NCBI RefSeq assembly: GCF_000005505.3
Contig: NC_016135.3
Location: forward strand, 13,300,613 to 13,364,612
Source of the DNA: Brachypodium distachyon
Taxonomy: Eukaryota; Streptophyta; Magnoliopsida; Poales; Poaceae
DNA length: 64,000 nucleotides
Reading direction: 5' to 3'
Part shown: in pieces, positions 1-64,000 of the stretch
Layout: each line of letters begins with the position of its first letter
How positions within the stretch are numbered: position 1 is the first letter of the stretch
Notes under the pieces: generated by a model
Told to the model about the DNA's origin: nothing
What the model saw: only the letters and a program-made list of their open reading frames with translations
Databases searched by the model: none
Made by a program: the position numbers and the translations under genes

Positions 1-190
1 AGGAACCAAGGGCACGGGGAGCATCGCCTCACCGAGCCGCGCATCCCCCTCTCTTCCCCGAGCTCAGGAGTCGCCGGACCGCCCGCGCCGCCGCCCGAGA
101 CCTCGCCGCTGCCTCGCCTCGCTGGAGAAGAAAGCCGCCGCCGCCAGTAAGCCCAAATCGCGTCCCGTCCGTCCGATCCCCATCCTACGG
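1..190. other. GC-rich segment, unassigned
   Basis: A GC-rich, CCG-repeat-bearing stretch resembling the 5' UTR or first exon of a grass gene. It stops abruptly near 190, where AT-rich repeat sequence begins. No open frame with a recognisable product can be followed here, and any gene it belongs to would lie mostly outside the window. Confidence 0.3.
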
Positions 191-2305
191 CTCCGTTTAG
201 AACACTTAAGTGAACCGGTACCCTCCAATGAGGAGCTGCCATGTGTCCTTTCTTTTTAATAAAAACAAATCCCGGCCGGAATCAAATGGTAACTTTGCAG
301 AAAAGCCCCTAGAACTTCAAAACATCATATCTTTCAAACCGTTTGTCCAAAAATTATGATCCGCACCTTTCTGGAATCCTCAGAACCTATAGAATCTTTT
401 AGCATAGTTTAATTTAATTTGAACAACTTTAACAGAAACAAATTACAGAATGTTTAATTAGGGTTTAATTTTCAAATGATTTATTTCAAACTAGTTTGGA
501 GCATATTAGCTTGTTGAAAAATATTTTGAGTATACTCTCTGTCCATTAGTACCAGAAGATAAATTATTCTGTAAACGTTATGGCCACATAAATTTAATCT
601 TGCTCTATGCTTGACAAAAATCAAATAAGCCTTTAATTAAAGCCCAACCTTGTTTCATGCTTAGTAATTACCTCCTTATTATTGTATTAATCTGTCCAAA
701 TCTTTTGAGAAGCCTTTCAAAACAGAAAACTAAACAAGTTACATTTAGAAGCAACCTAGGTGTGCATCATCATGGCATATGCATCATAGCCTGTTTATGT
801 ATTGAATGGCATGTTTATTATGTGTGTACTTTCTTTTATTTTAGGTCGTGTGGATTGTGAACCTTGTTGTTGCGAAGAGTGCGAGAACTACCACAATCTT
901 GGACAAGGCAAGTTCACTTTGATCATATCCTAAATATTTTACTATGCACTAGTTGTTTTATTAGATGCATTAGGAATATTACTCGTATCTCTATGCTAAC
1001 TATAAATCTCAGGTAGTATGGTTTACCCTTGCCTTTACCTTGCTACCAAATTGCCATCGATTGTAGTTGAATGCTAGGCTATGGTAGTATCGTGGAGAAA
1101 ATTACTACATTATCATATTGTTATGTCTATGGAGAAATGAAATGTTTTACTAGAGTAAAGCAAAACAATTAATTTAATGAACCATCCTGCGTGGGCGGCT
1201 TTGAGGATTTTGAGGATCATCGGCGTCAGGTCCATTTCTATGGGTCCCTCTGAGTCGACTTCCCATGGATTCGGGAAGGGATCGTCCATGGACGTCTCTC
1301 TCGTGAATTCGGGGAGTGTCTACGTTGCAACAGTGGAATTTCACCTGGGGTAACCGAGACTGGACTAGTTTTCTATTTAGTAGCTTCCAGTACAACCACA
1401 ATGCTATATGGGCTCTGACGAGACAAGAGTAAATTGTATGAACCTAGACCCGAGAAATTGTACTGAGGTAGAATGTGTAGGGGGAGCGTGATTCTCTCGT
1501 GGTTTAGGGAATTACCTATGAAAATCTCGTAATCGACGCCGTTGCTACTCTACCCTGAGGACAGCAAGGGATTAACACGTCGGTTTCTTGTGGGGAATGT
1601 GTACAAACTCTCGAGAGCGTCAACTAAGTACTTAGCCGTGTCCCCGGTTATGGACAATTTTGAGCAACTAGATGTGGAGCTGTAAGGAAAGTCTCACTCA
1701 TTCCAACTTCATAATAAAACTTGATGGTTTGAACTTGGGATAGGAGTATTGATGTGTCTACTCAATATCCAATAGATTAATAGGAGCATGTGTGTGTCTA
1801 CCCCATATCCAATAGTGATAAAACTATTTTGTCTAAAATGATAGGATGAAACATTGAGGCTTTTATGCAAATAGCCAAACCCCACCTAGCCAAATACTGC
1901 ATGTACTTGATAGGATCTGTTATAACCTTTTGGTGAACTTGCCAATACATTCAATGTATTGACCCCCTAGTGGCTGTAACGTTTAAATGTTGCAGGTGAA
2001 CCAGGTGAAGAGTGAGGTACGAATTGTTAGGGTTGCGAGTTTACATTCCAACATGATTCGACTGTGGAGTTGTTATGGGACTCCTGTATCTTCTGCCTTC
2101 CGCTGCAAGATTTTATTTTCTTTGAGCTAACCCATGAGGTTATGCAATATGTAAGGTATTATTAAAATTCTGGATCATTGCGTTGTAATACTTGAGACCT
2201 TTGTATCTTGATATTACATTTTGAATCTGTGTGTGCTAGCGAGTCGATCCAGGGACTAGCACTGTAAACACAGAGATCGAACCCTTGTACGGGGCGGTCG
2301 CTTCA
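191..2305 (-). mobile_element. Gypsy-type LTR retrotransposon remnant (non-coding)
   Basis: Read on the minus strand, the right end starts TGAAGCGACCGCC and continues with the CTCTGTG...CCTGGATCG pattern that I associate with the starts of long Triticeae gypsy LTRs (WHAM/Sabrina-like, from memory). The body has no open frame of note and holds internal phrases common in grass LTR elements. The left boundary is not visible and I found no second LTR or target duplication, so this may be a solo or truncated LTR with internal flank. The 190 boundary is only a composition change. Confidence 0.42.
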
Positions 2306-2899
2306 CTTGCTGGATGGGGGCCTGTGTCGCATCGTATAGGGATTTCCCCCTCGATGGGTTCTTTTCCTGTGTTTCTGGGCGGAATGTGTCGTGTGCTGAC
2401 TCTAATCTGATTGTTCTGATTCAGGTCATTTTTGGTGGGGGCTGTCCTTCCGGTGTGGTCGCCTCCGTGTGTTCGGGCGCTTCCTGCTGTTGTTCGTGCC
2501 AAGCAGTTGCAGGATTTCGGGCATGCGCATGTTCTTGTTTACTGAGCCGTTTCATTTTGGGGCAGGTTTTCATGGCTACATAGTTCTGGTTGCAGGCTAT
2601 TGGTGGTTGATTTGGTGCGTTGTCTACCTGTTGGATTGCTTGCCTTCTTTCCACCGGCTTGCGAGGTTTGTACTCGTGCCTTGATTGATTTTCTGTTATT
2701 GGGACGATCTGTGATTTGTTGTGCAACAATGTATCCTTTCTTAGCTATTTTTGATATTCACCAACCATTATGATCTAGCACTGCTGTTTTCATACCAAAG
2801 TATGATTGTTTATGTGATTCAGTTGGAACTTCTTCTACTGCTTGATCATTTGATAAGGGAAATCTGTACGGCATTCATCATGACAAAAAAATCAGACAA
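2306..2899. other. Unassigned intergenic stretch
   Basis: Short overlapping open frames on both strands (about 90-100 codons) have no motif, no splice context and no family resemblance. I see no gene here. Confidence 0.3.
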
Positions 2900-2916
2900 C
2901 ACTCCATGCATCTTCT

Positions 2917-3038
2917 TTTTTTTAGAGAAAGGAGCCTTGCTTCCGATTTCATTCAAGAAACCGCATCGTTCAGGTCCACAGTTCCACAGTCATTCAAACA
3001 GAAAATAAACCACAGCCGGGACAAACGCCCGAATCATG
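2917..3038 (-). mobile_element. 5'-truncated LINE 3' end
   Basis: A 122-bp insert lies between two copies of a perfect 17-bp direct repeat, CACTCCATGCATCTTCT, at 2900-2916 and 3039-3055. On the minus strand the insert ends GGCTCCTTTCTCT followed by an A-run, the usual tail of grass L1-type LINEs. A long target duplication plus terminal poly(A) is the signature of target-primed reverse transcription. No LINE coding sequence remains. Confidence 0.75.
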
Positions 3039-3055
3039 CACTCCATGCATCTTCT

Positions 3056-3961
3056 GGCTTTCATTAATTTGAATTGTGCAATGATTAAGGGCAAAACCTC
3101 TCATAGATAGTGTAGCAGGTTTCTTGTTAAAGGTATCAGCTTCTCTGAATCTAATCAATTGTTTCTCATTTTGTGTGCTTGCAAATGGTAGAATCAGTTA
3201 GGCACAGAACATTTGTGCATGTACCAGGGGTGCTGAAAATTGAATTCTTGACATGCTCACATGCATAGTATTCTGAATGAGCTCCTCTCCTTGTTGTTGT
3301 CTGAATCAGAGAGCTGAGAATGCAACCAAGTGTATCTTTGTTTTCCTTCTCTGTGAATTTCTGATAACTCTGATTGTAAGAGCTGAAAATGAATCGCGTA
3401 TATCAATGCTTTTGTGTCTGAAATCAGCATTTCAACGTTTGTTCTGAATATTGGCACAATCCCCATGCATTGTTGTGATAAAAAATATACAAGTTTAAGA
3501 ATAGTTATCTTAATTTATATAATTTATATTTATTGTAGTCTCAATGATGTGTGTTAAATCAGTAAGTGGCAAAGCAATAAAAGAATAAGTGACATGGTCC
3601 AAAGGTGACGAACTGCCATCACTACTTGAGTCTATAATAAGAGTAAAATTGTGCTTTTCAGACCATGTTATCCTATGTAATGCCGGCTACAACTTCTAAT
3701 CTATTTGTGTGCTCTCCCCTTTTTGTTCGATTGTTAGCATGTGATTGCTAGCTTTTCTTTTGAGTTCCTCACTATTATGTCCAGTAAAAGATTCATTGTT
3801 TGCAATGTAAGTCTAGATTGTGTACGTATATAATTTTGCTGCTGATTTATTGGTTTTATTGGTAATTGGACGATTGTTTTGATACAGTTGGACATAACCA
3901 CACTTATCTTAAATAGGGTGCTTACAGGTTTGCAGCTACGATAAATTTTGTGGTCCAAGAT
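3056..3961. other. Intergenic, no gene seen
   Basis: AT-rich sequence without a supportable open frame, splice pattern or complete transposon. Confidence 0.35.
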
Positions 3962-4860
3962 TGTTGGGTTTTCCTAAAGATCAATCACATGAAGACGCAC
4001 ACGCTCACACGATAATCACCGGATTATGGCCAAAGACACATGTCATGCCTTTTCATTTTATTTCTCCAAACTCAGAGGTCAGGTTACAATCTTGATTCAA
4101 CCTACGCTGGCTAAATACACGCAACATATCGTAGCAAGACTTGGACCCGATCAGCTATACTAGACTGACACGGACACAACCTGGACACGTACTACTGGCA
4201 AACTTGCCTTAACTAAGAAACCTAGTTAGATTCGGACATGCACTGCATGCATACGAACACACTCCTGCACTAACTCAATTAGGAAAGATTAGTTCTAACA
4301 ATCTCCTCCTAATCTTGACTCGCATCTCCCATGCTCTCCTTATTTTGACTCACCTCAGCTTCGACTTGTCGACTCAGCTCAACGTATGATCTTGACTCCC
4401 AGCCACGCTAACCTTGTGCACTACACCATACATCCCGTGGCAACACCGTCCACTCCTAGCGCAAAGCATCCACATGCTACTAATCACATAGTCTCATGCA
4501 GGGAACATGGCCTCACTGAAGAGACTCATCACTGGTTACCGTCTCACAATACTCCTGAGCTTCATCTCCTCGCCAAGACACAGATGAACACCCGTCACCT
4601 TCTATGCACGCACGTCCTTCGCCCTTGGTGATACGCCTCACCGGACAGCCCTTCGACCATGACGCACTTCCACTGCAACAGAGCCCCACACAGACGAGCA
4701 CTTGGACACACATAACTCCTCGAAGACGATCTTGACGAGATTCTCCGGTACCGCACCTCAGCACCACAACCCTCATGAAGGATAGTCAACGACCTTGCCT
4801 GTATTTTATCTGATTATAATACCAGCATACAAGTGGTACCAAGTTTATGTGATAATTAAT
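3962..4860 (-). mobile_element. Truncated copia-like LTR retrotransposon (3' LTR plus flank)
   Basis: A 339-bp LTR spans 3962-4300 and has TG/CA-type ends on the minus strand (TGTTAGAAC at 4300, CCCAACA at 3962). On the minus strand it is directly preceded by a purine-rich tract (GATTAGGAGGAGAT, complement of 4301-4314), the expected polypurine tract of a 3' LTR. Sequence from 4301 to about 4860 is degenerate internal flank without gag/pol coding. No second LTR occurs in the window, so the element is truncated. The superfamily is inferred from LTR size and PPT context only. Confidence 0.55.
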
Positions 4861-4872
4861 TATTAAATTGTA

Positions 4873-4985
4873 CTCCCTCCGATCCTAAATTGTTGTCGAA
4901 ATATTACATGTATCTAGATGCATTTTAAGAATAGATACATTCATATTTGAGCAAATTTGAGTCAAGAATTTAGGATCAGAGGGAG
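4873..4985. mobile_element. Stowaway (Tc1/Mariner-type) MITE
   Basis: Terminal inverted repeats CTCCCTCCGATCCTAAATT / reverse complement, flanked by TA duplications at 4871-4872 and 4986-4987. The internal GAAATATTACATGTATCTAGA motif matches the elements at 60375 and 60683, so these are members of one family. Confidence 0.9.
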
Positions 4986-4987
4986 TA

Positions 4988-5611
4988 CTCTTTAAGTTTT
5001 CCTAACCTATTAGATCGATAAGGGTACGTATTTTATCTTAACTACATCTAACTTCCCCGTTCGCTTTGCAGATATTGTTGTGAGAAGATAAAAATCCATG
5101 TATCATAGAACCATGTGGCGAGATCTAATTGTAATTTGAAACATGAAGAGGTGTGCCATCTTGCTAGAACCAGTTCTTGTGGCTAGATCCATAGCACTCT
5201 CCTTCTGTAACGCACATGCAATTTTTGCAGTGTCTTCTGGTTAAATATTTTTTGCCGCAACTTATCATGCTAACAAACCTTTAATTTTGTCATCTTATTC
5301 TTTTCTATACACAAATATATGGTTTGGAGCCATTAGTGTTTACTCAGATTTATGGCACAGGCACAACCTCGTGAACTTTTTTCTATTATCTGAAGCTGAT
5401 TCAATAAACATCTTTTCAATTTTCAGGATCAACATAAAGCCATGAGTAGTCAATATGATTCGGTTGTCAATTTTAGTACAAAACTAAACAGTAAATTTAG
5501 AGTAATATCCATTCTTTAGAGTAATATCATGCAATGCGTCTCATAGATGGGCAATTGAAGAGTCTGTAGTGAAGATCTTCCTACTGCTTACTCTGAATGT
5601 ATGCAATTAAT
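4988..5611. other. Intergenic, no gene seen
   Basis: AT-rich sequence with short random open frames only. Confidence 0.35.
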
Positions 5612-5624
5612 TCTGAGTAAATAT

Positions 5625-5640
5625 TCTTCGCAAAAAAAAA
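5625..5640 (+). mobile_element. Ultra-short TPRT-like insertion (16 bp)
   Basis: The 16-bp TCTTCGCAAAAAAAAA lies between two perfect copies of the 13-bp TCTGAGTAAATAT (5612-5624 and 5641-5653). Poly(A) tail plus duplicated target suggests a LINE/SINE integration truncated to almost nothing. Confidence 0.7.
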
Positions 5641-5653
5641 TCTGAGTAAATAT

Positions 5654-5974
5654 GGTTGGCTCATATATTGAACCTTATTTTCTTGGACAAGACTACTAAG
5701 CGGCCTTCCCCACGAAAGCCGTCGCAGCGGCGCATGTGCATGCTGCCCGCGTCGAGCGTTTCCTGCCCGCGTCCAGCAGCTCGCCAACCCAGCCCACGTC
5801 GAGTCCGGCTCCTGCATGCCCATGCGACGAAAGCGCAGCCCAGCCACGCGACAAAAGCCCACGAGCCAGCTAGCACGTGCTAGCCCCCAAGTGCGACCGA
5901 GTGGCTTGGTTCTACACTTCTCCTCATTTAGCTTTCTTCTTCTTTTAGACTACACATATTTTCCATATTCACAA
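5654..5974. other. Intergenic, GC-rich patch
   Basis: A GC-rich patch at about 5695-5880 has overlapping open frames on both strands with low-complexity Ala/Arg/Pro translations. No gene is supported. Confidence 0.3.
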
Positions 5975-7345
5975 ATAATTGCCAGATTTTTTTAGGAAAA
6001 TAATTGTCAGATTAATCGTGCATAATTGCCAGTTTAATCATGCCTACTTGTCAGATCACATCTACTTGCCTGATTATCCACGCGTGCTTGCTCGATTATT
6101 CGTATGCTTGCCGGATTCTCCACATAGATTTGCCAAATTAATAGTGCATAATTGCGATTCGACAATGCCTACTTGCGGATTATTTCACGTCTATTTGGCG
6201 TATTATCCACACATAATTGCCGGATTATTCACAACTAATTGTCAGATTAATCGTGCATAATTGCCGGTTTAACCATGCCTACGTGTCGGATTATCCACGC
6301 ATGTTTGCCTGATTATTCGCACCTAGTTGCCAGATTCTCCAGGAATACTTGCCGCATTCTCCACACAGACTTGCCATATTAATAGTGCATAATTGCCGAT
6401 TTGACAATGTTTACTTACCGGATTATTTCAGGCCAATTTGGCGGATTATCCACACAAACTTGCCGGATTATTCACAACTAATTGTCAGATTAATCATGCA
6501 TAGTTGCTAGTTATCCACGCCTACTTGCCTGATCATTCACACCTACTTGCCGGATTCTTAATGCATACTTGCCGGATTATTCACCTAGAGTTGCCATATT
6601 AATCATGCATAATTGCCGATTTGATGCCTACTTGCCGGATTATTTCACGCCTATTTGGTGTATTATCCACACATACTTGCTGGATTATTCACAAATAATT
6701 GACAGATTAGTCGTGCATAATTGCTAGTTTAACCATGCCTACTTGTCTGGATTATCCCCGCCTACTTGTTTGATTATTTACGCCTACTTGCCGGATTCTT
6801 CACCCATACTTGCCAGATTATTCACATAGACTTGCCATATTAATAGTGTATAATTGCCGCTTTGACAATTCCTACTTGATGGATTATTTCACGCCTATTT
6901 GGCGGATTATCCACGCATACTTGTAGGATTATTTACAAATAATTGCCAGGTTAATCGTGCATAATTTCCAGTTTAACCATGCGTACTTGTCGGATTATCC
7001 ACGCCTACTTGCCTGATTATTCGCACCGACTTGTCGGATTGTCCACGCATGCTTGCCGGATTATTCACATAGACTTGCGATATTCTACTGCATAATTGCT
7101 GATTTGACAATGCCTACTTGCCGGATTATTTCACGCCTATTTGGCGTATTATCCACACAAACTTGTCGGATTATCCACACATGGTTGCCAGATTAACTGT
7201 GTCTAGTTGCCAGTTTAATCAGGCCTACTTGCCGTCTTATCTACACTTACTTGCCTGGTTAATTGTGTCTAGTTGCCGGTTTATCTACCCTACTTGCCGG
7301 CTGATCTACACTTACTTACCAGGTTAAATGTGCATCCTTGTCCGC
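5975..7345. repeat. 22-bp minisatellite with 11-mer higher-order repeat
   Basis: About 60 diverged copies of a 22-bp monomer with consensus near TTGCCGGATTATTCACACCTAC run head to tail. The monomer types recur in fixed order (for example TTGGCGGATTATCCAC..., TTGCCATATTAATAGTGC..., TTGCCGATTTGACAATGC...), giving a higher-order unit of 10-11 monomers, about 220-245 bp, repeated roughly five and a half times with starts near 6041, 6274, 6517, 6734 and 6978. Open frames across it are by-products of the periodicity. Confidence 0.9.
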
Positions 7346-7914
7346 TTATCCACATCCTAGAGATGTCAGGTTAATTTTAACAACAATGGCTAACATATAT
7401 ATCAGCAAATATCATCAGCATATGCGTGTTGTTCACGTGCCACAGGCAACCAAATTTTCCCAACTCATATCTAGAGGCTAAATCGATGAATTTAATCGCT
7501 CTTCTGCTAATCTACTTCCTCCATGGAGTTGTGTACGCAATTTGGACAAGCACTAATTATAAGTTGCTAGATGGAGTGCTAGAGTAACCATATGCAACAA
7601 GCTGGAACTATAGAACTAGCAACTCCTCGTACTCACCGTCGCCATCGTCTATAGAGCTGACATGAGGCCGCCGCCCTCCAGCTTGCAACTACCATACTCC
7701 ATGAGACACGGCTGCAGGCTGCTGTTGCTAGGAAAGCCGTATGGCTGCCTGCTGTTATCCTTCTTGCGGTCATTAAGTAGACAACAAATAGCCTTCGGTC
7801 TCTCTCTTCGGTGGCTGCGATGGTGGTCGGCGGTGGAGGAGTTCAGCATCGATTTGGTGCAGGCCAAGGTGTAGACTGCAGAGGTTAGGTGATTATGTCG
7901 AGTCGTCCATGGCG
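7346..7914. other. Intergenic, no gene seen
   Basis: Unique-looking sequence downstream of the minisatellite. The open frame here is the antisense continuation of the broken Ca2+-ATPase relic beyond its recognisable part. Confidence 0.3.
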
Positions 7915-8265
7915 TCAAAAAAGGATTCGCCAGCGCGCGCTCTTGAATTAGGTTCTTCATGGTGAAGGCCAGCAGCAAGCCCTCCGGCACATCCCCACGC
8001 GAGCAGCCCGCCGCCGCCGGCCGTGTTCCTGCTGTCCGTCCTCTGACTCCTCCCAGCAGCCTGCGGCGGCGCCACTGCCGGCCACGTTCCTGTTTTGCGT
8101 CCTCCACCCCCCACGCCAGCAGCCCGCAGCCGCCGGCCGCGTTCGCCTTGGACAGCAGGAATCCCGCCATGAGAACGGTGAAGGTCAGCACCTCCCAATC
8201 TTGCCGATGATGGTGGCCACACCGCTGAGCTTCACTGCAGCGTTGTCTTGTCCGCTCAGTGTAAG
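7915..8265 (-). pseudogene. Relic of P2B-type Ca2+-ATPase (ACA family)
   Basis: Minus-strand translation from 8262 gives KLSGVATIIGKIG. After a one-base frame change this continues as LTFTVLMAGFLLSKA, and further on VPEGLLLAFTMKNLIQERA is seen. In plant autoinhibited Ca2+-ATPases these blocks are consecutive: the stretch before transmembrane helix 3, that helix, and the VPEGLPLAVTLSLAFAMKK loop before the phosphorylation site. The region between them is replaced by GC-rich, partly duplicated sequence, and the phosphorylation motif DKTGT is absent. This is therefore a short broken gene fragment. Family recognition is from memory of the ACA sequences. Confidence 0.65.
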
Positions 8266-9530
8266 TGAGAGAGAGGGAGGAAGGGAGAGATCGGGGGGAG
8301 GAAGGTGGGATCGATACCAGAAGAAAAGGGGATCAGAGAGAACGGGGTGAAGAAGCGCCGCCCCGTGAGACTACGTGGGGCACGTCTTTGTGTGTCATCG
8401 TTTGGTGACAATGGAAAAAAAAGGCTCAACAAAGCATGCCGGTGACAGGCCGCACAAATAAAAAAAAAACTTGCGAGAAGCAACAATCTTTCTCCACAGT
8501 GACGCACCTCACGCTATTTTCAAGTAGCCGTGAGAGAAAAAAGCTCACATGGCAAAACAGAATAAAGTATTATCGAGATGCAGGCGGCAGGCCTAGAAAA
8601 AAAATGCACATACCTAATAATACATTAAAAATTATCACATCAATTACGCAAATGCCTATTGGTGTAACCATCTTGCATCCACTTCCGTGCACTACCCCGA
8701 GTATAAATTTAACACCAACTGTCAGTGCGCCAGGTGGGGACGGTGTGCACATTCAAGATTGGATCTTTGTTGCTTCCATCAACAATAGATTGACCATATT
8801 GTCTACTTTTTCGTCGACGGTTTGGTTCCAAAGCCGGGCCAAATTTTCCACTTCGAGGGGTCGGACTTCATCGTTGATCGCATAGGCAAGCTTCACCTCC
8901 CTGACTCGACACACCTCACTGACTCATGGAGACGATATCAACATCCGCACTCGGATAAAGGTATTTTGGTTTTTCTTGTGCTATGAAGATGCCTTATCGA
9001 GCGATGCCATGGGGTCAATGGGTGTTAACTCATCGGCCGGTTTGATGTGCGCGATCGGCAGATTTTGGGTTTTGTCCTCGTAGATCCATTCATAAGCATA
9101 CGGTAAGTTTTAGTCAGTGTGTCGTGATGTTTTCGTTGGTCTGATGTTCTGTGGCTGAATTTTGTAGTTCGACGACATATACCTTTGGAATGTCATCATC
9201 GGTCCATCATGGCTTCCCACCTCTTCGGATGGGTGACTCAAAGGTATTTTTTGAAACCAATGAAGGTTTTTCAAAAGTTCGTGCAGCGATACGAGCGATG
9301 ATACTACCTCTCTAGTCTAATTGCAGTCTCTTTGTGAACCTTAGTAATATTTTGTAATACGACTAAGAAGATTTTGTTAAATTTTTAGTTATATAATAGC
9401 TACTTTATAAGTTACTAGATCTACTACGGAGTATATATATGATCCAAAGCGCTGTCCACTTTGAACAATTTACATTTACTAATCATAATAATGTAAAATT
9501 CTAGAAACACACACGCACAAAGGACCCATC
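8266..9530. other. Intergenic, repeat-like, no gene seen
   Basis: Contains A-rich tracts and a 149-codon open frame at 8436-8885 with no family resemblance. Sequence around 8700-9250 reads like degenerate transposon, but I cannot name the element. Confidence 0.3.
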
Positions 9531-9538
9531 CTTTCCCC

Positions 9539-9549
9539 TTATAAATAGG
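9539..9549 (+). promoter_or_regulatory. TATA box of the kinase gene
   Basis: TTATAAATAGG lies about 120 bp upstream of the ATG at 9666, a normal plant TATA-to-start distance. The leader in between is C-rich and free of upstream ATGs in good context. Confidence 0.55.
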
Positions 9550-9665
9550 AAACGACCCACCCGTTCCCCCAAAACGATCAAATCGCATCTCCGCGGATCT
9601 CGATTTCTGCCTCCTCCCGTAACCAAACCCTACCTCCACTCAATCCGAACCTCTCTCTCCGGGCA

Positions 9666-12120
9666 ATGGGGGTCGGCAAGGGGAACAACGATGAGAAGGG
9701 GAGGGTAATGGGGTTTAAGACGGAGGGAGAGCCGAGGGATTTCTCCCAAACTTCTGATGCGCACGACCTTCTGAGATTGGCGCTGCAGGAGAAGGCCCCT
9801 CCAGACTTTGTGGCGGGGGCACGGCTGAAGATGGACAAGGTAATTGCTACAGAGATGCACGCGCTCGGCCTTGAGGCGCCGGCGGAGCTCGTCGCGCAGG
9901 TTCGGGAGCGGGTGGAGGAGGAGATCCAGAGGGAGGCTGCTAACACCGACTCCAAGCCACCCTTAAGGTTACATACCGCTATTTTCTCCCTGTCCCTAGT
10001 GGTAGTGCCGTAATGGTTAAGATGTTACCGCTCAAGGTGCTTCCGGTTTGAGGGCGTTCATATGTGCGAAGCAGGATGATGTGCTAATGGTGTCTTTAGC
10101 TAATTATGTTGATTAAGATGCTTTCATCTTATGTCTGGTTGTGATGATTAAGATACTGCAATGTATTGTGTGAAATGATATATGTCCATTTTTCAGACAA
10201 AACCTTCCAATCATTGAGCAGAAGAGGGCTGCATCCAATTCTGGGGAAGGGAAAATCAAGGGCATAGGGGAGGATGAGAATAGGCAGGAAAAGAAGGTGA
10301 CAGACGCAATTGTCCACTTCGTTGATGAAAGCGAGAACAGGAAAATGTTCCAGCAATTTGAGAAGCACAAGAAATATATGGATATGCCCCATCTGGCAGA
10401 CCATCTCAAGGAGGACCCTGGAATGTTCTCAAGGTTACTTTACTCAGCAATCACCCTCTTCTTTTTAGTAATTCTTGTGAGCTGCGCCTGCTAGTTAAGT
10501 ATTGGCAACAAATAACAGAATATAGCAAATTATGATTAACCTGCTATATCTATTTGTTTACTGTTCTTGCTGGAAATGTTTCTCCAGGATTGGATTGACC
10601 ACTCCAGGAGCTGTTGTTGCTTTGCCTTTATGCAGTGATTGTCCAGAAGAATTCAAGGTATTGTGTAGTACTTCTCAAAAAGTTAGTTATTGTGTAGAGG
10701 TTATATGAGCAATGAGGGCTGGAATAGTATGAAGCGGATAGAGGTAGAATAATGCTTGTTTTTACTGGTTGCCGGTCTTGATTTATGTGGTATATGATCA
10801 AGCAGCTCGTTTTTGGATGCTCTAGTCATAAACTTATGATTTTTGTAGATGTCTACTAGTGAGTATTTTTTTTTCTAATGAAAATGCTAATAGCTACAAT
10901 CTGATTTCATGACTAAATGGATCAGCTAAATTTTACGACTACGTACTTAGCTATAAATGCTCCCCTTCTAGTTTCTGTTACCAAGTCAGTTTGTTAAATT
11001 CTTTTCCATTCATACCCTGTTTATCGGCAATGCAATACAGTAATAACACTTTCTTTACGATTCTATGTTTTTCTCTGTTGGTTCCCACTGAAATGAAGGT
11101 CACCGACAAAGAAACGGATTTCTTGAAGATGAAAACAAGGCTGGCCATATACTATCAGTTCCGCTCGTGGATAGAAGACGAAACATCTAAATTGTTTGTT
11201 GAACTGGAACCTTCTGCAATAGAGAATGCAATCAGAGGCCAAACTCCTTTTGCCAAAGGGGGATTTGGAGATGTGTATAAGGCTTACATCAATGGGTCAG
11301 AAGTAGCGCTTAAAATCCCAAGGAACCTGAATATCGCAACTGAAAAAGAAGCTTTTCATAAAGAGGTAACGCCCCCCCCCCCCCCCCCCCCCCCCCCCGT
11401 TTTTTTTCTTGTATTATGTTGGTTAGACTATCTGTTATGCATTGTGGCTGGGTGGAAATAATTGTTTATTTTTTGTACAAACTAGTGCCCTTGTTTTTTG
11501 CTTGGTCCAGCTCCAAAAGTAGCTAATATGTATAAAAAAATTTGTAGGTAGCAATCCTTAGGAGAATTCGTCACCGAAACTTGGTTGCCCTCAAAGGAGC
11601 ATGCATAACAAAGTGTGCGTTAGCATATGAGTTTATGCCCAACTTCACACTCGATGAACGCCTATCAGCTGGAATGCTTCATCTCTTCCGATGTGATGAT
11701 CGAGTTCAAGTTGCAATTGATATATCTACCGCTTTGGTGTTTCTGCATGCCACCAGTCCAGTCCCAATTGTGCACGGTGATTTGAAGCCTGCAAATGTGT
11801 TGTTTGATTTGAATATGTGTGCAAAGCTTTCTGATTTTGGCATCTCCAGGCATCTCAATGAAACAACACTTTCCGGTACCCCTAGCCACATAACAGGAAG
11901 TCCAAAAGGAAGTGGACCCTATATGGATCCTGAGTTTGCTGCTACCCGTACCCTAACGCCGCAATCAGATATATTTGCATTTGGTATAGTTCTATTGCAG
12001 CTTGTTACTGGTCAAGGAGCTTCGGGCTTGAGGATATTTATATCTGAGAAGTTGGAATGTTCAAAGACAAGATCAGAAGAGAACATGAAAAAAAATTATC
12101 TGCAAGATACACTTAGCTGA
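9666..12120 (+). CDS. Cytoplasmic-type protein kinase, C-terminally truncated by frameshift
   Basis: Five exons with GT-AG borders: 9666-9967, 10197-10433, 10588-10657, 11099-11365, 11548-12120, in frame, 482 aa. Residues 1-200 are hydrophilic, charged and unrecognised; no signal peptide or membrane segment is seen. The kinase domain starts near residue 255 with a glycine loop (KGGFGDVYKA), VALK lysine near 275, catalytic HGDLKPANVLF near 369, DFG near 388 and a GSGPYMDPEF activation segment. The catalytic arginine is replaced by Gly (non-RD). The closest families I recognise are the kinase domains of plant U-box kinases and RLCK IX; no U-box is present. The reading frame stops at 12118, but conserved kinase C-lobe sequence resumes one frame over. 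It may thus be a truncated allele, a pseudogene or a sequencing slip. Confidence 0.75.
11372..11398. repeat. Poly(C) tract of 27
   Basis: An uninterrupted C27 run begins six bases after the 5' splice site of kinase intron 4 (GTAACG then C27) and is followed by a T-run. Confidence 0.95.
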
Positions 12121-12256
12121 TAATGTGTGGGCCCATGACAGTGTAACCCGGGTGGTTGCCTTTTGCATGCTTAATCTCGGTATGTGTTGCAGCTCACCAT
12201 CACGAAAGGAAAGACCAGACCTGGAAGGTGACATATGCCCCAAGCTCAATGGTGAG
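12121..12256 (+). other. Out-of-frame kinase C-lobe continuation
   Basis: In a different frame from the preceding exon, sequence from 12116 reads ADNVWAHDSVTRVVAFCML and later SPSRKERPDLEGDICPKLNG, then stops at about 12258. RPDL and the preceding Cys-rich helix match the end of plant U-box/RLCK kinase domains. The shift can be placed in the A8 run at 12088-12095. It is annotated separately because the DNA as given does not join it to the gene. Confidence 0.6.
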
Positions 12257-12258
12257 TG

Positions 12259-13231
12259 AGAACCTGTATTTAGCAAGTTGATTTATCCAAATTAACCTTT
12301 TTTGGTATTTAATGTTCTCATTGGTTACAGGGTGGCGAAAACTTCTAGAAGCACGAATCTGATTTGGAAGTGCTCCAAGTGGAATTTTCTTCCGTTTATC
12401 AAGATCTAGCAACAGACCTAAAGATACCGTTACTTTTACCTGGTTTGTTCTCTGCTCATGTAAGACATCATATGCTTGATCTCAGAATAGTTCTAGGAAC
12501 TGATCTTATTTGCAATTTTAATATCCACTAGTTAATATGGGGATAGTTTGATCTTCAGTTAGCTTTGCCCAGGTAAGCTATGAGAAGGTAACTCAGTTGA
12601 GCCCAGCCACACCCTAAGTGACTGGGCTGCTTTGGCTTCTCTCTCAAGCCTAAGCTGACAATACATTTCGAGTTGACATTAGTTTCTCACTAAATGTTTT
12701 CATTGCTTTCAATTGAAACCATCCATATTCACCACATGTAACCTTTTCACTAAAGTAGGGGAGGAGTTTGGCAGTTAGATGCTTACTCTATAAAACCTGG
12801 AAGCTCTTTATTCCATATGAACTGCATGGCAGTTGTTTTGCTCCCTTGCTAACACAGGGTAGCTGATTGGGCTCTCCTTTGCAATTAAGGATTTATGCCA
12901 ATTACAAGCATTTGACAACCTTTCTTATCAAAACTATCTTTCTTTTGAAAAATACAATTGTCCTTACTAAGCAAGGCTAGAATTTAGTTGCTTCTGATCC
13001 CAACAAATCCACATCTATCTATGTTGTCGTGCAATTTGGGATTGATTAGGAATGCTTGAAGGAACATGTCAAGATCCTATTCTTCATTTATTGGCAGACA
13101 GAAGTCATAGAACATTTTCCAGAAGGAAGAAAATTGGTGGTTGATAATTAAGCATGTAATGGGCCAATGCAAACAACCTCATTCCTTTCACTACATTGTT
13201 GTAATGCTACTGAGCAATATGTTCTTGACAG
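12259..13231. other. 3' flank of kinase gene, no gene seen
   Basis: AT-rich sequence, probably 3' UTR and intergenic DNA. No coding segment is convincing before 13232. Confidence 0.3.
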
Positions 13232-13417
13232 GAAAGTGTCAATGGATTTCGCATGTGCAAGAAGAAAAGTACAGTTAAGAAGGAAGATTCAGCTGGAGCT
13301 AAACTGGGTTCTTCCACAACGAAACGAAGTTCTACAGTCAAAAAAGCGATGAATGAAGTGGTGGGTTGGTGGCTTAGATTCCACAATAGACTGCAGAGAA
13401 GATCTTATTGTAATTAG
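13232..13417 (+). other. Possible orphan terminal exon
   Basis: After a good acceptor (TTCTTGACAG) an open frame of 61 codons ends at TAG 13415. Its translation is Lys/Ser-rich (MCKKKSTVKKEDSAGAKLG...) and finishes with VVGWWLRFHNRLQRRSYCN. Codon texture looks coding, but there is no matching upstream exon in a compatible frame and I do not recognise the product. It could be a late exon of the kinase transcript or a gene relic. Confidence 0.3.
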
Positions 13418-13765
13418 TTCGTCCTGTGCATTTCATCTCAGTGACAGTAAAGATTAGGCTGGTGGCATACAATTTTACCCTGTCAATATAAACATACACA
13501 GTAAGCCTTGGTTACTATCGTCCTTTGTTAAAGTGATTTTAGCGACTCGTTGTCTAAACTGTTGTTGTGCTTCCTCATATTGCTGCTGCTTTACCCTATT
13601 GACCGGTTCCCAAGGTCCATTTTGGAATGAATTTTAGCACTGCTGGTTATTTGTTTAGGACCATTGCTGATACGGTGTGTACTGATTTTGCTATGCTTAT
13701 CTGAATGTTTTATGATGGTTCTTGTGACAGTATCAGCGTCAAGAGCTGTACCACTTACTAACAGA

Positions 13766-14240
13766 GGGATCTGGGATCCGGTGCCCTGCTAGAGGCAAGG
13801 CACGGCATGCCCTGCCCACCTTTATCCACCGTCCAATTCAATCCGACGGTCAGCAGAGCAGGAAGCGATTTTTTTTTCCTTGGAAGAACAGACGGTTTTC
13901 ACCCGACTAGTTGACTCCTTGCACGGTGGGATCTGGGATCCGGTGCCCTGCCCACCTTTATCCGACGGCCAGCAGCGCAGGAAGCGATTTTTTTTTTCTT
14001 GGAAGAACAGACAGCGATTTCACCCGGCTAGTTGACTCCTTGCACGGTTAGGCAAGGAGACCTCGTGTCCCCACTCCTTTTCGATTTCGTTGTTGATCCG
14101 CGCGAGCCCGCCAAGCTTTTCTCCGTCCCAGTCCTTTTGCGCATTGCGTTCGTGCTGAATCGTCCGGCTCCTGCCTGCTAACCGTCCAATGCAAATAGAC
14201 GGTAGATGCACAGGGTCAGGGCACGCGGTGACGATCTGGT
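13766..14240. repeat. Tandem duplication, possible Mutator-like MITE
   Basis: GGGATCTGGGATCCGGTGCCCTG begins copies at 13766 and 13928 (period 162), each continuing with CCACCTTTATCC..., CAGCAG.GCAGGAAGCGA, a T-run and TTGACTCCTTGCACGGT. Near 14215-14240 a weak inverted counterpart (CAGGGCACGCGG...GATC) is present, so the block may be a TIR element with a duplicated left end. No target duplication was resolved. Confidence 0.5.
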
Positions 14241-14377
14241 TATAGGCTCATGCACCCTTCTAAATACAGGCTCATCAGGGCAAAGCCCGGGCGCAGAAGG
14301 AAACTCAATGCCTGACATATATACATCATAGAAAGGCCGAAGTCTTTTAAATCCACAAACAGAACGATAGTGCATAT

Positions 14378-14390
14378 ACCCGCAAAAAAA
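14378..14390 (+). mobile_element. Ultra-short TPRT-like insertion (13 bp)
   Basis: ACCCGCAAAAAAA lies between 17-bp direct repeats AGAACGATAGTGCATAT (14361-14377) and AGAACCATAGTGCATAT (14391-14407), 16 of 17 identical. Confidence 0.65.
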
Positions 14391-14587
14391 AGAACCATAG
14401 TGCATATGACAGTAGAAAAGAGCACGAGATATACTACCGGATCGTACATTGTTAAGAAATTGCTAGGTGGAATAATTCCGGTGCACAATGACAAATAACT
14501 TGAATGAACTAGGTATGGTGCTCCATGACAACTGCTGAATTCAAAGGAATGTGAAGTTATTAAGTAATGGTGCAAACAGGTGTTCAA

Positions 14588-16752
14588 CTAGTTCAAATTT
14601 TTGCTCTAGCAAAATTTGGAGATTTATGTATGTACAGGATAAACCGGATGCCCGCTTGCATCCATATAACCAGGTGATCCTTTTTTCCCCTTTAAACTGA
14701 CCTAACCATTTTTTTTACTCTAGCACCTGACCTGCTACCCATGGTTTGAAGTGTGGTACAGCATGCAAAGTACATTGATTTTAGAATTTGTTTTGGTTGA
14801 AGGGAATTTGAGAACTCCAATAGCAGGGACTGTTTGGCTAGTCTGATAATCATCTTTTTAAAATAGTAAGTTCATTTGTGACAGAAGAAAATACGAATCT
14901 CTGCACAGAGTTCATGAATTGGACTAATGAGCATTAAGAACATCTCAAATGGGAGCTTCCAGTTTCAGTCATAGCTTGAAGTAGTCATGGCATCGAGGGC
15001 ACGCTGATGTCGACCATCCCCTCAAGAATCTGAACCACCCGTCATATTGTCGGCCAATCAAACTCGTCATCTCGTATGCACCAACATGCAACCTTGCAAG
15101 CTATTTGAACCTCAAGTAGATCGACATCACCCTGTAACATGTGATCTACCAAGCTCCCAGATTCTCCCTCGAGAAGCTTACGTGCAGCAAGCAAAAGGAA
15201 GTAGACACCATGATCACTGCAACAACCACAAGAGCGTGGTGCTTGTGAGTTCCTCCTCCCAGATATGATTTCCAGCAACACCATCCATAGTTTTATGCCT
15301 GTACACACCGGCTTTCAGTGTGATTGTGATGCCACAGATCCACTCAGGTGCAAGGTACCAAGTAGTCCCTCTCATCATAGTCAGTACATGGCTAAAATCC
15401 TTTCCCAAAATCTTGGCCATCCCAAAGTCAACGATTTTTGGAGTGAAGGAAGCATCAAGAAGGATATTCTCTGTTTTAATGTCGCATTGTATGATACAAT
15501 CTTGACAGCTCTCGTGCAAGTAAGCCAATCCTCTAGCAACTCCAAGGGCTATTTGGTACCTAGATTTCCAGGATATTGTGGTCATGCTCTGAAACAGATC
15601 GAGATCAAGTGATTTATTTGGCATGTGTTCGCAAAGAAACAATCTGCTGCCACCCTCACAACAAAGACAAATTAATCTGACCAAATTGACATGCTGGATG
15701 GTCCCAATCGAGCTCACCTCAGCCCTGAATTGCTTCTCTCCTTGGCAAGCTTGATCAAGCCTTTTCATTGCGATGGTTGTGGAGTCACTTAGGACTCCCT
15801 TGAACACACAACCAAAGCTTCCTCCCCCAACCTTCTCAGAGAAACTACTAGTTGCATGTCGCAAATAAGTGTACCCAAACGTTGTGATACCAGTGAAACC
15901 TTGAGCATCACTCAAGCCCCATATACCACCGGCAGAGAACTTTGTTTTGTTCTTAAAAATCACCGGTAGTAAGAACAGTAATAACAAACCTAAAGCAGTA
16001 ACAGTTGCACAAATGATAGCTCCAACAATCAATCCTCTTCTGTTGGGTTTCTGAGCGTGCAATTCATCGGCGTTAAGCCGAACGTAAAGTGTTTCTCCAT
16101 CTATGCTGGAAATTGCACTGCCTTGTTGCTGACTTATGTCAAGCAGATCATTGTGCCAAATGGAGCATCCACCATCCCCAATGCAATACGCGGTGCAAGA
16201 ACAGTCCCTCTATCAAACTCGTGCACATTCACCAGCGTTAGAGTGGGCATTTTGGGGCAATTTAACACACGCAATAGAGTGGAACTTGTCTGTGGAGCTT
16301 GTGCTTTTGTTGCCAATGCAGTTTAACAGAGTATTCCTCAAGCACCCATCGGCTCAATCATCATCTCCCAATTCTTTGGTGATCTCACCTTGAAGCCCTC
16401 CATACAATTGCAAGATGACAACGCATCATTATTGCAAAATTGTGAAAGGTCCACAAATAGCATAGACATCACAAGCTTTGGGTTGGGCAAACATCATTAC
16501 CCGATGTTGTGAGCGTTCTAGCCAAACATATACCTTTGCTTTCATCGTCTAGGGTATACATGAAGTACTCCTCTTGATCATTGTCGACACATGTGAAATT
16601 GACAAGTTTATGCTTTGACATCTCCGGCATTGATGCAAAGTATTGGCCATTCCAGACACCACTAGACCAATATGGCATGGAAGAGTTCAGTGTTGTAAGA
16701 AGGTACTCTGGTAGACACCACTGGGGTCTAACTCCTCAGAGTAGACACCAGC
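14588..16752 (-). repeat. Segmental duplication, copy A
   Basis: This segment aligns along its length with 18077-20261: about 340 bp of 3' non-coding DNA plus the C-terminal two thirds of a receptor-kinase gene. Homology starts at CTAGTTCAAATTTTT and ends at CCAGCAG. Copy A has lost about 40 bp near 16510-16535 relative to copy B. Confidence 0.9.
14920..16752 (-). pseudogene. G-type lectin S-receptor-like kinase pseudogene A
   Basis: The minus strand encodes part of the S-locus glycoprotein/PAN region, a transmembrane segment (LIVGAIICATVTALGLLLLF near 16020) and a kinase domain, all broken. The lectin domain is missing: similarity ends at 16752, where opposite-strand sequence takes over. 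Defects include a deletion and frameshifts at about 16320-16540, a frameshift near 15240-15300, and a TGA where intact copies read RPTMG. Catalytic residues are also degraded: HCDIKPEN of the relatives is QCDIKTEN here. It is most similar to pseudogene B at 18404-20799, its duplication partner. Confidence 0.88.
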
Positions 16753-17025
16753 AGAGTACATACACTTCTCCAGGGAGATGTGGAAAACTTGGTGGATGGA
16801 AAATTATCCGGTGATGTAAATCTAGAGCAGGCTGAACGGCTATGCAAGGTTGCTTGCTGGTGCATTCAGGATGATGATCTTGATCGACCGACGATGGGCG
16901 AAGTTGTTCGTGTCCTAGAGGGTGTGTTCGATCTTGAAATTCCCCCGATGCCAAGGCTACTTCAGGCCATTACAAGGAGGGCACACCCGGCATCAACCTA
17001 TCTGCCCAACGAATTGGAACAGTGA
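16753..17025 (+). pseudogene. C-terminal fragment of an S-receptor-like kinase
   Basis: The plus strand reads LLQGDVENLVDGKLSGDVNL, then CKVACWCIQDDDLDRPTMGE, then IPPMPRLLQAI, ending at a stop at 17023. This is the last lobe of the kinase domain plus the tail of the same receptor family as its neighbours. It lacks everything upstream, and its 5' edge abuts the truncated end of pseudogene A on the other strand. Confidence 0.85.
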
Positions 17026-17906
17026 AGATGTAGCATGGTGTATGTATTGTCAGCATCTACCTATAGGCTATAGGAAGAGAATAAGAGAGACCGAGCTCAG
17101 TAAGAAGAGTGTCATCCTAGTTGTGTAATTTAAGCTCTACCTTGTACCAACACCAGGTGCGTAAATGGTTATATATGCATTTCTATGAGAACCTTGTGCT
17201 CTTTTGTTTTGTTTTCTGTTATGGCTGGTGCAACAAAGTGGTTTCGTCCATTCATTTTGAGCCGCTTGGATTGTTGTATTTTTAGTGGGAGGGCTGGTAT
17301 TTAAATCAAGTTCAACTTTCCTTGTTCCATTGTCTGGCACGAGCCTGACGACGAGAGCTCACAGGCCATGGTCCTAGGCATAGATGCAAGGAATCTGTCT
17401 TCCTGGTTCCGTTGCTAAGCCAGTATATATAAGCCAAAGATCTCCAAGAAATCCAACTGCATAAACGGTTTGCTTCTCTTCAAGTCCCAGGGTCAGAGGA
17501 ATACGGCGTTAAATTTCCATTGATTTCAGTTTCCACGACGACGTTGCGTCGTTGTTAGCCGTCATACCATCACGTGTTATTTTTTTCAATATCGTTGTCA
17601 AAACTTGATTCCTCACTAGTTGTGCGAAATCAACATGTATATGTGTCGTTCAATTGGGATCCTCCAGCATAAATATTTGGTTTTTGTTTGTGAGGGTGAC
17701 AAGAGGCTGCTTGTCTTTGACACATGCCAAATATTTCCCTTGATGTTCATCTGTTCCGGAGAAATGCAGAGACAGGTGGGCGATATGGGCATTAGCTATT
17801 TTCAGTTTCAACCGAACGACCACTCCTGCTGGCCATCACCTCTGTTATTTAAATTGATTGAAATCTGAAATAGCAGCATGGTTGCTTAGACAAAAGTAGC
17901 TAAAAG
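17026..17906. other. Intergenic within receptor-kinase cluster
   Basis: No gene is seen. A TATATATAA sequence at 17424-17432 resembles a core promoter, but nothing intact follows it; it may be the leftover promoter of the receptor whose last codons lie at 17907-18023. Confidence 0.35.
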
Positions 17907-18023
17907 TTTGAACGACCGACTATGAGCAAGGTGGTCCAAATTCTTGAGGGTGTTGTTGAAGTTGACACGCCACCGATGCCAAGGCTAATCGAAGCTATCG
18001 CTGGAAGATCGCATTCAGCATGA
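17907..18023 (+). pseudogene. Terminal 38-codon relic of an S-receptor-like kinase
   Basis: The plus strand reads FERPTMSKVVQILEGVVEVD then TPPMPRLIEAIAGRSHSA and a stop at 18021. This is the family-typical C-terminus (RPTMxxVVQxLEG, PPMPRLLQAI). No upstream kinase sequence remains, so it is a second independent relic on the + strand. Confidence 0.85.
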
Positions 18024-18076
18024 GCCTAACCAGGCAGGATGCAAATGGGATCCGTTTGTCTTGTGTAAATGACTTG

Positions 18077-20261
18077 CTAGTTCAAATTTTTTCTCTAGCA
18101 AAATTGGAGATTTACTTATATACAGGATAAACCGGATACACGCTTGCATCCCTAAAGCAGGTGACCCATTTTTTCCCTTTAAAGTGAACTAACCTAACCA
18201 TTTTTTTTACTCTAGCACCTAATTTGTACAACATGCAAGTACATTGAGTATAGAATATTTTTGTTAGAAGGGAATTTGAGAACTTCAATATCAAGGACGG
18301 TTTGGCTAGTCTCACACAATCATCTTTTTAAAATAGTAAGTTCATTTGTGACAGAAGAAAATACAAATATCTGCATAGAGTTCATGAATTGGACTAATGA
18401 GCATTAAGAACATCTCAAATGCGAGCTTCCAGTTCCAGTCATAGCTTGAAGTAGTCGTGGCATCGGGGGAACGCTGATGTCGACCAGCCCCTCAAGAATC
18501 TGAACCACCCGCCCCATTGTCGGACGATTAAACTCGTCATCTTGTATGCACCAACATGCAACCTTGCAAGCTATTTGAACCTCAAGTAGATCGACATCAT
18601 CCTGTAACATGTGATCTACCAAGCTCCCGGATTCTCCCTCAAGAAGCTTACCTGCAGCAAGCACAGGGAAGTAGACACCATGATCACTGCCACAAGAGCA
18701 TGGTGCTTGTGAGTTCCTCCTCCCAGATATGATTTCCAGCAACACCATCCCATAGCTGTACACATCGGCTTTTGGTGTGATTGGGATACCACAGATCCAC
18801 TCAGGTGCAAGGTACCCTGCAGTCCCTCTCATTGTAGTCAGTACACGGCTAAAATCCCTTCCCAAAATCTTGGCCATCCCAAAGTCAGCTATTTTTGGAG
18901 TGAAGGAAGCATCAAGAAGGATATTCTCTGGTTTAATGTCACAATGTATGATACAATCTTGACAGCTCTCGTGCAAGTAAACCAATCCTCTAGCAACTCC
19001 AAGAGCTATTTGGTACCTAGATTTCCAGGATATTGTGGTCATGTTCTGAAACAGATGGAGATCAAGTGATTTATTTGGCATGTGTTCGTAAACAAGCAAT
19101 CTGCTGCCACCCTCACAACAAAAACCAATTAATCTGACCAAATTGACATGTTGGATGATCCCAATCGAGCTCACCTCAGCCCTGAATTGCTTCTCTCCTT
19201 GGCAAACTTGATCAAGCCTTTTCACTGCAATGGTTGTGGAGTCAGTTAGGATTCCCTTGAACACACAACCGAAGCTGACTCCCCCAAACTTCTCAGAGAA
19301 ACTTCTAGTTGCACGTCGCAAATCAGTGTACCCAAACGCTGTGATACCAGTGAAAAATTGAGCATCATTCAAGCCAATATACCACCAGCAGAGAACTTTG
19401 TTTTGTTCTTCCAAATCACCAGTTGTAAGAACACTAATAACAAACCTAAAGCCGTAACACTTGCACAAATGATAACTCCAACAATCAATCCTCTTCTGTT
19501 GGGTTTCTGAGTGTGCAGTTCGTCGGCGTTAAGGCGAACATAAAGAGTTTCTCCATCTATGCTGGAAATTCCACTGCATTGTTGCTGCCATATGTTAAGC
19601 AGATCGTTGTGCCAAATGGAGCATCCACCATCCCCAAAGGAATACGCAGTGCAAGAACAGTCCCTCTGACAAACTTGTGCACATTCACCGGCGCTAGCAG
19701 CAATTTGCATGCTTTGGGCATTTTGGGGCAATTTAACACATGCAATAGAGTGGAACTTGTCTGTGGAGCTTGTGCTTTTGTTGCCAATGCAATTTAACAG
19801 AGTATTCCTTGAGCACCCACCGGCTCGATCATCTAGCTCCCAATCCTTTGGTGATCTCACCTAGAAGCCCTTCATACAATTGCAAGATGACAGCGCATCA
19901 TCATTGCAAATTGTGAAAGTTCCACAAATAGCATAGACATCACAAGCTTTGGGTTGGGCAAACATCATTACCCACTGTTGTGTGCTTTCTATCCAAACAT
20001 ATGCCTTTGCTTGACCGGACACATCCAAATAGTTACGAATTACCATGCTTTCATCGTCTAGGGTATACATGAAGTACTTCTCTTGATCATTGTCAACAAA
20101 TGTGAAATTGACTAGATGATGCTTTGACATCTCTGGCATTGATGCAAATTATTGGCCATTCCAGACACCACTAGACCAATATGGCATGGAAGAGTTCAGT
20201 GTTGTAAGAAGGTACTGGTTGACACCACTAGGGTCTAACTCCTCAGAGTATATACCAGCAG
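18077..20261 (-). repeat. Segmental duplication, copy B
   Basis: Partner of 14588-16752, with shared non-coding 3' flank and shared coding sequence. Copy B is more complete, as its gene continues to 20799. Confidence 0.9.
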
Positions 20262-20799
20262 CTGGGTTGACCGAGTTCTTCCAAGAAACAAGGCGGTGGT
20301 TCAGGCCGGTGACCTTGTCCCATCCAAGTTTTGCCCCAGGGAGCGATGTATCAGTCGGGTAGTCAAAGCTCTGCCACAAAATTTCTGATGGGTTTGAGGA
20401 ATTCTGTAGGATGAGATTTCCACTGTCCAAGAGGACAGCGATGGTGTTGTTGGCTTTGACGTTTGCTCGGGTGGACCAGATCACGGAGTTACTAGACCGG
20501 TCTAAGATGACAAGGTTTCCATCATGAAAGATTACAAGCTGTAGCAGGGTGGTGTTCTTTACTGGGATAACCCTATTTGCAACCCATGCTGGGGTCAGCT
20601 TGGGAACTGTGTTGAACCATATGCCCATGTACCAGTTGGACTCGCCGCCAGTCTGGAAGAAGCCAAGCGCGTACCTGCCATTCCGGGAGACAACCTTGTC
20701 GCCGCTGCCCAGTGGTTGTCCGGCTGAGATGGTGTCCGTCGTGGCGGCAATGCTTAGGTGGAAGAGAGTGGCGAAAACAAAGAGGATGAGATGCACCAT
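18404..20799 (-). pseudogene. G-type lectin S-receptor-like kinase pseudogene B
   Basis: Starting at ATG 20799 the protein has a signal peptide (MVHLILFVFATLFHLSIAA), a B-lectin domain (TISAGQPLGSGDKVV...GRYALGFF), S-locus glycoprotein and PAN regions, a transmembrane segment near 19450 and a kinase domain with GVSFGCVFKG, AVKRLD, HCDIKPENILLD, DFGMAK and the tail RPTMGRVVQILEG. Three lesions interrupt it: TAA in place of TAC just after VWNGQ (about 20150), TAG after CNCMKGF (19861), and a frameshift just after the transmembrane segment (about 19370-19470). The glycine loop is altered (GGVSFG for GAGGFG). The kinase domain alone is an open frame of more than 300 codons, so decay looks recent. 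Confidence 0.88.
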
Positions 20800-21477
20800 G
20801 GACTGAGGGGGGAAAGCGAGCTTGAAGTTGCAGAGACTGCAGGCGTGGTATTGTGGTAGGACGAGCGCTCGGTGTTATTCCAAAAATAAGCGTGTTGAAG
20901 TCTATTACCTAGTCAAGTGTCGAACAACCACCAAATTAACTACTCCGTATCAGTTAACTAATGGAGTGAAAGAAAACATGTTTCAACGCTGATGTAGGAT
21001 GCCAGGCTTATTTAGTTATCATCAACCGCGACAACATCCACGACCACGACAGGTAGTCCGTCTTAGCTTCTATTTCTATAATACCATCGCTTTCCTTGAA
21101 CTTGAAATAATTAAGTTGAAAATGGGCATGGTTTATGAACGACTGAGTTGCTAATACATCCCGCATTGGCCATGGCGACACAAGATCTTCAGCGATCGGC
21201 TGGTGCAACATCCACAGCACAAACAGGGACAGCGCAATTTAGATTTTATTACTGCCCCGGAATGAATGGGAAGTTCTGTGACCAACTAAGGTTACTAATT
21301 TATTGTCTTTGACTGGACGTGTTACTAGTGGATGAAAACAGTGTCTGTCTCACGGTTGTTTTTCTGACGCTTATTTACCGCCCTCTCCAAGCAAATTGTC
21401 TTCATCTATTTGGTGGTTCCAGTGCGGTGGTGCAATATGATCGACACTCGAAGGGTCAAAGTTTCATGGGTAAAATA
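20800..21477. other. Intergenic between divergent receptor kinases
   Basis: Promoter side of pseudogene B. No gene is seen. Confidence 0.3.
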
Positions 21478-21493
21478 AGGAACGGTGACGTCT

Positions 21494-21504
21494 CCCTCAA
21501 AAAA
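21494..21504 (+). mobile_element. Ultra-short TPRT-like insertion (11 bp)
   Basis: CCCTCAAAAAA lies between AGGAACGGTGACGTCT (21478-21493) and AGGAACGGTGAAGTCT (21505-21520), 15 of 16 identical. Confidence 0.6.
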
Positions 21505-21950
21505 AGGAACGGTGAAGTCTGGATTTGGTACAGATTAATTTGCCAATCCAACTGCTCCGTGTGAAGTTTTTAACCGATGGAGTTTCGTCCTTGTTTCCAT
21601 CTCCGACCGTAGTTAAACCATCCCTGTAATTTGATGCTTTGCTACATGCAGGCCACGAAACAGCACACGCCCAGGGCACAGATGCAAGCTGCTCATCACT
21701 GTTCTCATAGGTTTTTATGTCTTCGCCCTTGCTCATCACTGTTGACTTGTTGAGCTCGTAGGCAAACATGGATACGATGCTGGTCCAAAATCGTCATCGT
21801 CAAACCTCAACGCCAAGCAATGAACTGGTCCAAAATCGTAGGCAACCTGAACTGGGAAGTTTTTACAGAAATTTTCTTCCAACAATGGACAAGCGAACGT
21901 TATATCTAACCATTTTCACCTGACCCAGGCAACACTTGCTTTATTTTATC

Positions 21951-22326
21951 GGTTTTGCTATTTCTTAGGCGACTGAGAAATAACTATTTCTTAGTCGATG
22001 ATCACAACCTTTTGATTCAGTCATTGAGATTCATGTAAAATTAATGTAGGTTTGATGAATGAGAAAATCTTAATTGGATGGTTACGATTGTCGACTGAAG
22101 AATAACTATTTTTTAGGCGAATGAGAAATAGACACTCCCGGTTTTGCTATTTCTTAGGCGACTGAGAAATAACTATTTCTTAATTGATGATCACAACCTT
22201 TTGATTCAGTCATTAAGATTCATGTAAAATTAATATAGGTTTGATGAATGAGAAAATCTTCATTGGATGGTTACAATTGTCGACTGATAACTATTTCTTA
22301 GGTGACTGAGAAATAGACACTCACTT
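21951..22326. repeat. Tandem pair of palindromic-ended MITE-like units
   Basis: Two 189-bp units start at 21951 and 22140 with GGTTTTGCTATTTCTTAGG. Each is bounded by inverted TATTTCTTAGGCGACTGAG-type sequence and ends GAGAAATAGACACTC. They are about 90 percent alike. The sequence lies about 420 bp upstream of the receptor kinase at 22743. Confidence 0.75.
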
Positions 22327-22742
22327 ATTTTATTTGGAAACGAGGCAGGCAACATTTATTTGACCAAGTAATGGATTCAGACTTTATTTCCAAGATACCA
22401 CGACAGTCCTACTTACGTAAGTTGTTGATACTAGATCCTAGTTAAAGCGATTTGCCGTCGAGCACAAATTTGGGTCATTCTTGAGACGCCATGACCACGG
22501 CACTGCAGAGTCTAATCCACAAGCCTCTGATAAATGCCAGTCGTAGTCAGCGGCCGGCAGCACCGTGCCCCAACAGAAGCTTACGTATCACTCGGTCTGT
22601 CCTGTGGCTAGCTAGCACTATGCCGCAACAGATGCTTACATATTACTCGGTTGTCTTGTGGCTAGCTCTCTCTTCGTTCCATATACTTGTGCCGCATTCC
22701 TCGTATCCTCACGCTGAAGGAAAGCAATTCCAGTGGTTCACC

Positions 22743-25157
22743 ATGCAGAACCTGATAGTCATCGTCTTCAGCCTCCTCCTTTGTCTGCTGCACATTCCGG
22801 CGAGTTGGGCAGCGACGGAAACCATCTCAGCTGGGCAGGCACTCGCCGGCAACGACAGGCTCATCTCCAGCAACGGCAAGTTTGCGCTTGGGTTCTTCCG
22901 ACCGAGCAGTAAGTCCTCACACAATGCTTCCAACTGGTACCTAGGCATATGGTTCAACCAAATCCCAAAGTGCACTCCGGCATGGGTCGCCAACGGTGAT
23001 AAGCCTGTCGCTGGCTCCACTTCACCGGAGCTCATTATCTCCGGTGATGGAAACCTAGTCATCTTAGATCAGGCCACTAAGTTGATCATCTGGTCTACCC
23101 AAGCTAACACCACAGCAAAAAACACTGTGGCCATGCTATTAAAAACTGGTAACCTTGTCCTGCAGAACACCTCAAACTCTTCACATGTCCTGTGGCAAAG
23201 CTTTGACTACCCAACGGATACCCATCTCGCCGGTGCAAAGCTCGGCCTGGACAAGGTCACCGGCCTGAACCGCCGTCTCGTTTCCAGAAAGAACTCAATA
23301 GACCCTGCTCCTGGCATTTATAGTTATGAGTTACACGAAACAAAAGTTTCTGCCCGTTTCAGTCTTGCCGCGTTTAACTCGTCCATAACATACTGGTCCA
23401 GTGGAGAATGGAACGGATACTACTTTGGTTCAATACCAGAGATGACAGGTCGGCAATTGATTGATTTCACATTTGTCAACAACCAACAAGAGGTGTACTT
23501 CACATATACCTTACTAGATGACGCAACAATTATGCGTTTTGCCCTGGATGTCTCTGGTCAAGCCAAGATCTTCTTGTGGGTCGAGCATGCACTGGATTGG
23601 GTACCAGCCCACACCAACCCCACCAACCAGTGTGATGTATATGGCATTTGTGGACCTTTTGCAACATGCAAAGAGAACAAACTTCCATTCTGCAGCTGTA
23701 TGGAGGGCTTCTCCGTATCATCACCTGATGACTGGGAGCTAGGAGATCGAACAGGCGGCTGCATGAGGAATACTCCATTGAATTGCAGTATCAACAAAAG
23801 CACAAGTGTGCAAGACAGGTTCTACCCTATGCCATGTGTCAGGTTGCCTAATAATGGCCACAAGATAGGAGATGCTACGAGTGCAGGTGGGTGTGCGCAA
23901 GTTTGTCTGGGCAACTGCACTTGCACTGCATATTCCTATGGTAATAACGGGTGTCTCATTTGGGAAGATGAACTAACCAATGTGAAACAGCTACAATGTG
24001 ATGATAGTGGTAACAATAACCAAGCTACTCTTTGCCTTCGCCTTGATGCGAAAGAGGTGCAAACGTTACAAAAGAATAGAAGAAGAATCAATGTCGTTGT
24101 CATTGGTGCTAGTGTTGTTTCCTTTGGTTTATTGTCACTCTTTTTGATACTAATAATCAGGAGGCTGTGTGCTCACAGAATGAAAAAACTTCAAGGTGGT
24201 GGCGGCATTATCATGTTTAGGTATCCTGATTTACAACGTGCAACAAAAAACTTCTCAGAGAAGCTAGGAGCAGGTGGTTTTGGTTCTGTATTCAAGGGGT
24301 TCCTAAATGACTCTTCTGTGGTAGCAGTTAAAAGGCTCGATGGTGCTCTTCAAGGCGAGAAGCAATTCAGAGCAGAAGTGAGATCAATTGGAATCATTCA
24401 GCATATCAATTTGGTTAAACTCATTGGTTTCTGCACTGAGGGTGATAGGAAGTTGATTGTCTACGAACACATGCACAATCGTTCTCTTGATAACCATTTA
24501 TTTCACAGTAACGGTACAGGCTTGAAATGGAACATTAGGTATCAAATTGCTATTGGAGTTGCTAGAGGACTGGCCTACTTGCATGATAGTTGCCGGGATT
24601 GTATCATACATTGTGATATTAAGCCTGAGAACATACTCCTAGATGCATCATTTGTTCCGAAAATCGCAGATTTTGGGATGGCAAAGTTTCTTGGAAGGGA
24701 TTTTAGTCGAGTTCTAACTACAATGAGAGGAACTATTGGATATCTTGCACCGGAATGGATTAGTGGAACTGTTATCACAGCAAAAGTTGATGTCTACAGC
24801 TATGGCATGGTTTTGTTGGAAATCGTATCAGGAAAGAGGAACTCAGGTAGAGACTGCACAAGTGGTGATAATTATGTCTATTTCCCTGTGCAAGTTGCAA
24901 ATAAGCTACTGGAAGGAGATGTGGAGACTTTGGTGGACAAAAATCTACATGGTGATTTCAATTTGGAGCAGGTGGAAAGAGCTTTCAAGGTTGCATGCTG
25001 GTGTATCCAGGATGGTGAGTTTGATCGACCTACAATGGGTGAAGTTGTTCAATATCTTGAAGGTTTTCATGAAGTTGAAATTCCCCCAGTGCCAAGACTA
25101 CTTCAAGCTATTGCAGGGAATCCACACTCAAAATGTAAGCATGAGCAAACATATTAA
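22743..25157 (+). CDS. G-type lectin S-receptor-like Ser/Thr kinase 1 (SD-2b type)
   Basis: A plasma-membrane receptor kinase of the At2g19130-like group. I chose ATG 22743 because it begins a clear signal peptide (MQNLIVIVFSLLLCLLHIPA); an in-frame ATG at 22491 would bury that signal behind 84 residues. In this 804-aa frame: B-lectin domain about 25-145 (TISAGQALAGNDRLISS), S-locus glycoprotein region with YWSSGEWNG near 220, EGF-like/PAN cysteines (CDVYGICGPF, CAQVCLGNCTCTAYSYG) about 295-420, transmembrane helix about 449-473, and kinase about 506-780 with LGAGGFGSVFKG, AVKRLD, HCDIKPENILLD, DFGMAK and GYLAPEW. The catalytic arginine is Cys (non-RD). All key kinase residues are present and the frame is intact. 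Its tandem partner lies at 27345. An in-frame donor at 25135 may splice to a small exon at 25313, changing the tail. Confidence 0.93.
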   Translation: MQNLIVIVFSLLLCLLHIPASWAATETISAGQALAGNDRLISSNGKFALGFFRPSSKSSHNASNWYLGIWFNQIPKCTPAWVANGDKPVAGSTSPELIISGDGNLVILDQATKLIIWSTQANTTAKNTVAMLLKTGNLVLQNTSNSSHVLWQSFDYPTDTHLAGAKLGLDKVTGLNRRLVSRKNSIDPAPGIYSYELHETKVSARFSLAAFNSSITYWSSGEWNGYYFGSIPEMTGRQLIDFTFVNNQQEVYFTYTLLDDATIMRFALDVSGQAKIFLWVEHALDWVPAHTNPTNQCDVYGICGPFATCKENKLPFCSCMEGFSVSSPDDWELGDRTGGCMRNTPLNCSINKSTSVQDRFYPMPCVRLPNNGHKIGDATSAGGCAQVCLGNCTCTAYSYGNNGCLIWEDELTNVKQLQCDDSGNNNQATLCLRLDAKEVQTLQKNRRRINVVVIGASVVSFGLLSLFLILIIRRLCAHRMKKLQGGGGIIMFRYPDLQRATKNFSEKLGAGGFGSVFKGFLNDSSVVAVKRLDGALQGEKQFRAEVRSIGIIQHINLVKLIGFCTEGDRKLIVYEHMHNRSLDNHLFHSNGTGLKWNIRYQIAIGVARGLAYLHDSCRDCIIHCDIKPENILLDASFVPKIADFGMAKFLGRDFSRVLTTMRGTIGYLAPEWISGTVITAKVDVYSYGMVLLEIVSGKRNSGRDCTSGDNYVYFPVQVANKLLEGDVETLVDKNLHGDFNLEQVERAFKVACWCIQDGEFDRPTMGEVVQYLEGFHEVEIPPVPRLLQAIAGNPHSKCKHEQTY

Positions 25158-25312
25158 TTCAAGCATCGCTTGTCGTAAATCCTAGAATATAAGCAGAGAC
25201 ATGCTGAACTTATCAGATACTGTCACAAGTACATTTTGTATAATATTGATAAAAGAGTATAGCATTCATTGCTAGCATTCCTAACTGCATTATATTTTGT
25301 TCGTGCATGTAG

Positions 25313-25401
25313 CCGATTGGTACCTGGACCGAACTTCAGAAGAGGCAGAGAAACTGAAAGATACCAGAGGTAGTGCACTGCACCAGGGAGCTCATTCTTG
25401 A
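25313..25401 (+). other. Probable alternative last exon of receptor kinase 1
   Basis: AAT|GTAAGC at 25134/25135 and GCATGTAG|CC at 25312/25313 give an intron of 178 bp. The joined frame replaces the last seven residues by SDWYLDRTSEEAEKLKDTRG and nine more residues, stopping at 25399 (826 aa in all). The paralogue at 27345 has the same splice position, phase and a similar peptide (29934-30034), which supports real coding use. Confidence 0.6.
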
Positions 25402-27344
25402 CATGAAGACAGGTTGTTACAAGGAGCATGTCTTCCATTGTGAATGTCCATACCCTGAAATAGCAGTGCCAACTTTGCATATGTTTTGTTAAACTGATTT
25501 TTCTCGAAGTTACTGACAAAAGGAGCTTGCATCTTCCTAGTATTCATCATTTTCCATTAGGTTTTCTGCATCATGCTTACTGGTGTTGTTTGTCAATATA
25601 TGATGTAACTTTCACTGCCATGTACATCGGGTACATGGAAAATTCAAAAGAGTAAAATACACTGGGTGTCCTAATTCTTTTTTAAAGATGCCAGGTTAGA
25701 CTTGTAAGATGTACTTCTTTATTATGTTCAACTTTTATTTTAATTGCCATTTGTGTGGTAAAAAAGTCCAAAATACCCATATTAACAACCAAACAGTCAC
25801 AGTTCAATTCCAGGGGTAGCACAGTCTTTTCCTACATAAATCAGACAACAAGCTACATTTCCAGAAGCTCAAAAGAAGGGAACAGAATAGCTTCTCAGGG
25901 CTTCCTATGGCAGCAGCTTCTCTCAGAAATTAAGCTGAAGCTGGTTTATGGAGAAGCTCCAGCTGAAAAGAAGGGGGCAATAATCTCTTTGTACTGAGAG
26001 ACCTCTACTTGCTGATGATGAAAGCCTGAAACTAACCTCACATGTACCCAAAAAAAATACATGTACCAATGGTAAGCCATGAATAGAAGTTTTCTGCAAC
26101 TATTTGATTTGTACATAAGTACCTTGATGCCTCGTCAATTCTCTTAAGCATTTTGCCAATCTGATCTCTGCTCACGTCAATCTAAATTTCCATTAAACTT
26201 GGTGTATATAGAAGATAATCAAATATATGAAACTTAACAAGGTATGCTGCAAACATGGTTTATATGTGGAGCAAACGTGCTCCTGGCAAAGAAAATGTAG
26301 CAGCCTGACTGCTGGTGCTGGCCAAAGGGTGTACACATTCTCGGTCTAGGATGAACAGTTAATGCAGCTCCTGATACTAGCTAGCGAACCAAGACATTGC
26401 CGCTGATAGTGATATGTTTGCATTGTGAATACTGAAATACTGATGAAGGATTAACTCGCCCGAGTGGCTAACATTCTCCATCCCATCTCCATCTGCAATG
26501 TTCGGGCAACAAAAAGCAAGAAGCCTTTTCACCTGCCATAAGCTACCCAGGTACAGGGTAAACCATAGATTTTCTGATCACAACTTGGCTCATAATTGGG
26601 CTGATAAAGATCAGGTGACATATTGAGGAAATTTGTGGAATTCTCTGGAACACTTCACTAGCTATGGGTATGGTACGTATATACACTGACATGGGCAAAT
26701 GGGCCAAAGACATACACATGCACGCTCAGCCCAACACATATGGAACATGTACTCAATGCAATTCAATGGTGTTACCCGCGATTAAGCACTAATGTGCCAT
26801 TTCTAATTAAGGTCATCCAAGACATAGCTGCAATATTACCCATTGTTTAACTACATTGTTCCTGCAGTAGATTGAGCCTTTAAACATGCATATGTGCCAC
26901 TTAGCCGCAGTTCTATATGCTCTGTTTAACTCTCTACTTTCAGAACAACAAACATGAGAGGTGACTAGGTGAGGGTAAGGTCAAGATTACGAGAGAGGAT
27001 AAGGTCAACCAAATGGAAAAGGGTGCACTGGTTAGCCAGCAACTGTTACAATAAAGCATTATTTTCTTCATCTCGTGTGCAGCATGTGTTCATACAGATA
27101 ACTACCAGTCAGAATCATTGTCAACACCTACCCACTTCACATATATTTTTCCTGTGACTGCTGGGAGTTAGCAAGGATTCACACCACTTGATTACTAAAT
27201 TAGGAGTATCTATCACTGTCATGAGGGGAGTGCTTGACTTTGCAACGATTTGGTGTTCCTGAATGTTTTTATGCACTCAGTTTAAAGCAAAATTTAGCAT
27301 CCATCTCATAGTTCTTACTCTGCTATCTCTACAAGCCATTCAGC
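25402..27344. other. Intergenic between tandem receptor kinases
   Basis: 3' flank of kinase 1 and promoter region of kinase 2. No gene is seen. A 10-bp CAAAAAAAAT segment near 26049 sits between short repeats and is discussed as a rejected case. Confidence 0.35.
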
Positions 27345-29765
27345 ATGTCTCTTTTCCTCATCCTTTTTGGATTTCTCTTGTCACTACACTTCCCCATTTG
27401 TTGTGCTGCCATAGACACCATTACATCCAGGCAAGCACTTGTCGGCAATGAGAGGTTAGTCTCCAGCAACGGCAAGTTCGCTCTCGGCTTCTTCCAGACA
27501 GGCAGTAAGTCCTCCCACAACACCTTGAACTGGTACCTAGGCATATGGTACAACAATGTCCCCAAGCTAACTCCGGTATGGATCGCAGACGGTCATAACC
27601 CAGTCACAGACCCCACCTCATTGGAGCTGACAATATCAGATGACGGAAACCTTGTCATCATAAACAAGGTCACCATATCCATCATCTGGTCGACCCAAAT
27701 GAATACCACAAGCAACAATACCATTGCTATGCTATTGAATAGTGGGAACCTCATCCTACAGAATTCCTCAAACTCGTCCAATTTGTTGTGGCAGAGCTTT
27801 GACTACCCCACAGATACCTTCCTCCCTGGTATAAAACTTGGTTGGAACAAGGTCACTGGTCTGAATCGTCGTCTGATTTCTAGGAAGAATGTGATCGACC
27901 TAGCTCCTGGCAGATACACTGCACAATTAGACCCAAGTGGTGCCAATCAGTACTTCCTTACACTGCTGAACTCATCCATACCATATTGGTCGAGTGGGAT
28001 ATGGAATGGCCAATACTTTCCGTCAATACCAGAGATGGCAGGCCCCTTTATTTTAAATTTTACATTTGTCAACAATGACCAAGAGAAGTACTTTACATAT
28101 AACTTACTAGATGAGACAATCGTGTTCCATCATGTGTTGGATGTCTCAGGTCGAACAAAGTCATTTGTTTGGTTGGAGAGCTCACAGGATTGGGTGATGA
28201 CCTACGCCCAACCCAGAGTTCAGTGTGATGTCTTTGCTGTTTGTGGACCATTCACTATTTGTAATGATAATGCACTTCCTTTCTGCAACTGTATGAAGGG
28301 ATTCTCTATCAGATCGCCCGATGAGTGGGAGCTAGAAGATCGAACAGGCGGATGTGTGAGAAATACTCCATTAGACTGCAGTATCAACCAAAGCACAAGT
28401 ATGCAAGACAGTTTCTACCCTATGACATGTGTTGGATTGCCCAATAACGGCCACAATAGAGGAGATGCTACAAGTGCAGATAAATGTGCAGAAGTTTGTC
28501 TGGGAAACTGCACTTGCACTGCATACTCCTATGGTAACAATGGATGTTTTCTTTGGCATGGCGAAATAATTAATGTGAAACAGCAACAATGTGGTGATAG
28601 TGCTAATACTAACACCCTTTACCTTCGCCTTGCCGATGAAGTGGTGCAAAGGCTACAAAGCAACACACACCGAATAATCATCGGCACTGTCATTGGTGCA
28701 AGTGTTGCTTTGTTCGGTTTATTGTCACTCTTCTTGCTATTGATGATTAAGAGGAACAAGAGGTTGTCTGCTAATAGAACGGAAAACATTAAAGGTGGTG
28801 AGGGCATTATTGCGTTTAGATACGCTGATTTGCAACATGCAACAAAAAACTTCTCTGAGAAGCTAGGGGCAGGTGGTTTTGGTTCTGTATTCAAGGGATT
28901 TTTGAATGACTCTTGTGCCGTAGCAGTTAAAAGGCTTGATGGTGCTAACCAAGGAGAGAAGCAATTCAGAGCTGAAGTAAGATCAATCGGAATCATTCAG
29001 CATATCAATCTAGTAAAACTATATGGCTTTTGCACTGAGGGTGATAGTAGGTTGCTTGTCTACGAACATGTGCAAAATTGTTCTCTTGATGCTCATTTAT
29101 TTCATAGTAATGCTTCAGTTTTGAAATGGAGCATTAGGCATCAGATAGCTCTCGGAGTTGCTAGAGGACTGGCATACTTGCATGACAGTTGCCGGGATTG
29201 CATCATACATTGTGATATTAAGCCAGAGAACATACTTCTTGATGCGTCATTTGTTCCAAAAATCGCAGATTTTGGGATGGCAAAGTTCCTCGGAAGGGAT
29301 TTTAGTCAAGTTCTCACTACAATGAGAGGAACAATAGGATATCTTGCACCTGAATGGATTAGCGGAACTGTTATTACAGCAAAAGTTGATGTCTACAGCT
29401 ACAGCATGCTTTTATTGGAAATTTTATCAGGAAAGAGGAACTCAGGTACACAATGTACGAGTGGTGATGATTATGTCTATTTCCCTGTGCAAGTTGCAAA
29501 TAAGCTACTGGAAGGAGACGTGGAGACTTTGGTGGACAACAATCTACATGGTGATGTCCATTTGGAGCAGGTGGAAAGAGCTTTCAAGGTTGCATGTTGG
29601 TGTATCCAAGATGATGAGTTTGATCGACCCACAATGGGTGAAGTTGTTCAATATCTTGAAGGTTTTCGTGAAGTCGAAATACCCCCAATGCCAAGACTAC
29701 TTCAAGCTATTGCAGGGAATCCACATTCAACATGTAAGTACAGTTCTATTTGTGCAAACTCTTAA
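27345..29765 (+). CDS. G-type lectin S-receptor-like Ser/Thr kinase 2 (SD-2b type)
   Basis: Intact 806-aa frame, tandem paralogue of the gene at 22743. The start at 27345 gives a signal peptide (MSLFLILFGFLLSLHFPICC). Order of domains: B-lectin about 22-145 (TITSRQALVGNERLVSSNGK), SLG region with YWSSGIWNGQYF near 217, EGF/PAN cysteines (CDVFAVCGPF, CAEVCLGNCTCTAYSYG) about 295-420, transmembrane helix about 444-469, kinase about 506-780 with LGAGGFGSVFKG, HCDIKPENILLD, DFGMAK and GTIGYLAPEW. It is non-RD like its neighbour. Many NxS/T sequons lie in the ectodomain, as expected for a secreted glycoprotein domain. Such receptors are generally linked to defence or self-recognition signalling; the ligand here is unknown. 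A splice donor at 29734 may replace the last ten residues with exon 29934-30034. Confidence 0.94.
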   Translation: MSLFLILFGFLLSLHFPICCAAIDTITSRQALVGNERLVSSNGKFALGFFQTGSKSSHNTLNWYLGIWYNNVPKLTPVWIADGHNPVTDPTSLELTISDDGNLVIINKVTISIIWSTQMNTTSNNTIAMLLNSGNLILQNSSNSSNLLWQSFDYPTDTFLPGIKLGWNKVTGLNRRLISRKNVIDLAPGRYTAQLDPSGANQYFLTLLNSSIPYWSSGIWNGQYFPSIPEMAGPFILNFTFVNNDQEKYFTYNLLDETIVFHHVLDVSGRTKSFVWLESSQDWVMTYAQPRVQCDVFAVCGPFTICNDNALPFCNCMKGFSIRSPDEWELEDRTGGCVRNTPLDCSINQSTSMQDSFYPMTCVGLPNNGHNRGDATSADKCAEVCLGNCTCTAYSYGNNGCFLWHGEIINVKQQQCGDSANTNTLYLRLADEVVQRLQSNTHRIIIGTVIGASVALFGLLSLFLLLMIKRNKRLSANRTENIKGGEGIIAFRYADLQHATKNFSEKLGAGGFGSVFKGFLNDSCAVAVKRLDGANQGEKQFRAEVRSIGIIQHINLVKLYGFCTEGDSRLLVYEHVQNCSLDAHLFHSNASVLKWSIRHQIALGVARGLAYLHDSCRDCIIHCDIKPENILLDASFVPKIADFGMAKFLGRDFSQVLTTMRGTIGYLAPEWISGTVITAKVDVYSYSMLLLEILSGKRNSGTQCTSGDDYVYFPVQVANKLLEGDVETLVDNNLHGDVHLEQVERAFKVACWCIQDDEFDRPTMGEVVQYLEGFREVEIPPMPRLLQAIAGNPHSTCKYSSICANS

Positions 29766-29933
29766 TTCCAGCATAACCTTGCCTAGTTGGAATCCAAGAA
29801 AGTAAACAGAGACATGCTAATCACATCAGGTTTTGACACGAGTGCATTTTTTATATTACCTATAAAATATTGTGGCACGTCAGAATTCATTGCTAACATG
29901 CCTAACTGCCTTACCTTTTATATTTGTAAGCAG

Positions 29934-30034
29934 CTTATGGGTATCTGAACCGAGCTTCGCAAGAGGCAGAGAAACTGCAACATGACGGAGACTGTGCAGA
30001 CTTCAGAGCACCAGGCGGCTCACTCTTGACATGA
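29934..30034 (+). other. Probable alternative last exon of receptor kinase 2
   Basis: Donor ACAT|GTAAGT (29733/29734) and acceptor GTAAGCAG|CTTATG (29933/29934). Joined translation continues SYGYLNRASQEAEKLQHDGD plus thirteen residues to TGA at 30032 (829 aa total). It shares the pattern S..YL.R.S.EAEKL with the exon behind kinase 1. Confidence 0.6.
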
Positions 30035-30498
30035 AGACAGGTTGCTGCAATCATGCAGAGCTTCCCTTCAGTGATTGTCTAAGTCCTGGATACCCGGGCC
30101 AACTGAGTATTCGGTCCCCTAAGTATTTCTCAAACTGTATGAAGTGAGATGATGTAAACTGTGTTGTTCAGCATATATTGTTGTATACAAAGAAATCATT
30201 TGGGCACTCATCCAAGGTTGCTGACACTCTTTGGAATGCACAGATGTTTACTTTGCAAATTAAAGTTATTGGTTGCCCGCGTGCTCTTGAAAAAATGGAC
30301 ATGGGCAAAGACAGAGTACGTACCATTTGATTAGTGTTCGCGCACGGATGGAAGGTCTAGACCTCAAGGGGTCCGCTCTCGAGTCCGGCATTCGCACCGA
30401 GGAATTTCGGGCCACCGAAGCCCCCGAGGCAGGTTAGGTCTCGGTGGGTGGAGTGAGCCAGGGCGGCCTGACTGCTTGAGCCTTGAGGAACTCAGGAT

Positions 30499-30520
30499 GG
30501 GGGGGGGGGGGGGGGGGGGG
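30499..30520. repeat. Poly(G) tract of 22
   Basis: An uninterrupted run of 22 G in a GC-rich patch; potential G-quadruplex former and likely length-polymorphic. Confidence 0.95.
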
Positions 30521-30730
30521 CTTCTCCTAGCCGGGGCGCGGCAGGTTTGGGAAGTTTCTTGCGCTTGTTCAGTTGTTCTGGCACTGCCATTTGTGACGGA
30601 GACGCCCTCCCACAGAATAAAGCGACTAGTATAGTTCACAGTACATTTCGATCATTCGATGTGTATCAAAGAGAAAAAATAGTCGGGGATCTTGGCTAGC
30701 GTGTGGCTGGACCTGCAACTTTGCGACTAT

Positions 30731-30912
30731 CAGAGTATCTTTCGATCCTACTTAGTTCAAACAAATAAATTAGTTTTTTAAGGATCACCATGTTGCACCT
30801 CTATGTGCATGTGTGGCATTCTCAGAGTACCTTTCGATTCTACTTAGTTCAAACAAATCAACTAGTTTTTTAAGGATCACCATGTTACACCTCTACATGC
30901 ATGTGTGTGGCA
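30731..30912. repeat. 92-bp tandem duplication
   Basis: CAGAGTATCTTTCGAT...CACCATGTTGCACCTCTA starts at 30731 and again at 30823 with about 93 percent identity. Confidence 0.85.
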
Positions 30913-31572
30913 TAATGATCCCCCTGATTTTATTTTGGATGTAATCACAAGCGATTTATCACTGTTCTCTGATTAATAATGCGTGCCATGATGGCTTTCC
31001 CTAAAAAAAAATAGTCTCTCCACTATTCTTCATTCAACAGAGATAGATGAGCAACATGTAGTCATGAACATCTCAAAGTTCAAACTGAGTTAAGAAGGAA
31101 ATATGAGTTTTATGCCTGAAAGTAACAAATCAAAGGGCAGGAGAGAAAAACACCATGGCAGATTCATACTGGTTCAATCATCGCTTACTTTCTGAGTTAC
31201 TGGAATTCTGGTCACTCAACTCTGTGTCAGTTCTGAAATAAACTACAACAAAATTATCTGTGTACAAAAAAGAATGCGCCTCGAGACTTAAAGCATATCC
31301 ATAAATGGAGTATACACCTAGTATATATGAAATAAAAAGAGAAAAAGAATACTCATGTCCCTGATAAAATCACACGATAACAGGATTCATGTCGACGGAA
31401 AAAAAATCATATATTCATCAGGCTAACAATTACAACACCAGCAGCGCCTTCCACAATTTTGCATGGCACGGTCAACACTCTGGAAGCTGAAGCAGTCTGC
31501 TCAGAAAGAGCCTTCTTCGGAAATAGTATAACAAGCGACAGAGCTAGAGTGACTGGCAGGAAGCTCCAAGCA

Positions 31573-34500
31573 TCAGACAATACTCGGAACATCTCCAGCC
31601 CAGTTGCAAACTGCTCGGGGCCATCGAGTTCTAATACAGTCCACTAGCGGCGCATGCTGAGAAGTCTGAACAGGTGGAGCAAGAGAAAGAACACTGTCAT
31701 CCTTGCTGCCGCTGGTCGATGAGCTTACTACATCAGCTAGATATTCATCCTGACTCCACCTAGGTGGGACACTGACATTTAACCTGCATATCCTGGGTCT
31801 TTGTATTGGACTTGAGCCTCCTGTGCTTGAATTCCCATTCAGCACAGACTTGGCGATTCCATTAAAGTGGTACATAGTGAATTGCTTCTTACCCATAAGG
31901 CCAGTTGGATCCTTCATGCCTCCAGCCCGTTTATCCAACTGTAGTAGTGCCTGCCAGAATTCACTCCATACTATAATACCCGCATTACAGAGATCCTCAA
32001 GCTTATCAGGAGGAAAATTTATGTCAGTATCCCTGAGAACTTGTTGGAATCCCTCAACGCTAATAAAGCCTCCACCTCCACTTTGATCTTGAGCATCAAA
32101 TGCCCTCCTAATTTTGGATTCCCGCTCTTCCAGCTCATTCTCCTCTTGGACGTTGGGATTTAGAGCAAAAAGGACAGTGTAGTGACTTTCACTTCCCACC
32201 ACCCATATAGGCCATTTTGGGCATTTCAGGTACTGACCAACCTTGCACAAATTTAGTGATTCCAGAAGGGTAAGGAAACCAACTTCCACATCATTTGGAA
32301 TGCCTTTCAGAGACATGCCACCACCAAGGTCCATCTTACCATCAAATACATTTGGAACAGCCTCTCCGCAAAGCAATAAATTCACAATTTCCTGCAAAAG
32401 ATCACATTATTTACATAAGAAGTTGTGATATAAAATTGTTACTAATATAAACAGGCAGCACTAGGGCATTAATTTTGGTTCAATATTGTAGTTCCTAAGT
32501 GAATTCAGTACTGCATTGCAAGAGTAGGCACAGTGTGAACTGCTAAGGTACGGTTGCGCTAAATACTGCAGTATATGAAGATGCTATCTTATACCTGTGA
32601 AGCATGCCCAAATGGAGCTGTGACCAATGGTTGGCTTGGATCATCCCTGTCTGTTTGGATAAGTTCCTGAATTAAAAAATGAATTTTCAAATACAACTTT
32701 AAATTTACAATGTATTTAGTCAAACAGAACATAATGCAGCAAAAAGGTACACAGCTAAACATGGATAGAGACATACCAATCCCCGTGAGAGTAGAGAAGA
32801 GATGAGAAATAAAATGGCTCCCAGTCGACTTTCGAATAGAGGAATGTTTGCCAGAAGCATGTTGAATGCATCCTTCCTCGAGGTAAATGTACATACTCTA
32901 AGAACTTTCTGGAAATCCATTGCTGATTCAACAGAAAGGCCTTCCAAAGTGGGATCAATTTTCTGCAGAAATTTCATAAGAAAATTACTGGCATGTTGTA
33001 CATGGAAGTATAACAGCCTCAAAATATCTCATAGCCTATAAGTACCTGCTTGCTATCAGATCCACTTACTCCACGATTGACACCTCCAACGATAGCCACA
33101 ACAGCCTTTTTCCCAGCTCCACATAAAAAAAGAATTTCCACCATAGCATGAACCAATGCTCTAATAAACACGAAAGAATAAATTAACAGTCATTTGAATA
33201 ACAAGAATATTAAGTACACTGATGTCTTGGTGTAGCTAATAAAAAAAGACTGAGCTTAAACTCAAACGGTTGATCTTTCATATCAGCTGCTAGTTCTTTA
33301 TTTTTCATCATTAAGAACAGTGGCTCATAAGAATAATTGAATAGATAAATGATCCCAAGGCAACACTAGCATCACTGTCATTTTTTAGAAGCAAAAGAAA
33401 GTACCTCTTCTTTCCATCCTCAGTTAGGGAAGAAAAATCATCCCTGGCAGCAAAAGAACTCTGATAAAAGCGTCTTTGTCCCAAAGCATATGATGGATCA
33501 CTGACCTCTGGATTATCCAAGTTATCAGAGAAAAACAAAATATATTTGAGGACATATGCCTGCAAAAGAAAATCATAAGTTGACATGAGAAATGTTTAGC
33601 TTGCTGAGAGCAGAAACAATTTCACAGCAGATAAAAAAAGAAATAGTTAATAGTGCGATAAATCAAAAAATAAGATTTAAACTCATATCAAACTAAGCTT
33701 ATACAAACAAAAGGTAGAAATTAGATAAGCTCATCTTCAAAAACTGTTTCTGTTAAATTTAATGTAACAGCAGAATGCTCTAGCCTATCTCTTACTAAGA
33801 GAAGTCTATTCAGACTTATCGTCGTCAAAGACAGGGGTTTGTTCTCACAATAATTTATGTGAAAAATCAGGAAATAAGATTTAAAATCAGATAAAGGTGA
33901 GCGCATATAAAAGAAAGTAGATTGGGAAGCTACAGATTTGAACTTTTCGCTGCAAAATTTAGAGTAACAGCAGAATGCTCCAACCTATCACATACTAAGA
34001 CATTTAATGGTGTTCATTAATATTGACATTTGACAATGTTCAGTTCAGGAAGTCCAACTGAAATGATCCAGTTACTGTAGCCCAGTTAGCAGGATGGGAA
34101 GTTTTCTTCTTTTTTGAGGGAGACAGGATGGGAAGTTAGGTCGCTGCAGCAACAAGAATGGTTTCATAATACTCCCTCCTTTTTCACAAAGCATGGCGTA
34201 TTAGTCCTGTGCACTTATACCAAGGAGGCTTCTTGCTCACGTATCCTGGACTAATTTGCCCCTGATATCAGCTTGGGCAGACGCGCTATGGAATTAATCA
34301 CCACATGCAGCCGCTGCAGTAATACTCGTCCTGGCCAGTGCGCGTGCAGTTGGGCACTCCATGTGCAGCACGTCCCTTGGGCCCATGCACTGCAAGCTTC
34401 CATTCTTTTCCACGAACAGAGGAAGATCTAGAAGCAGCCAGCGTTGAACATGGAGGAGGATTGGTTACTGTTCATGGCGTCAGCCATGAAGGCAAAGGGA

Positions 34501-37500
34501 CCATGGGCGGTGGAGAAGCAGAAGGATCTGAAACTGCACATGACGCCATGGTATGTTGCGCCGGGCACACGGGCACAGTACTCTTTGCATCTCCAGCCAA
34601 GGGCGCCGTGTCCCTCTTGGCGTCTCCGGCACACCCAGCATCGTAGGACGCGGGTTTTAAGATACACCAACCAACTATACCAAAAAAAACCCGATCTGAT
34701 ATAGATATACTTAACACGCCCGTTCACATCCGATGTGGATGTGGAAATAAATAATAACTCCCCTCACGCCCAACGTGGGCGTGGATAATATAATTGGGAA
34801 AATGCGGGGACTGAGACTTGAACCAAAGATCTCAGCTCTGATACCATGTTAAGATATAGTAACCAACCATCTATCCCAAAAGACCGATCTGTGAAGAGGA
34901 AATATGATATACTTAACAGCAGGCACGCAACCTTGCCGGCAGCAATAACGCCAAACTCGGGCTCGCTGGACGTGGGTGTGCCAGGTGTGGCTGCAGCAGA
35001 GGCAACCTCGAGAGCCATGGACAAACTGGGGGACGAAACGACAACGCCAGCCACCGACAAGCTAGCGGCAGCAAAAACGCCAGCCAAGGGCGCCATGAAG
35101 ATATTGACGGCCATGCAGACCAAGGAGAAGAAGAAAGCTTCGAAACAAGTAAACCATTGGAAGAAGCAGGAAGAGAAAGGAAAGAAGGAAATTAAGAGAA
35201 AAAAGGAGGAAGACGATGCCGTGATAGCGAACAGAAAGGAGAGATTTTCTCTCGTGCGCATTAACATGTGCATGCGGAAGAAGAGTAGAGTGTCGGCCAT
35301 GCGTTTTTTGAGAGAGAGATTTCAGGAGATGGGGGGAAGGCAGCCGTTCAAGAGGCTAAGCAGGGGCAATATCGGGAGATCATTGACAATAAACGTTGTG
35401 CGCCATTCTTTGAGAAAAAAGGGAGGAAATTTTATGCGCCATGCTTTGTGAAAAGGAGGGAGTAGATCATAAATGTAGCAACTTAGGCCTTTCCCAATGC
35501 TCCTACGTGATGCCGTCTCCTAATCATTCACGTCAGCATTTTGTCTACATGGCACATAGTTAATGAGGAAAGAGAAGGAAACCTCTCTTATGCCAGATAC
35601 AGTCTCCTTCACGCAAACCAATACAAAGACATTAAATCCATCTCCCAAATCTATCAAATAACAACTATTTTAGATACAACACTAAGATACAATGCATTGG
35701 GGCAGTGGCGGACCCAGGTTTTCAAAATTGGGTGAAAAAATAGTGTATTTTCAACATTGGGTGGGGCAAATACACTACAATTTATTATTTTCTCTAATTT
35801 TTTTAGATTTTTTTACTTATGATAAAAGGATTTTCAAATTTATTGGGTGGGGCGGACCCCGCCCAATCACCCGGCTGGGTCCGCCCCTGCATTGGGGAGG
35901 TTGTATCTTAACACTAGTGACGCACTCGGAGACAATTTAATTGGGAGAAGCCTTATGTGTCAGCTAAAGAAGTAGCGGACAGTACAGACAGAGTGGACAA
36001 TGAAGGCAAGAAAATATGGAGAACTTCTCTAGACACTAGAGTTACCCAAAACAAGGAATCACAATTATATAAAGTGAGGAAGATGCACCTGTACTGTAGC
36101 TAAGACACCACAAGGACCACCTTCATGCTGTACTAGCCCCATAGTTGTTTCTGGGTCCGAGCTAAATCTGCATGCATTTTAACAGTAATTAGACGAAAGC
36201 AGATTATTTGTATAGCATTCAGTTGTGCGATGAAACGCATTATATGGCCAATGTTATGTTATCTCCAGGAATGCATTTACTTTAAATGGAATATGCATGC
36301 AAATGCCTGTTAATTGTCCTCAGCAGGTCTGGAAAGTTTTACTCCACTTAAGAACTAGAGCTTGCCAGCGACCAGAGTGACAAACAAATTAATCAATAGC
36401 AGCTTCTTGTGTTTCCTAAGGACGTTTTATGAAATGGTTCTGTGTCTCGTCAGTAGTCAGTCAGCATGTTAAACAGATTAACTCAGAGGACCATTCTATC
36501 AAAGGCATACTTAACACTTATGTGTTAAATCAGTTAACTTATGCAAACTAAAAATCCTCTTTGGTCAATGGGGAGTGAAGACATGGAAGCCAACTTCGAT
36601 CAAGAGGAACAAAAACTGTTCGATAAAGTCAATGCTAGCAAGTTTAGATGGAAAAGGATGCTCATTTCCCCTTCCTGAATGTTTTTCCCAACTTATCTAC
36701 TTGTGAGTTTTCCTGTAGAGTCTATCTTTCTACAATTATACTACTTGAATCTTGTTGACCCTCTCCTTGTTTTACTTTCTTTCCTCTATTTAACCTTAAC
36801 ACCGTCAATCATTATATGCCCTATTTGCTCTAAAATCATTATATGCCCTACAAAACAAATCAAAACCTTTTATGCCCCTAAGCCCACATGTCACAGACGC
36901 AGGGTGTGTTTCCAACGTTGCAGGGCCATATACAAGGATTTAACCCTGAGACCCTTCCACCATAAAACTATTCTTTCTCAACCAATCATCAATGCCGATT
37001 TACGGAAGATAATGTATCAACTTATAACGCCAGAAGCTCTGCTGCTCTTATTTTCACAGATACCACTAACAAAGTTTCAACAACGTAAATACCAGTGAGA
37101 GATGACGACTTCTGTTTAATATTTACTTCAAATTTTGGAAATCATAAACTGTCCAAAATTTAACCAAGTCCAACCAGTAACAAGTCGAAACGAGTTTTCA
37201 TAAGCCGGCAGGAAGCAGGCCAGGCACCAGAAACTGAACCTCAGTCACGTCCTCCTAACATCCAACTTTGACAAGCTTCCACCATATCGTAAACAGATCT
37301 CAAATCAGAAATGTACTAGACATGACAGACAAACAAAACAAGGCCATCAATCCAAATTTCCGTAACAGAAACTCCAACAATGAATAGAAAGCTTCTCGCA
37401 ATCGCCTCGGAAAATGGGGACATGCTACCCTTATTAAGTTATAAATACCTTAAAGAGAACTAGTAAAGGAAAAGCATCACTAAGCTCAGCTTGGGTGCTC

Positions 37501-38500
37501 ATCCCAGCAAGGTATGCTGGCTGTCCACCAGGGTTCGATCCTCGATGGTCGCATTCTGGTGTCTTACTTTGCAAAAATTAATATATGTATCTATACTGTC
37601 GGAATGCAATCGCGCATCTCTTACAGTTTAAAGTAAAAAAAAAGTCTACATGCACAGCATCTATTCTGCCACAAGAATAGGAAAATTACGGGCCTTAAAG
37701 TATAAGCATAAAGATTTTATGAACGACCAGCAGTCGCGGTCTCCATATACACTATGGCAATGTCTCGTTTATACGCTAGTCGCTACACTTGATTATAGTT
37801 AAGCACATCCACGCGTCATCACTCGTGCCTTTCAGAACTATAAATTGCCAACAACGTAAATACCAGCCTCATAAACACGCATCTAAAATTAGTTTTTAGA
37901 TGCCCATTCGGCCAACCCCATGCCTTTCAGAACTATAAATGAGTCCGCTTTTGCTGCGGACTGTCGAAAACAGAAGTACCCGAAAAGGGCTCACCTGATA
38001 CCCTGATTGCTCCACTGCGCCAGCACTGCCTTTGAAACCCTGCTCCCAAACACCATGGTCCAAAGCTTCTCAGCAATGTTCGGAGGTAACTCCTCCCCTT
38101 TCTCCTCCTCTTCCACCTCCACTTCCGCCTCCTTGGGTTCCTCCATAGGTACCACGGTTAGTTCCGACTCCACCTTTACGTCCTCCTGCGGGGAGGGCGT
38201 TTGCTCCGCCACCACGGCGGGTGGCGGTGGCGGCGCTACCACGACGGTGGCGGGCGAGGCGAAGGAACGACGGCGCTTCTCGGCGGCGGCGGCCATGAGC
38301 TCTCGCTGCTTGCGGCGCGCCTCTGCCTCCGGCGACTCCCCGGCGGTCGACGGGGGTTTGCTGCGCTTGGGCTCCGGCTGCGCCGGCGGCGAACCGTGCA
38401 GGCTCATGCGGAGCGCCATCTGGAGCTCCTCATCCTCATCCCGATCCCCCATTGGAGCAACTCCGCCGAACCCTGGCCAGATCGATCCGGCCCCAGACAC
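31573..38500 (-). CDS. MINDY-3/FAM188-type deubiquitinase
   Basis: Seven exons on the minus strand: 38500-37995, 36167-36089, 33559-33405, 33160-33046, 32962-32777, 32666-32595, 32391-31573. All borders are GT-AG and the joined frame is 643 aa. Residues 21-35 form a ubiquitin-interacting-motif-like helix (DEDEELQMALRMSLH). A low-complexity Pro/Glu linker follows, then LWTMVFGSRVSKAVLAQW. The catalytic block QHEGGPCGVLATVQ puts the nucleophile at Cys188, and ESHYTVLF puts the catalytic His at about 441. A segment near 468-500 (FDAQDQSGGGGFISVEGFQQ) resembles the EF-hand insert of MINDY-3. The family cleaves ubiquitin chains, with K48 preference known for MINDY members. The cysteine exon is only 79 nt and sits between introns of 2.5 and 1.8 kb full of transposons. 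Confidence 0.93.
34104..34123 (-). mobile_element. Ultra-short TPRT-like insertion (20 bp)
   Basis: A 20-bp segment whose minus strand starts TCTCCCTCAAAAAAG lies between two perfect 14-bp repeats CAGGATGGGAAGTT (34090-34103 and 34124-34137), in MINDY3 intron 2. Confidence 0.65.
34172..35462. mobile_element. Oversized Stowaway/Mariner-type TIR element with cargo
   Basis: Ends CTCCCTCCTTTTTCACAAAG and its inverted partner CTTTGTGAAAAGGAGGGAG are flanked by TA at 34170-34171 and 35463-35464. At 1291 bp it is far longer than usual Stowaway MITEs. Inside are a nested 264-bp LTR element and an open, Lys/Glu-rich coding-looking stretch (about 35000-35330, for example MKILTAMQTKEKKKASKQVN) that I do not recognise. 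A second partial copy of the right end (GCGCCATTCTTTGAG...) lies at 35400-35430. No transposase motif is visible. Confidence 0.7.
34655..34918 (-). mobile_element. SMART/TRIM-type miniature LTR retrotransposon
   Basis: On the minus strand: LTR 34918-34847 (72 bp, TGTTAAGTATATC...ATATCTTAACA), then immediately the tRNA-Met primer-binding site TGGTATCAGAGC (34846-34835), about 118 bp of further non-coding internal DNA, and the second LTR 34716-34655 (62 bp, 9-11 bp indel, last bases decayed). The flanks GCGGG (34650-34654) and GCAGG (34919-34923) fit a 5-bp target duplication with one change. At 264 bp it fits the smallest class of LTR elements in grasses. Confidence 0.85.
35703..35889. mobile_element. 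hAT-type MITE
   Basis: TIRs CAGTGGCGGACCCAG / CAGGGGCGGACCCAG (inverted) and a perfect 8-bp target duplication CATTGGGG (35695-35702, 35890-35897). The target itself (GGCCTTTCCCAATGC at 35486 ... GCATTGGGGAGG) looks like the end of an older MITE, so this may be a nested insertion in MINDY3 intron 2. Confidence 0.9.
37478..37600 (+). mobile_element. tRNA-derived SINE-like sequence
   Basis: TAAGCTCAGCTTGGG resembles a pol III A box and GGTTCGATCC (37532-37541) is a near-consensus B box about 45 bp downstream, followed by non-tRNA sequence. No cloverleaf can be completed, so it is not a tRNA gene. No target duplication was found. It lies in MINDY3 intron 1. Confidence 0.4.
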
Positions 38501-39393
38501 AAACCCTAGGGGGGCAAACCCCTCGCCCCCGGTCAGAGGCTTCGAGCTAATGAGGGAAAGCGGGCAGCTGTTGTTGGAATTTGGGTGTGTCGCATCGGGA
38601 TCCGAGAAGTGGCGGCGGCTCAGGAGGCCGAGACAGTCGTTGTATTTGTAGGGGCGCCGTCGCGACGGCGATGCGACGGGGAGGTGGATGTTTGTGTCAG
38701 AAACGGAAGTACGCTCCTAGCCTCCTGGGGACTGCTCTGTGCACTGCTCGCCTGCAGCTCACGCGGGTGGTTTGCTAGAGCACCCCATGACCTGTGGGGC
38801 CGAGATAGATTGTGGCCCAGTTGTCATTACCTAATGGTAGTTGCACTGGTTGTAGCTAGTAGAACGGCGCGAGAGTTAGGTTCCTTGCTTTGGAGTTTGG
38901 ACAGTTTGAGGAGGAATTTACGAGAGTGGCCCCGACCCCAACGCTTGACGATCTCGTGAGATCGGTCTCCATCGTTGGTCTACGGCTCCATGCTAGGAGC
39001 CATTCCCTTCTGGCCGAATTCAATTTCTAGGGTTAAGGGCTTTTTCAAATAAAAGATGAACTAAAAAACACGAACAAAAGAAACACGGAAATAAAATGTT
39101 ACAGTATGATATGTTAAATCCTACCGGAACTGAAAACATGAGAATAAAAGAATGCAGAAATTTGTATTGGAGATTGTCACGGACGCAAAGAGTTTTGTTT
39201 CTGCATGTCCAACTTCTCTTTGATTTGCATAATTTTAAAAACATAGAAGCAGGAAAAACACATAAATATGATAGGGACGCATGTGCAAAACATATTGTTC
39301 AAAATGTAGGAATTTATAAATTTTATAAAGTTGAAGCTCACTAAATGCATTTAATTTAGCAAACTAAACATGCAGGCTATCCACATCAGCATT
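38501..39393. other. MINDY3 5' UTR/promoter and intergenic DNA
   Basis: 38501-38800 is GC-rich and is the likely leader and promoter of the minus-strand MINDY3 gene. 38800-39393 shows no gene. Confidence 0.4.
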
Positions 39394-39405
39394 CTCTCAA
39401 AAAAA
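39394..39405 (+). mobile_element. Ultra-short TPRT-like insertion (12 bp)
   Basis: CTCTCAAAAAAA lies between TCCACATCAGCATT (39380-39393) and TCCACGTCAGCATT (39406-39419), 13 of 14 identical. Confidence 0.6.
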
Positions 39406-39841
39406 TCCACGTCAGCATTTATATCTAATTTTTAATTTCTAAACCACGTCACCGCTTTTCGTACGAGTAACCATACAACGTCGTCCCGAACTCCCGTTCC
39501 CGCACGAGGCTTCGCTAGAATCACGAATCTACCAAGTTCATAGCCCACCCAAGAAATCTGGCCCAAGTTTCCAGCCCACCACGTCCACCAGACCGTTCTC
39601 ATGGGCCTTCCAGCATGTACCTTTTATTCTCCCAGACTCCTCTTCTTCTCTACCGAATGTTCATTTACTTCCCACATTCATCGGCAGCATCTAATCCGTC
39701 GCCACGCCGGATGCTCTCCCGAACCGACGAAGGGAGTTGATGAGTCGTGTTCCACTGTTCCCTTTAAAGGCCTACCCCCTCCTCCTCTGTCATTGCCCCG
39801 TCCCTAGGGTTCGCCCGTCGCCTCGCCTGCGCCGTCGCCGT

Positions 39842-40068
39842 GATGCCCCAGCCTCAACAGGCGACGTGGGGCACCATCCCGTCGTCCATGCCGCCGCTGC
39901 AGCACTGTGTGCCCCCTCAGCAGCACCAGGCGCCTCACTCGCCGTAGATGTGGGACCAGGTGCCTCCGCCCCAGCAGGCCGTTGCGTACGGGCAGGTGCA
40001 TGTCCGCCTCCCCAGGCCGCCTTCTACGGTGCGCCGGCGGCCCCTGCACTGGCAATGGCATTGAGGAG
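39842..40068 (+). pseudogene. Relic of an RBP45/47-type RNA-binding protein N-terminus
   Basis: ATG 39842 opens MPQPQQATWGTIPSSMPPLQ, then a TAG at about 39946 and then MWDQVPPPQQAVAYGQ. One frame over, ACPPPQAAFYGAPAAP follows. Gln/Pro/Tyr-rich leaders with MWGQ.PPPQ..YGQ and YYGAP are typical of plant UBP1/RBP45 proteins before their first RRM. No RRM follows. A stop and a frame change mark it as decayed. The identity rests on low-complexity sequence, so it is moderate at best. Confidence 0.4.
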
Positions 40069-40547
40069 GCAAATGGGGATGGTGACAAGCCACCATTAAC
40101 ACCATCGCTTATATGAGCACCTGGTGAGTTTCCGCAGTCCTCGACTCGATTTTACACGCTAGAGTGGTTTCTGATATAAGCGATGGTGTTCCTAGTGGAT
40201 AGGCTGCAATTTCAGTGTGTTTGATGCAATCATCAATCAACCCTACGATTGCTATTGGGGTTACGCATGTTTGATGCAATTTTACTATCGTGCCTAGGAT
40301 TAGCAGGATTCACAAGTTCAAGCTGGTGGATTCAACAATGTTGTGCTCCATTTATTTCTACTGCACGTCTCTGTAGGCCGTAGCTTCTTGACTCTCATGC
40401 TTGGTGTTTCCATTAGTACACAAGACCTATATTTTTTCGTTGCTGCTACTCATATGTCGCAGGAGATATTGACTACAAATACGAGAACATCACATGTTCA
40501 TGTATCATTTTTAATGTACTTCAGAAATTGAGGTTAGTACCTTCAAT
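40069..40547. other. Intergenic, no gene seen
   Basis: No supportable coding sequence. AT-rich with a short duplicated stretch around 40200-40290. Confidence 0.3.
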
Positions 40548-40562
40548 TTCATCTGTTCTTTT

Positions 40563-40577
40563 TCTTCGCAAAAAAAG
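40563..40577 (+). mobile_element. Ultra-short TPRT-like insertion (15 bp)
   Basis: TCTTCGCAAAAAAAG lies between two perfect 15-bp repeats TTCATCTGTTCTTTT (40548-40562 and 40578-40592). Its head TCTTCGC is identical to the insertion at 5625. Confidence 0.72.
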
Positions 40578-40907
40578 TTCATCTGTTCTTTTCACTGAAA
40601 CTTATATTCTTTTCATCTTCGTTACTCTGATTCAGCTTACCATAGTTGAGAATGTTTTAAAAAACATTTGACGGAAAAGAAAATTTAAATTTCAGAAAGC
40701 TAAAACATTGAAATTTTGCGGCGTATTTTTTTAGCAGTCGAACATTGCTTCATATTTGAGGTCCTGCTAATTTTCTATCTTGCAGATGTAAATGTGCAGA
40801 TAATGATATTCCCATGAGAGTAAATTTTCTAATTTGACACTTATTAGCCGACTTTTACCATAGCTGATTGCCAATGTCTCAGGCTGCAATAAGTTTCTGA
40901 ACTGTGG

Positions 40908-41224
40908 TCTCTACTAGGTGAGAGCAAAAATCAAGTTGTCACACCCATGACCAAAGAAGAAAGCTACATGTGAGTTAAGCTGGTGATGATGTGCATACCA
41001 TAATCTAACGACAAATGAAATTTGGAGTTCAAACATATATCCGAAGGACGGCTAAAGTTTATGTGAACATGTTCCAATGAAGGATTTCATTTCCATTCTG
41101 AATTGTAAGCATTCATAGGTTTCAAACCCACTACACGGCAATACTAAATTTATGTTAGAGTGTCATGCAATGGACTTTCTTTTAACCATGCTTTTCCGCA
41201 GCAACGCGCGGGGAATTCATCTAG
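40908..41224 (+). mobile_element. Small Helitron-like element
   Basis: The 3' end CCGCAGCAACGCGCGGGG...CATCTAG followed by T is the classic Helitron terminus (GC-rich stem, CTAG end). A TCTCTACTA sequence at 40908-40916 matches the grass Helitron 5' end and gives a 317-bp non-autonomous element. The base before it is G rather than A, so the 5' end is less certain than the 3' end. Confidence 0.6.
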
Positions 41225-41231
41225 TTTTATA

Positions 41232-42152
41232 TACTTTGGGCCCCATTCGGGGCTCCTCCATCCCGCCAAATCCAAGCGCCCTGAATTCCGCGAGCCAAAT
41301 CAGGAGCCAGACGTTGTGTTTGGCACGAAACTCCAGATCCTAGTTTTCTTTATGTGGTTGGCTATGTTGGTGGGAGGGTAGACGTGTGGTTTGTAGAGGC
41401 GTGGTTGATGACGAGGCAGTGGAAGACATCGCTGGGGGTTGAAGACGAGGTTGCGAAGTGTGTCGCCTGGGGTGAAGATGTGGAACCCTAATGCCGAGTA
41501 GGAAGAAGATATCGACATGAGCTCGAATCCGACCTGAATCGTCGGCGAAGGGCGGCGGCGACCTAGCGGCACTAGGGTTAGCTCAAACTTGTGGAAAGAG
41601 GAACGAGGTGGAGCGAACAATAATAATCAGGCCAGATGGTGTAAGTGGTGGCAATTAAAGAGGCTAACGAACAAAAGTAATGTCTGTCCATTCTCTCGCC
41701 TGTTGAAAACTAAAACTCCAAACCGGTGTCTATGAAAAAATGGCCCACGTGCACGATTGCTGTGTGGATTTGATTCCACGGGAGTATTTGTTGGGCCCGT
41801 TTCGTCCAATCCGCCATAGAGAGTTGGGTGGCGAAGGGCCAAATGTGTCCTTGGTGTATGATTCGCAAAAATAAATAAATAACACAGGAGCCATGATAAA
41901 CATGGTGAAATGAAGATGTCAAATTACAAATTATCATGTCATTAAATAAATTATTTCGTCCTTGGAATAAAGGAAACAAAAAAGATGTCTCGCTGGATTG
42001 TAGGAAATCTGCATTTTTCTTGAAATTGTGAACAAAGGAAAATTTATGTTCCTTTCCTTCGCTCAATTCCTTTGAATCCAACGGATGAATAGTGTCATCC
42101 AAAGAAAAATTCCCTATTTATATGGTCTTACTATGAATCAAATAGACCCTAA
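41232..42152. repeat. Repeat-like region, possible PIF/Harbinger MITE remnant
   Basis: GGGCCCCATTCGGGGCTCC on the left and ATCAAATAGACCCTAA on the right are reminiscent of grass Tourist-like element ends, with CAAAGGAATT-type subterminal sequence. I could not match the termini cleanly. Open frames inside have no family resemblance. Confidence 0.28.
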
Positions 42153-42612
42153 TCTCTTGCAAAGATATGCAACGGGTTATGAAAATATTCCATAAGAATC
42201 TGAGGGTTCACTCGTTCGAACCAAATGGTCTATACGAGGGGAAAAAACTACGGACTAGCATCCTAAATAAATCCATTAGAAATTCTTCAATTCGAATAGA
42301 TCTTAACATGACGATGTCCAATCAACATAGATTTTTGGCACTCAGGCTCCTCGCATGACTTTATCTCGGTCATCCATTTGGGCATGCGATCAGTTAATGT
42401 TGACCCAATACTAGGTATAGTATAGTGGTTATACCGGGCTATTTGCGATGATGTTCCCGGCCAATTCAAAACAATTTGAGATGGTACAAGTCCAGGCCCA
42501 TCCCGACCCAGGTCGTGAAATATCCCCAAAGGCATGCCCAATCAAGATCGCTTGTTTCGTCTCAAACAACTAAACTCACACCGTCTCAACATTTACACAT
42601 GACGCTACACTA
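42153..42612. other. Intergenic, no gene seen
   Basis: No coding or transposon signal that I can support. Confidence 0.3.
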
Positions 42613-42620
42613 ATACGGAG

Positions 42621-42798
42621 CAGTGGCGGAGGCACAACCCAGGCCAGCCTGGGCCTTGGCCCCCCCCTAAGATTTGGCGTTTTTAGTTAAGCCCCTATAT
42701 AATCTTTGTGATTTCATCCTATAAACTTCACATTTGTATGCTTTGACCCTCCGTAATAAATCATTCCTTTTATTCTGGTCCTTCCGACTCCGCCATTG
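42621..42798. mobile_element. hAT-type MITE
   Basis: TIRs CAGTGGCGGAG / CTCCGCCATTG (inverted, one mismatch) and a perfect 8-bp target duplication ATACGGAG (42613-42620 and 42799-42806). 178 bp, non-coding. Confidence 0.92.
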
Positions 42799-42920
42799 AT
42801 ACGGAGTATGATCAAACGTCTTCCAAGTACTCCAAACATAGACCTGTCTGACACTCCTCAAGTTCATGGATCGATACCGAGTGCACACTGGCACTAGCAT
42901 GTCCCGTCAGGAAATCTGCT

Positions 42921-42935
42921 TTTTTGTTTGAGAGG
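42921..42935 (-). mobile_element. Ultra-short TPRT-like insertion (15 bp)
   Basis: The minus strand reads CCTCTCAAACAAAAA, between two perfect 15-bp repeats GTCAGGAAATCTGCT (42906-42920 and 42936-42950). It is 500 bp upstream of the SEC5 start. Confidence 0.68.
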
Positions 42936-43441
42936 GTCAGGAAATCTGCTGATTCCGTAGAAGCATCGTGTTTTCACGGGAATAAAAATTCTATACATTC
43001 CCTTGCCCAGCGACCCGGTCGTTGGATCACAAGATCCATTCACGCTCAGATCACAAGCCCAGCTCCTCTGCCCACTGATTCACATCGCACGACCGCATAG
43101 GATTTTTTTTTTTCGTTTTCACGACAACGCAAGTTCAGCCTGTCTGCCTGTCCAACTGTCCAACCAATTCTTCTCGGCTTCTCGCCAGTACACCACGGCT
43201 GCCGGAACCGGGTTCAGGTGTTCTGGTCGTACCATCGAGCCAGCATCCGAGCACAGAGCCACACACGAGGCGGGCACGCCCGCCTCCGAACCACCGTTCG
43301 GTCCAGCCAGCGGGACCAGCAAACTCCGTTCCGTGCGTGGTCACACCGAAATTTCTCCCTCTCTCTCTCACTCGCCCGACCCTCCTCGTCATCTCGTCCC
43401 CTCCCCCCCCGCCGAGATCCAGGCCCCCGACACCTCCGGCC

Positions 43442-46400
43442 ATGAGCGACAGCGATGTCGACGAGGACGAGCTCCTCCAGATGGCCCTGCAGGAGCAGGC
43501 GGCGCGGGACCTCAGCCACCAGCGCCCGGGCGCCGCGAACAAGCCCGTCGTCAACCTCGTCCGCCCCCCCGCCCGCGGCGCCAACGCCCGCGGAGGGGGT
43601 GCCGCCAAGGCGCGCCAGCCCAGCCGCGGCGGGGACGAGGACGAAGACTCCGAGGTCGAGCTGCTCTCCATTTCTTCCGGCGACGAGGACGGCGCCCCCG
43701 CCCGCGAGCGCGGCCCCCCGCCGCCCCGGGGGGGCGGACGTGCCGGGGCCCGGAGGGCGGCGTCGCGGGACGATGGCGATCTCGACGACGCCGAACCCAG
43801 GAGCTGGAAACGCGTCGACGAGGCCGAGGTACGGGTTGGCGAGATCTCGATCTCTGGTGCGGCGTTTGTGTAGATCATACGCTTTGATCATCCGGACAAT
43901 TGTGTTTCTCTCGCGGGTTTCTAAAGCAACGAGCCAACGAGTAGATTTGCTTCATTTGAACAGGGTGTGATCGTGGAAAATTTAGCTAGTGTCGTGAAGC
44001 TTGTACTACCATTTCGGTTTGAACATGAGCATCGTTTTGGTTCCATATAGAGCTTGCCCAATTTAATTGCGTGGTGCACTGTGTTAGTTTCGTCGTACTG
44101 CAGAAGTGCAGAGTAGGCCTGCTTGTTTGAGCAAGGGGATTTTTGACAACCGTGCGGTTAATCATGCGAGCTGTATCCCTCATGACATTTGGAAGCTGAA
44201 CACGAGTATTACTATCACAGAATTTAAACCAGTGCTTATACTACTTTGCCAATGATGCACATGCAATGACACAACACTATTGCTCGGTTCACCACAACAA
44301 CTGCACAAGCGTGGTTATGCATACTATGCATTTCTGCTAGGTGTTTGATTTATATGTTGCTGAATATATTAATAATATTCGTTGGTTGTCCTCCAGTTGC
44401 AAATTCACGTATTTCATATACATCAAATATCTGGGTGTCTGAACTATGACTATATAGAATGATCATGTTAAAATGAATCTCTGTACTCAGCTGGGTGTCT
44501 CACTATACATCATTATCATCTTATATCTGCATTTTTTAATAATAGTTATTGAATTCTGCTTAATGCTCATCCTTCTTTCCTACATTTAGCTTGCACGCAG
44601 GGTTCGGGAAATGCGTGAAGCAAGGGCAGCTCCTAGTGCTCAAGCAATTGATCAGACAGCAGCAGCAGCTCGGAAGGCACTCACAAGTGTACAGACTTTA
44701 CCTAAAGGAGTGGAGGTTTTGGATCCATTGGGCCTCGGGTAACTATCTGGGTCATTCGAACATTTGATTAATAAACATGTTTTCTTTTGTGTTCCATAAT
44801 CATATCCCGCTTGGAAAGTATCTGTAAAGGAACTACAGTCCAGTTCATGCTCAGTTCTCACCTACCTATGCATTCTTTGCATAAAACATAGCAACTTTGA
44901 CTCCAAATTTCTTAGAGATCATTTCTATACTCCTGCAAAGATTTTAATCGGAGGCCGCGGCCGCCGCCATTTTCATTTTCTTACACGTGGAACCTTCTCA
45001 AAAAAATGTGCTAAGTTTTGAAGGACATGGCACGTAGAACGGTAACAATAGCTAGACATGTTACAGTAATTTAATTTATTTTATCCGTTGCAAAACATAG
45101 GTATTTAGCTAGTATTCTATACCTCCTGGCGTGCTGGCACTAATGCTCAGTTCTCACCTACAGTGCATCCTTTGCATCAAAATTTGCTACTTTGACATCA
45201 CGTTTATTAGAGTATTTACATATACTCCGATAAAGATTTCAATCAGTGGAAGTGCTCCGTCCACCACCATTTTCATTTTCTTACATGTGGAACCATCTAA
45301 AAAAGTGTGCAAAGTTTTCAAGGACATGGCACAGAGAACGGTAACAATAGCTACTTAGCTATACATGTTACAGTAATCTAATTTATTTACCCATAGAAAA
45401 CCACAGGTATTTAGCTAGTAGTCTAGAAATACCTGCTGGTGTGCTGGTACTAATGCTCAGTTCTCACCTACAGTGCATCCTTTGTATCAGAAAATTTGCT
45501 ACTTTGACTTCACGTTTATTAGAGTATGTAAGTAGTCTTATTCTATAAACACCTTGTGCCTTAGTATGAAGCTTATGATGGGCATCCTTCTGCTGTGCTC
45601 GTACTAATATTTCTTTCTCACCCCCTTTTGTGATTGCATATGAAGTATAAACTGGAAAAGTACTATATTCTTTGGCATGTTGTTTTCTGGATAAGTTTGC
45701 ATCTGACTTGAAGCCTACAAGGTTTTTGGTTGGAAAAGCTCAGAACTCAACTTACGGTGGCGTGTGCCGAAAAGTTGCGGAAAAGCTAGAGAAGCTAGAC
45801 GGATCAGCTTTATTGCCTTCCTTTGAGGCAACCTGTATTTTTCCATAAGACAAGGGGAGAAGCCGTTGTTTGCCAAGACATCGGTATCTGGTTGCACTAC
45901 CTATAGCTAGAAGCCTGGTTGAACAGGCCCAGTCATTGTATGAAATAATTTGAACCATAATGTGTTTCTAAACCTTATTAAAGCAATGAACATGGACTTT
46001 GATAGCAGTATATTTGAAATTTGGTTAGTAAGAAATATCAACTTTAAGAGCATTAATAGTGTTGTGCTGTGCAAGAAAATTAAGAATATTTTCTGTTTTT
46101 CTGTATCAGTGTGTCTATTTCCTTTTCATGATTGTAATGTTTGTTGTCTTACCAGTATCATGGACAATAAGTCCCTGCGACTAATCACTGATTCTTCAGT
46201 AAGTTCTCCAATTTCAAGGGAGAAGTCTCAGGGTTTGGACCCCAGTATGCGAGGTATGCCTGTTAGTCATATTCAAGATTTTTTTTCTTTGTTTGCTTGA
46301 TTGTACTTGTTTAATAGAAGGTATTCCTTGTATTTCTGCAGACAAAGTTGTATATTCTTCTCCAAATTTCGATCCCAAGGTTTTTCTTTCGTGGGTTCAC

Positions 46401-49400
46401 AAAGATACTAGTGCTGCTGATTTAGAGTCTGGTGCTCTTACCTTGAAAACTGATCTCAAAGGGAGAACACAGCAGAAAAAACAATTAGTCAAGGAGAACT
46501 TTGATTGTTTTGTCTCATGCAAAACTACAATAGATGGTAGGTACTACTTACTTGTTAGTTCTTATTGCAGCTAAATGTTCATGGAATTGAAATTCTGTGC
46601 AAACATTGCTTCTCTTTGTAACACACCAATTTTTTTCTGCAGACATCGAGTCGAAACTTAGGCAGATAGAAGAAGATCCTGAAGGTGCAGGTACTGTTCA
46701 CTTGTATTCAGTCACAACAAAAATCAGCGGTGTGGCAAATCGTGCATTCGAGCCTCTATTCGAGAGGCAGGTATACCAACTAAGCTTTCTCTGCAACTAG
46801 TTTTCATTATTTTGATTGCTATCTCTGTAAGGTTCCTTCTTGAGAGCCTTAAAGTAAACTGCCTTGCACAGGCCCAAGCTGAAAAGATCAGATCTGTTCA
46901 AGGAATGCTTCAGAGATTTCGGACACTATTTAACCTCCCAAGTGCAATTCGTGGCAACATTAGGAAAGGAGAGTATGATCTAGCTGTCAGAGAGTACCAG
47001 AAAGCAAAATCAATTGTCCTTCCTTCTCATGTAAGCCAACTTAATTTTTTCTGTCTGCACCTATTATCCAATGATTATCAGTTATGCGAATGGGCATGGA
47101 TACATTCTTATGGGTCGTAGTCGCCAATCCCCTATCATGGTTATCAACATCTGTATTTTAAAAACCTTTGGGATTTTAGTGGGAATCATGGACCAATGAT
47201 CCCCATCATATTCTCACAGCATTACAGCATTACTGTTTATTGCTCCATGTATGCTGAAGTAACGTATTCTAAGTTCTAACAACATTGCCATTATACTTTT
47301 GTGGTGCTTTCCCTTGCTGTAAGGCACCACATACCACAATTAACAGGTTTAGTGCAGTTTATATGTTTATTGCATGGTATTACAATGAACAACCTGCAGG
47401 TCGGAATACTCAAACGTGTACTTGAGGAAGTGGAGAAGGTAATGCAGGAATTCAGGGGCAAGCTTTATAAGACAATGGAAGATCCTCATCTCGACCTTGC
47501 TGAGGTTAGAGTAATGGCTTAAATAATATTTAGTGTTGGTTACAGCCATGGTTTTAAATAGCGCGTTATAACATTTAGCGGCGGCTTCCTCCAGATGCTA
47601 TACATGTTATAGCGTGCGCTATTTCAAATAGCGTTTTGTAAAATAAATATATCAAATATAGCCCAAAATTAAAGATTTCGGCATAAAAACGTACTTAAAA
47701 GTTCTCCAATCGTTCGCAAGACCAAATCCATGGCATAAATCTCTATTAGGCATAATTAAAGGACTACATGGTTTTAAAGAAACAAAGTGCGTAACATCCA
47801 CAGCCCACGGGGCAACAACATAGCATAAAGTACTCATTCCAAACTAGAGGGAGAATGCGCTGCCCTCAGGGTGGAGCTAGTTAGGGATCGCGCTCTCGTT
47901 TGAGTGTGTCAGGTTTGATATATTTTGGGCCTAGGCCTTTAGGTCGACGTGGTACTATTTGGATTTTGGATGCAAAATATTTAGCGCGTATACGAAATAA
48001 CGTATAACGCCATTTAGCGCGCTATAGCGAGGAGATAGCGTGCTATAGTGGGAATAGCGGCATAGCGAGAAAAATAGCTTAAATGTAGCGCCGGGTCTTC
48101 AGATATGCTATAGCGAGGAAATAGCGCGCTATTTAAAACCATTGTTACATCTCGAATCTATTAGACAGTAAAGATGGCTTACCTTGTGAACTTGGTTTAA
48201 GGGACTTTGAGCTTTATCAGATAGTGCAGCAATTTTGTAGCATAGTGGATAACTGTAGGATGCTGCTGGCTTTAAAACGGATTATTTAGTTATTATTACT
48301 TGTATTAGTTATACTATTTTTAGATCGAAGTTATCTGATGATTTGGTTCTACTTGTTTACTGATTCTGTTCCCAACTTTCAGCTTGAAAACATTGTCCGA
48401 CTACTGTTGGAGTTGGAACCCGAGACTGATCCAGTGTGGCATTATCTTAATATTCAGGTTACCACCGTTGACCAAAAGCTTTGTGCTATCATGTGTGCTA
48501 TCTGTCTTGTTCATATTTTCAGTGTACTTAATATGCCCATATTTTTCATCAGAATGGCAGGATTCATGGATTGTTCGAGAAGTGCAGCTTAGATCATGAA
48601 GCACGAATGGAGATTTTGCAAAATAAAATTCGTGAGAAAGTGCTATCTGATTCAAAATGGAGACAGTTGCAACAAGACTCAAATAAATCAGTAAGTGCAT
48701 TTCTTTCTGTTGTTCAGCATGTCAAGTGTTTGGTTATTCTTCCGATGTCATTTACATGGTATTCATGGCTTTTCTTTTTGTTAATGTGGCCCTTGTCTAT
48801 TTTGTTTGCATAGTTGGAAGTTGATTCTGGTGATTCTTTTCAAGATGATCAATTGTCATCAAACTTCATGGCTGAAGAGGCTGATAGTTTAAGGGCGACC
48901 TACATCCGAAGGTTAAATGTTGTACTGATGCAGCATGTTCCAGCATTCTGGAGGTTAGCATTATCTGTCTTCAGTGGAAAATTTGCCAAGGTATGGACAT
49001 GCAAAAACAGATTAGTCGCATAGTAGCGAATAAAGCGAATGATTCACCTTGAGTATATTGATGCAAGCAAATGGATTATGTTATGCTGAAACTTAGAAAC
49101 CCTTTCACCCCCCTGTTTATACAACATTAAACTCAAATGAATTTTATATAAGTTTGTTCTGATAATATTTATATGAAAATGATTCCTGATTCCTGCAGCC
49201 TGCTTCACATAGTCACATGAAAGCTAGAAGATCAATCTTATATTTATTTATTTATGCCTAAAAAAGAATTACATGGCTGTGTTTACGTATTCCTTTCAGG
49301 CAGCTGCTGGGAATGTACTTGCTGATGCTGACATGAATGCAAAATCTGGTACAAATAAAACTGACGATAAAAGTGCGGAGGCAAAGTACACAAACCATAG

Positions 49401-52400
49401 TCTTGATGAAGTTGCAAGTATGGTTTGTGCTACTGTATCTGCTTTCGACACCAAGGTAATATTTGGCAATTTTAACCCCACAAACCATGATCACTTATTA
49501 TCTGATTGTATTTTTGATTGCTTTGAAACATGCTTTGGCACAAACAGGTTCAGAATACATTCCGTGATTTTGCGGAGTGCAACATTCTTCGTCCATATAT
49601 GGGTGACGCTATAAAAGAAATAGCTAAGGCCTGTCAGACACTTGAAGGGAAGGATTCATCTCCAAGTGCTGGTACAGTCAGTACCATTATCTAAAAATTG
49701 CATATACGCAAATTTTTTCCTTGTATCCTGAATGTGCTTAACAATTATGCAGTTCAAATGTTACATGCCCTTCATTTTGAAATGACAAAGCTTTACATCC
49801 TACGACTTTGTTCTTGGATGCGGGCAACAACTAAGGAGGTATCAAAATGTGAGACTTGGGTTACTTTGTCCACCCTTGAGAGAAACAAGTCTCTCTATGC
49901 AATTTCATGCCTTCCATTTGAGTTCCGTGGAATCACAATTTCAGCAATGGACCGGATCGAATCGTAAGCCTGCTCCTTTATTTCTGTTTAATACCTTACT
50001 TTATAATTTTGTTTTGTGTTTTATGCACTTGTGCTTCAGTATTTCTGAGTCCTGTGGAGGTTTCTTTGCATTGTATTTTTTTCATTGTAGTTGACCTGTT
50101 GTAATGTTTGCATTTGACGCTTGTTTCCTTTTTGTCCACTACAATGGTGTCTAAATATTTTCCCTTTTTGTAAGTACTCCCTCTGATCCTAAATTCTTGT
50201 TGTGGTCATAGTGACAAGAATTTAGGATCGGAGGGAGTACAATATTGTTTCTAGCAACAAATGGGGGCAATCTAATTCTTATTACATCAGATGTACATAT
50301 TGCAAATTGAAACCAGCTTACACATAAACAAGACTATGTAGAGATCTTCTACCTTCATTTTGATAGTATTAAACTGCATCCTGATCTATGTTGCTTATGC
50401 CAGAATGATCTTTAATCTGAGGAGTGAGACTGCTAAGTCTTTTGACATTTCTCAACAGCTTCAGGAAATCAATGAGTCTGTTAGACTCGCATTTCTAACT
50501 TCTTTTCGGGATTTTGCGGGTATGATGTTGATTTATAGCATATTTATTTGAGTCGTTTGAAATTTGTACAATTGTTGCATCATTCTTTATTCTTACCAAT
50601 CTGTATAAACACATTAGGTTATCTGGGGACATTTGGTGGGGAATTAGCTCAGAGTAGATCAAATAAAGAGAACAATCATGTGCAGAATGGGTATATAAAT
50701 GGTACTGATAAAGAAACATCTAGCATGGATGGAGATTTGCACAAGAAGCTGTTGGTTGTTCTGAGTAACATTGGATATTGTAAAGCTGAACTTTCAGATG
50801 AACTATATAACAAATATAGGCACATTTGGTCCCCAATCAGGTACCTGACCAGCATTTCTTATTTTCTGACAGCATTCTTAATGTATATTTTATCTTCTTT
50901 TTAAAGGAGGGTTGGTATCTTTATCAGTGACAGTTTTGCTGTGACAGGGATAATGATGAGCGTAGTGCTGACATGCGAGAGCTCATGATGTCCTTCTCCA
51001 GACTTGAGGATCAAGTCCTGGAACAATATACTTGTGCAAAGGTATGGTAGACAATTCAGGACTTGGTGTTAGTTAACCAGTTTATTTATGATGTTTGAAA
51101 AATAATGATCTGTTATGACCAAAAGTGTATTCCCTTCATAATCCTGGTGTGCCAATGTTTATCTGGAAGATTTTATTTGCTGAAGAGTTGCTATGCAAAC
51201 ACCAGATATGTCATATATATTAGAGTTGTATATGCTTTACATATAACATATCTTTGTTGTGTATTTCCCCCGTTGTACAAGGGGTTTCCTGCATATTATT
51301 ACGACACCTGTATATGTATATATACTGGCCCTTGTCCTCTAGGAAATACAAGTTGCATATTTCCTCACAGTATCAAGAGTGGTATAATCTCTGAGAGGAC
51401 TAAGTAGTGGATATTTTATTTTGGTATACCATATACAAGCAATTTGATTAGAACTCATAATTACTGTAAAGGGTCAAATGTTTGTAAAATAAATAGATAG
51501 TGCTTTCTAGGCTATTGGCTTTCGAGCTTTATTTGCACATTATATTCTCTGCCTTGTTGCTCATCGTGATTTTTGTACTTTGGTTAGTCAAACTTGATCA
51601 GAAGTGCTGCACAGAGCTATCTGTTAGATTCTGGGATTAATTGGGGAGCAGCACCGGTAGTAAAGGTATGTATCATAAAGGATGACAAGTCTTATTGATG
51701 TTATGTTTATCTATCTTGTTACACTCCAATTTGATTCATTGTCCTTGCAGGGCATTCGAGATGCAACTCTTGATTTACTTCATATCCTTGTAGCCGTACA
51801 TGCAGAGGTTTCCATCAGTTTCTATTCTATGTTAATATGTTTCATTATTTTATTGTTGCAAGTTCTTTCCAGGAATAACATGCTTGAAAATGGGTAGAGA
51901 TCAAACATTTTCTTACTTTTTGGCCCATGTGCTCTTTATACCAAACTTCCGCAAAGCTTTCTATTGCGCAAGCAGCTCTGCTTCTCTTTAGCTGGCGCAA
52001 AATCTTTCTTTTTTCCTTCCAATACTAAAAAAGGATTGAAAAGGGTAAAAATTTCTTCATGTCACGAAGAATTCGATTTCTCGCATTAGGAAAAAGACCT
52101 CATTCACAAAAATATAGCACATGTTCTGTGGAAGCTACCCGTGCTTACATTTGGAAAAACTAGTACAGTTTGGTACCTCAAGTCTGTAAGGTGGCTGCTA
52201 TTGAGTACTGGACCAGGCATCTGGCAGTGACAGCTGAACCAGGACTCTTCCTTGTAACTGGATAGTTTTGGAAAGCTCCTTAATCCATGCACTATGTACT
52301 TCTTCTAGAACTCAAAGCATTGTATTTCATTCAGAGCTAAAGTTTGTGAAACCCATATTTAAGCCCAAGAAACACTGATTACAATCCCTAGGGCCTGTTT

Positions 52401-53665
52401 GTTTTCCTAAACATCAGGTATTTGTATTGCCAGTGGTTAATAGCCTGTTACCACATGCATTTCATATCTGCTTCTACCTGTTATTTAATACTCCCTCCGT
52501 TTCATAATTCTTGACGCAATTTTTTTTCTAAAATGAACGAACCTACGCACTAAAATGCGTCTAGATACATCCGTATCTAGACAAAATTGCGTCAAGAATT
52601 ATGGAGGGAGTATGTTATTTTGTATTATCTGTGTATGTGTGCTACTTGACTATAATCTATACAGTAGAATAAACCTGCTGTAGTTCCTTTCAATTAATTT
52701 TATTTCACATAGGTCTAATTTTGCCCCTGTTTTCAGGTGTACTCTGGTGCAAGGCCTTTGTTGGAGAAGACGATGAACATTTTGGTTGAGGGCTTGATCG
52801 ACATTTTTCTTAGTCTTTTCTACGAGCATAAGGCCAAGGATCTCAGACTGTTGGATGCAAATGGTTTCTGTCAGCTCATGCTTGAGGTAGTTATTTAGTT
52901 AATTTTGTTTGTCTTAAGATTAACTCTGTAAATATCCAATTAGTCAACTTAAGCATTGTCCTCTTTGTTATATGCTTGCAGCTTGAGTATTTTGAAACTG
53001 TGTTAAACACATACTTCTCAACTGAGGCACAGCAAGCTCTGAAATCCTTGCAAGAGAGTTTGTTGGAGAAAGCCTGTGAAAGTGTGGCTGAAGCCTTGGA
53101 GAATCCTGGACATCAGCGTCGACCTACTCGTGGCAGTGAAGATGCTGCATCGGATGATAAACAAGTGCCATCAGTATCACCCGATGATTTGCTTGTAAGT
53201 ACTCCAAAAAGGGCTGCTTAAGGATTCATGCCTGTCCACGAATTTATAATACACGACAAAACAAATCTACCAGAGTTCCATGACATTGATTTTGTGGAAT
53301 ATATATAAGTACGCCTTTATATTTATGGTCTTTGGATTAAGTTGGATTGAACAAATCACTCTTTAAGGAAAGCTTACTTTTGTAATGGACTATGTATAAT
53401 TGGAAATCTGTGTTTTCCTCAGGTTCTTGCTCAGCAATGTGGGAGCGATCTACTGCAAGGGGAGCTGGAGAAAACCCGATTAAATATAGCATGCTTTATG
53501 GAGTCAACTCTTCAGTCAACATCTGCACCTGCAGGCTCAAAACCTTCAGCTTATTCTTCTTACCAGGCACCAGCACCACATCACCCGGTTCAAGTCTCCT
53601 CCCCTAGTTTTAGAAGGCAGCAGACAAGTACAAATTCTCCTATAGTCTCCAGACGACGTCGATGA
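43442..53665 (+). CDS. Exocyst complex component SEC5
   Basis: 21 exons: 43442-43828, 44590-44738, 46156-46253, 46342-46536, 46643-46770, 46872-47030, 47400-47504, 48383-48457, 48553-48690, 48814-48990, 49300-49455, 49548-49671, 49753-49963, 50404-50519, 50618-50840, 50948-51041, 51588-51665, 51751-51807, 52737-52886, 52982-53194, 53423-53665. All are GT-AG; the joined frame is 1091 aa, the length expected for plant SEC5. The N-terminus MSDSDVDEDELLQMALQEQA, KPVVNLVRPP and the core (FLSWVHKDTSAADLESG, VREYQKAKSI) match SEC5. SEC5 is a subunit of the octameric exocyst that tethers secretory vesicles to the plasma membrane. Residues 1-130 are acidic and low-complexity; the rest is helical rod. 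The C-terminus is basic (SRRRR). No lesion is seen. Introns 2, 7, 13 and 18 hold repeats. Confidence 0.96.
44851..45550 (+). repeat. Triplicated ~300-bp unit in SEC5 intron 2
   Basis: TCAGTTCTCACCTAC starts copies at 44851, 45147 and 45457 (periods 296 and 310; the third is partial). Shared blocks include CCATTTTCATTTTCTTACA, GGACATGGCAC and GTAACAATAGCTA. Confidence 0.85.
47545..48141. mobile_element. Foldback/hAT-like element with TAGCG arrays in SEC5 intron 7
   Basis: Ends CCATGGTTTTAAATAGCGCG and GCGCTATTTAAAACCATTG are inverted. The subterminal regions are packed with TAGCG/CGCTA motifs. Flanks TGGTTACA (47537-47544) and TTGTTACA (48142-48149) fit a decayed 8-bp duplication, but exact ends are ambiguous by a few bases. 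Non-coding. Confidence 0.65.
50177..50237. mobile_element. Miniature 61-bp Stowaway hairpin in SEC5 intron 13
   Basis: CTCCCTCTGATCCTAAATTC pairs with GAATTTAGGATCGGAGGGAG across a loop of about 20 nt. TA duplications lie at 50175-50176 and 50238-50239. It is shorter than its relatives because most of the interior is deleted. Confidence 0.88.
52491..52610. mobile_element. Stowaway MITE in SEC5 intron 18
   Basis: CTCCCTCCGTTTCATAATTC / inverted GAATTATGGAGGGAG, TA at 52489-52490 and 52611-52612. Internal GACGCAATTTT/AAAATTGCGTC also pairs, so the whole 120 bp can fold. Confidence 0.9.
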
Positions 53666-54770
53666 ACTTGATTCTGAGAGAGCGATTGTTCATGATGTGG
53701 TCTCTTCACTAAATTTCTTTATTCATCTTGCCTTTTTTTCTCTCTCTTTCCACTCATTGTAATTAGTGTCCTGTTGTGTATTATGAATTTTGATCCATGT
53801 TTCTGGTGTTGTATGATAAAAGGGGGTACAGGTGCTGCCGAACGGGACTATCTACTTGTAAAATCTCTGGAAACTGGAATTGCTAGTAACTTGTTTTCTG
53901 AGATACCATGATAAATTACTTATCTTGAAGCCAGAGGTAATGTTTAACCAAACAATGATTCAGTTGACCGAGTATTCTAATTAGGTTGTCAGTGGGTTCG
54001 TGTACTATACTATTTTATTCTTGGTGAGTTGCCGCTCACTCAAGCAGTCACGGCTTTGATATTTTCTTTGATTTGCTAGAGTGATAATATTTCTTTGTGG
54101 AATGATATACATTTGTACAGTTGGCCTTGAACTTCGGTAACGCTATTGTGTCCTCACTAGTTTGATTTCTCACGTTTTTCTTGGATGATTTGTCTGCACA
54201 GGCTTCTCTTGCTTTTTATACTGTTTTAGTACAATGTTTTCCGGCTAACATATTACTCCGTGATTTATTCTGGTATGTTGATTTCCGTTGATCCATTGTG
54301 CCCTTTGTTTCTCGATTTGTTTATGTGTAGCCTGTAACTCGTGCACACAATATGGTTTCGTTATCACCCCATCTACTGCAGTTCCTTTGTTTATTCAAGA
54401 TCCGGCCATTGCGTGATGCACTTTCATTTGTCTTGCACTGTTGTTCGCACATGTCGCAGGCTCGAGATCCGGCTCTATATAGCGGCCACCGATGGACGCC
54501 ATGTTTTTATATTTGCCATTGAGCAGTACGCTCGCTGCCGGGCTCATGTGCTGAGCTTCTGATCCCTCTCTTGCTGGACTCTCAGGAGCACAACGTTATC
54601 CTACCAGATTGTGGCCACAGTTCGCAGCCCCGCCCACCTAGTATTAACACGTCTCCCTGTAGCCTCCCGCATGGGCGCGCGCAAGGGAGGCAGCATCAGC
54701 ATGGAGCAGCTGAAGACTAGGCCCCGCGAGTGAGCTCGCCTCGCCATCCACTCAGCCTGCCTGCTGTGCC
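53666..54770. other. SEC5 3' region and FBN5 promoter
   Basis: No gene is seen. CTATATAG near 54474-54481 is a candidate TATA element about 290 bp upstream of the fibrillin start, and the GC-rich stretch 54600-54770 is the probable leader. Confidence 0.35.
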
Positions 54771-57090
54771 ATGGCAGCTTCCGTTCTCTTCTTCTCCCCC
54801 TCCGCTCACTGCCGCTGCATTACGACGGCCACGACCCGAAGCAGGGGAGCACCGTTCTCGGCAGTTTTGCTGCCCCGGTGCCGCAGTCGGCGGCGGCGGT
54901 CGCGCTGCGCGGCGCTGGTGGCGAGAGCCGCGGCTGTGCCTCCCGGCCACGGCTTGCCTCGCTATGAGACTCTGGGTGACGCCAAGGCCGCGCTGTACCA
55001 AGCTCTCCAAGGTTTGAGCGCCGTTTTGTTGCTTTGCTGCCATTTTGGTGCCTGTTTGAGTGTTTGACGATGGTTCTGAACTGAGCTCTGCTTCATGTCT
55101 GTATGCTCTGGAAACAAAACAAAAAAGGTGTCGACAGAGGGATATTCGGCATAACCTCTGCCAAGAGGTCGGAGATTCATGGTCTGGTGGAGCTCCTCGA
55201 GTCCCGGAATCCTACACCGGATCCCACTGACAAACTGCAGGACAAGGTACATAATATTCAGCTACGTACGCTATCCTATGCAGTTTTCAGCTACGGCAAT
55301 TTGAAGCGTTGTTGCATTCTTATCGCATCATTAAGCTTAAGTCTGACTGCTGATTTGGCACCTTTGTAACTTCTGTTAGCTAGCTATATATGGAAGAGTA
55401 ATGCTGGCTTGGTCTGCAAAATTTGAAAAGAGAGAAATATTTTACTAGTTATTTTTAGTAAATACTGATAGTGTGGTGTTGAGAACGTTGGAAGGTAGAT
55501 GGATGTTGGAAGCTCATCTATAGCACAATTTCGATACTGGGGAAAAGGAGAACCAAGTTGGGCCTACGAGATTTCATCAGCCTAGGGGATTTCTTCCAGA
55601 TAATTGATGTCAAAGAGGTTAGTCATGTTGTCCACGAAATTTTGGCAAGCTCATTTTGTAATTTTTGCCGGTTCCTTCTAGTCTTTTCGTACCTCTGTCG
55701 TCGGTACCTCGGCCTGCATATGTTTTCCAGTCAGTACATTTTTCTCCACCAAGCTTGAAGCATTAAAAACTTCTGTACCTCTCTTGACTAGATTTTGAAT
55801 GATAGTGCTGGAATCAATTTGAATGCAGTGACATTAGGATTCTTAGACAATGGCAAGCATGTCAGATTTGTATTTTTAACTGTATAAGGAGTTCTTGAAA
55901 CCAAGTGTTATTCTAAAGATTGTACTTGCCGACAAAGTATGTTTTGATTTTGGTATATCTTGAAATAAATGGAGATTTAGCATCACTTCTGTACACCCAA
56001 AGGAAAAGGCGGTGAATGTCATAAAGTTCAGCGCAAGAGCATTGAAGATATTGTCGGGGCAACTTGCTATCGAAGCATCGTACACTATCGCTACTAAAAC
56101 AGTAAGGACTTCTCTTTTACTCCGTATCATCTATTGTTAAAAAATTTCCTCAGTCTGATTGCTGAGAGCCTGTAATTTCCTCACAGCTTGTAGTGTCTTG
56201 TTTCAGAGAGTGGGTATCAAGCTTCAGAGTTCAACAATCACCCCGGACCAGGTAAACATTATGATCAGTGCCAAAACAAATGACGTTGTTATCCTGAGAA
56301 AGTTGTGAATATTAATGGAACACTACTTAGCTGTAAAGGCAACATAGAGAGAAAAATTCCTGGATTTAAAATTCAGGGACAAGAGTACAATCCAGGGAGA
56401 CAATTTCCCCCAGAAGAGTAAAATAAAATCCAGGGACAGTTACTGATAATATTTCACGAAAATTTGACAGAGACAATTGGGGAACCAGAATTCACTATGT
56501 TTATCTGAGGAACAAGAATGATACCCTAGACTTCCACTTATCTAATGTTCAACATAGAGAGACAAATTCCTGGATTTAAAATTCAGGGACAAGCGTACAA
56601 TTCAGGAGACAATTTCCCCCAAAAGAGTAAAATAAAATCCAGGGACAGTTACTGATATATTTCACGAAAATTTGACAGAGACAATTGGGGAACAAGAATT
56701 CACTATGTTTATCTGAGGAACAAGAATAATACCCTGGACTTCCACTTATCTAATGTTTATTTTGACCGTTTTGCACATTGGGCTATGCAGCTGATGAATA
56801 TCTTCCAGAAGAACTATGACATGCTCCTTGCTATATTTAATCCTGAAGGTTGGCTCGAGATAACGTATCCTTTTGATAGTGCAGACTACCATATGCTGCT
56901 ACACTTTTATGTTCTCTGTTATTCTTCTACCTTTACACATAGAAGTGGCAAATTACCGAGTTTGCATACACAGTCAGACAGTCTTCCTCCTCAAATTTTG
57001 ATTAGATATGTCGACGAGTCCCTACGGATCGGAAGAGATGACAAGGAAAACATCTTCGTGCTGGAGAGAACAGGCCCTTCAGAAATTTGA
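54771..57090 (+). CDS. Plastid fibrillin (PAP/fibrillin family, FBN5-like)
   Basis: Seven exons: 54771-55011, 55128-55246, 55495-55617, 56003-56101, 56207-56251, 56791-56864, 57006-57090, all GT-AG, joined frame 261 aa. The first about 60 residues are Ser/Arg/Ala-rich without acids, typical of a chloroplast transit peptide. The body has family landmarks: [71 protein letters not shown] and [20 protein letters not shown]. Fibrillins are lipid-associated plastid proteins of plastoglobules and thylakoid stroma. This sequence most resembles FBN5, reported to bind solanesyl diphosphate synthase in plastoquinone synthesis. Assignment to FBN5 rather than another clade is from memory of its motifs. 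Intron 5 contains a 210-bp tandem repeat. Confidence 0.9.
56341..56757. repeat. 210-bp tandem duplication in FBN5 intron 5
   Basis: AACATAGAGAGA.AAATTCC begins at 56341 and 56551; each copy ends CTTCCACTTATCTAATGTT. About 95 percent identical, hence recent. Confidence 0.92.
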
Positions 57091-57856
57091 GAACATTTAC
57101 AAAGCAAAACTGTCTGCAGACATCTTTGAGTGCAACGACACTCCAAGAAGGAGTTAACGTCCACATACGGCGCATCATTCTTTCTTTACGAGCATAGAAA
57201 CATTTCCATTCTTTGGAGAAATTTTTTGCAAGTCCGGAAGTGTCATGTAAGTATGTAAACTATGTAAGTTCAGTTACATAGAGAATCGGTAAAATCCGCC
57301 AAAATCTTAGAGAGGAAATAAACTACTGTCAGATTTTTTGAAGTACTGTACATCGTTGCTCAGGTATTCATCCTTCCTTGTAAGAGCAAGACACCTTTGG
57401 AAACTACTCTAGTCTCCAAAATTTGCAGCCGTGGAGATATTCTTCCTTGGAAACTAGTCTCCAAAATTGGCAGCTTTGGGGTTATATATTCTTCCTTGGA
57501 AACAAGTCTGAAAAAATTTGCAGCCTTGGAGAAAACCGACGACGCGCGCCCCGGCCGGCCGCCAGTTCGACCGTACAGCGCGGCAGCAGCATACCTGTGC
57601 CATGACGTCAGCCTGCCACCGCTCTCCGTCCTCGCACGTACATGTCCCTGTGCGCGAAGACGCGTTCATAGGTTCTTGCAAAGCTTGTGTACGGACAACG
57701 CGACACAGGCCTCGGTTTCACCAAAAACACAAGAGAACCCCCGGCGCTTCGCTAACACCCTATACGTCTGTACATAAGCATTCCAAGGGGATTGATTTTG
57801 TTCTGTTTTGAAAGTGCATTCGAGGAGAATCAAAGTAAGCAGCTAGGGTAGCGATC
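57091..57856. other. Intergenic between FBN5 and WAT1-type gene
   Basis: Contains the small minisatellite at 57392-57535. The 126-codon open frame starting at 57397 covers that repeat and a GC-rich patch and has no family match; no gene is supported. Confidence 0.35.
57392..57535. repeat. Three-copy ~50-bp minisatellite
   Basis: Copies of CTTGGAAACTAGTCTCCAAA followed by TTGGCAGC.TTGG and TATTCTTC start near 57392, 57446 and 57496. Confidence 0.75.
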
Positions 57857-59786
57857 ATGGGGATCGGCGCGGGAGGTGGCGCCCTTGACGCCGCGAGGCC
57901 GGCGGCGGCGATGGTGTTGGTGGAGTTCATCTTCTCGGCGCTGCAGATCTTCATCAAGCTGGCGCTGGACGACGGCATGGACGAGCGCGTCCTCGTCGCC
58001 TACCGCCTCATGTTCGGCGCCGCCTTCCTCTGCCCCGTCGCCTTCCTCCTCGAGAGGTGCATGCAATGGAATGGAATGGATGGATGCCTCCGTACAATGC
58101 CAGTAGTATCTAACCATTTACCTTCATTGTATTAGCATACTTTTATTAGATATGATTAACACGGCTGTTTGTGTGATTTTTAGGAAGAAAAGGCCACCAC
58201 TAACCATGAAGGTGGCGACAGGGTTATTCTTGTGTGGACTTTTCGGGTAACTTCCCTTTGGTGACCTTGCTTACTGAAGTATGATAATCCTGTCTCTTTA
58301 ATTAGCCGAAAAAAAAACAGTGTGGCTTATTAATTCTGTTGTATGTGACTGTACTTACTACATTCTTTGTTCACATACACCTGCAGAATTACCATAAATC
58401 AGAACCTGTTAGTGTTTGCCATCAAGTTGACGAATTCCACGACCATCGTTACAGCTCTCAGCAACCTCACCCCTCAATCTACCTTCATCGTTGCAATCTT
58501 GAGCAGGTCGTACTACATCACCATTTGTTTCACTAAATCTTATGCTGGCTTTTGTCAGTGTTTAAAATTCAGAAACAAAAGTACTTTGGTCCTCAACTCC
58601 TCACTGGAAATTTCATGAAATTATGATGATTGTTTACCAATATTTGATTCTAGTTTCAAACAAAAATACTTTGGTCCGACAAACTCTTGAAGGCTTTGCC
58701 AAGGAAAATAACCTGTTTTTTTTCTTGTTCTTGGAAAACTGCAATCTCCGATAAATTTCTAGGCCCCAAACGGATCATTAACATTGGTTGTCGTCCAAAT
58801 TGAATTTTTGAACCCAAAGAACAGGATGGAGACCCTGAAGCTCAAAAAGCCCAGCGGTCGAGCGAAACTGGGGGGAACGCTGGTCGGGCTGGGCGGCGCG
58901 ATGCTGCTGACGTTCTACAAAGGCCCAGAGATCAAGTTCCTCCACCATCTGGCCCACGGGCTTAATAGCCACGCCCACGGCAACCACAAGCAGCTCCTGA
59001 TCCCGCCGCCGGCCGCCGGCACCCGGATCCTCGGCTCGTTCCTCGCCATCACCAGCTGCTTCAGCTTCGCGATCTGGCTCACGATCCAGGCCAAAGTAAG
59101 CCAGGTTTACCCGTGCCACTACTCCATCGCCGCGCTGGTGTGCGTCTTCGGCGCGATGCAGTCCACTCTGCTCGCGCTCTGCATGCACCGGGACGCCGAC
59201 CATTGGAGGCTCGGGCTCAACGTCAGGCTCTACTCCTCGGCTTACGCGGTAACCAATCAAGTGACCTATCAGGATCACTGCTTCCTGAAATTAGCATGCA
59301 TCATTTTAATTCATGTTGATTTCAGATCTTTTTAGTTTCTTGATTGGTTGATTGATGCGCGCAGGGTATCGTGGCCTCCGGGTCCGCATTCCCGCTGATG
59401 TCGTGGTGCCTGCGGAAGAAAGGGCCCCTCTACGTCTCCATGTTCGGGCCTCTCATCGTCGTCTTCGTCGCCGTCATGAGCTCCATTGTTCTTGAGGAGA
59501 CCCTGCACCTCGGAATGTACATGATGCATGTGGATTCTGTTCGAGTTTCTCACTGCGACTCGTGCGCGCGTGTGATGTGATGCCATTTTTGTTTTGCAGC
59601 GTGCTTGGTGCTGTCCTGATTGTGGCGGGGCTGTACATGGTGCTGTGGGGCAAGGCGAGAGAGCAGGAGGAGGATGAGAAGGAGGAAGAAGAAGAAGCCG
59701 ATGCGCCAAAGGTTGTCAGTCAGGACGAAGAGCTGGGCAAGGAACCCATTCCCCCGGCTGATCATGGTGAGAAAGAACGGGGATAA
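57857..59786 (+). CDS. WAT1-related (nodulin MtN21/EamA-like) transporter
   Basis: Six exons: 57857-58056, 58184-58246, 58387-58506, 58825-59248, 59365-59516, 59600-59786, all GT-AG, joined frame 381 aa, the usual WAT1-family size with about ten membrane helices in two EamA repeats. Recognisable blocks are VLVEFIFSALQIFIKLALDDG, LVAYRLMFGAAFLCP, TGLFLCGLFGITINQNLL, NLTPQSTFIVAI, GTLVGLGGAMLLTFYKGPEI, then repeat two with SFAIWLTIQAKVSQVYPCHY, GIVASGSAFPLMSWCLRKKG and GPLYVSMFGPLIVV...GAVLIVAGLYMVLWGK. A Glu/Asp-rich cytosolic tail follows. Family members move auxin, amino acids or other metabolites; the substrate here is unknown. The cytosolic loop after TM5 carries an unusual His-rich stretch (HHLAHGLNSHAHGNH). 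Confidence 0.92.
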
Positions 59787-60027
59787 TTTGGTGCTGTCAA
59801 GGAATTGGAGGACCAGCATGTACACACAAATGTTCTTTCATGCTGTTTCCCTTTCCTTTTGGATACCCTGACGTTCCAATAAATTATTAGGAGGCTTTTG
59901 TTTTTTGACATCGATCATACGAGGCTTACCAGGAGATCGTCCACATGCCAAGGTGTTGCAAGCGCACTAGTCAAAAAACGACGCCACCGTCAAGGGATAT
60001 AACTCAAACCCCCATCACTAAATTGTA
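59787..60027. other. 3' flank of WAT1-type gene
   Basis: Probable 3' UTR and intergenic DNA. No gene is seen. Confidence 0.35.
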
Positions 60028-60108
60028 CTTTCTCAGATCCTAAATTTTTGTCATTGTTTTAGTACAAATTTGAACTAAAACAACGATAAAAATTTAGAAT
60101 CGGAGAAA
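60028..60108. mobile_element. Degenerate short Stowaway MITE
   Basis: CTTTCTCAGATCCTAAATTT pairs with AAATTTAGAATCGGAGAAA, with TA at 60026-60027 and 60109-60110. About 81 bp, interior GTTTTAGT...ACTAAAAC also inverted. Confidence 0.7.
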
Positions 60109-60374
60109 TACCAAACAGGGCCAAGCCTGAGATTTAACCCAGGCATCATGTTGCAATGTCCGATAACATTGCCTTCAAAAAGAGAACTTGGGAGACGTCA
60201 TCCTCCCTAGGTCGACACAATGGCAAGACCTAGGTTTTGATCCTGGATAGCCGATACGGAAGCTGCGGGCTGAAGCCTCAAAGAATAGACACCACACCGT
60301 CTTTGTTTCTGCAATCATCCTTGCCGATTACCTCAATACCACTTCAAAAGTTCAAAGCCACCTAGCAGACAGTA

Positions 60375-60487
60375 CTTCCTCCATCCCATATTAAGTGACG
60401 AAATATTACATGTATTTAGACACTTTTTGGGTATAAATACATCTATATTTGAACAAATTTAAGTCAGTTAATATGGGACGAAGGGAG
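60375..60487. mobile_element. Stowaway MITE
   Basis: CTTCCTCCATCCCATATTAA / inverted TTAATATGGGACGAAGGGAG, TA at 60373-60374 and 60488-60489. Internal motif GAAATATTACATGTATTTAG shared with 4873 and (inverted) with 60683. Confidence 0.88.
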
Positions 60488-60682
60488 TAGTTGCCACAAC
60501 GTCTACCACCAAAATAAACCAACTTATACCGGAAAAGGAGATGCCTCGGTGACAGCCAAAACGGCTCGTTGGAGTACACTTTAGGAGGGAGGACACGCGC
60601 AGAACAACAACAAAAATATATATGGAAAGAACGGAATGCCACACAGCAAGGCCGATACATCACAAGCCAAATGTCGTACGTA

Positions 60683-60795
60683 CTCCTTCCGATCCATATT
60701 ACTTGTCTCAAATTTACCCAAATATGAATGTATCTATGTTTAAAAAGCGTCTAGATACATGTAATATTTCAACAAGTAATATGGATCGGAGAGAG
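60683..60795. mobile_element. Stowaway MITE, opposite orientation
   Basis: CTCCTTCCGATCCATATTAC / inverted GTAATATGGATCGGAGAGAG, TA at 60681-60682 and 60796-60797. Its interior is the inverse of that at 60375. Confidence 0.88.
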
Positions 60796-60797
60796 TA

Positions 60798-61433
60798 CAT
60801 TAATGTCGTACCCTCTAGAGCAGTCCCTGCCGACCTTATATACTCGGTCAGCTTAGGGTATATTACAAGCCTTATCCTAAGTCTCATTGAAACCGACTAC
60901 GTCCCTTGTCTTGTAGAACAAGTGTTGCTCGTCGTACGAGGCCTAGGCTTCTCTCTGTGGTCTGCTTGGCACTAATATCTTCCTCCTGGGCCTACCCGGT
61001 TGGGTATTCCCTCATGAAACATTTCTACTCAAAACTCCAAATCATTGTGAATAAACTTGTTATAATCCAAAAGATCATATTTGGATGCCTGCCATTAATT
61101 ATTTGCAGTAATGGGTATAATAAATGCATTTATTTTGGCTGCAAATATAGGAGGTTGGAAAGATATATTGCTATTTCCTTGTCAAATATGGAGTATATTT
61201 CCTTGTCAAATATGGAGTATATGAAGTATTTATTATTGGATTCCGAGCTAGGTATAATTTTGGTTTTAGATATTTGCTATTTTAGGGAATATCCTTTTAG
61301 ATTTTTGCTCTTATAAAGATGACAATCTGTTTAGGGTAGACATTGCTATTCCCATATCATATATTCACTATTGGATTCTGAGCCAGATATGTTACTCTCA
61401 TGAAGATGACAATCTGTGACCGGCTTGCGGTTT
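60798..61433. other. Intergenic, no gene seen
   Basis: AT-rich sequence with short duplicated phrases (TTTCCTTGTCAAATATGGAG twice around 61177-61212; GGATTCTGAGC-type twice). No gene. Confidence 0.3.
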
Positions 61434-61442
61434 CTTACGTGT

Positions 61443-62204
61443 GGAGAGAATATCTAGTGCTCCGAGGCATGAGGTGCTCCCAAATAGTGTCGTGCTCCAG
61501 AGCCATCTAGACCGCTTGATTTAAATCCAATGGATAGAACTAGAGCATTTGACAGTTTTTCATTTAGATCCTTATGTTTTTTGTGAATCAACCCGCACTA
61601 CACTCCTCTCTAGTCAGACTGAGCCCATCTCATTGGTATATTTGTTGGTATATGGTATAAGAATGATATATTTCATTGGTATATGGTATATGAATGGTAG
61701 ATGTCATTGATATATGGTATGCCATTGCTATATGTTATTGATATATGGATTAAGAAAACATGTGGGCTGGTAGAAATGTTATATCAATGAAATAATATAT
61801 GCTCATGAAATTATCAACAAAGTTTCAATGATATATCAATGAACATTACCAAAGTTTCAATGATATATCAATAATGTACATATGAATTGTATATGTAGAC
61901 TGCAGGTGGATTTTGACAAAGCTCAGTGGTGTAAATGAAAAAATGAATAGAGAGAGGAGTGGAGTGCGGTTTGATTGTGACAAAGATCAAGGCTATAAAT
62001 GAAAATTGACTAGAGAGAGGACTGGAGTGCGGTTGATTTTGACAGAGCTCAAGGGTGTAAATGAAAATGACTAGAGAGGAGTGTAGTGCGGTTGATTCAC
62101 AGAAAACTTAAGATCTGAATTAAAAACTATCAAATGCCCTAACTCTATAGGAGCATGGCACAATTTGGGAGCACTCATGCCACAGGAGCACTGGATATTC
62201 TCTA
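61443..62204. mobile_element. Mutator-like non-autonomous element
   Basis: Long imperfect terminal inverted repeats (about 61443-61614 against 62069-62204): AGAGAATATCTAGTGCTCC on the left, inverted GGAGCACTGGATATTCTCT on the right. Flanks CTTACGTGT (61434-61442) and CTTACATGT (62205-62213) form a 9-bp target duplication with one change, the Mutator length. The inner part of the right arm (GAGAGGAGTGGAGTGCGGTT) is tandemly triplicated, and the centre is rich in TATATGGTAT. No transposase coding. Confidence 0.82.
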
Positions 62205-62462
62205 CTTACATGTGGTGCAATTTCAATCGGAGATTTGCTAACTGTACGAAATCTACTAGTACAACTTACGTACGATGCAGAGCCAAACTAATGGTCCCAC
62301 AACAATCAGGGCTTGGGATTTGGGCCTTGGAGAATCGGCAGAAAATTCAGTATCGTACGCCGGCAGTTCTGTACAATTTTCAAAGGCATGGCATGAAGCA
62401 CGATAACAGTGATTAGACATGTTCAGATTTGCTATAGACTGATTTTTAGTTAGAGGTAAGTT

Positions 62463-62477
62463 TTTTTTTTTGCGAGA
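62463..62477 (-). mobile_element. Ultra-short TPRT-like insertion (15 bp)
   Basis: The minus strand reads TCTCGCAAAAAAAAA, between two perfect 15-bp repeats AGTTAGAGGTAAGTT (62448-62462 and 62478-62492). Confidence 0.72.
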
Positions 62478-62752
62478 AGTTAGAGGTAAGTTAATTCCTC
62501 AGACATTGGATGTGGCCCTTGCTTTCAGATTAGGAAGGAACCATGGAAAGAGAAGAGTGAGATTTGCCTAGTAATTCAAGCATACGCCATTCAAATCCTG
62601 GAAAGAAAAACACACGCACGTTCATTGATTTTTGTCCCCTACCCCTAGTGTCTCGTGACACCCAAAGCGTACACTTTCGACCTCGATTGATACATGCATG
62701 ATAGTACTACTCTACTACAATTGATCTGCGAGGAGATCATGTTGTTAATTGT

Positions 62753-63218
62753 TCAGCGGGCCGTGACGGCGATCTTCATGCCTCTCTCACAGTGCCCCGG
62801 CTTGCCGCAGATGAAGAAGGTCATGCCGCGGCTGAGGGTGATGCGGTCGTCACCGGAGCTGTACACCATCGCGTTGGCGGGGATCTAGCTTGCACATGCT
62901 GCATGACAAGTTGTCCACCACCATCACGTTGTGCATCTTGGGGTTGTAGCTGAACTTGCAAGTAAGAAGCACCCATCGCCCCATCATCAGCGATCAAAGC
63001 TCAAATCAACGTACTTACTCAGCGAAACGGCCCTTATAATACTTACCGAGCAAATCTCCTGCCTTGAAGGGCTTGTAGTTGGGCCATCCAATGACACCGA
63101 GAGACCAGCCTTTGCTGTCTCCGACGGGCCACACCCTCGGCTGCGCCATCGCCAACTCAAGCATCACGAAAGCAAGAAGCAACCCAAGCCCGACCTTGCT
63201 GCTGCTTCCCCGTGCCAT
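62753..63218 (-). pseudogene. Plantacyanin (basic blue protein)-like gene with broken exon 2
   Basis: Exon 1 (63218-63047) gives a signal peptide (GLGLLLAFVMLELAMA) followed by VWPVGDSKGWSLGVIGWPNY and KPFKAGDLL, ending at a GTAAGT donor, typical of phytocyanins. Exon 2 (about 62954-62753) reads FSYNPKMHNVMVVDNLS, then after a one-base frame change ANAMVYSSGDDRITLSRG and FFICGKPGHCERGMKIAV to a stop at 62753. All four blue-copper ligands are encoded (His in KMHNV; Cys, His and Met in CGKPGHCERGM). The frame change near 62885-62893 and a splice junction that does not restore FSYNP in phase mean no continuous protein is made from the sequence as given. It is either a recent pseudogene or a gene with sequence errors. 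Confidence 0.72.
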
Positions 63219-63303
63219 TGCTACTTTCGCACAAGATGTGTGTGCGATCTAGGGGATGATGGCAGGTTGATTCTTCTTGTACGTAGTCCTTGAGCCCCCC
63301 CTG

Positions 63304-63313
63304 TTATATAGGC
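63304..63313 (-). promoter_or_regulatory. TATA box of the plantacyanin-like gene
   Basis: The minus strand reads CCTATATAAC about 85 bp upstream of the ATG at 63218. Confidence 0.6.
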
Positions 63314-63416
63314 ACATAAACGGCGCTTCATCTTGATCTAGATTTTGTGTATATGGTAATAATTCAATGTGAATATAAGGATAAGGAACCAAATATTTGG
63401 TACGATGCTACTTGTG

Positions 63417-63650
63417 GCTTTCTTGACAAAATTGGCTAGTAAAATTACCTTTTTTATAAGAGTAACTTTCACAAAAACCACATCTCTTGCATGTGCCCAG
63501 GGTTTCACAAAACCACGATTGCTGCTTTCTTGACAAAATTGACTAGTAAAATTACCTTTGTTGCAAGAGTAACTTTCACAAAAACCTCATCTCTTGCATG
63601 TGCGCAGGGTTTCACAAAACCACGTTGCTGCTAATAGTCTGATGAAACCA
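63417..63650. repeat. 117-bp tandem duplication
   Basis: GCTTTCTTGACAAAATTG starts at 63417 and 63534; the copies share AGAGTAACTTTCACAAAAAC and GGGTTTCACAAAACCACG. More than 90 percent identical. Confidence 0.88.
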
Positions 63651-63985
63651 CAACTATTCGGACATTCTTTCTCGCAAAACCTAAATCGGGCAGATTAAGA
63701 CATTCAATGGTATTTCCGATAGGTGGGCCCCACCTGTCATATGTCACGTAGCTTACCCGGCTCGTTCCGTCGTCATGTCACCTTAACGGCTAACGGGTCG
63801 GGTCGGGTTGTAATGTGACATGGCAATGAAATTGAGCCGGATAAGCCAGGTGACATATGATAGGTGGGCCCGACCTGTCGAAAATACCACCAAATGTCCC
63901 TGCTGATTTTTGTTTTGCGAGAAGAGTTGTCTGAATAGTTTTGGTTTTTTGAGACTATTATCAACAACCTTAGTTTTGTGAAACC
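63627..63985. repeat. Imperfect 360-bp palindrome
   Basis: Left arm blocks AATAGTCTGATGAAACCACAAC, CTATTCGGACATTCTTTCTCG, GGTGGGCCCCACCTGTCATA and GTCACGTAGCTTACCCGGCTC recur inverted on the right (GAGCCGGATAAGCCAGGTGAC, TATGATAGGTGGGCCC, CGAGAAGAGTTGTCTGAATAG, TTTTGAGACTATT). It behaves like a foldback element or TIR-rich MITE; ends and target duplication were not resolved, partly because the window ends. Confidence 0.65.
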
Positions 63986-64000
63986 TTAATCGCAAGAAGT

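Follow-up and report, generated by a model that had tools for sequence, protein, structure and literature searches.

Short poly(A)-tailed insertions between target duplications in Brachypodium distachyon as probable products of LINE reverse transcription ended almost at once

How did segments of a few bases followed by a run of A come to stand between direct repeats at eight places in one stretch of a grass chromosome? The stretch, referred to here as the window, comprises 64,000 nt of Brachypodium distachyon (GCF_000005505.3, NC_016135.3, 13,300,613-13,364,612, forward strand). An earlier note had listed eight such sites, five of them with perfect duplications; direct reading and an independent scanner recovered all eight in the window, and the five perfect duplications were confirmed. 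On the plus strand these are TCTTCGC-A9 between 13-bp exact copies of TCTGAGTAAATAT (5612..5653); ACCCGC-A7/8 (14361..14407) and CCCTC-A5/7 (21477..21520), each between 17-bp repeats with one mismatch; and TCTTCGC-A7 between 15-bp exact copies of TTCATCTGTTCTTTT (40548..40592). On the minus strand are TCTCCCTC-A6GAAGAA with 14-bp exact repeats (34090..34137), and CCTCTC-A3CA5 (42906..42950) and TCTCGC-A9 (62448..62492), both with 15-bp exact repeats; the A-run is broken at 34090 (AAAAAAGAAGAA) and at 42906 (AAACAAAAA). The remaining site, CTCTC-A6/7 on the plus strand with 15-bp repeats and one mismatch (39379..39419), is an ambiguous candidate. It sits where a dispersed repeat arm terminates, and two of 13 fetched copies of that repeat family (L163 and L166) contain a further CCACGTCAGC motif, similar but lacking poly(A), so that the apparent duplication at 39379 may be ancestral. 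Target duplications are thus 13-17 bp at all eight sites, that of 39379 being insecure, and the heads take more than the two forms originally described. An additional window match at 5973-6013 adjoins a tandem array.

Direct-repeat structures of any kind numbered 39 in the real window compared with a mean of 1.35 in 20 Markov shuffles, and no shuffle yielded any whose insert was poly(A) or poly(T). For an unselected census we combined the window with the flanks of 28 fetched loci, the selected centre being removed (276,368 bases). Inserts ending in A6 or more with a head of 3-9 nt were found 20 times, the T6+ equivalent twice and neither in one shuffle; an equal frequency of these structures in shuffled DNA is therefore excluded by both the window shuffles and the census. 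Site 34090 is absent from this strict census because its tail is interrupted. Outside the window there were 13 A-ended inserts in 212 kb, three of the 13 doubtful, a density of approximately one per 16-21 kb, and the figure of one per 8 kb suggested earlier was overstated about twofold. As a rough extrapolation, some 10^4 hidden micro-retroposons may be present genome-wide.

Paralogues were sought for 39 sites, in batches of 1, 7, 16 and 15, with 40 of 130 candidate paralogues scored for the batch of seven and 40 of 45 for the batch of 15. Three of 34 listed candidates were omitted from the batches of 16 and 15: two window sites already queried and L014, which is a paralogue of window site 5612. 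At four of the 39 queried sites, one of them in the window, a total of 11 paralogues lacked the insert and had the repeat only once, a tally that leaves out L051, L036 and 39379; for most queried sites the scored matches offered no informative paralogue, or only filled copies. The sites with empty paralogues are insertions and not chance. Both repeat copies being ancestral is the opposite of what was seen at these four sites, 39379 remaining ambiguous. Three paralogues of site 40548 (L147-L149) are filled, whereas L150 (C3:2105599), which is 77% identical and shows minor differences locally, has one repeat copy and is empty. Site 5612 has only filled copies, at C1:57272373 (90%) and C6:2085259 (95%), and as the insertion is common to both it predates those duplications.

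The TCTTCGC head was followed across the genome. TCTTCGC-A9 occurs 63 times compared with two for the reversed pattern. Among 61 distinct TCTTCGC-A9+ sequences, 46 scored at least 10 for a target duplication, as did 0.17% of mismatched pairings, and 52 scored at least 7.5, as did 1.6% of mismatched pairings, giving 46-52 micro-insertions with target duplications; nine had no clear duplication, and three of these nine are long copies, the 3' ends of longer elements. Apart from those three, none of the 61 had a clear head exceeding 11 nt. Once copies are allowed for, the 52 stub sequences would represent about 49 separate events. Exact duplications of 10-19 bp flank 37 TCTTCGC sites, and in 32 of these the head is 6-8 nt, its length showing no significant correlation with that of the A-run (Spearman 0.28, p 0.10). 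The head is therefore a discrete stub of nearly fixed length with a sharp 5' limit, and the truncation range of 6-12 nt given previously is better replaced, for most heads, by discrete stubs of 5-9 nt. Stub inserts measure 10-24 nt with a tail of about 5-19 A, in which the A and B boxes of an internal Pol III promoter cannot fit, and they are accordingly not SINEs.

Some of these heads correspond to the 3' ends of resident LINE-like families. The consensus terminus of family III is GATCGGTG(A/G)TCC-TCTTCGC-An, with an exact TCTTCGC end in five of the 22 copies read, of which L002 and L048 were chosen for having it. In family IV an ORF2-like frame stops just upstream of the terminus, which is AATGAAATCTCC-TTTTCTCGC-An or variants; TTCTCGC, matching the head of site 62448, ends four of the 20 copies read, and one family IV copy ends in TCTTCGC. 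A protein search matched nothing beyond relatives of a generic plant LINE endonuclease and does not enter the argument. The proposal that heads derive from resident LINE 3' ends thus holds for TCTTCGC and TCTCGC and not for CTCTC, CCCTC and CCTCTC: for the heads CTCTC, CCTCTC, CCCTC and CCCGTC no long source element was found. YYTCYC-A10 occurs 510 times genome-wide compared with 85 reversed, and 10 of 21 sampled sites score at least 10 for a target duplication, with none among mismatched pairs; CCTCTC-A10 sites elsewhere in the genome score at least 9 in eight of 10 sampled, and TTTCTC-A10 showed no clear duplication at six of 11. Across 62 candidate structures, a few of them doubtful, the base at -1 was T in 31, C in 24 and G in seven (A being excluded by definition), with A at +1 in 39 and at +2 in 32, which amounts to a weak nick preference, Y|A-rich and not a clean TT|AAAA, that speaks against an L1-type origin.

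We consider it very probable that L1-clade LINE machinery produced the sites by target-primed reverse transcription (TPRT) that broke off very early. The LINE TPRT origin put forward in the earlier note is supported by the duplications, the one-sided poly(A) and the empty paralogues. By analogy with established TPRT, a LINE-type RNA would prime through its poly(A) at a nick made in the target; the reverse transcriptase would then copy the A-tail and, judging from the inserts, no more than the final 5-8 nt of the RNA body. The short cDNA would be joined and the staggered cut filled, leaving the duplications of 13-19 bp that are seen directly along with the empty sites, the enzymology itself being extrapolated. 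A stop at a fixed template position is indicated by the near-constancy of the stub beside an A-run of variable length. The sharp 5' limit would equally fit the end of a template, however, and each stub could instead copy in full a very short polyadenylated RNA (UCUUCGC-An, CCUCUC-An or another), a decay or processing product taken up in trans by the LINE machinery, so that nothing aborts. The diversity of heads, several lacking any long source copy that we could find, is in keeping with such RNAs. Long family III copies are only 72-83% identical to L048 and look old, whereas most stubs are flanked by near-perfect duplications; the RNA now serving as template may therefore be a different one that ends in the same way. 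Yet TCTTCGC and TCTCGC are LINE-like 3' termini, which is natural for abortion and requires an extra step if the templates were short, and the extra 5' bases vary from site to site (TTCTTCGC in six of 37, GTCTTCGC in three and CTCTTCGC in two). We regard short templates as unlikely, though the most serious of the alternatives.

Less likely again is ordinary extreme 5' truncation, in which no particular stop would exist and the stubs would be the short extreme of the continuous length distribution usual for truncated LINEs. 5'-truncated LINEs with good duplications do occur here, at lengths of 122 bp and 58 bp. The longer of these, a family I copy (2917..3038, minus strand; terminus GGCTCC-TTTCTCT-A8) that served as a comparison, has a 17-bp target duplication (2900-2916 and 3039-3055) and 21 genome matches, itself included. 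Insert lengths at the TCTTCGC end are bimodal, however, all inserts with a duplication score of at least 11 totalling less than 30 nt, and random 5' truncation of one long element was rejected on the sharp limit and on the finding that upstream sequence is not common among separate-event stubs. Family II, with a TTTTCG terminus, also behaves otherwise: its 218 A9+ ends are mainly longer copies, and the LINE's own CC precedes TTTTCG-A9 in 69 of 100 listed places compared with five of 61 for TCTTCGC-A9 (five of 39 when there is no G in the two preceding bases). The stub habit therefore depends on the template. Stubs as a property of all LINE tails are ruled out, and the micro-insertion habit attributed earlier to the LINE machinery stands for TCTTCGC-type ends and fails for at least one abundant family, family II. 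For family I the habit is hard to judge because TTTCTCT-A9 is found at only 32 places (eight reversed), with CC before 11 of them and one further place (TC, C3:34195225) being a known family I copy.

In the reading that we prefer, early-ended TPRT, the stop would be strong where the template ends in TCTTCGC, as in the family III consensus and one family IV copy, and weak on family II. Consensus folds predict a terminal hairpin for family I (-11.4 kcal/mol; 18 rows, L067-L084) and family II (-12.7 kcal/mol), and no consensus pair or conserved terminal hairpin for the alignments of family III (21 of 22 rows, L109 being dropped as it has no motif) and family IV (20 of 21, L138 dropped). A universal terminal hairpin as the stop was rejected on these predictions, and since hairpins are predicted only in the families without evident stubs, a simple hairpin stall is not favoured. 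The cause that we favour would be a grip on the RNA immediately upstream of the tail, by the enzyme or by a structure held by it, at which elongation breaks down. It is quite possible, although we advance it tentatively, that a LINE reverse transcriptase has an abortive-initiation mode like that of abortive RNA polymerase, with most TPRT on some templates ending at a fixed point 6-8 nt beyond the poly(A), at which the enzyme has to let go of the RNA 3' end; the approximately 10^4 stubs would then be the smallest recurrent retroposons and a family-by-family record of failed retrotransposition.

Filling with DNA during double-strand-break repair is a plant repair route that could create direct repeats by chance, and some of the short direct-repeat pairs without poly(A) in the window (39 pairs in all) may qualify. 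As the origin of the stubs it is very improbable: it predicts neither the one-sided poly(A) (20 versus two in 276 kb), nor an identical stub at dozens of unrelated loci, nor the match to LINE termini. Chance, microsatellite or assembly effects, which may account for 39379 and 5973-6013, are barely credible for the set, the shuffle, poly(T) and mismatched-pair controls all being contrary and the empty paralogues excluding them at four sites.

Like known L1-clade TPRT insertions (5'-truncated LINEs, SINEs and processed pseudogenes), the stubs have a 3' poly(A) and target duplications of 13-19 bp, and two head types are the 3' ends of resident LINE families. They differ in having 5-9 nt of body only, with a near-constant 5' limit across unrelated loci, and in that the A9+ TCTTCGC sequences comprise 52 stubs and three longer copies. 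A simple poly(T)/poly(A) insertion of about 120 bp in exon 25 of human NF1, a single L1-endonuclease-mediated case, was suggested by its authors to be a severely truncated Alu, L1 or processed pseudogene (PMC3219598); the portion of that report used here mentions no recurrent head, whereas in B. distachyon the head recurs and the tail is about 5-19 A. Stringent-type recognition of LINE 3' ends is described for monocot 1a L1s and ZmSINE2/3, which have a conserved 3' stem-loop near the tail (PMC3747384), and the ZfL2 stem-loop is bound by ORF2p (PMC4176376). Families I and II, with their predicted terminal hairpins, may resemble these systems, as far as excerpts of those papers describe them; the stub-type families III and IV show no conserved terminal hairpin in our alignments. 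Stub insertions are not reported in the same excerpts (PMC3747384, PMC4176376), and the terms 'short insertion', 'abort' and 'tsd' are absent from PMC4176376. In the open-licence literature, covered by titles and abstract openings and for the longest lists in part, no earlier description of stub micro-insertions was found.

The stubs are probably too small for the usual repeat annotation. If our interpretation is correct, failed LINE integrations would remain visible as scars of about 30 bp, each dated and labelled by family and made up of the stub, its tail and the extra target copy. An assembled genome would then suffice to measure the abortion rate, target choice and activity of LINE families, even those whose full copies are rare, and the same process would give rise to short indels and A-runs in the genes of grasses.

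All eight sites of the earlier note, which had described micro-insertions with poly(A) and 13-17-bp target duplications in the window (C6:13300613-13364612, within a genome of 271.3 Mb) and had attributed them to L1-type LINEs, were present as described when the sequence was read, and a scanner that looks for short inserts bracketed by direct repeats found eight of eight again. Structures with poly(A) or poly(T) inserts occurred in none of 20 Markov shuffles of the window. The scanner also returned 31 further short direct-repeat pairs around inserts between 1765 and 62097, the shuffle expectation for direct-repeat structures of any kind being 1.35; part of these pairs lie within tandem arrays. 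The window also contains an array of about 1.2 kb (6170-7350) in which 22-bp units (TACTTGCCGGATTATTCACGCA) have diverged and longer higher-order periods occur as well, and a cluster of long open frames (15214-29765) that by eye resemble lectin-type receptor kinases, both whole and disrupted.

The head TCTTCGC followed by nine A residues (TCTTCGC-A9) is found at 63 places in the genome, compared with 2 for the pattern read backwards. All 63 were read and gave 61 distinct sequences, three of the fetched loci (L013, L027 and L056) being identical across the site. Target duplication was scored by matching the 24 nt that precede the head against the 22 nt that follow the tail, with mismatched pairings as control; 46 of the 61 sequences scored at least 10 versus 0.17% of mismatched pairings, and 52 scored at least 7.5 (1.6% of mismatched pairings). 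None of the other nine has a clear duplication; three of them (L002, L048 and L034) form the 3' ends of longer elements. Among these sequences with A9 or longer there are 52 stubs versus three long copies. Common flanks identify loci L005 and L047 as the same event, and the window site at 5612 and locus L014 likewise represent one event. A single stub (TCTTCGC-A9/10) has been multiplied within a repeated host element at five of the 63 places (L005, L013, L027, L047 and L056). At the 37 TCTTCGC sites with an exact repeat of at least 10 bp, the heads were TCTTCGC (12), CTTCGC (9), TTCTTCGC (6), GTCTTCGC (3), CTCTTCGC (2), TTCGC (2) and single forms (3), a distribution in which the search pattern partly fixes the lower limit of head length and not the upper. 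A-runs at these sites spanned 7-13 and their correlation with head length was not significant. At L017:4987-5077 two stubs occupy one target, CTTCGC-A9 and an adjoining opposite-strand CCTCTC with an A-rich tail, the repeat GAAGCACCGTATTTT being common to both.

For an empty-site test on paralogues, the genome was searched with both flanks joined for 16 sites. Three of these gave matches across the join, equal in length within 2 nt (L009, three; L007, six; L025, one), with 75-85% identity to the query; the fetched paralogues carry a single repeat copy and lack the insert. At window site 40548 the insert is present in three paralogues (94-97% identity), and one 77% paralogue has a single TTCATCTGTTCTTTT copy and then five extra bases. 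Given this total of 11 empty paralogues at four sites, the micro-insertion sites are true insertions. No empty paralogue was found for 15 further sites queried, two right-flank matches being fetched and neither decisive, and the paralogues spanning window site 5612 were all filled. Window site 39379 is not secure, since its host repeat family sometimes has a second similar motif. Pieces of window 2900-5684 recur with 95-98% identity at C6:2083147-2083270 and C6:2085259-2085624; this region is probably a segmental duplication with an old stub copied along.

Four LINE-like families were told apart by their 3' termini: family I, GGGAGCRNGGCTCC-TTTCTCT-An (21 matches, 20 fetched, 18 reaching the 3' end), with a truncated copy of 122 bp at window 2917-3038; family II, GATGCAGAGGCCGGGG..CCTCC-TTTTCG-An (40 scored of 164 candidates, 21 read); family III, ATCGGTGGTCC-TCTTCGC-An (40 scored of 144, 20 read plus L002 and L048); and family IV, AATGAAATCTCC-TTTTCTCGC-An and variants (25 matches, 20 read plus L034). 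The family III consensus ends in TCTTCGC, which is exact in five of 22 copies, counting L002 and L048, both picked for that word; TTCGC lies within eight of the other 20. TCTCGC occurs in four of 20 family IV copies, and L034 ends in TTCTTCGC. All six translated family IV copies have a frame ending in CWLGSNPLEDAPDVTVL* or a relative, with the stop shortly before the tail (one has an additional stop further upstream), which we interpret as the point where ORF2 of a plant LINE ends. TCTTCGC and TCTCGC are thus LINE-type termini. The matching of heads to resident LINE 3' ends succeeded for TCTTCGC (III) and TCTCGC (IV) and failed for CTCTC, CCTCTC and CCCTC, which, like other heads, had no long source among the four LINE-like 3' ends read; the head TTTCTC resembles the family I terminus minus its last T.

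If stubs came from any LINE tail, random target bases would often precede TTTTCG-A9, the family II end, which is found at 218 places versus 17 reversed. Counted by hand among the matches listed, with a pattern that omits G at the two preceding bases, the LINE's own CC came before it in 69 of 100, with one base off in 27 and two in four; CC precedes TCTTCGC in five of 61 sequences, or five of 39 without G in those two bases. Since CC mostly precedes TTTTCG-A9 and seldom TCTTCGC, the stub habit appears template-specific, limited to some templates and absent from family II. The family I end, TTTCTCT-A9 (32 places versus 8 reversed; by hand, preceded by CC 11, CT 12, TT 5 and others 4), gave too few for a strong test of that family. 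YYTCYC-A10 heads are found at 510 places versus 85 reversed; among 21 sampled sites, all on contig C1, 10 had a duplication score of at least 10 and 13 of at least 7.5, and a score of at least 9 was seen in eight of 10 CCTCTC and five of 11 TTTCTC sites.

The one-sided poly(A), the 13-19 bp duplications and the LINE termini point to target-primed reverse transcription (TPRT), an established mechanism, as the origin of the stubs. That very short polyadenylated RNAs serve as stub templates is a less likely rival reading. The stop position tracks the body of the template rather than how far priming lies away, and in the reading we prefer the enzyme would fail where the RNA next to the tail, on its upstream side, is gripped or folded. 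Stringent-type LINE ORF2 proteins bind a 3' stem-loop (PMC4176376), and a hairpin is conserved at the 3' end in one monocot L1 lineage (PMC3747384). A simple hairpin block is disfavoured here, as predicted conserved hairpins are found in families I and II and not in III and IV. Several family II copies break off at nearly one place, around the outer boundary of the structured 3' domain: L044 (514-571) and L106 have 15-16 bp duplications and inserts of 58 and 61 nt, L100 has an ambiguous join (insert 50-58 nt) and L089 is a weak case, suggesting a possible second recurrent stop with inserts of about 50-61 nt.

Judged by the titles and the beginnings of abstracts among the hits listed, no description of recurrent 5-9 nt stubs was found in the open-licence literature. 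For a poly(T) insertion of about 120 bp in human NF1 the authors suggest that a severely truncated Alu, L1 or pseudogene may be its source (PMC3219598), and a study of short L1 transductions in colorectal cancer gives median insertion lengths in the hundreds of bases or more (PMC13009371).

Across 62 candidate structures, the duplication is preceded by T in 31, C in 24 and G in 7 (A being excluded by the definition of the start), and its first base is A in 39. This target-site preference is weak, unlike the clean TT|AAAA target of human L1.

A census covered the window and 28 fetched loci minus their central 420 bp (276,368 bases in total); the loci had been selected for TCTTCGC-A9 and are hence no random genome sample, the centres being removed to limit this selection. 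Inserts ending in A6 or longer with a head of 3-9 nt numbered 20 (seven in the window and 13 in 212 kb outside), including doubtful cases with heads CTG, AACC and GAAAGAT outside and TCCT, adjoining a tandem array, in the window; T6-or-longer counterparts under the same head criterion numbered two, and one shuffle gave none. The density outside the window is one micro-insertion per about 16-21 kb, and by rough extrapolation from these few sites the B. distachyon genome would hold about 13,000-17,000 micro-insertions.
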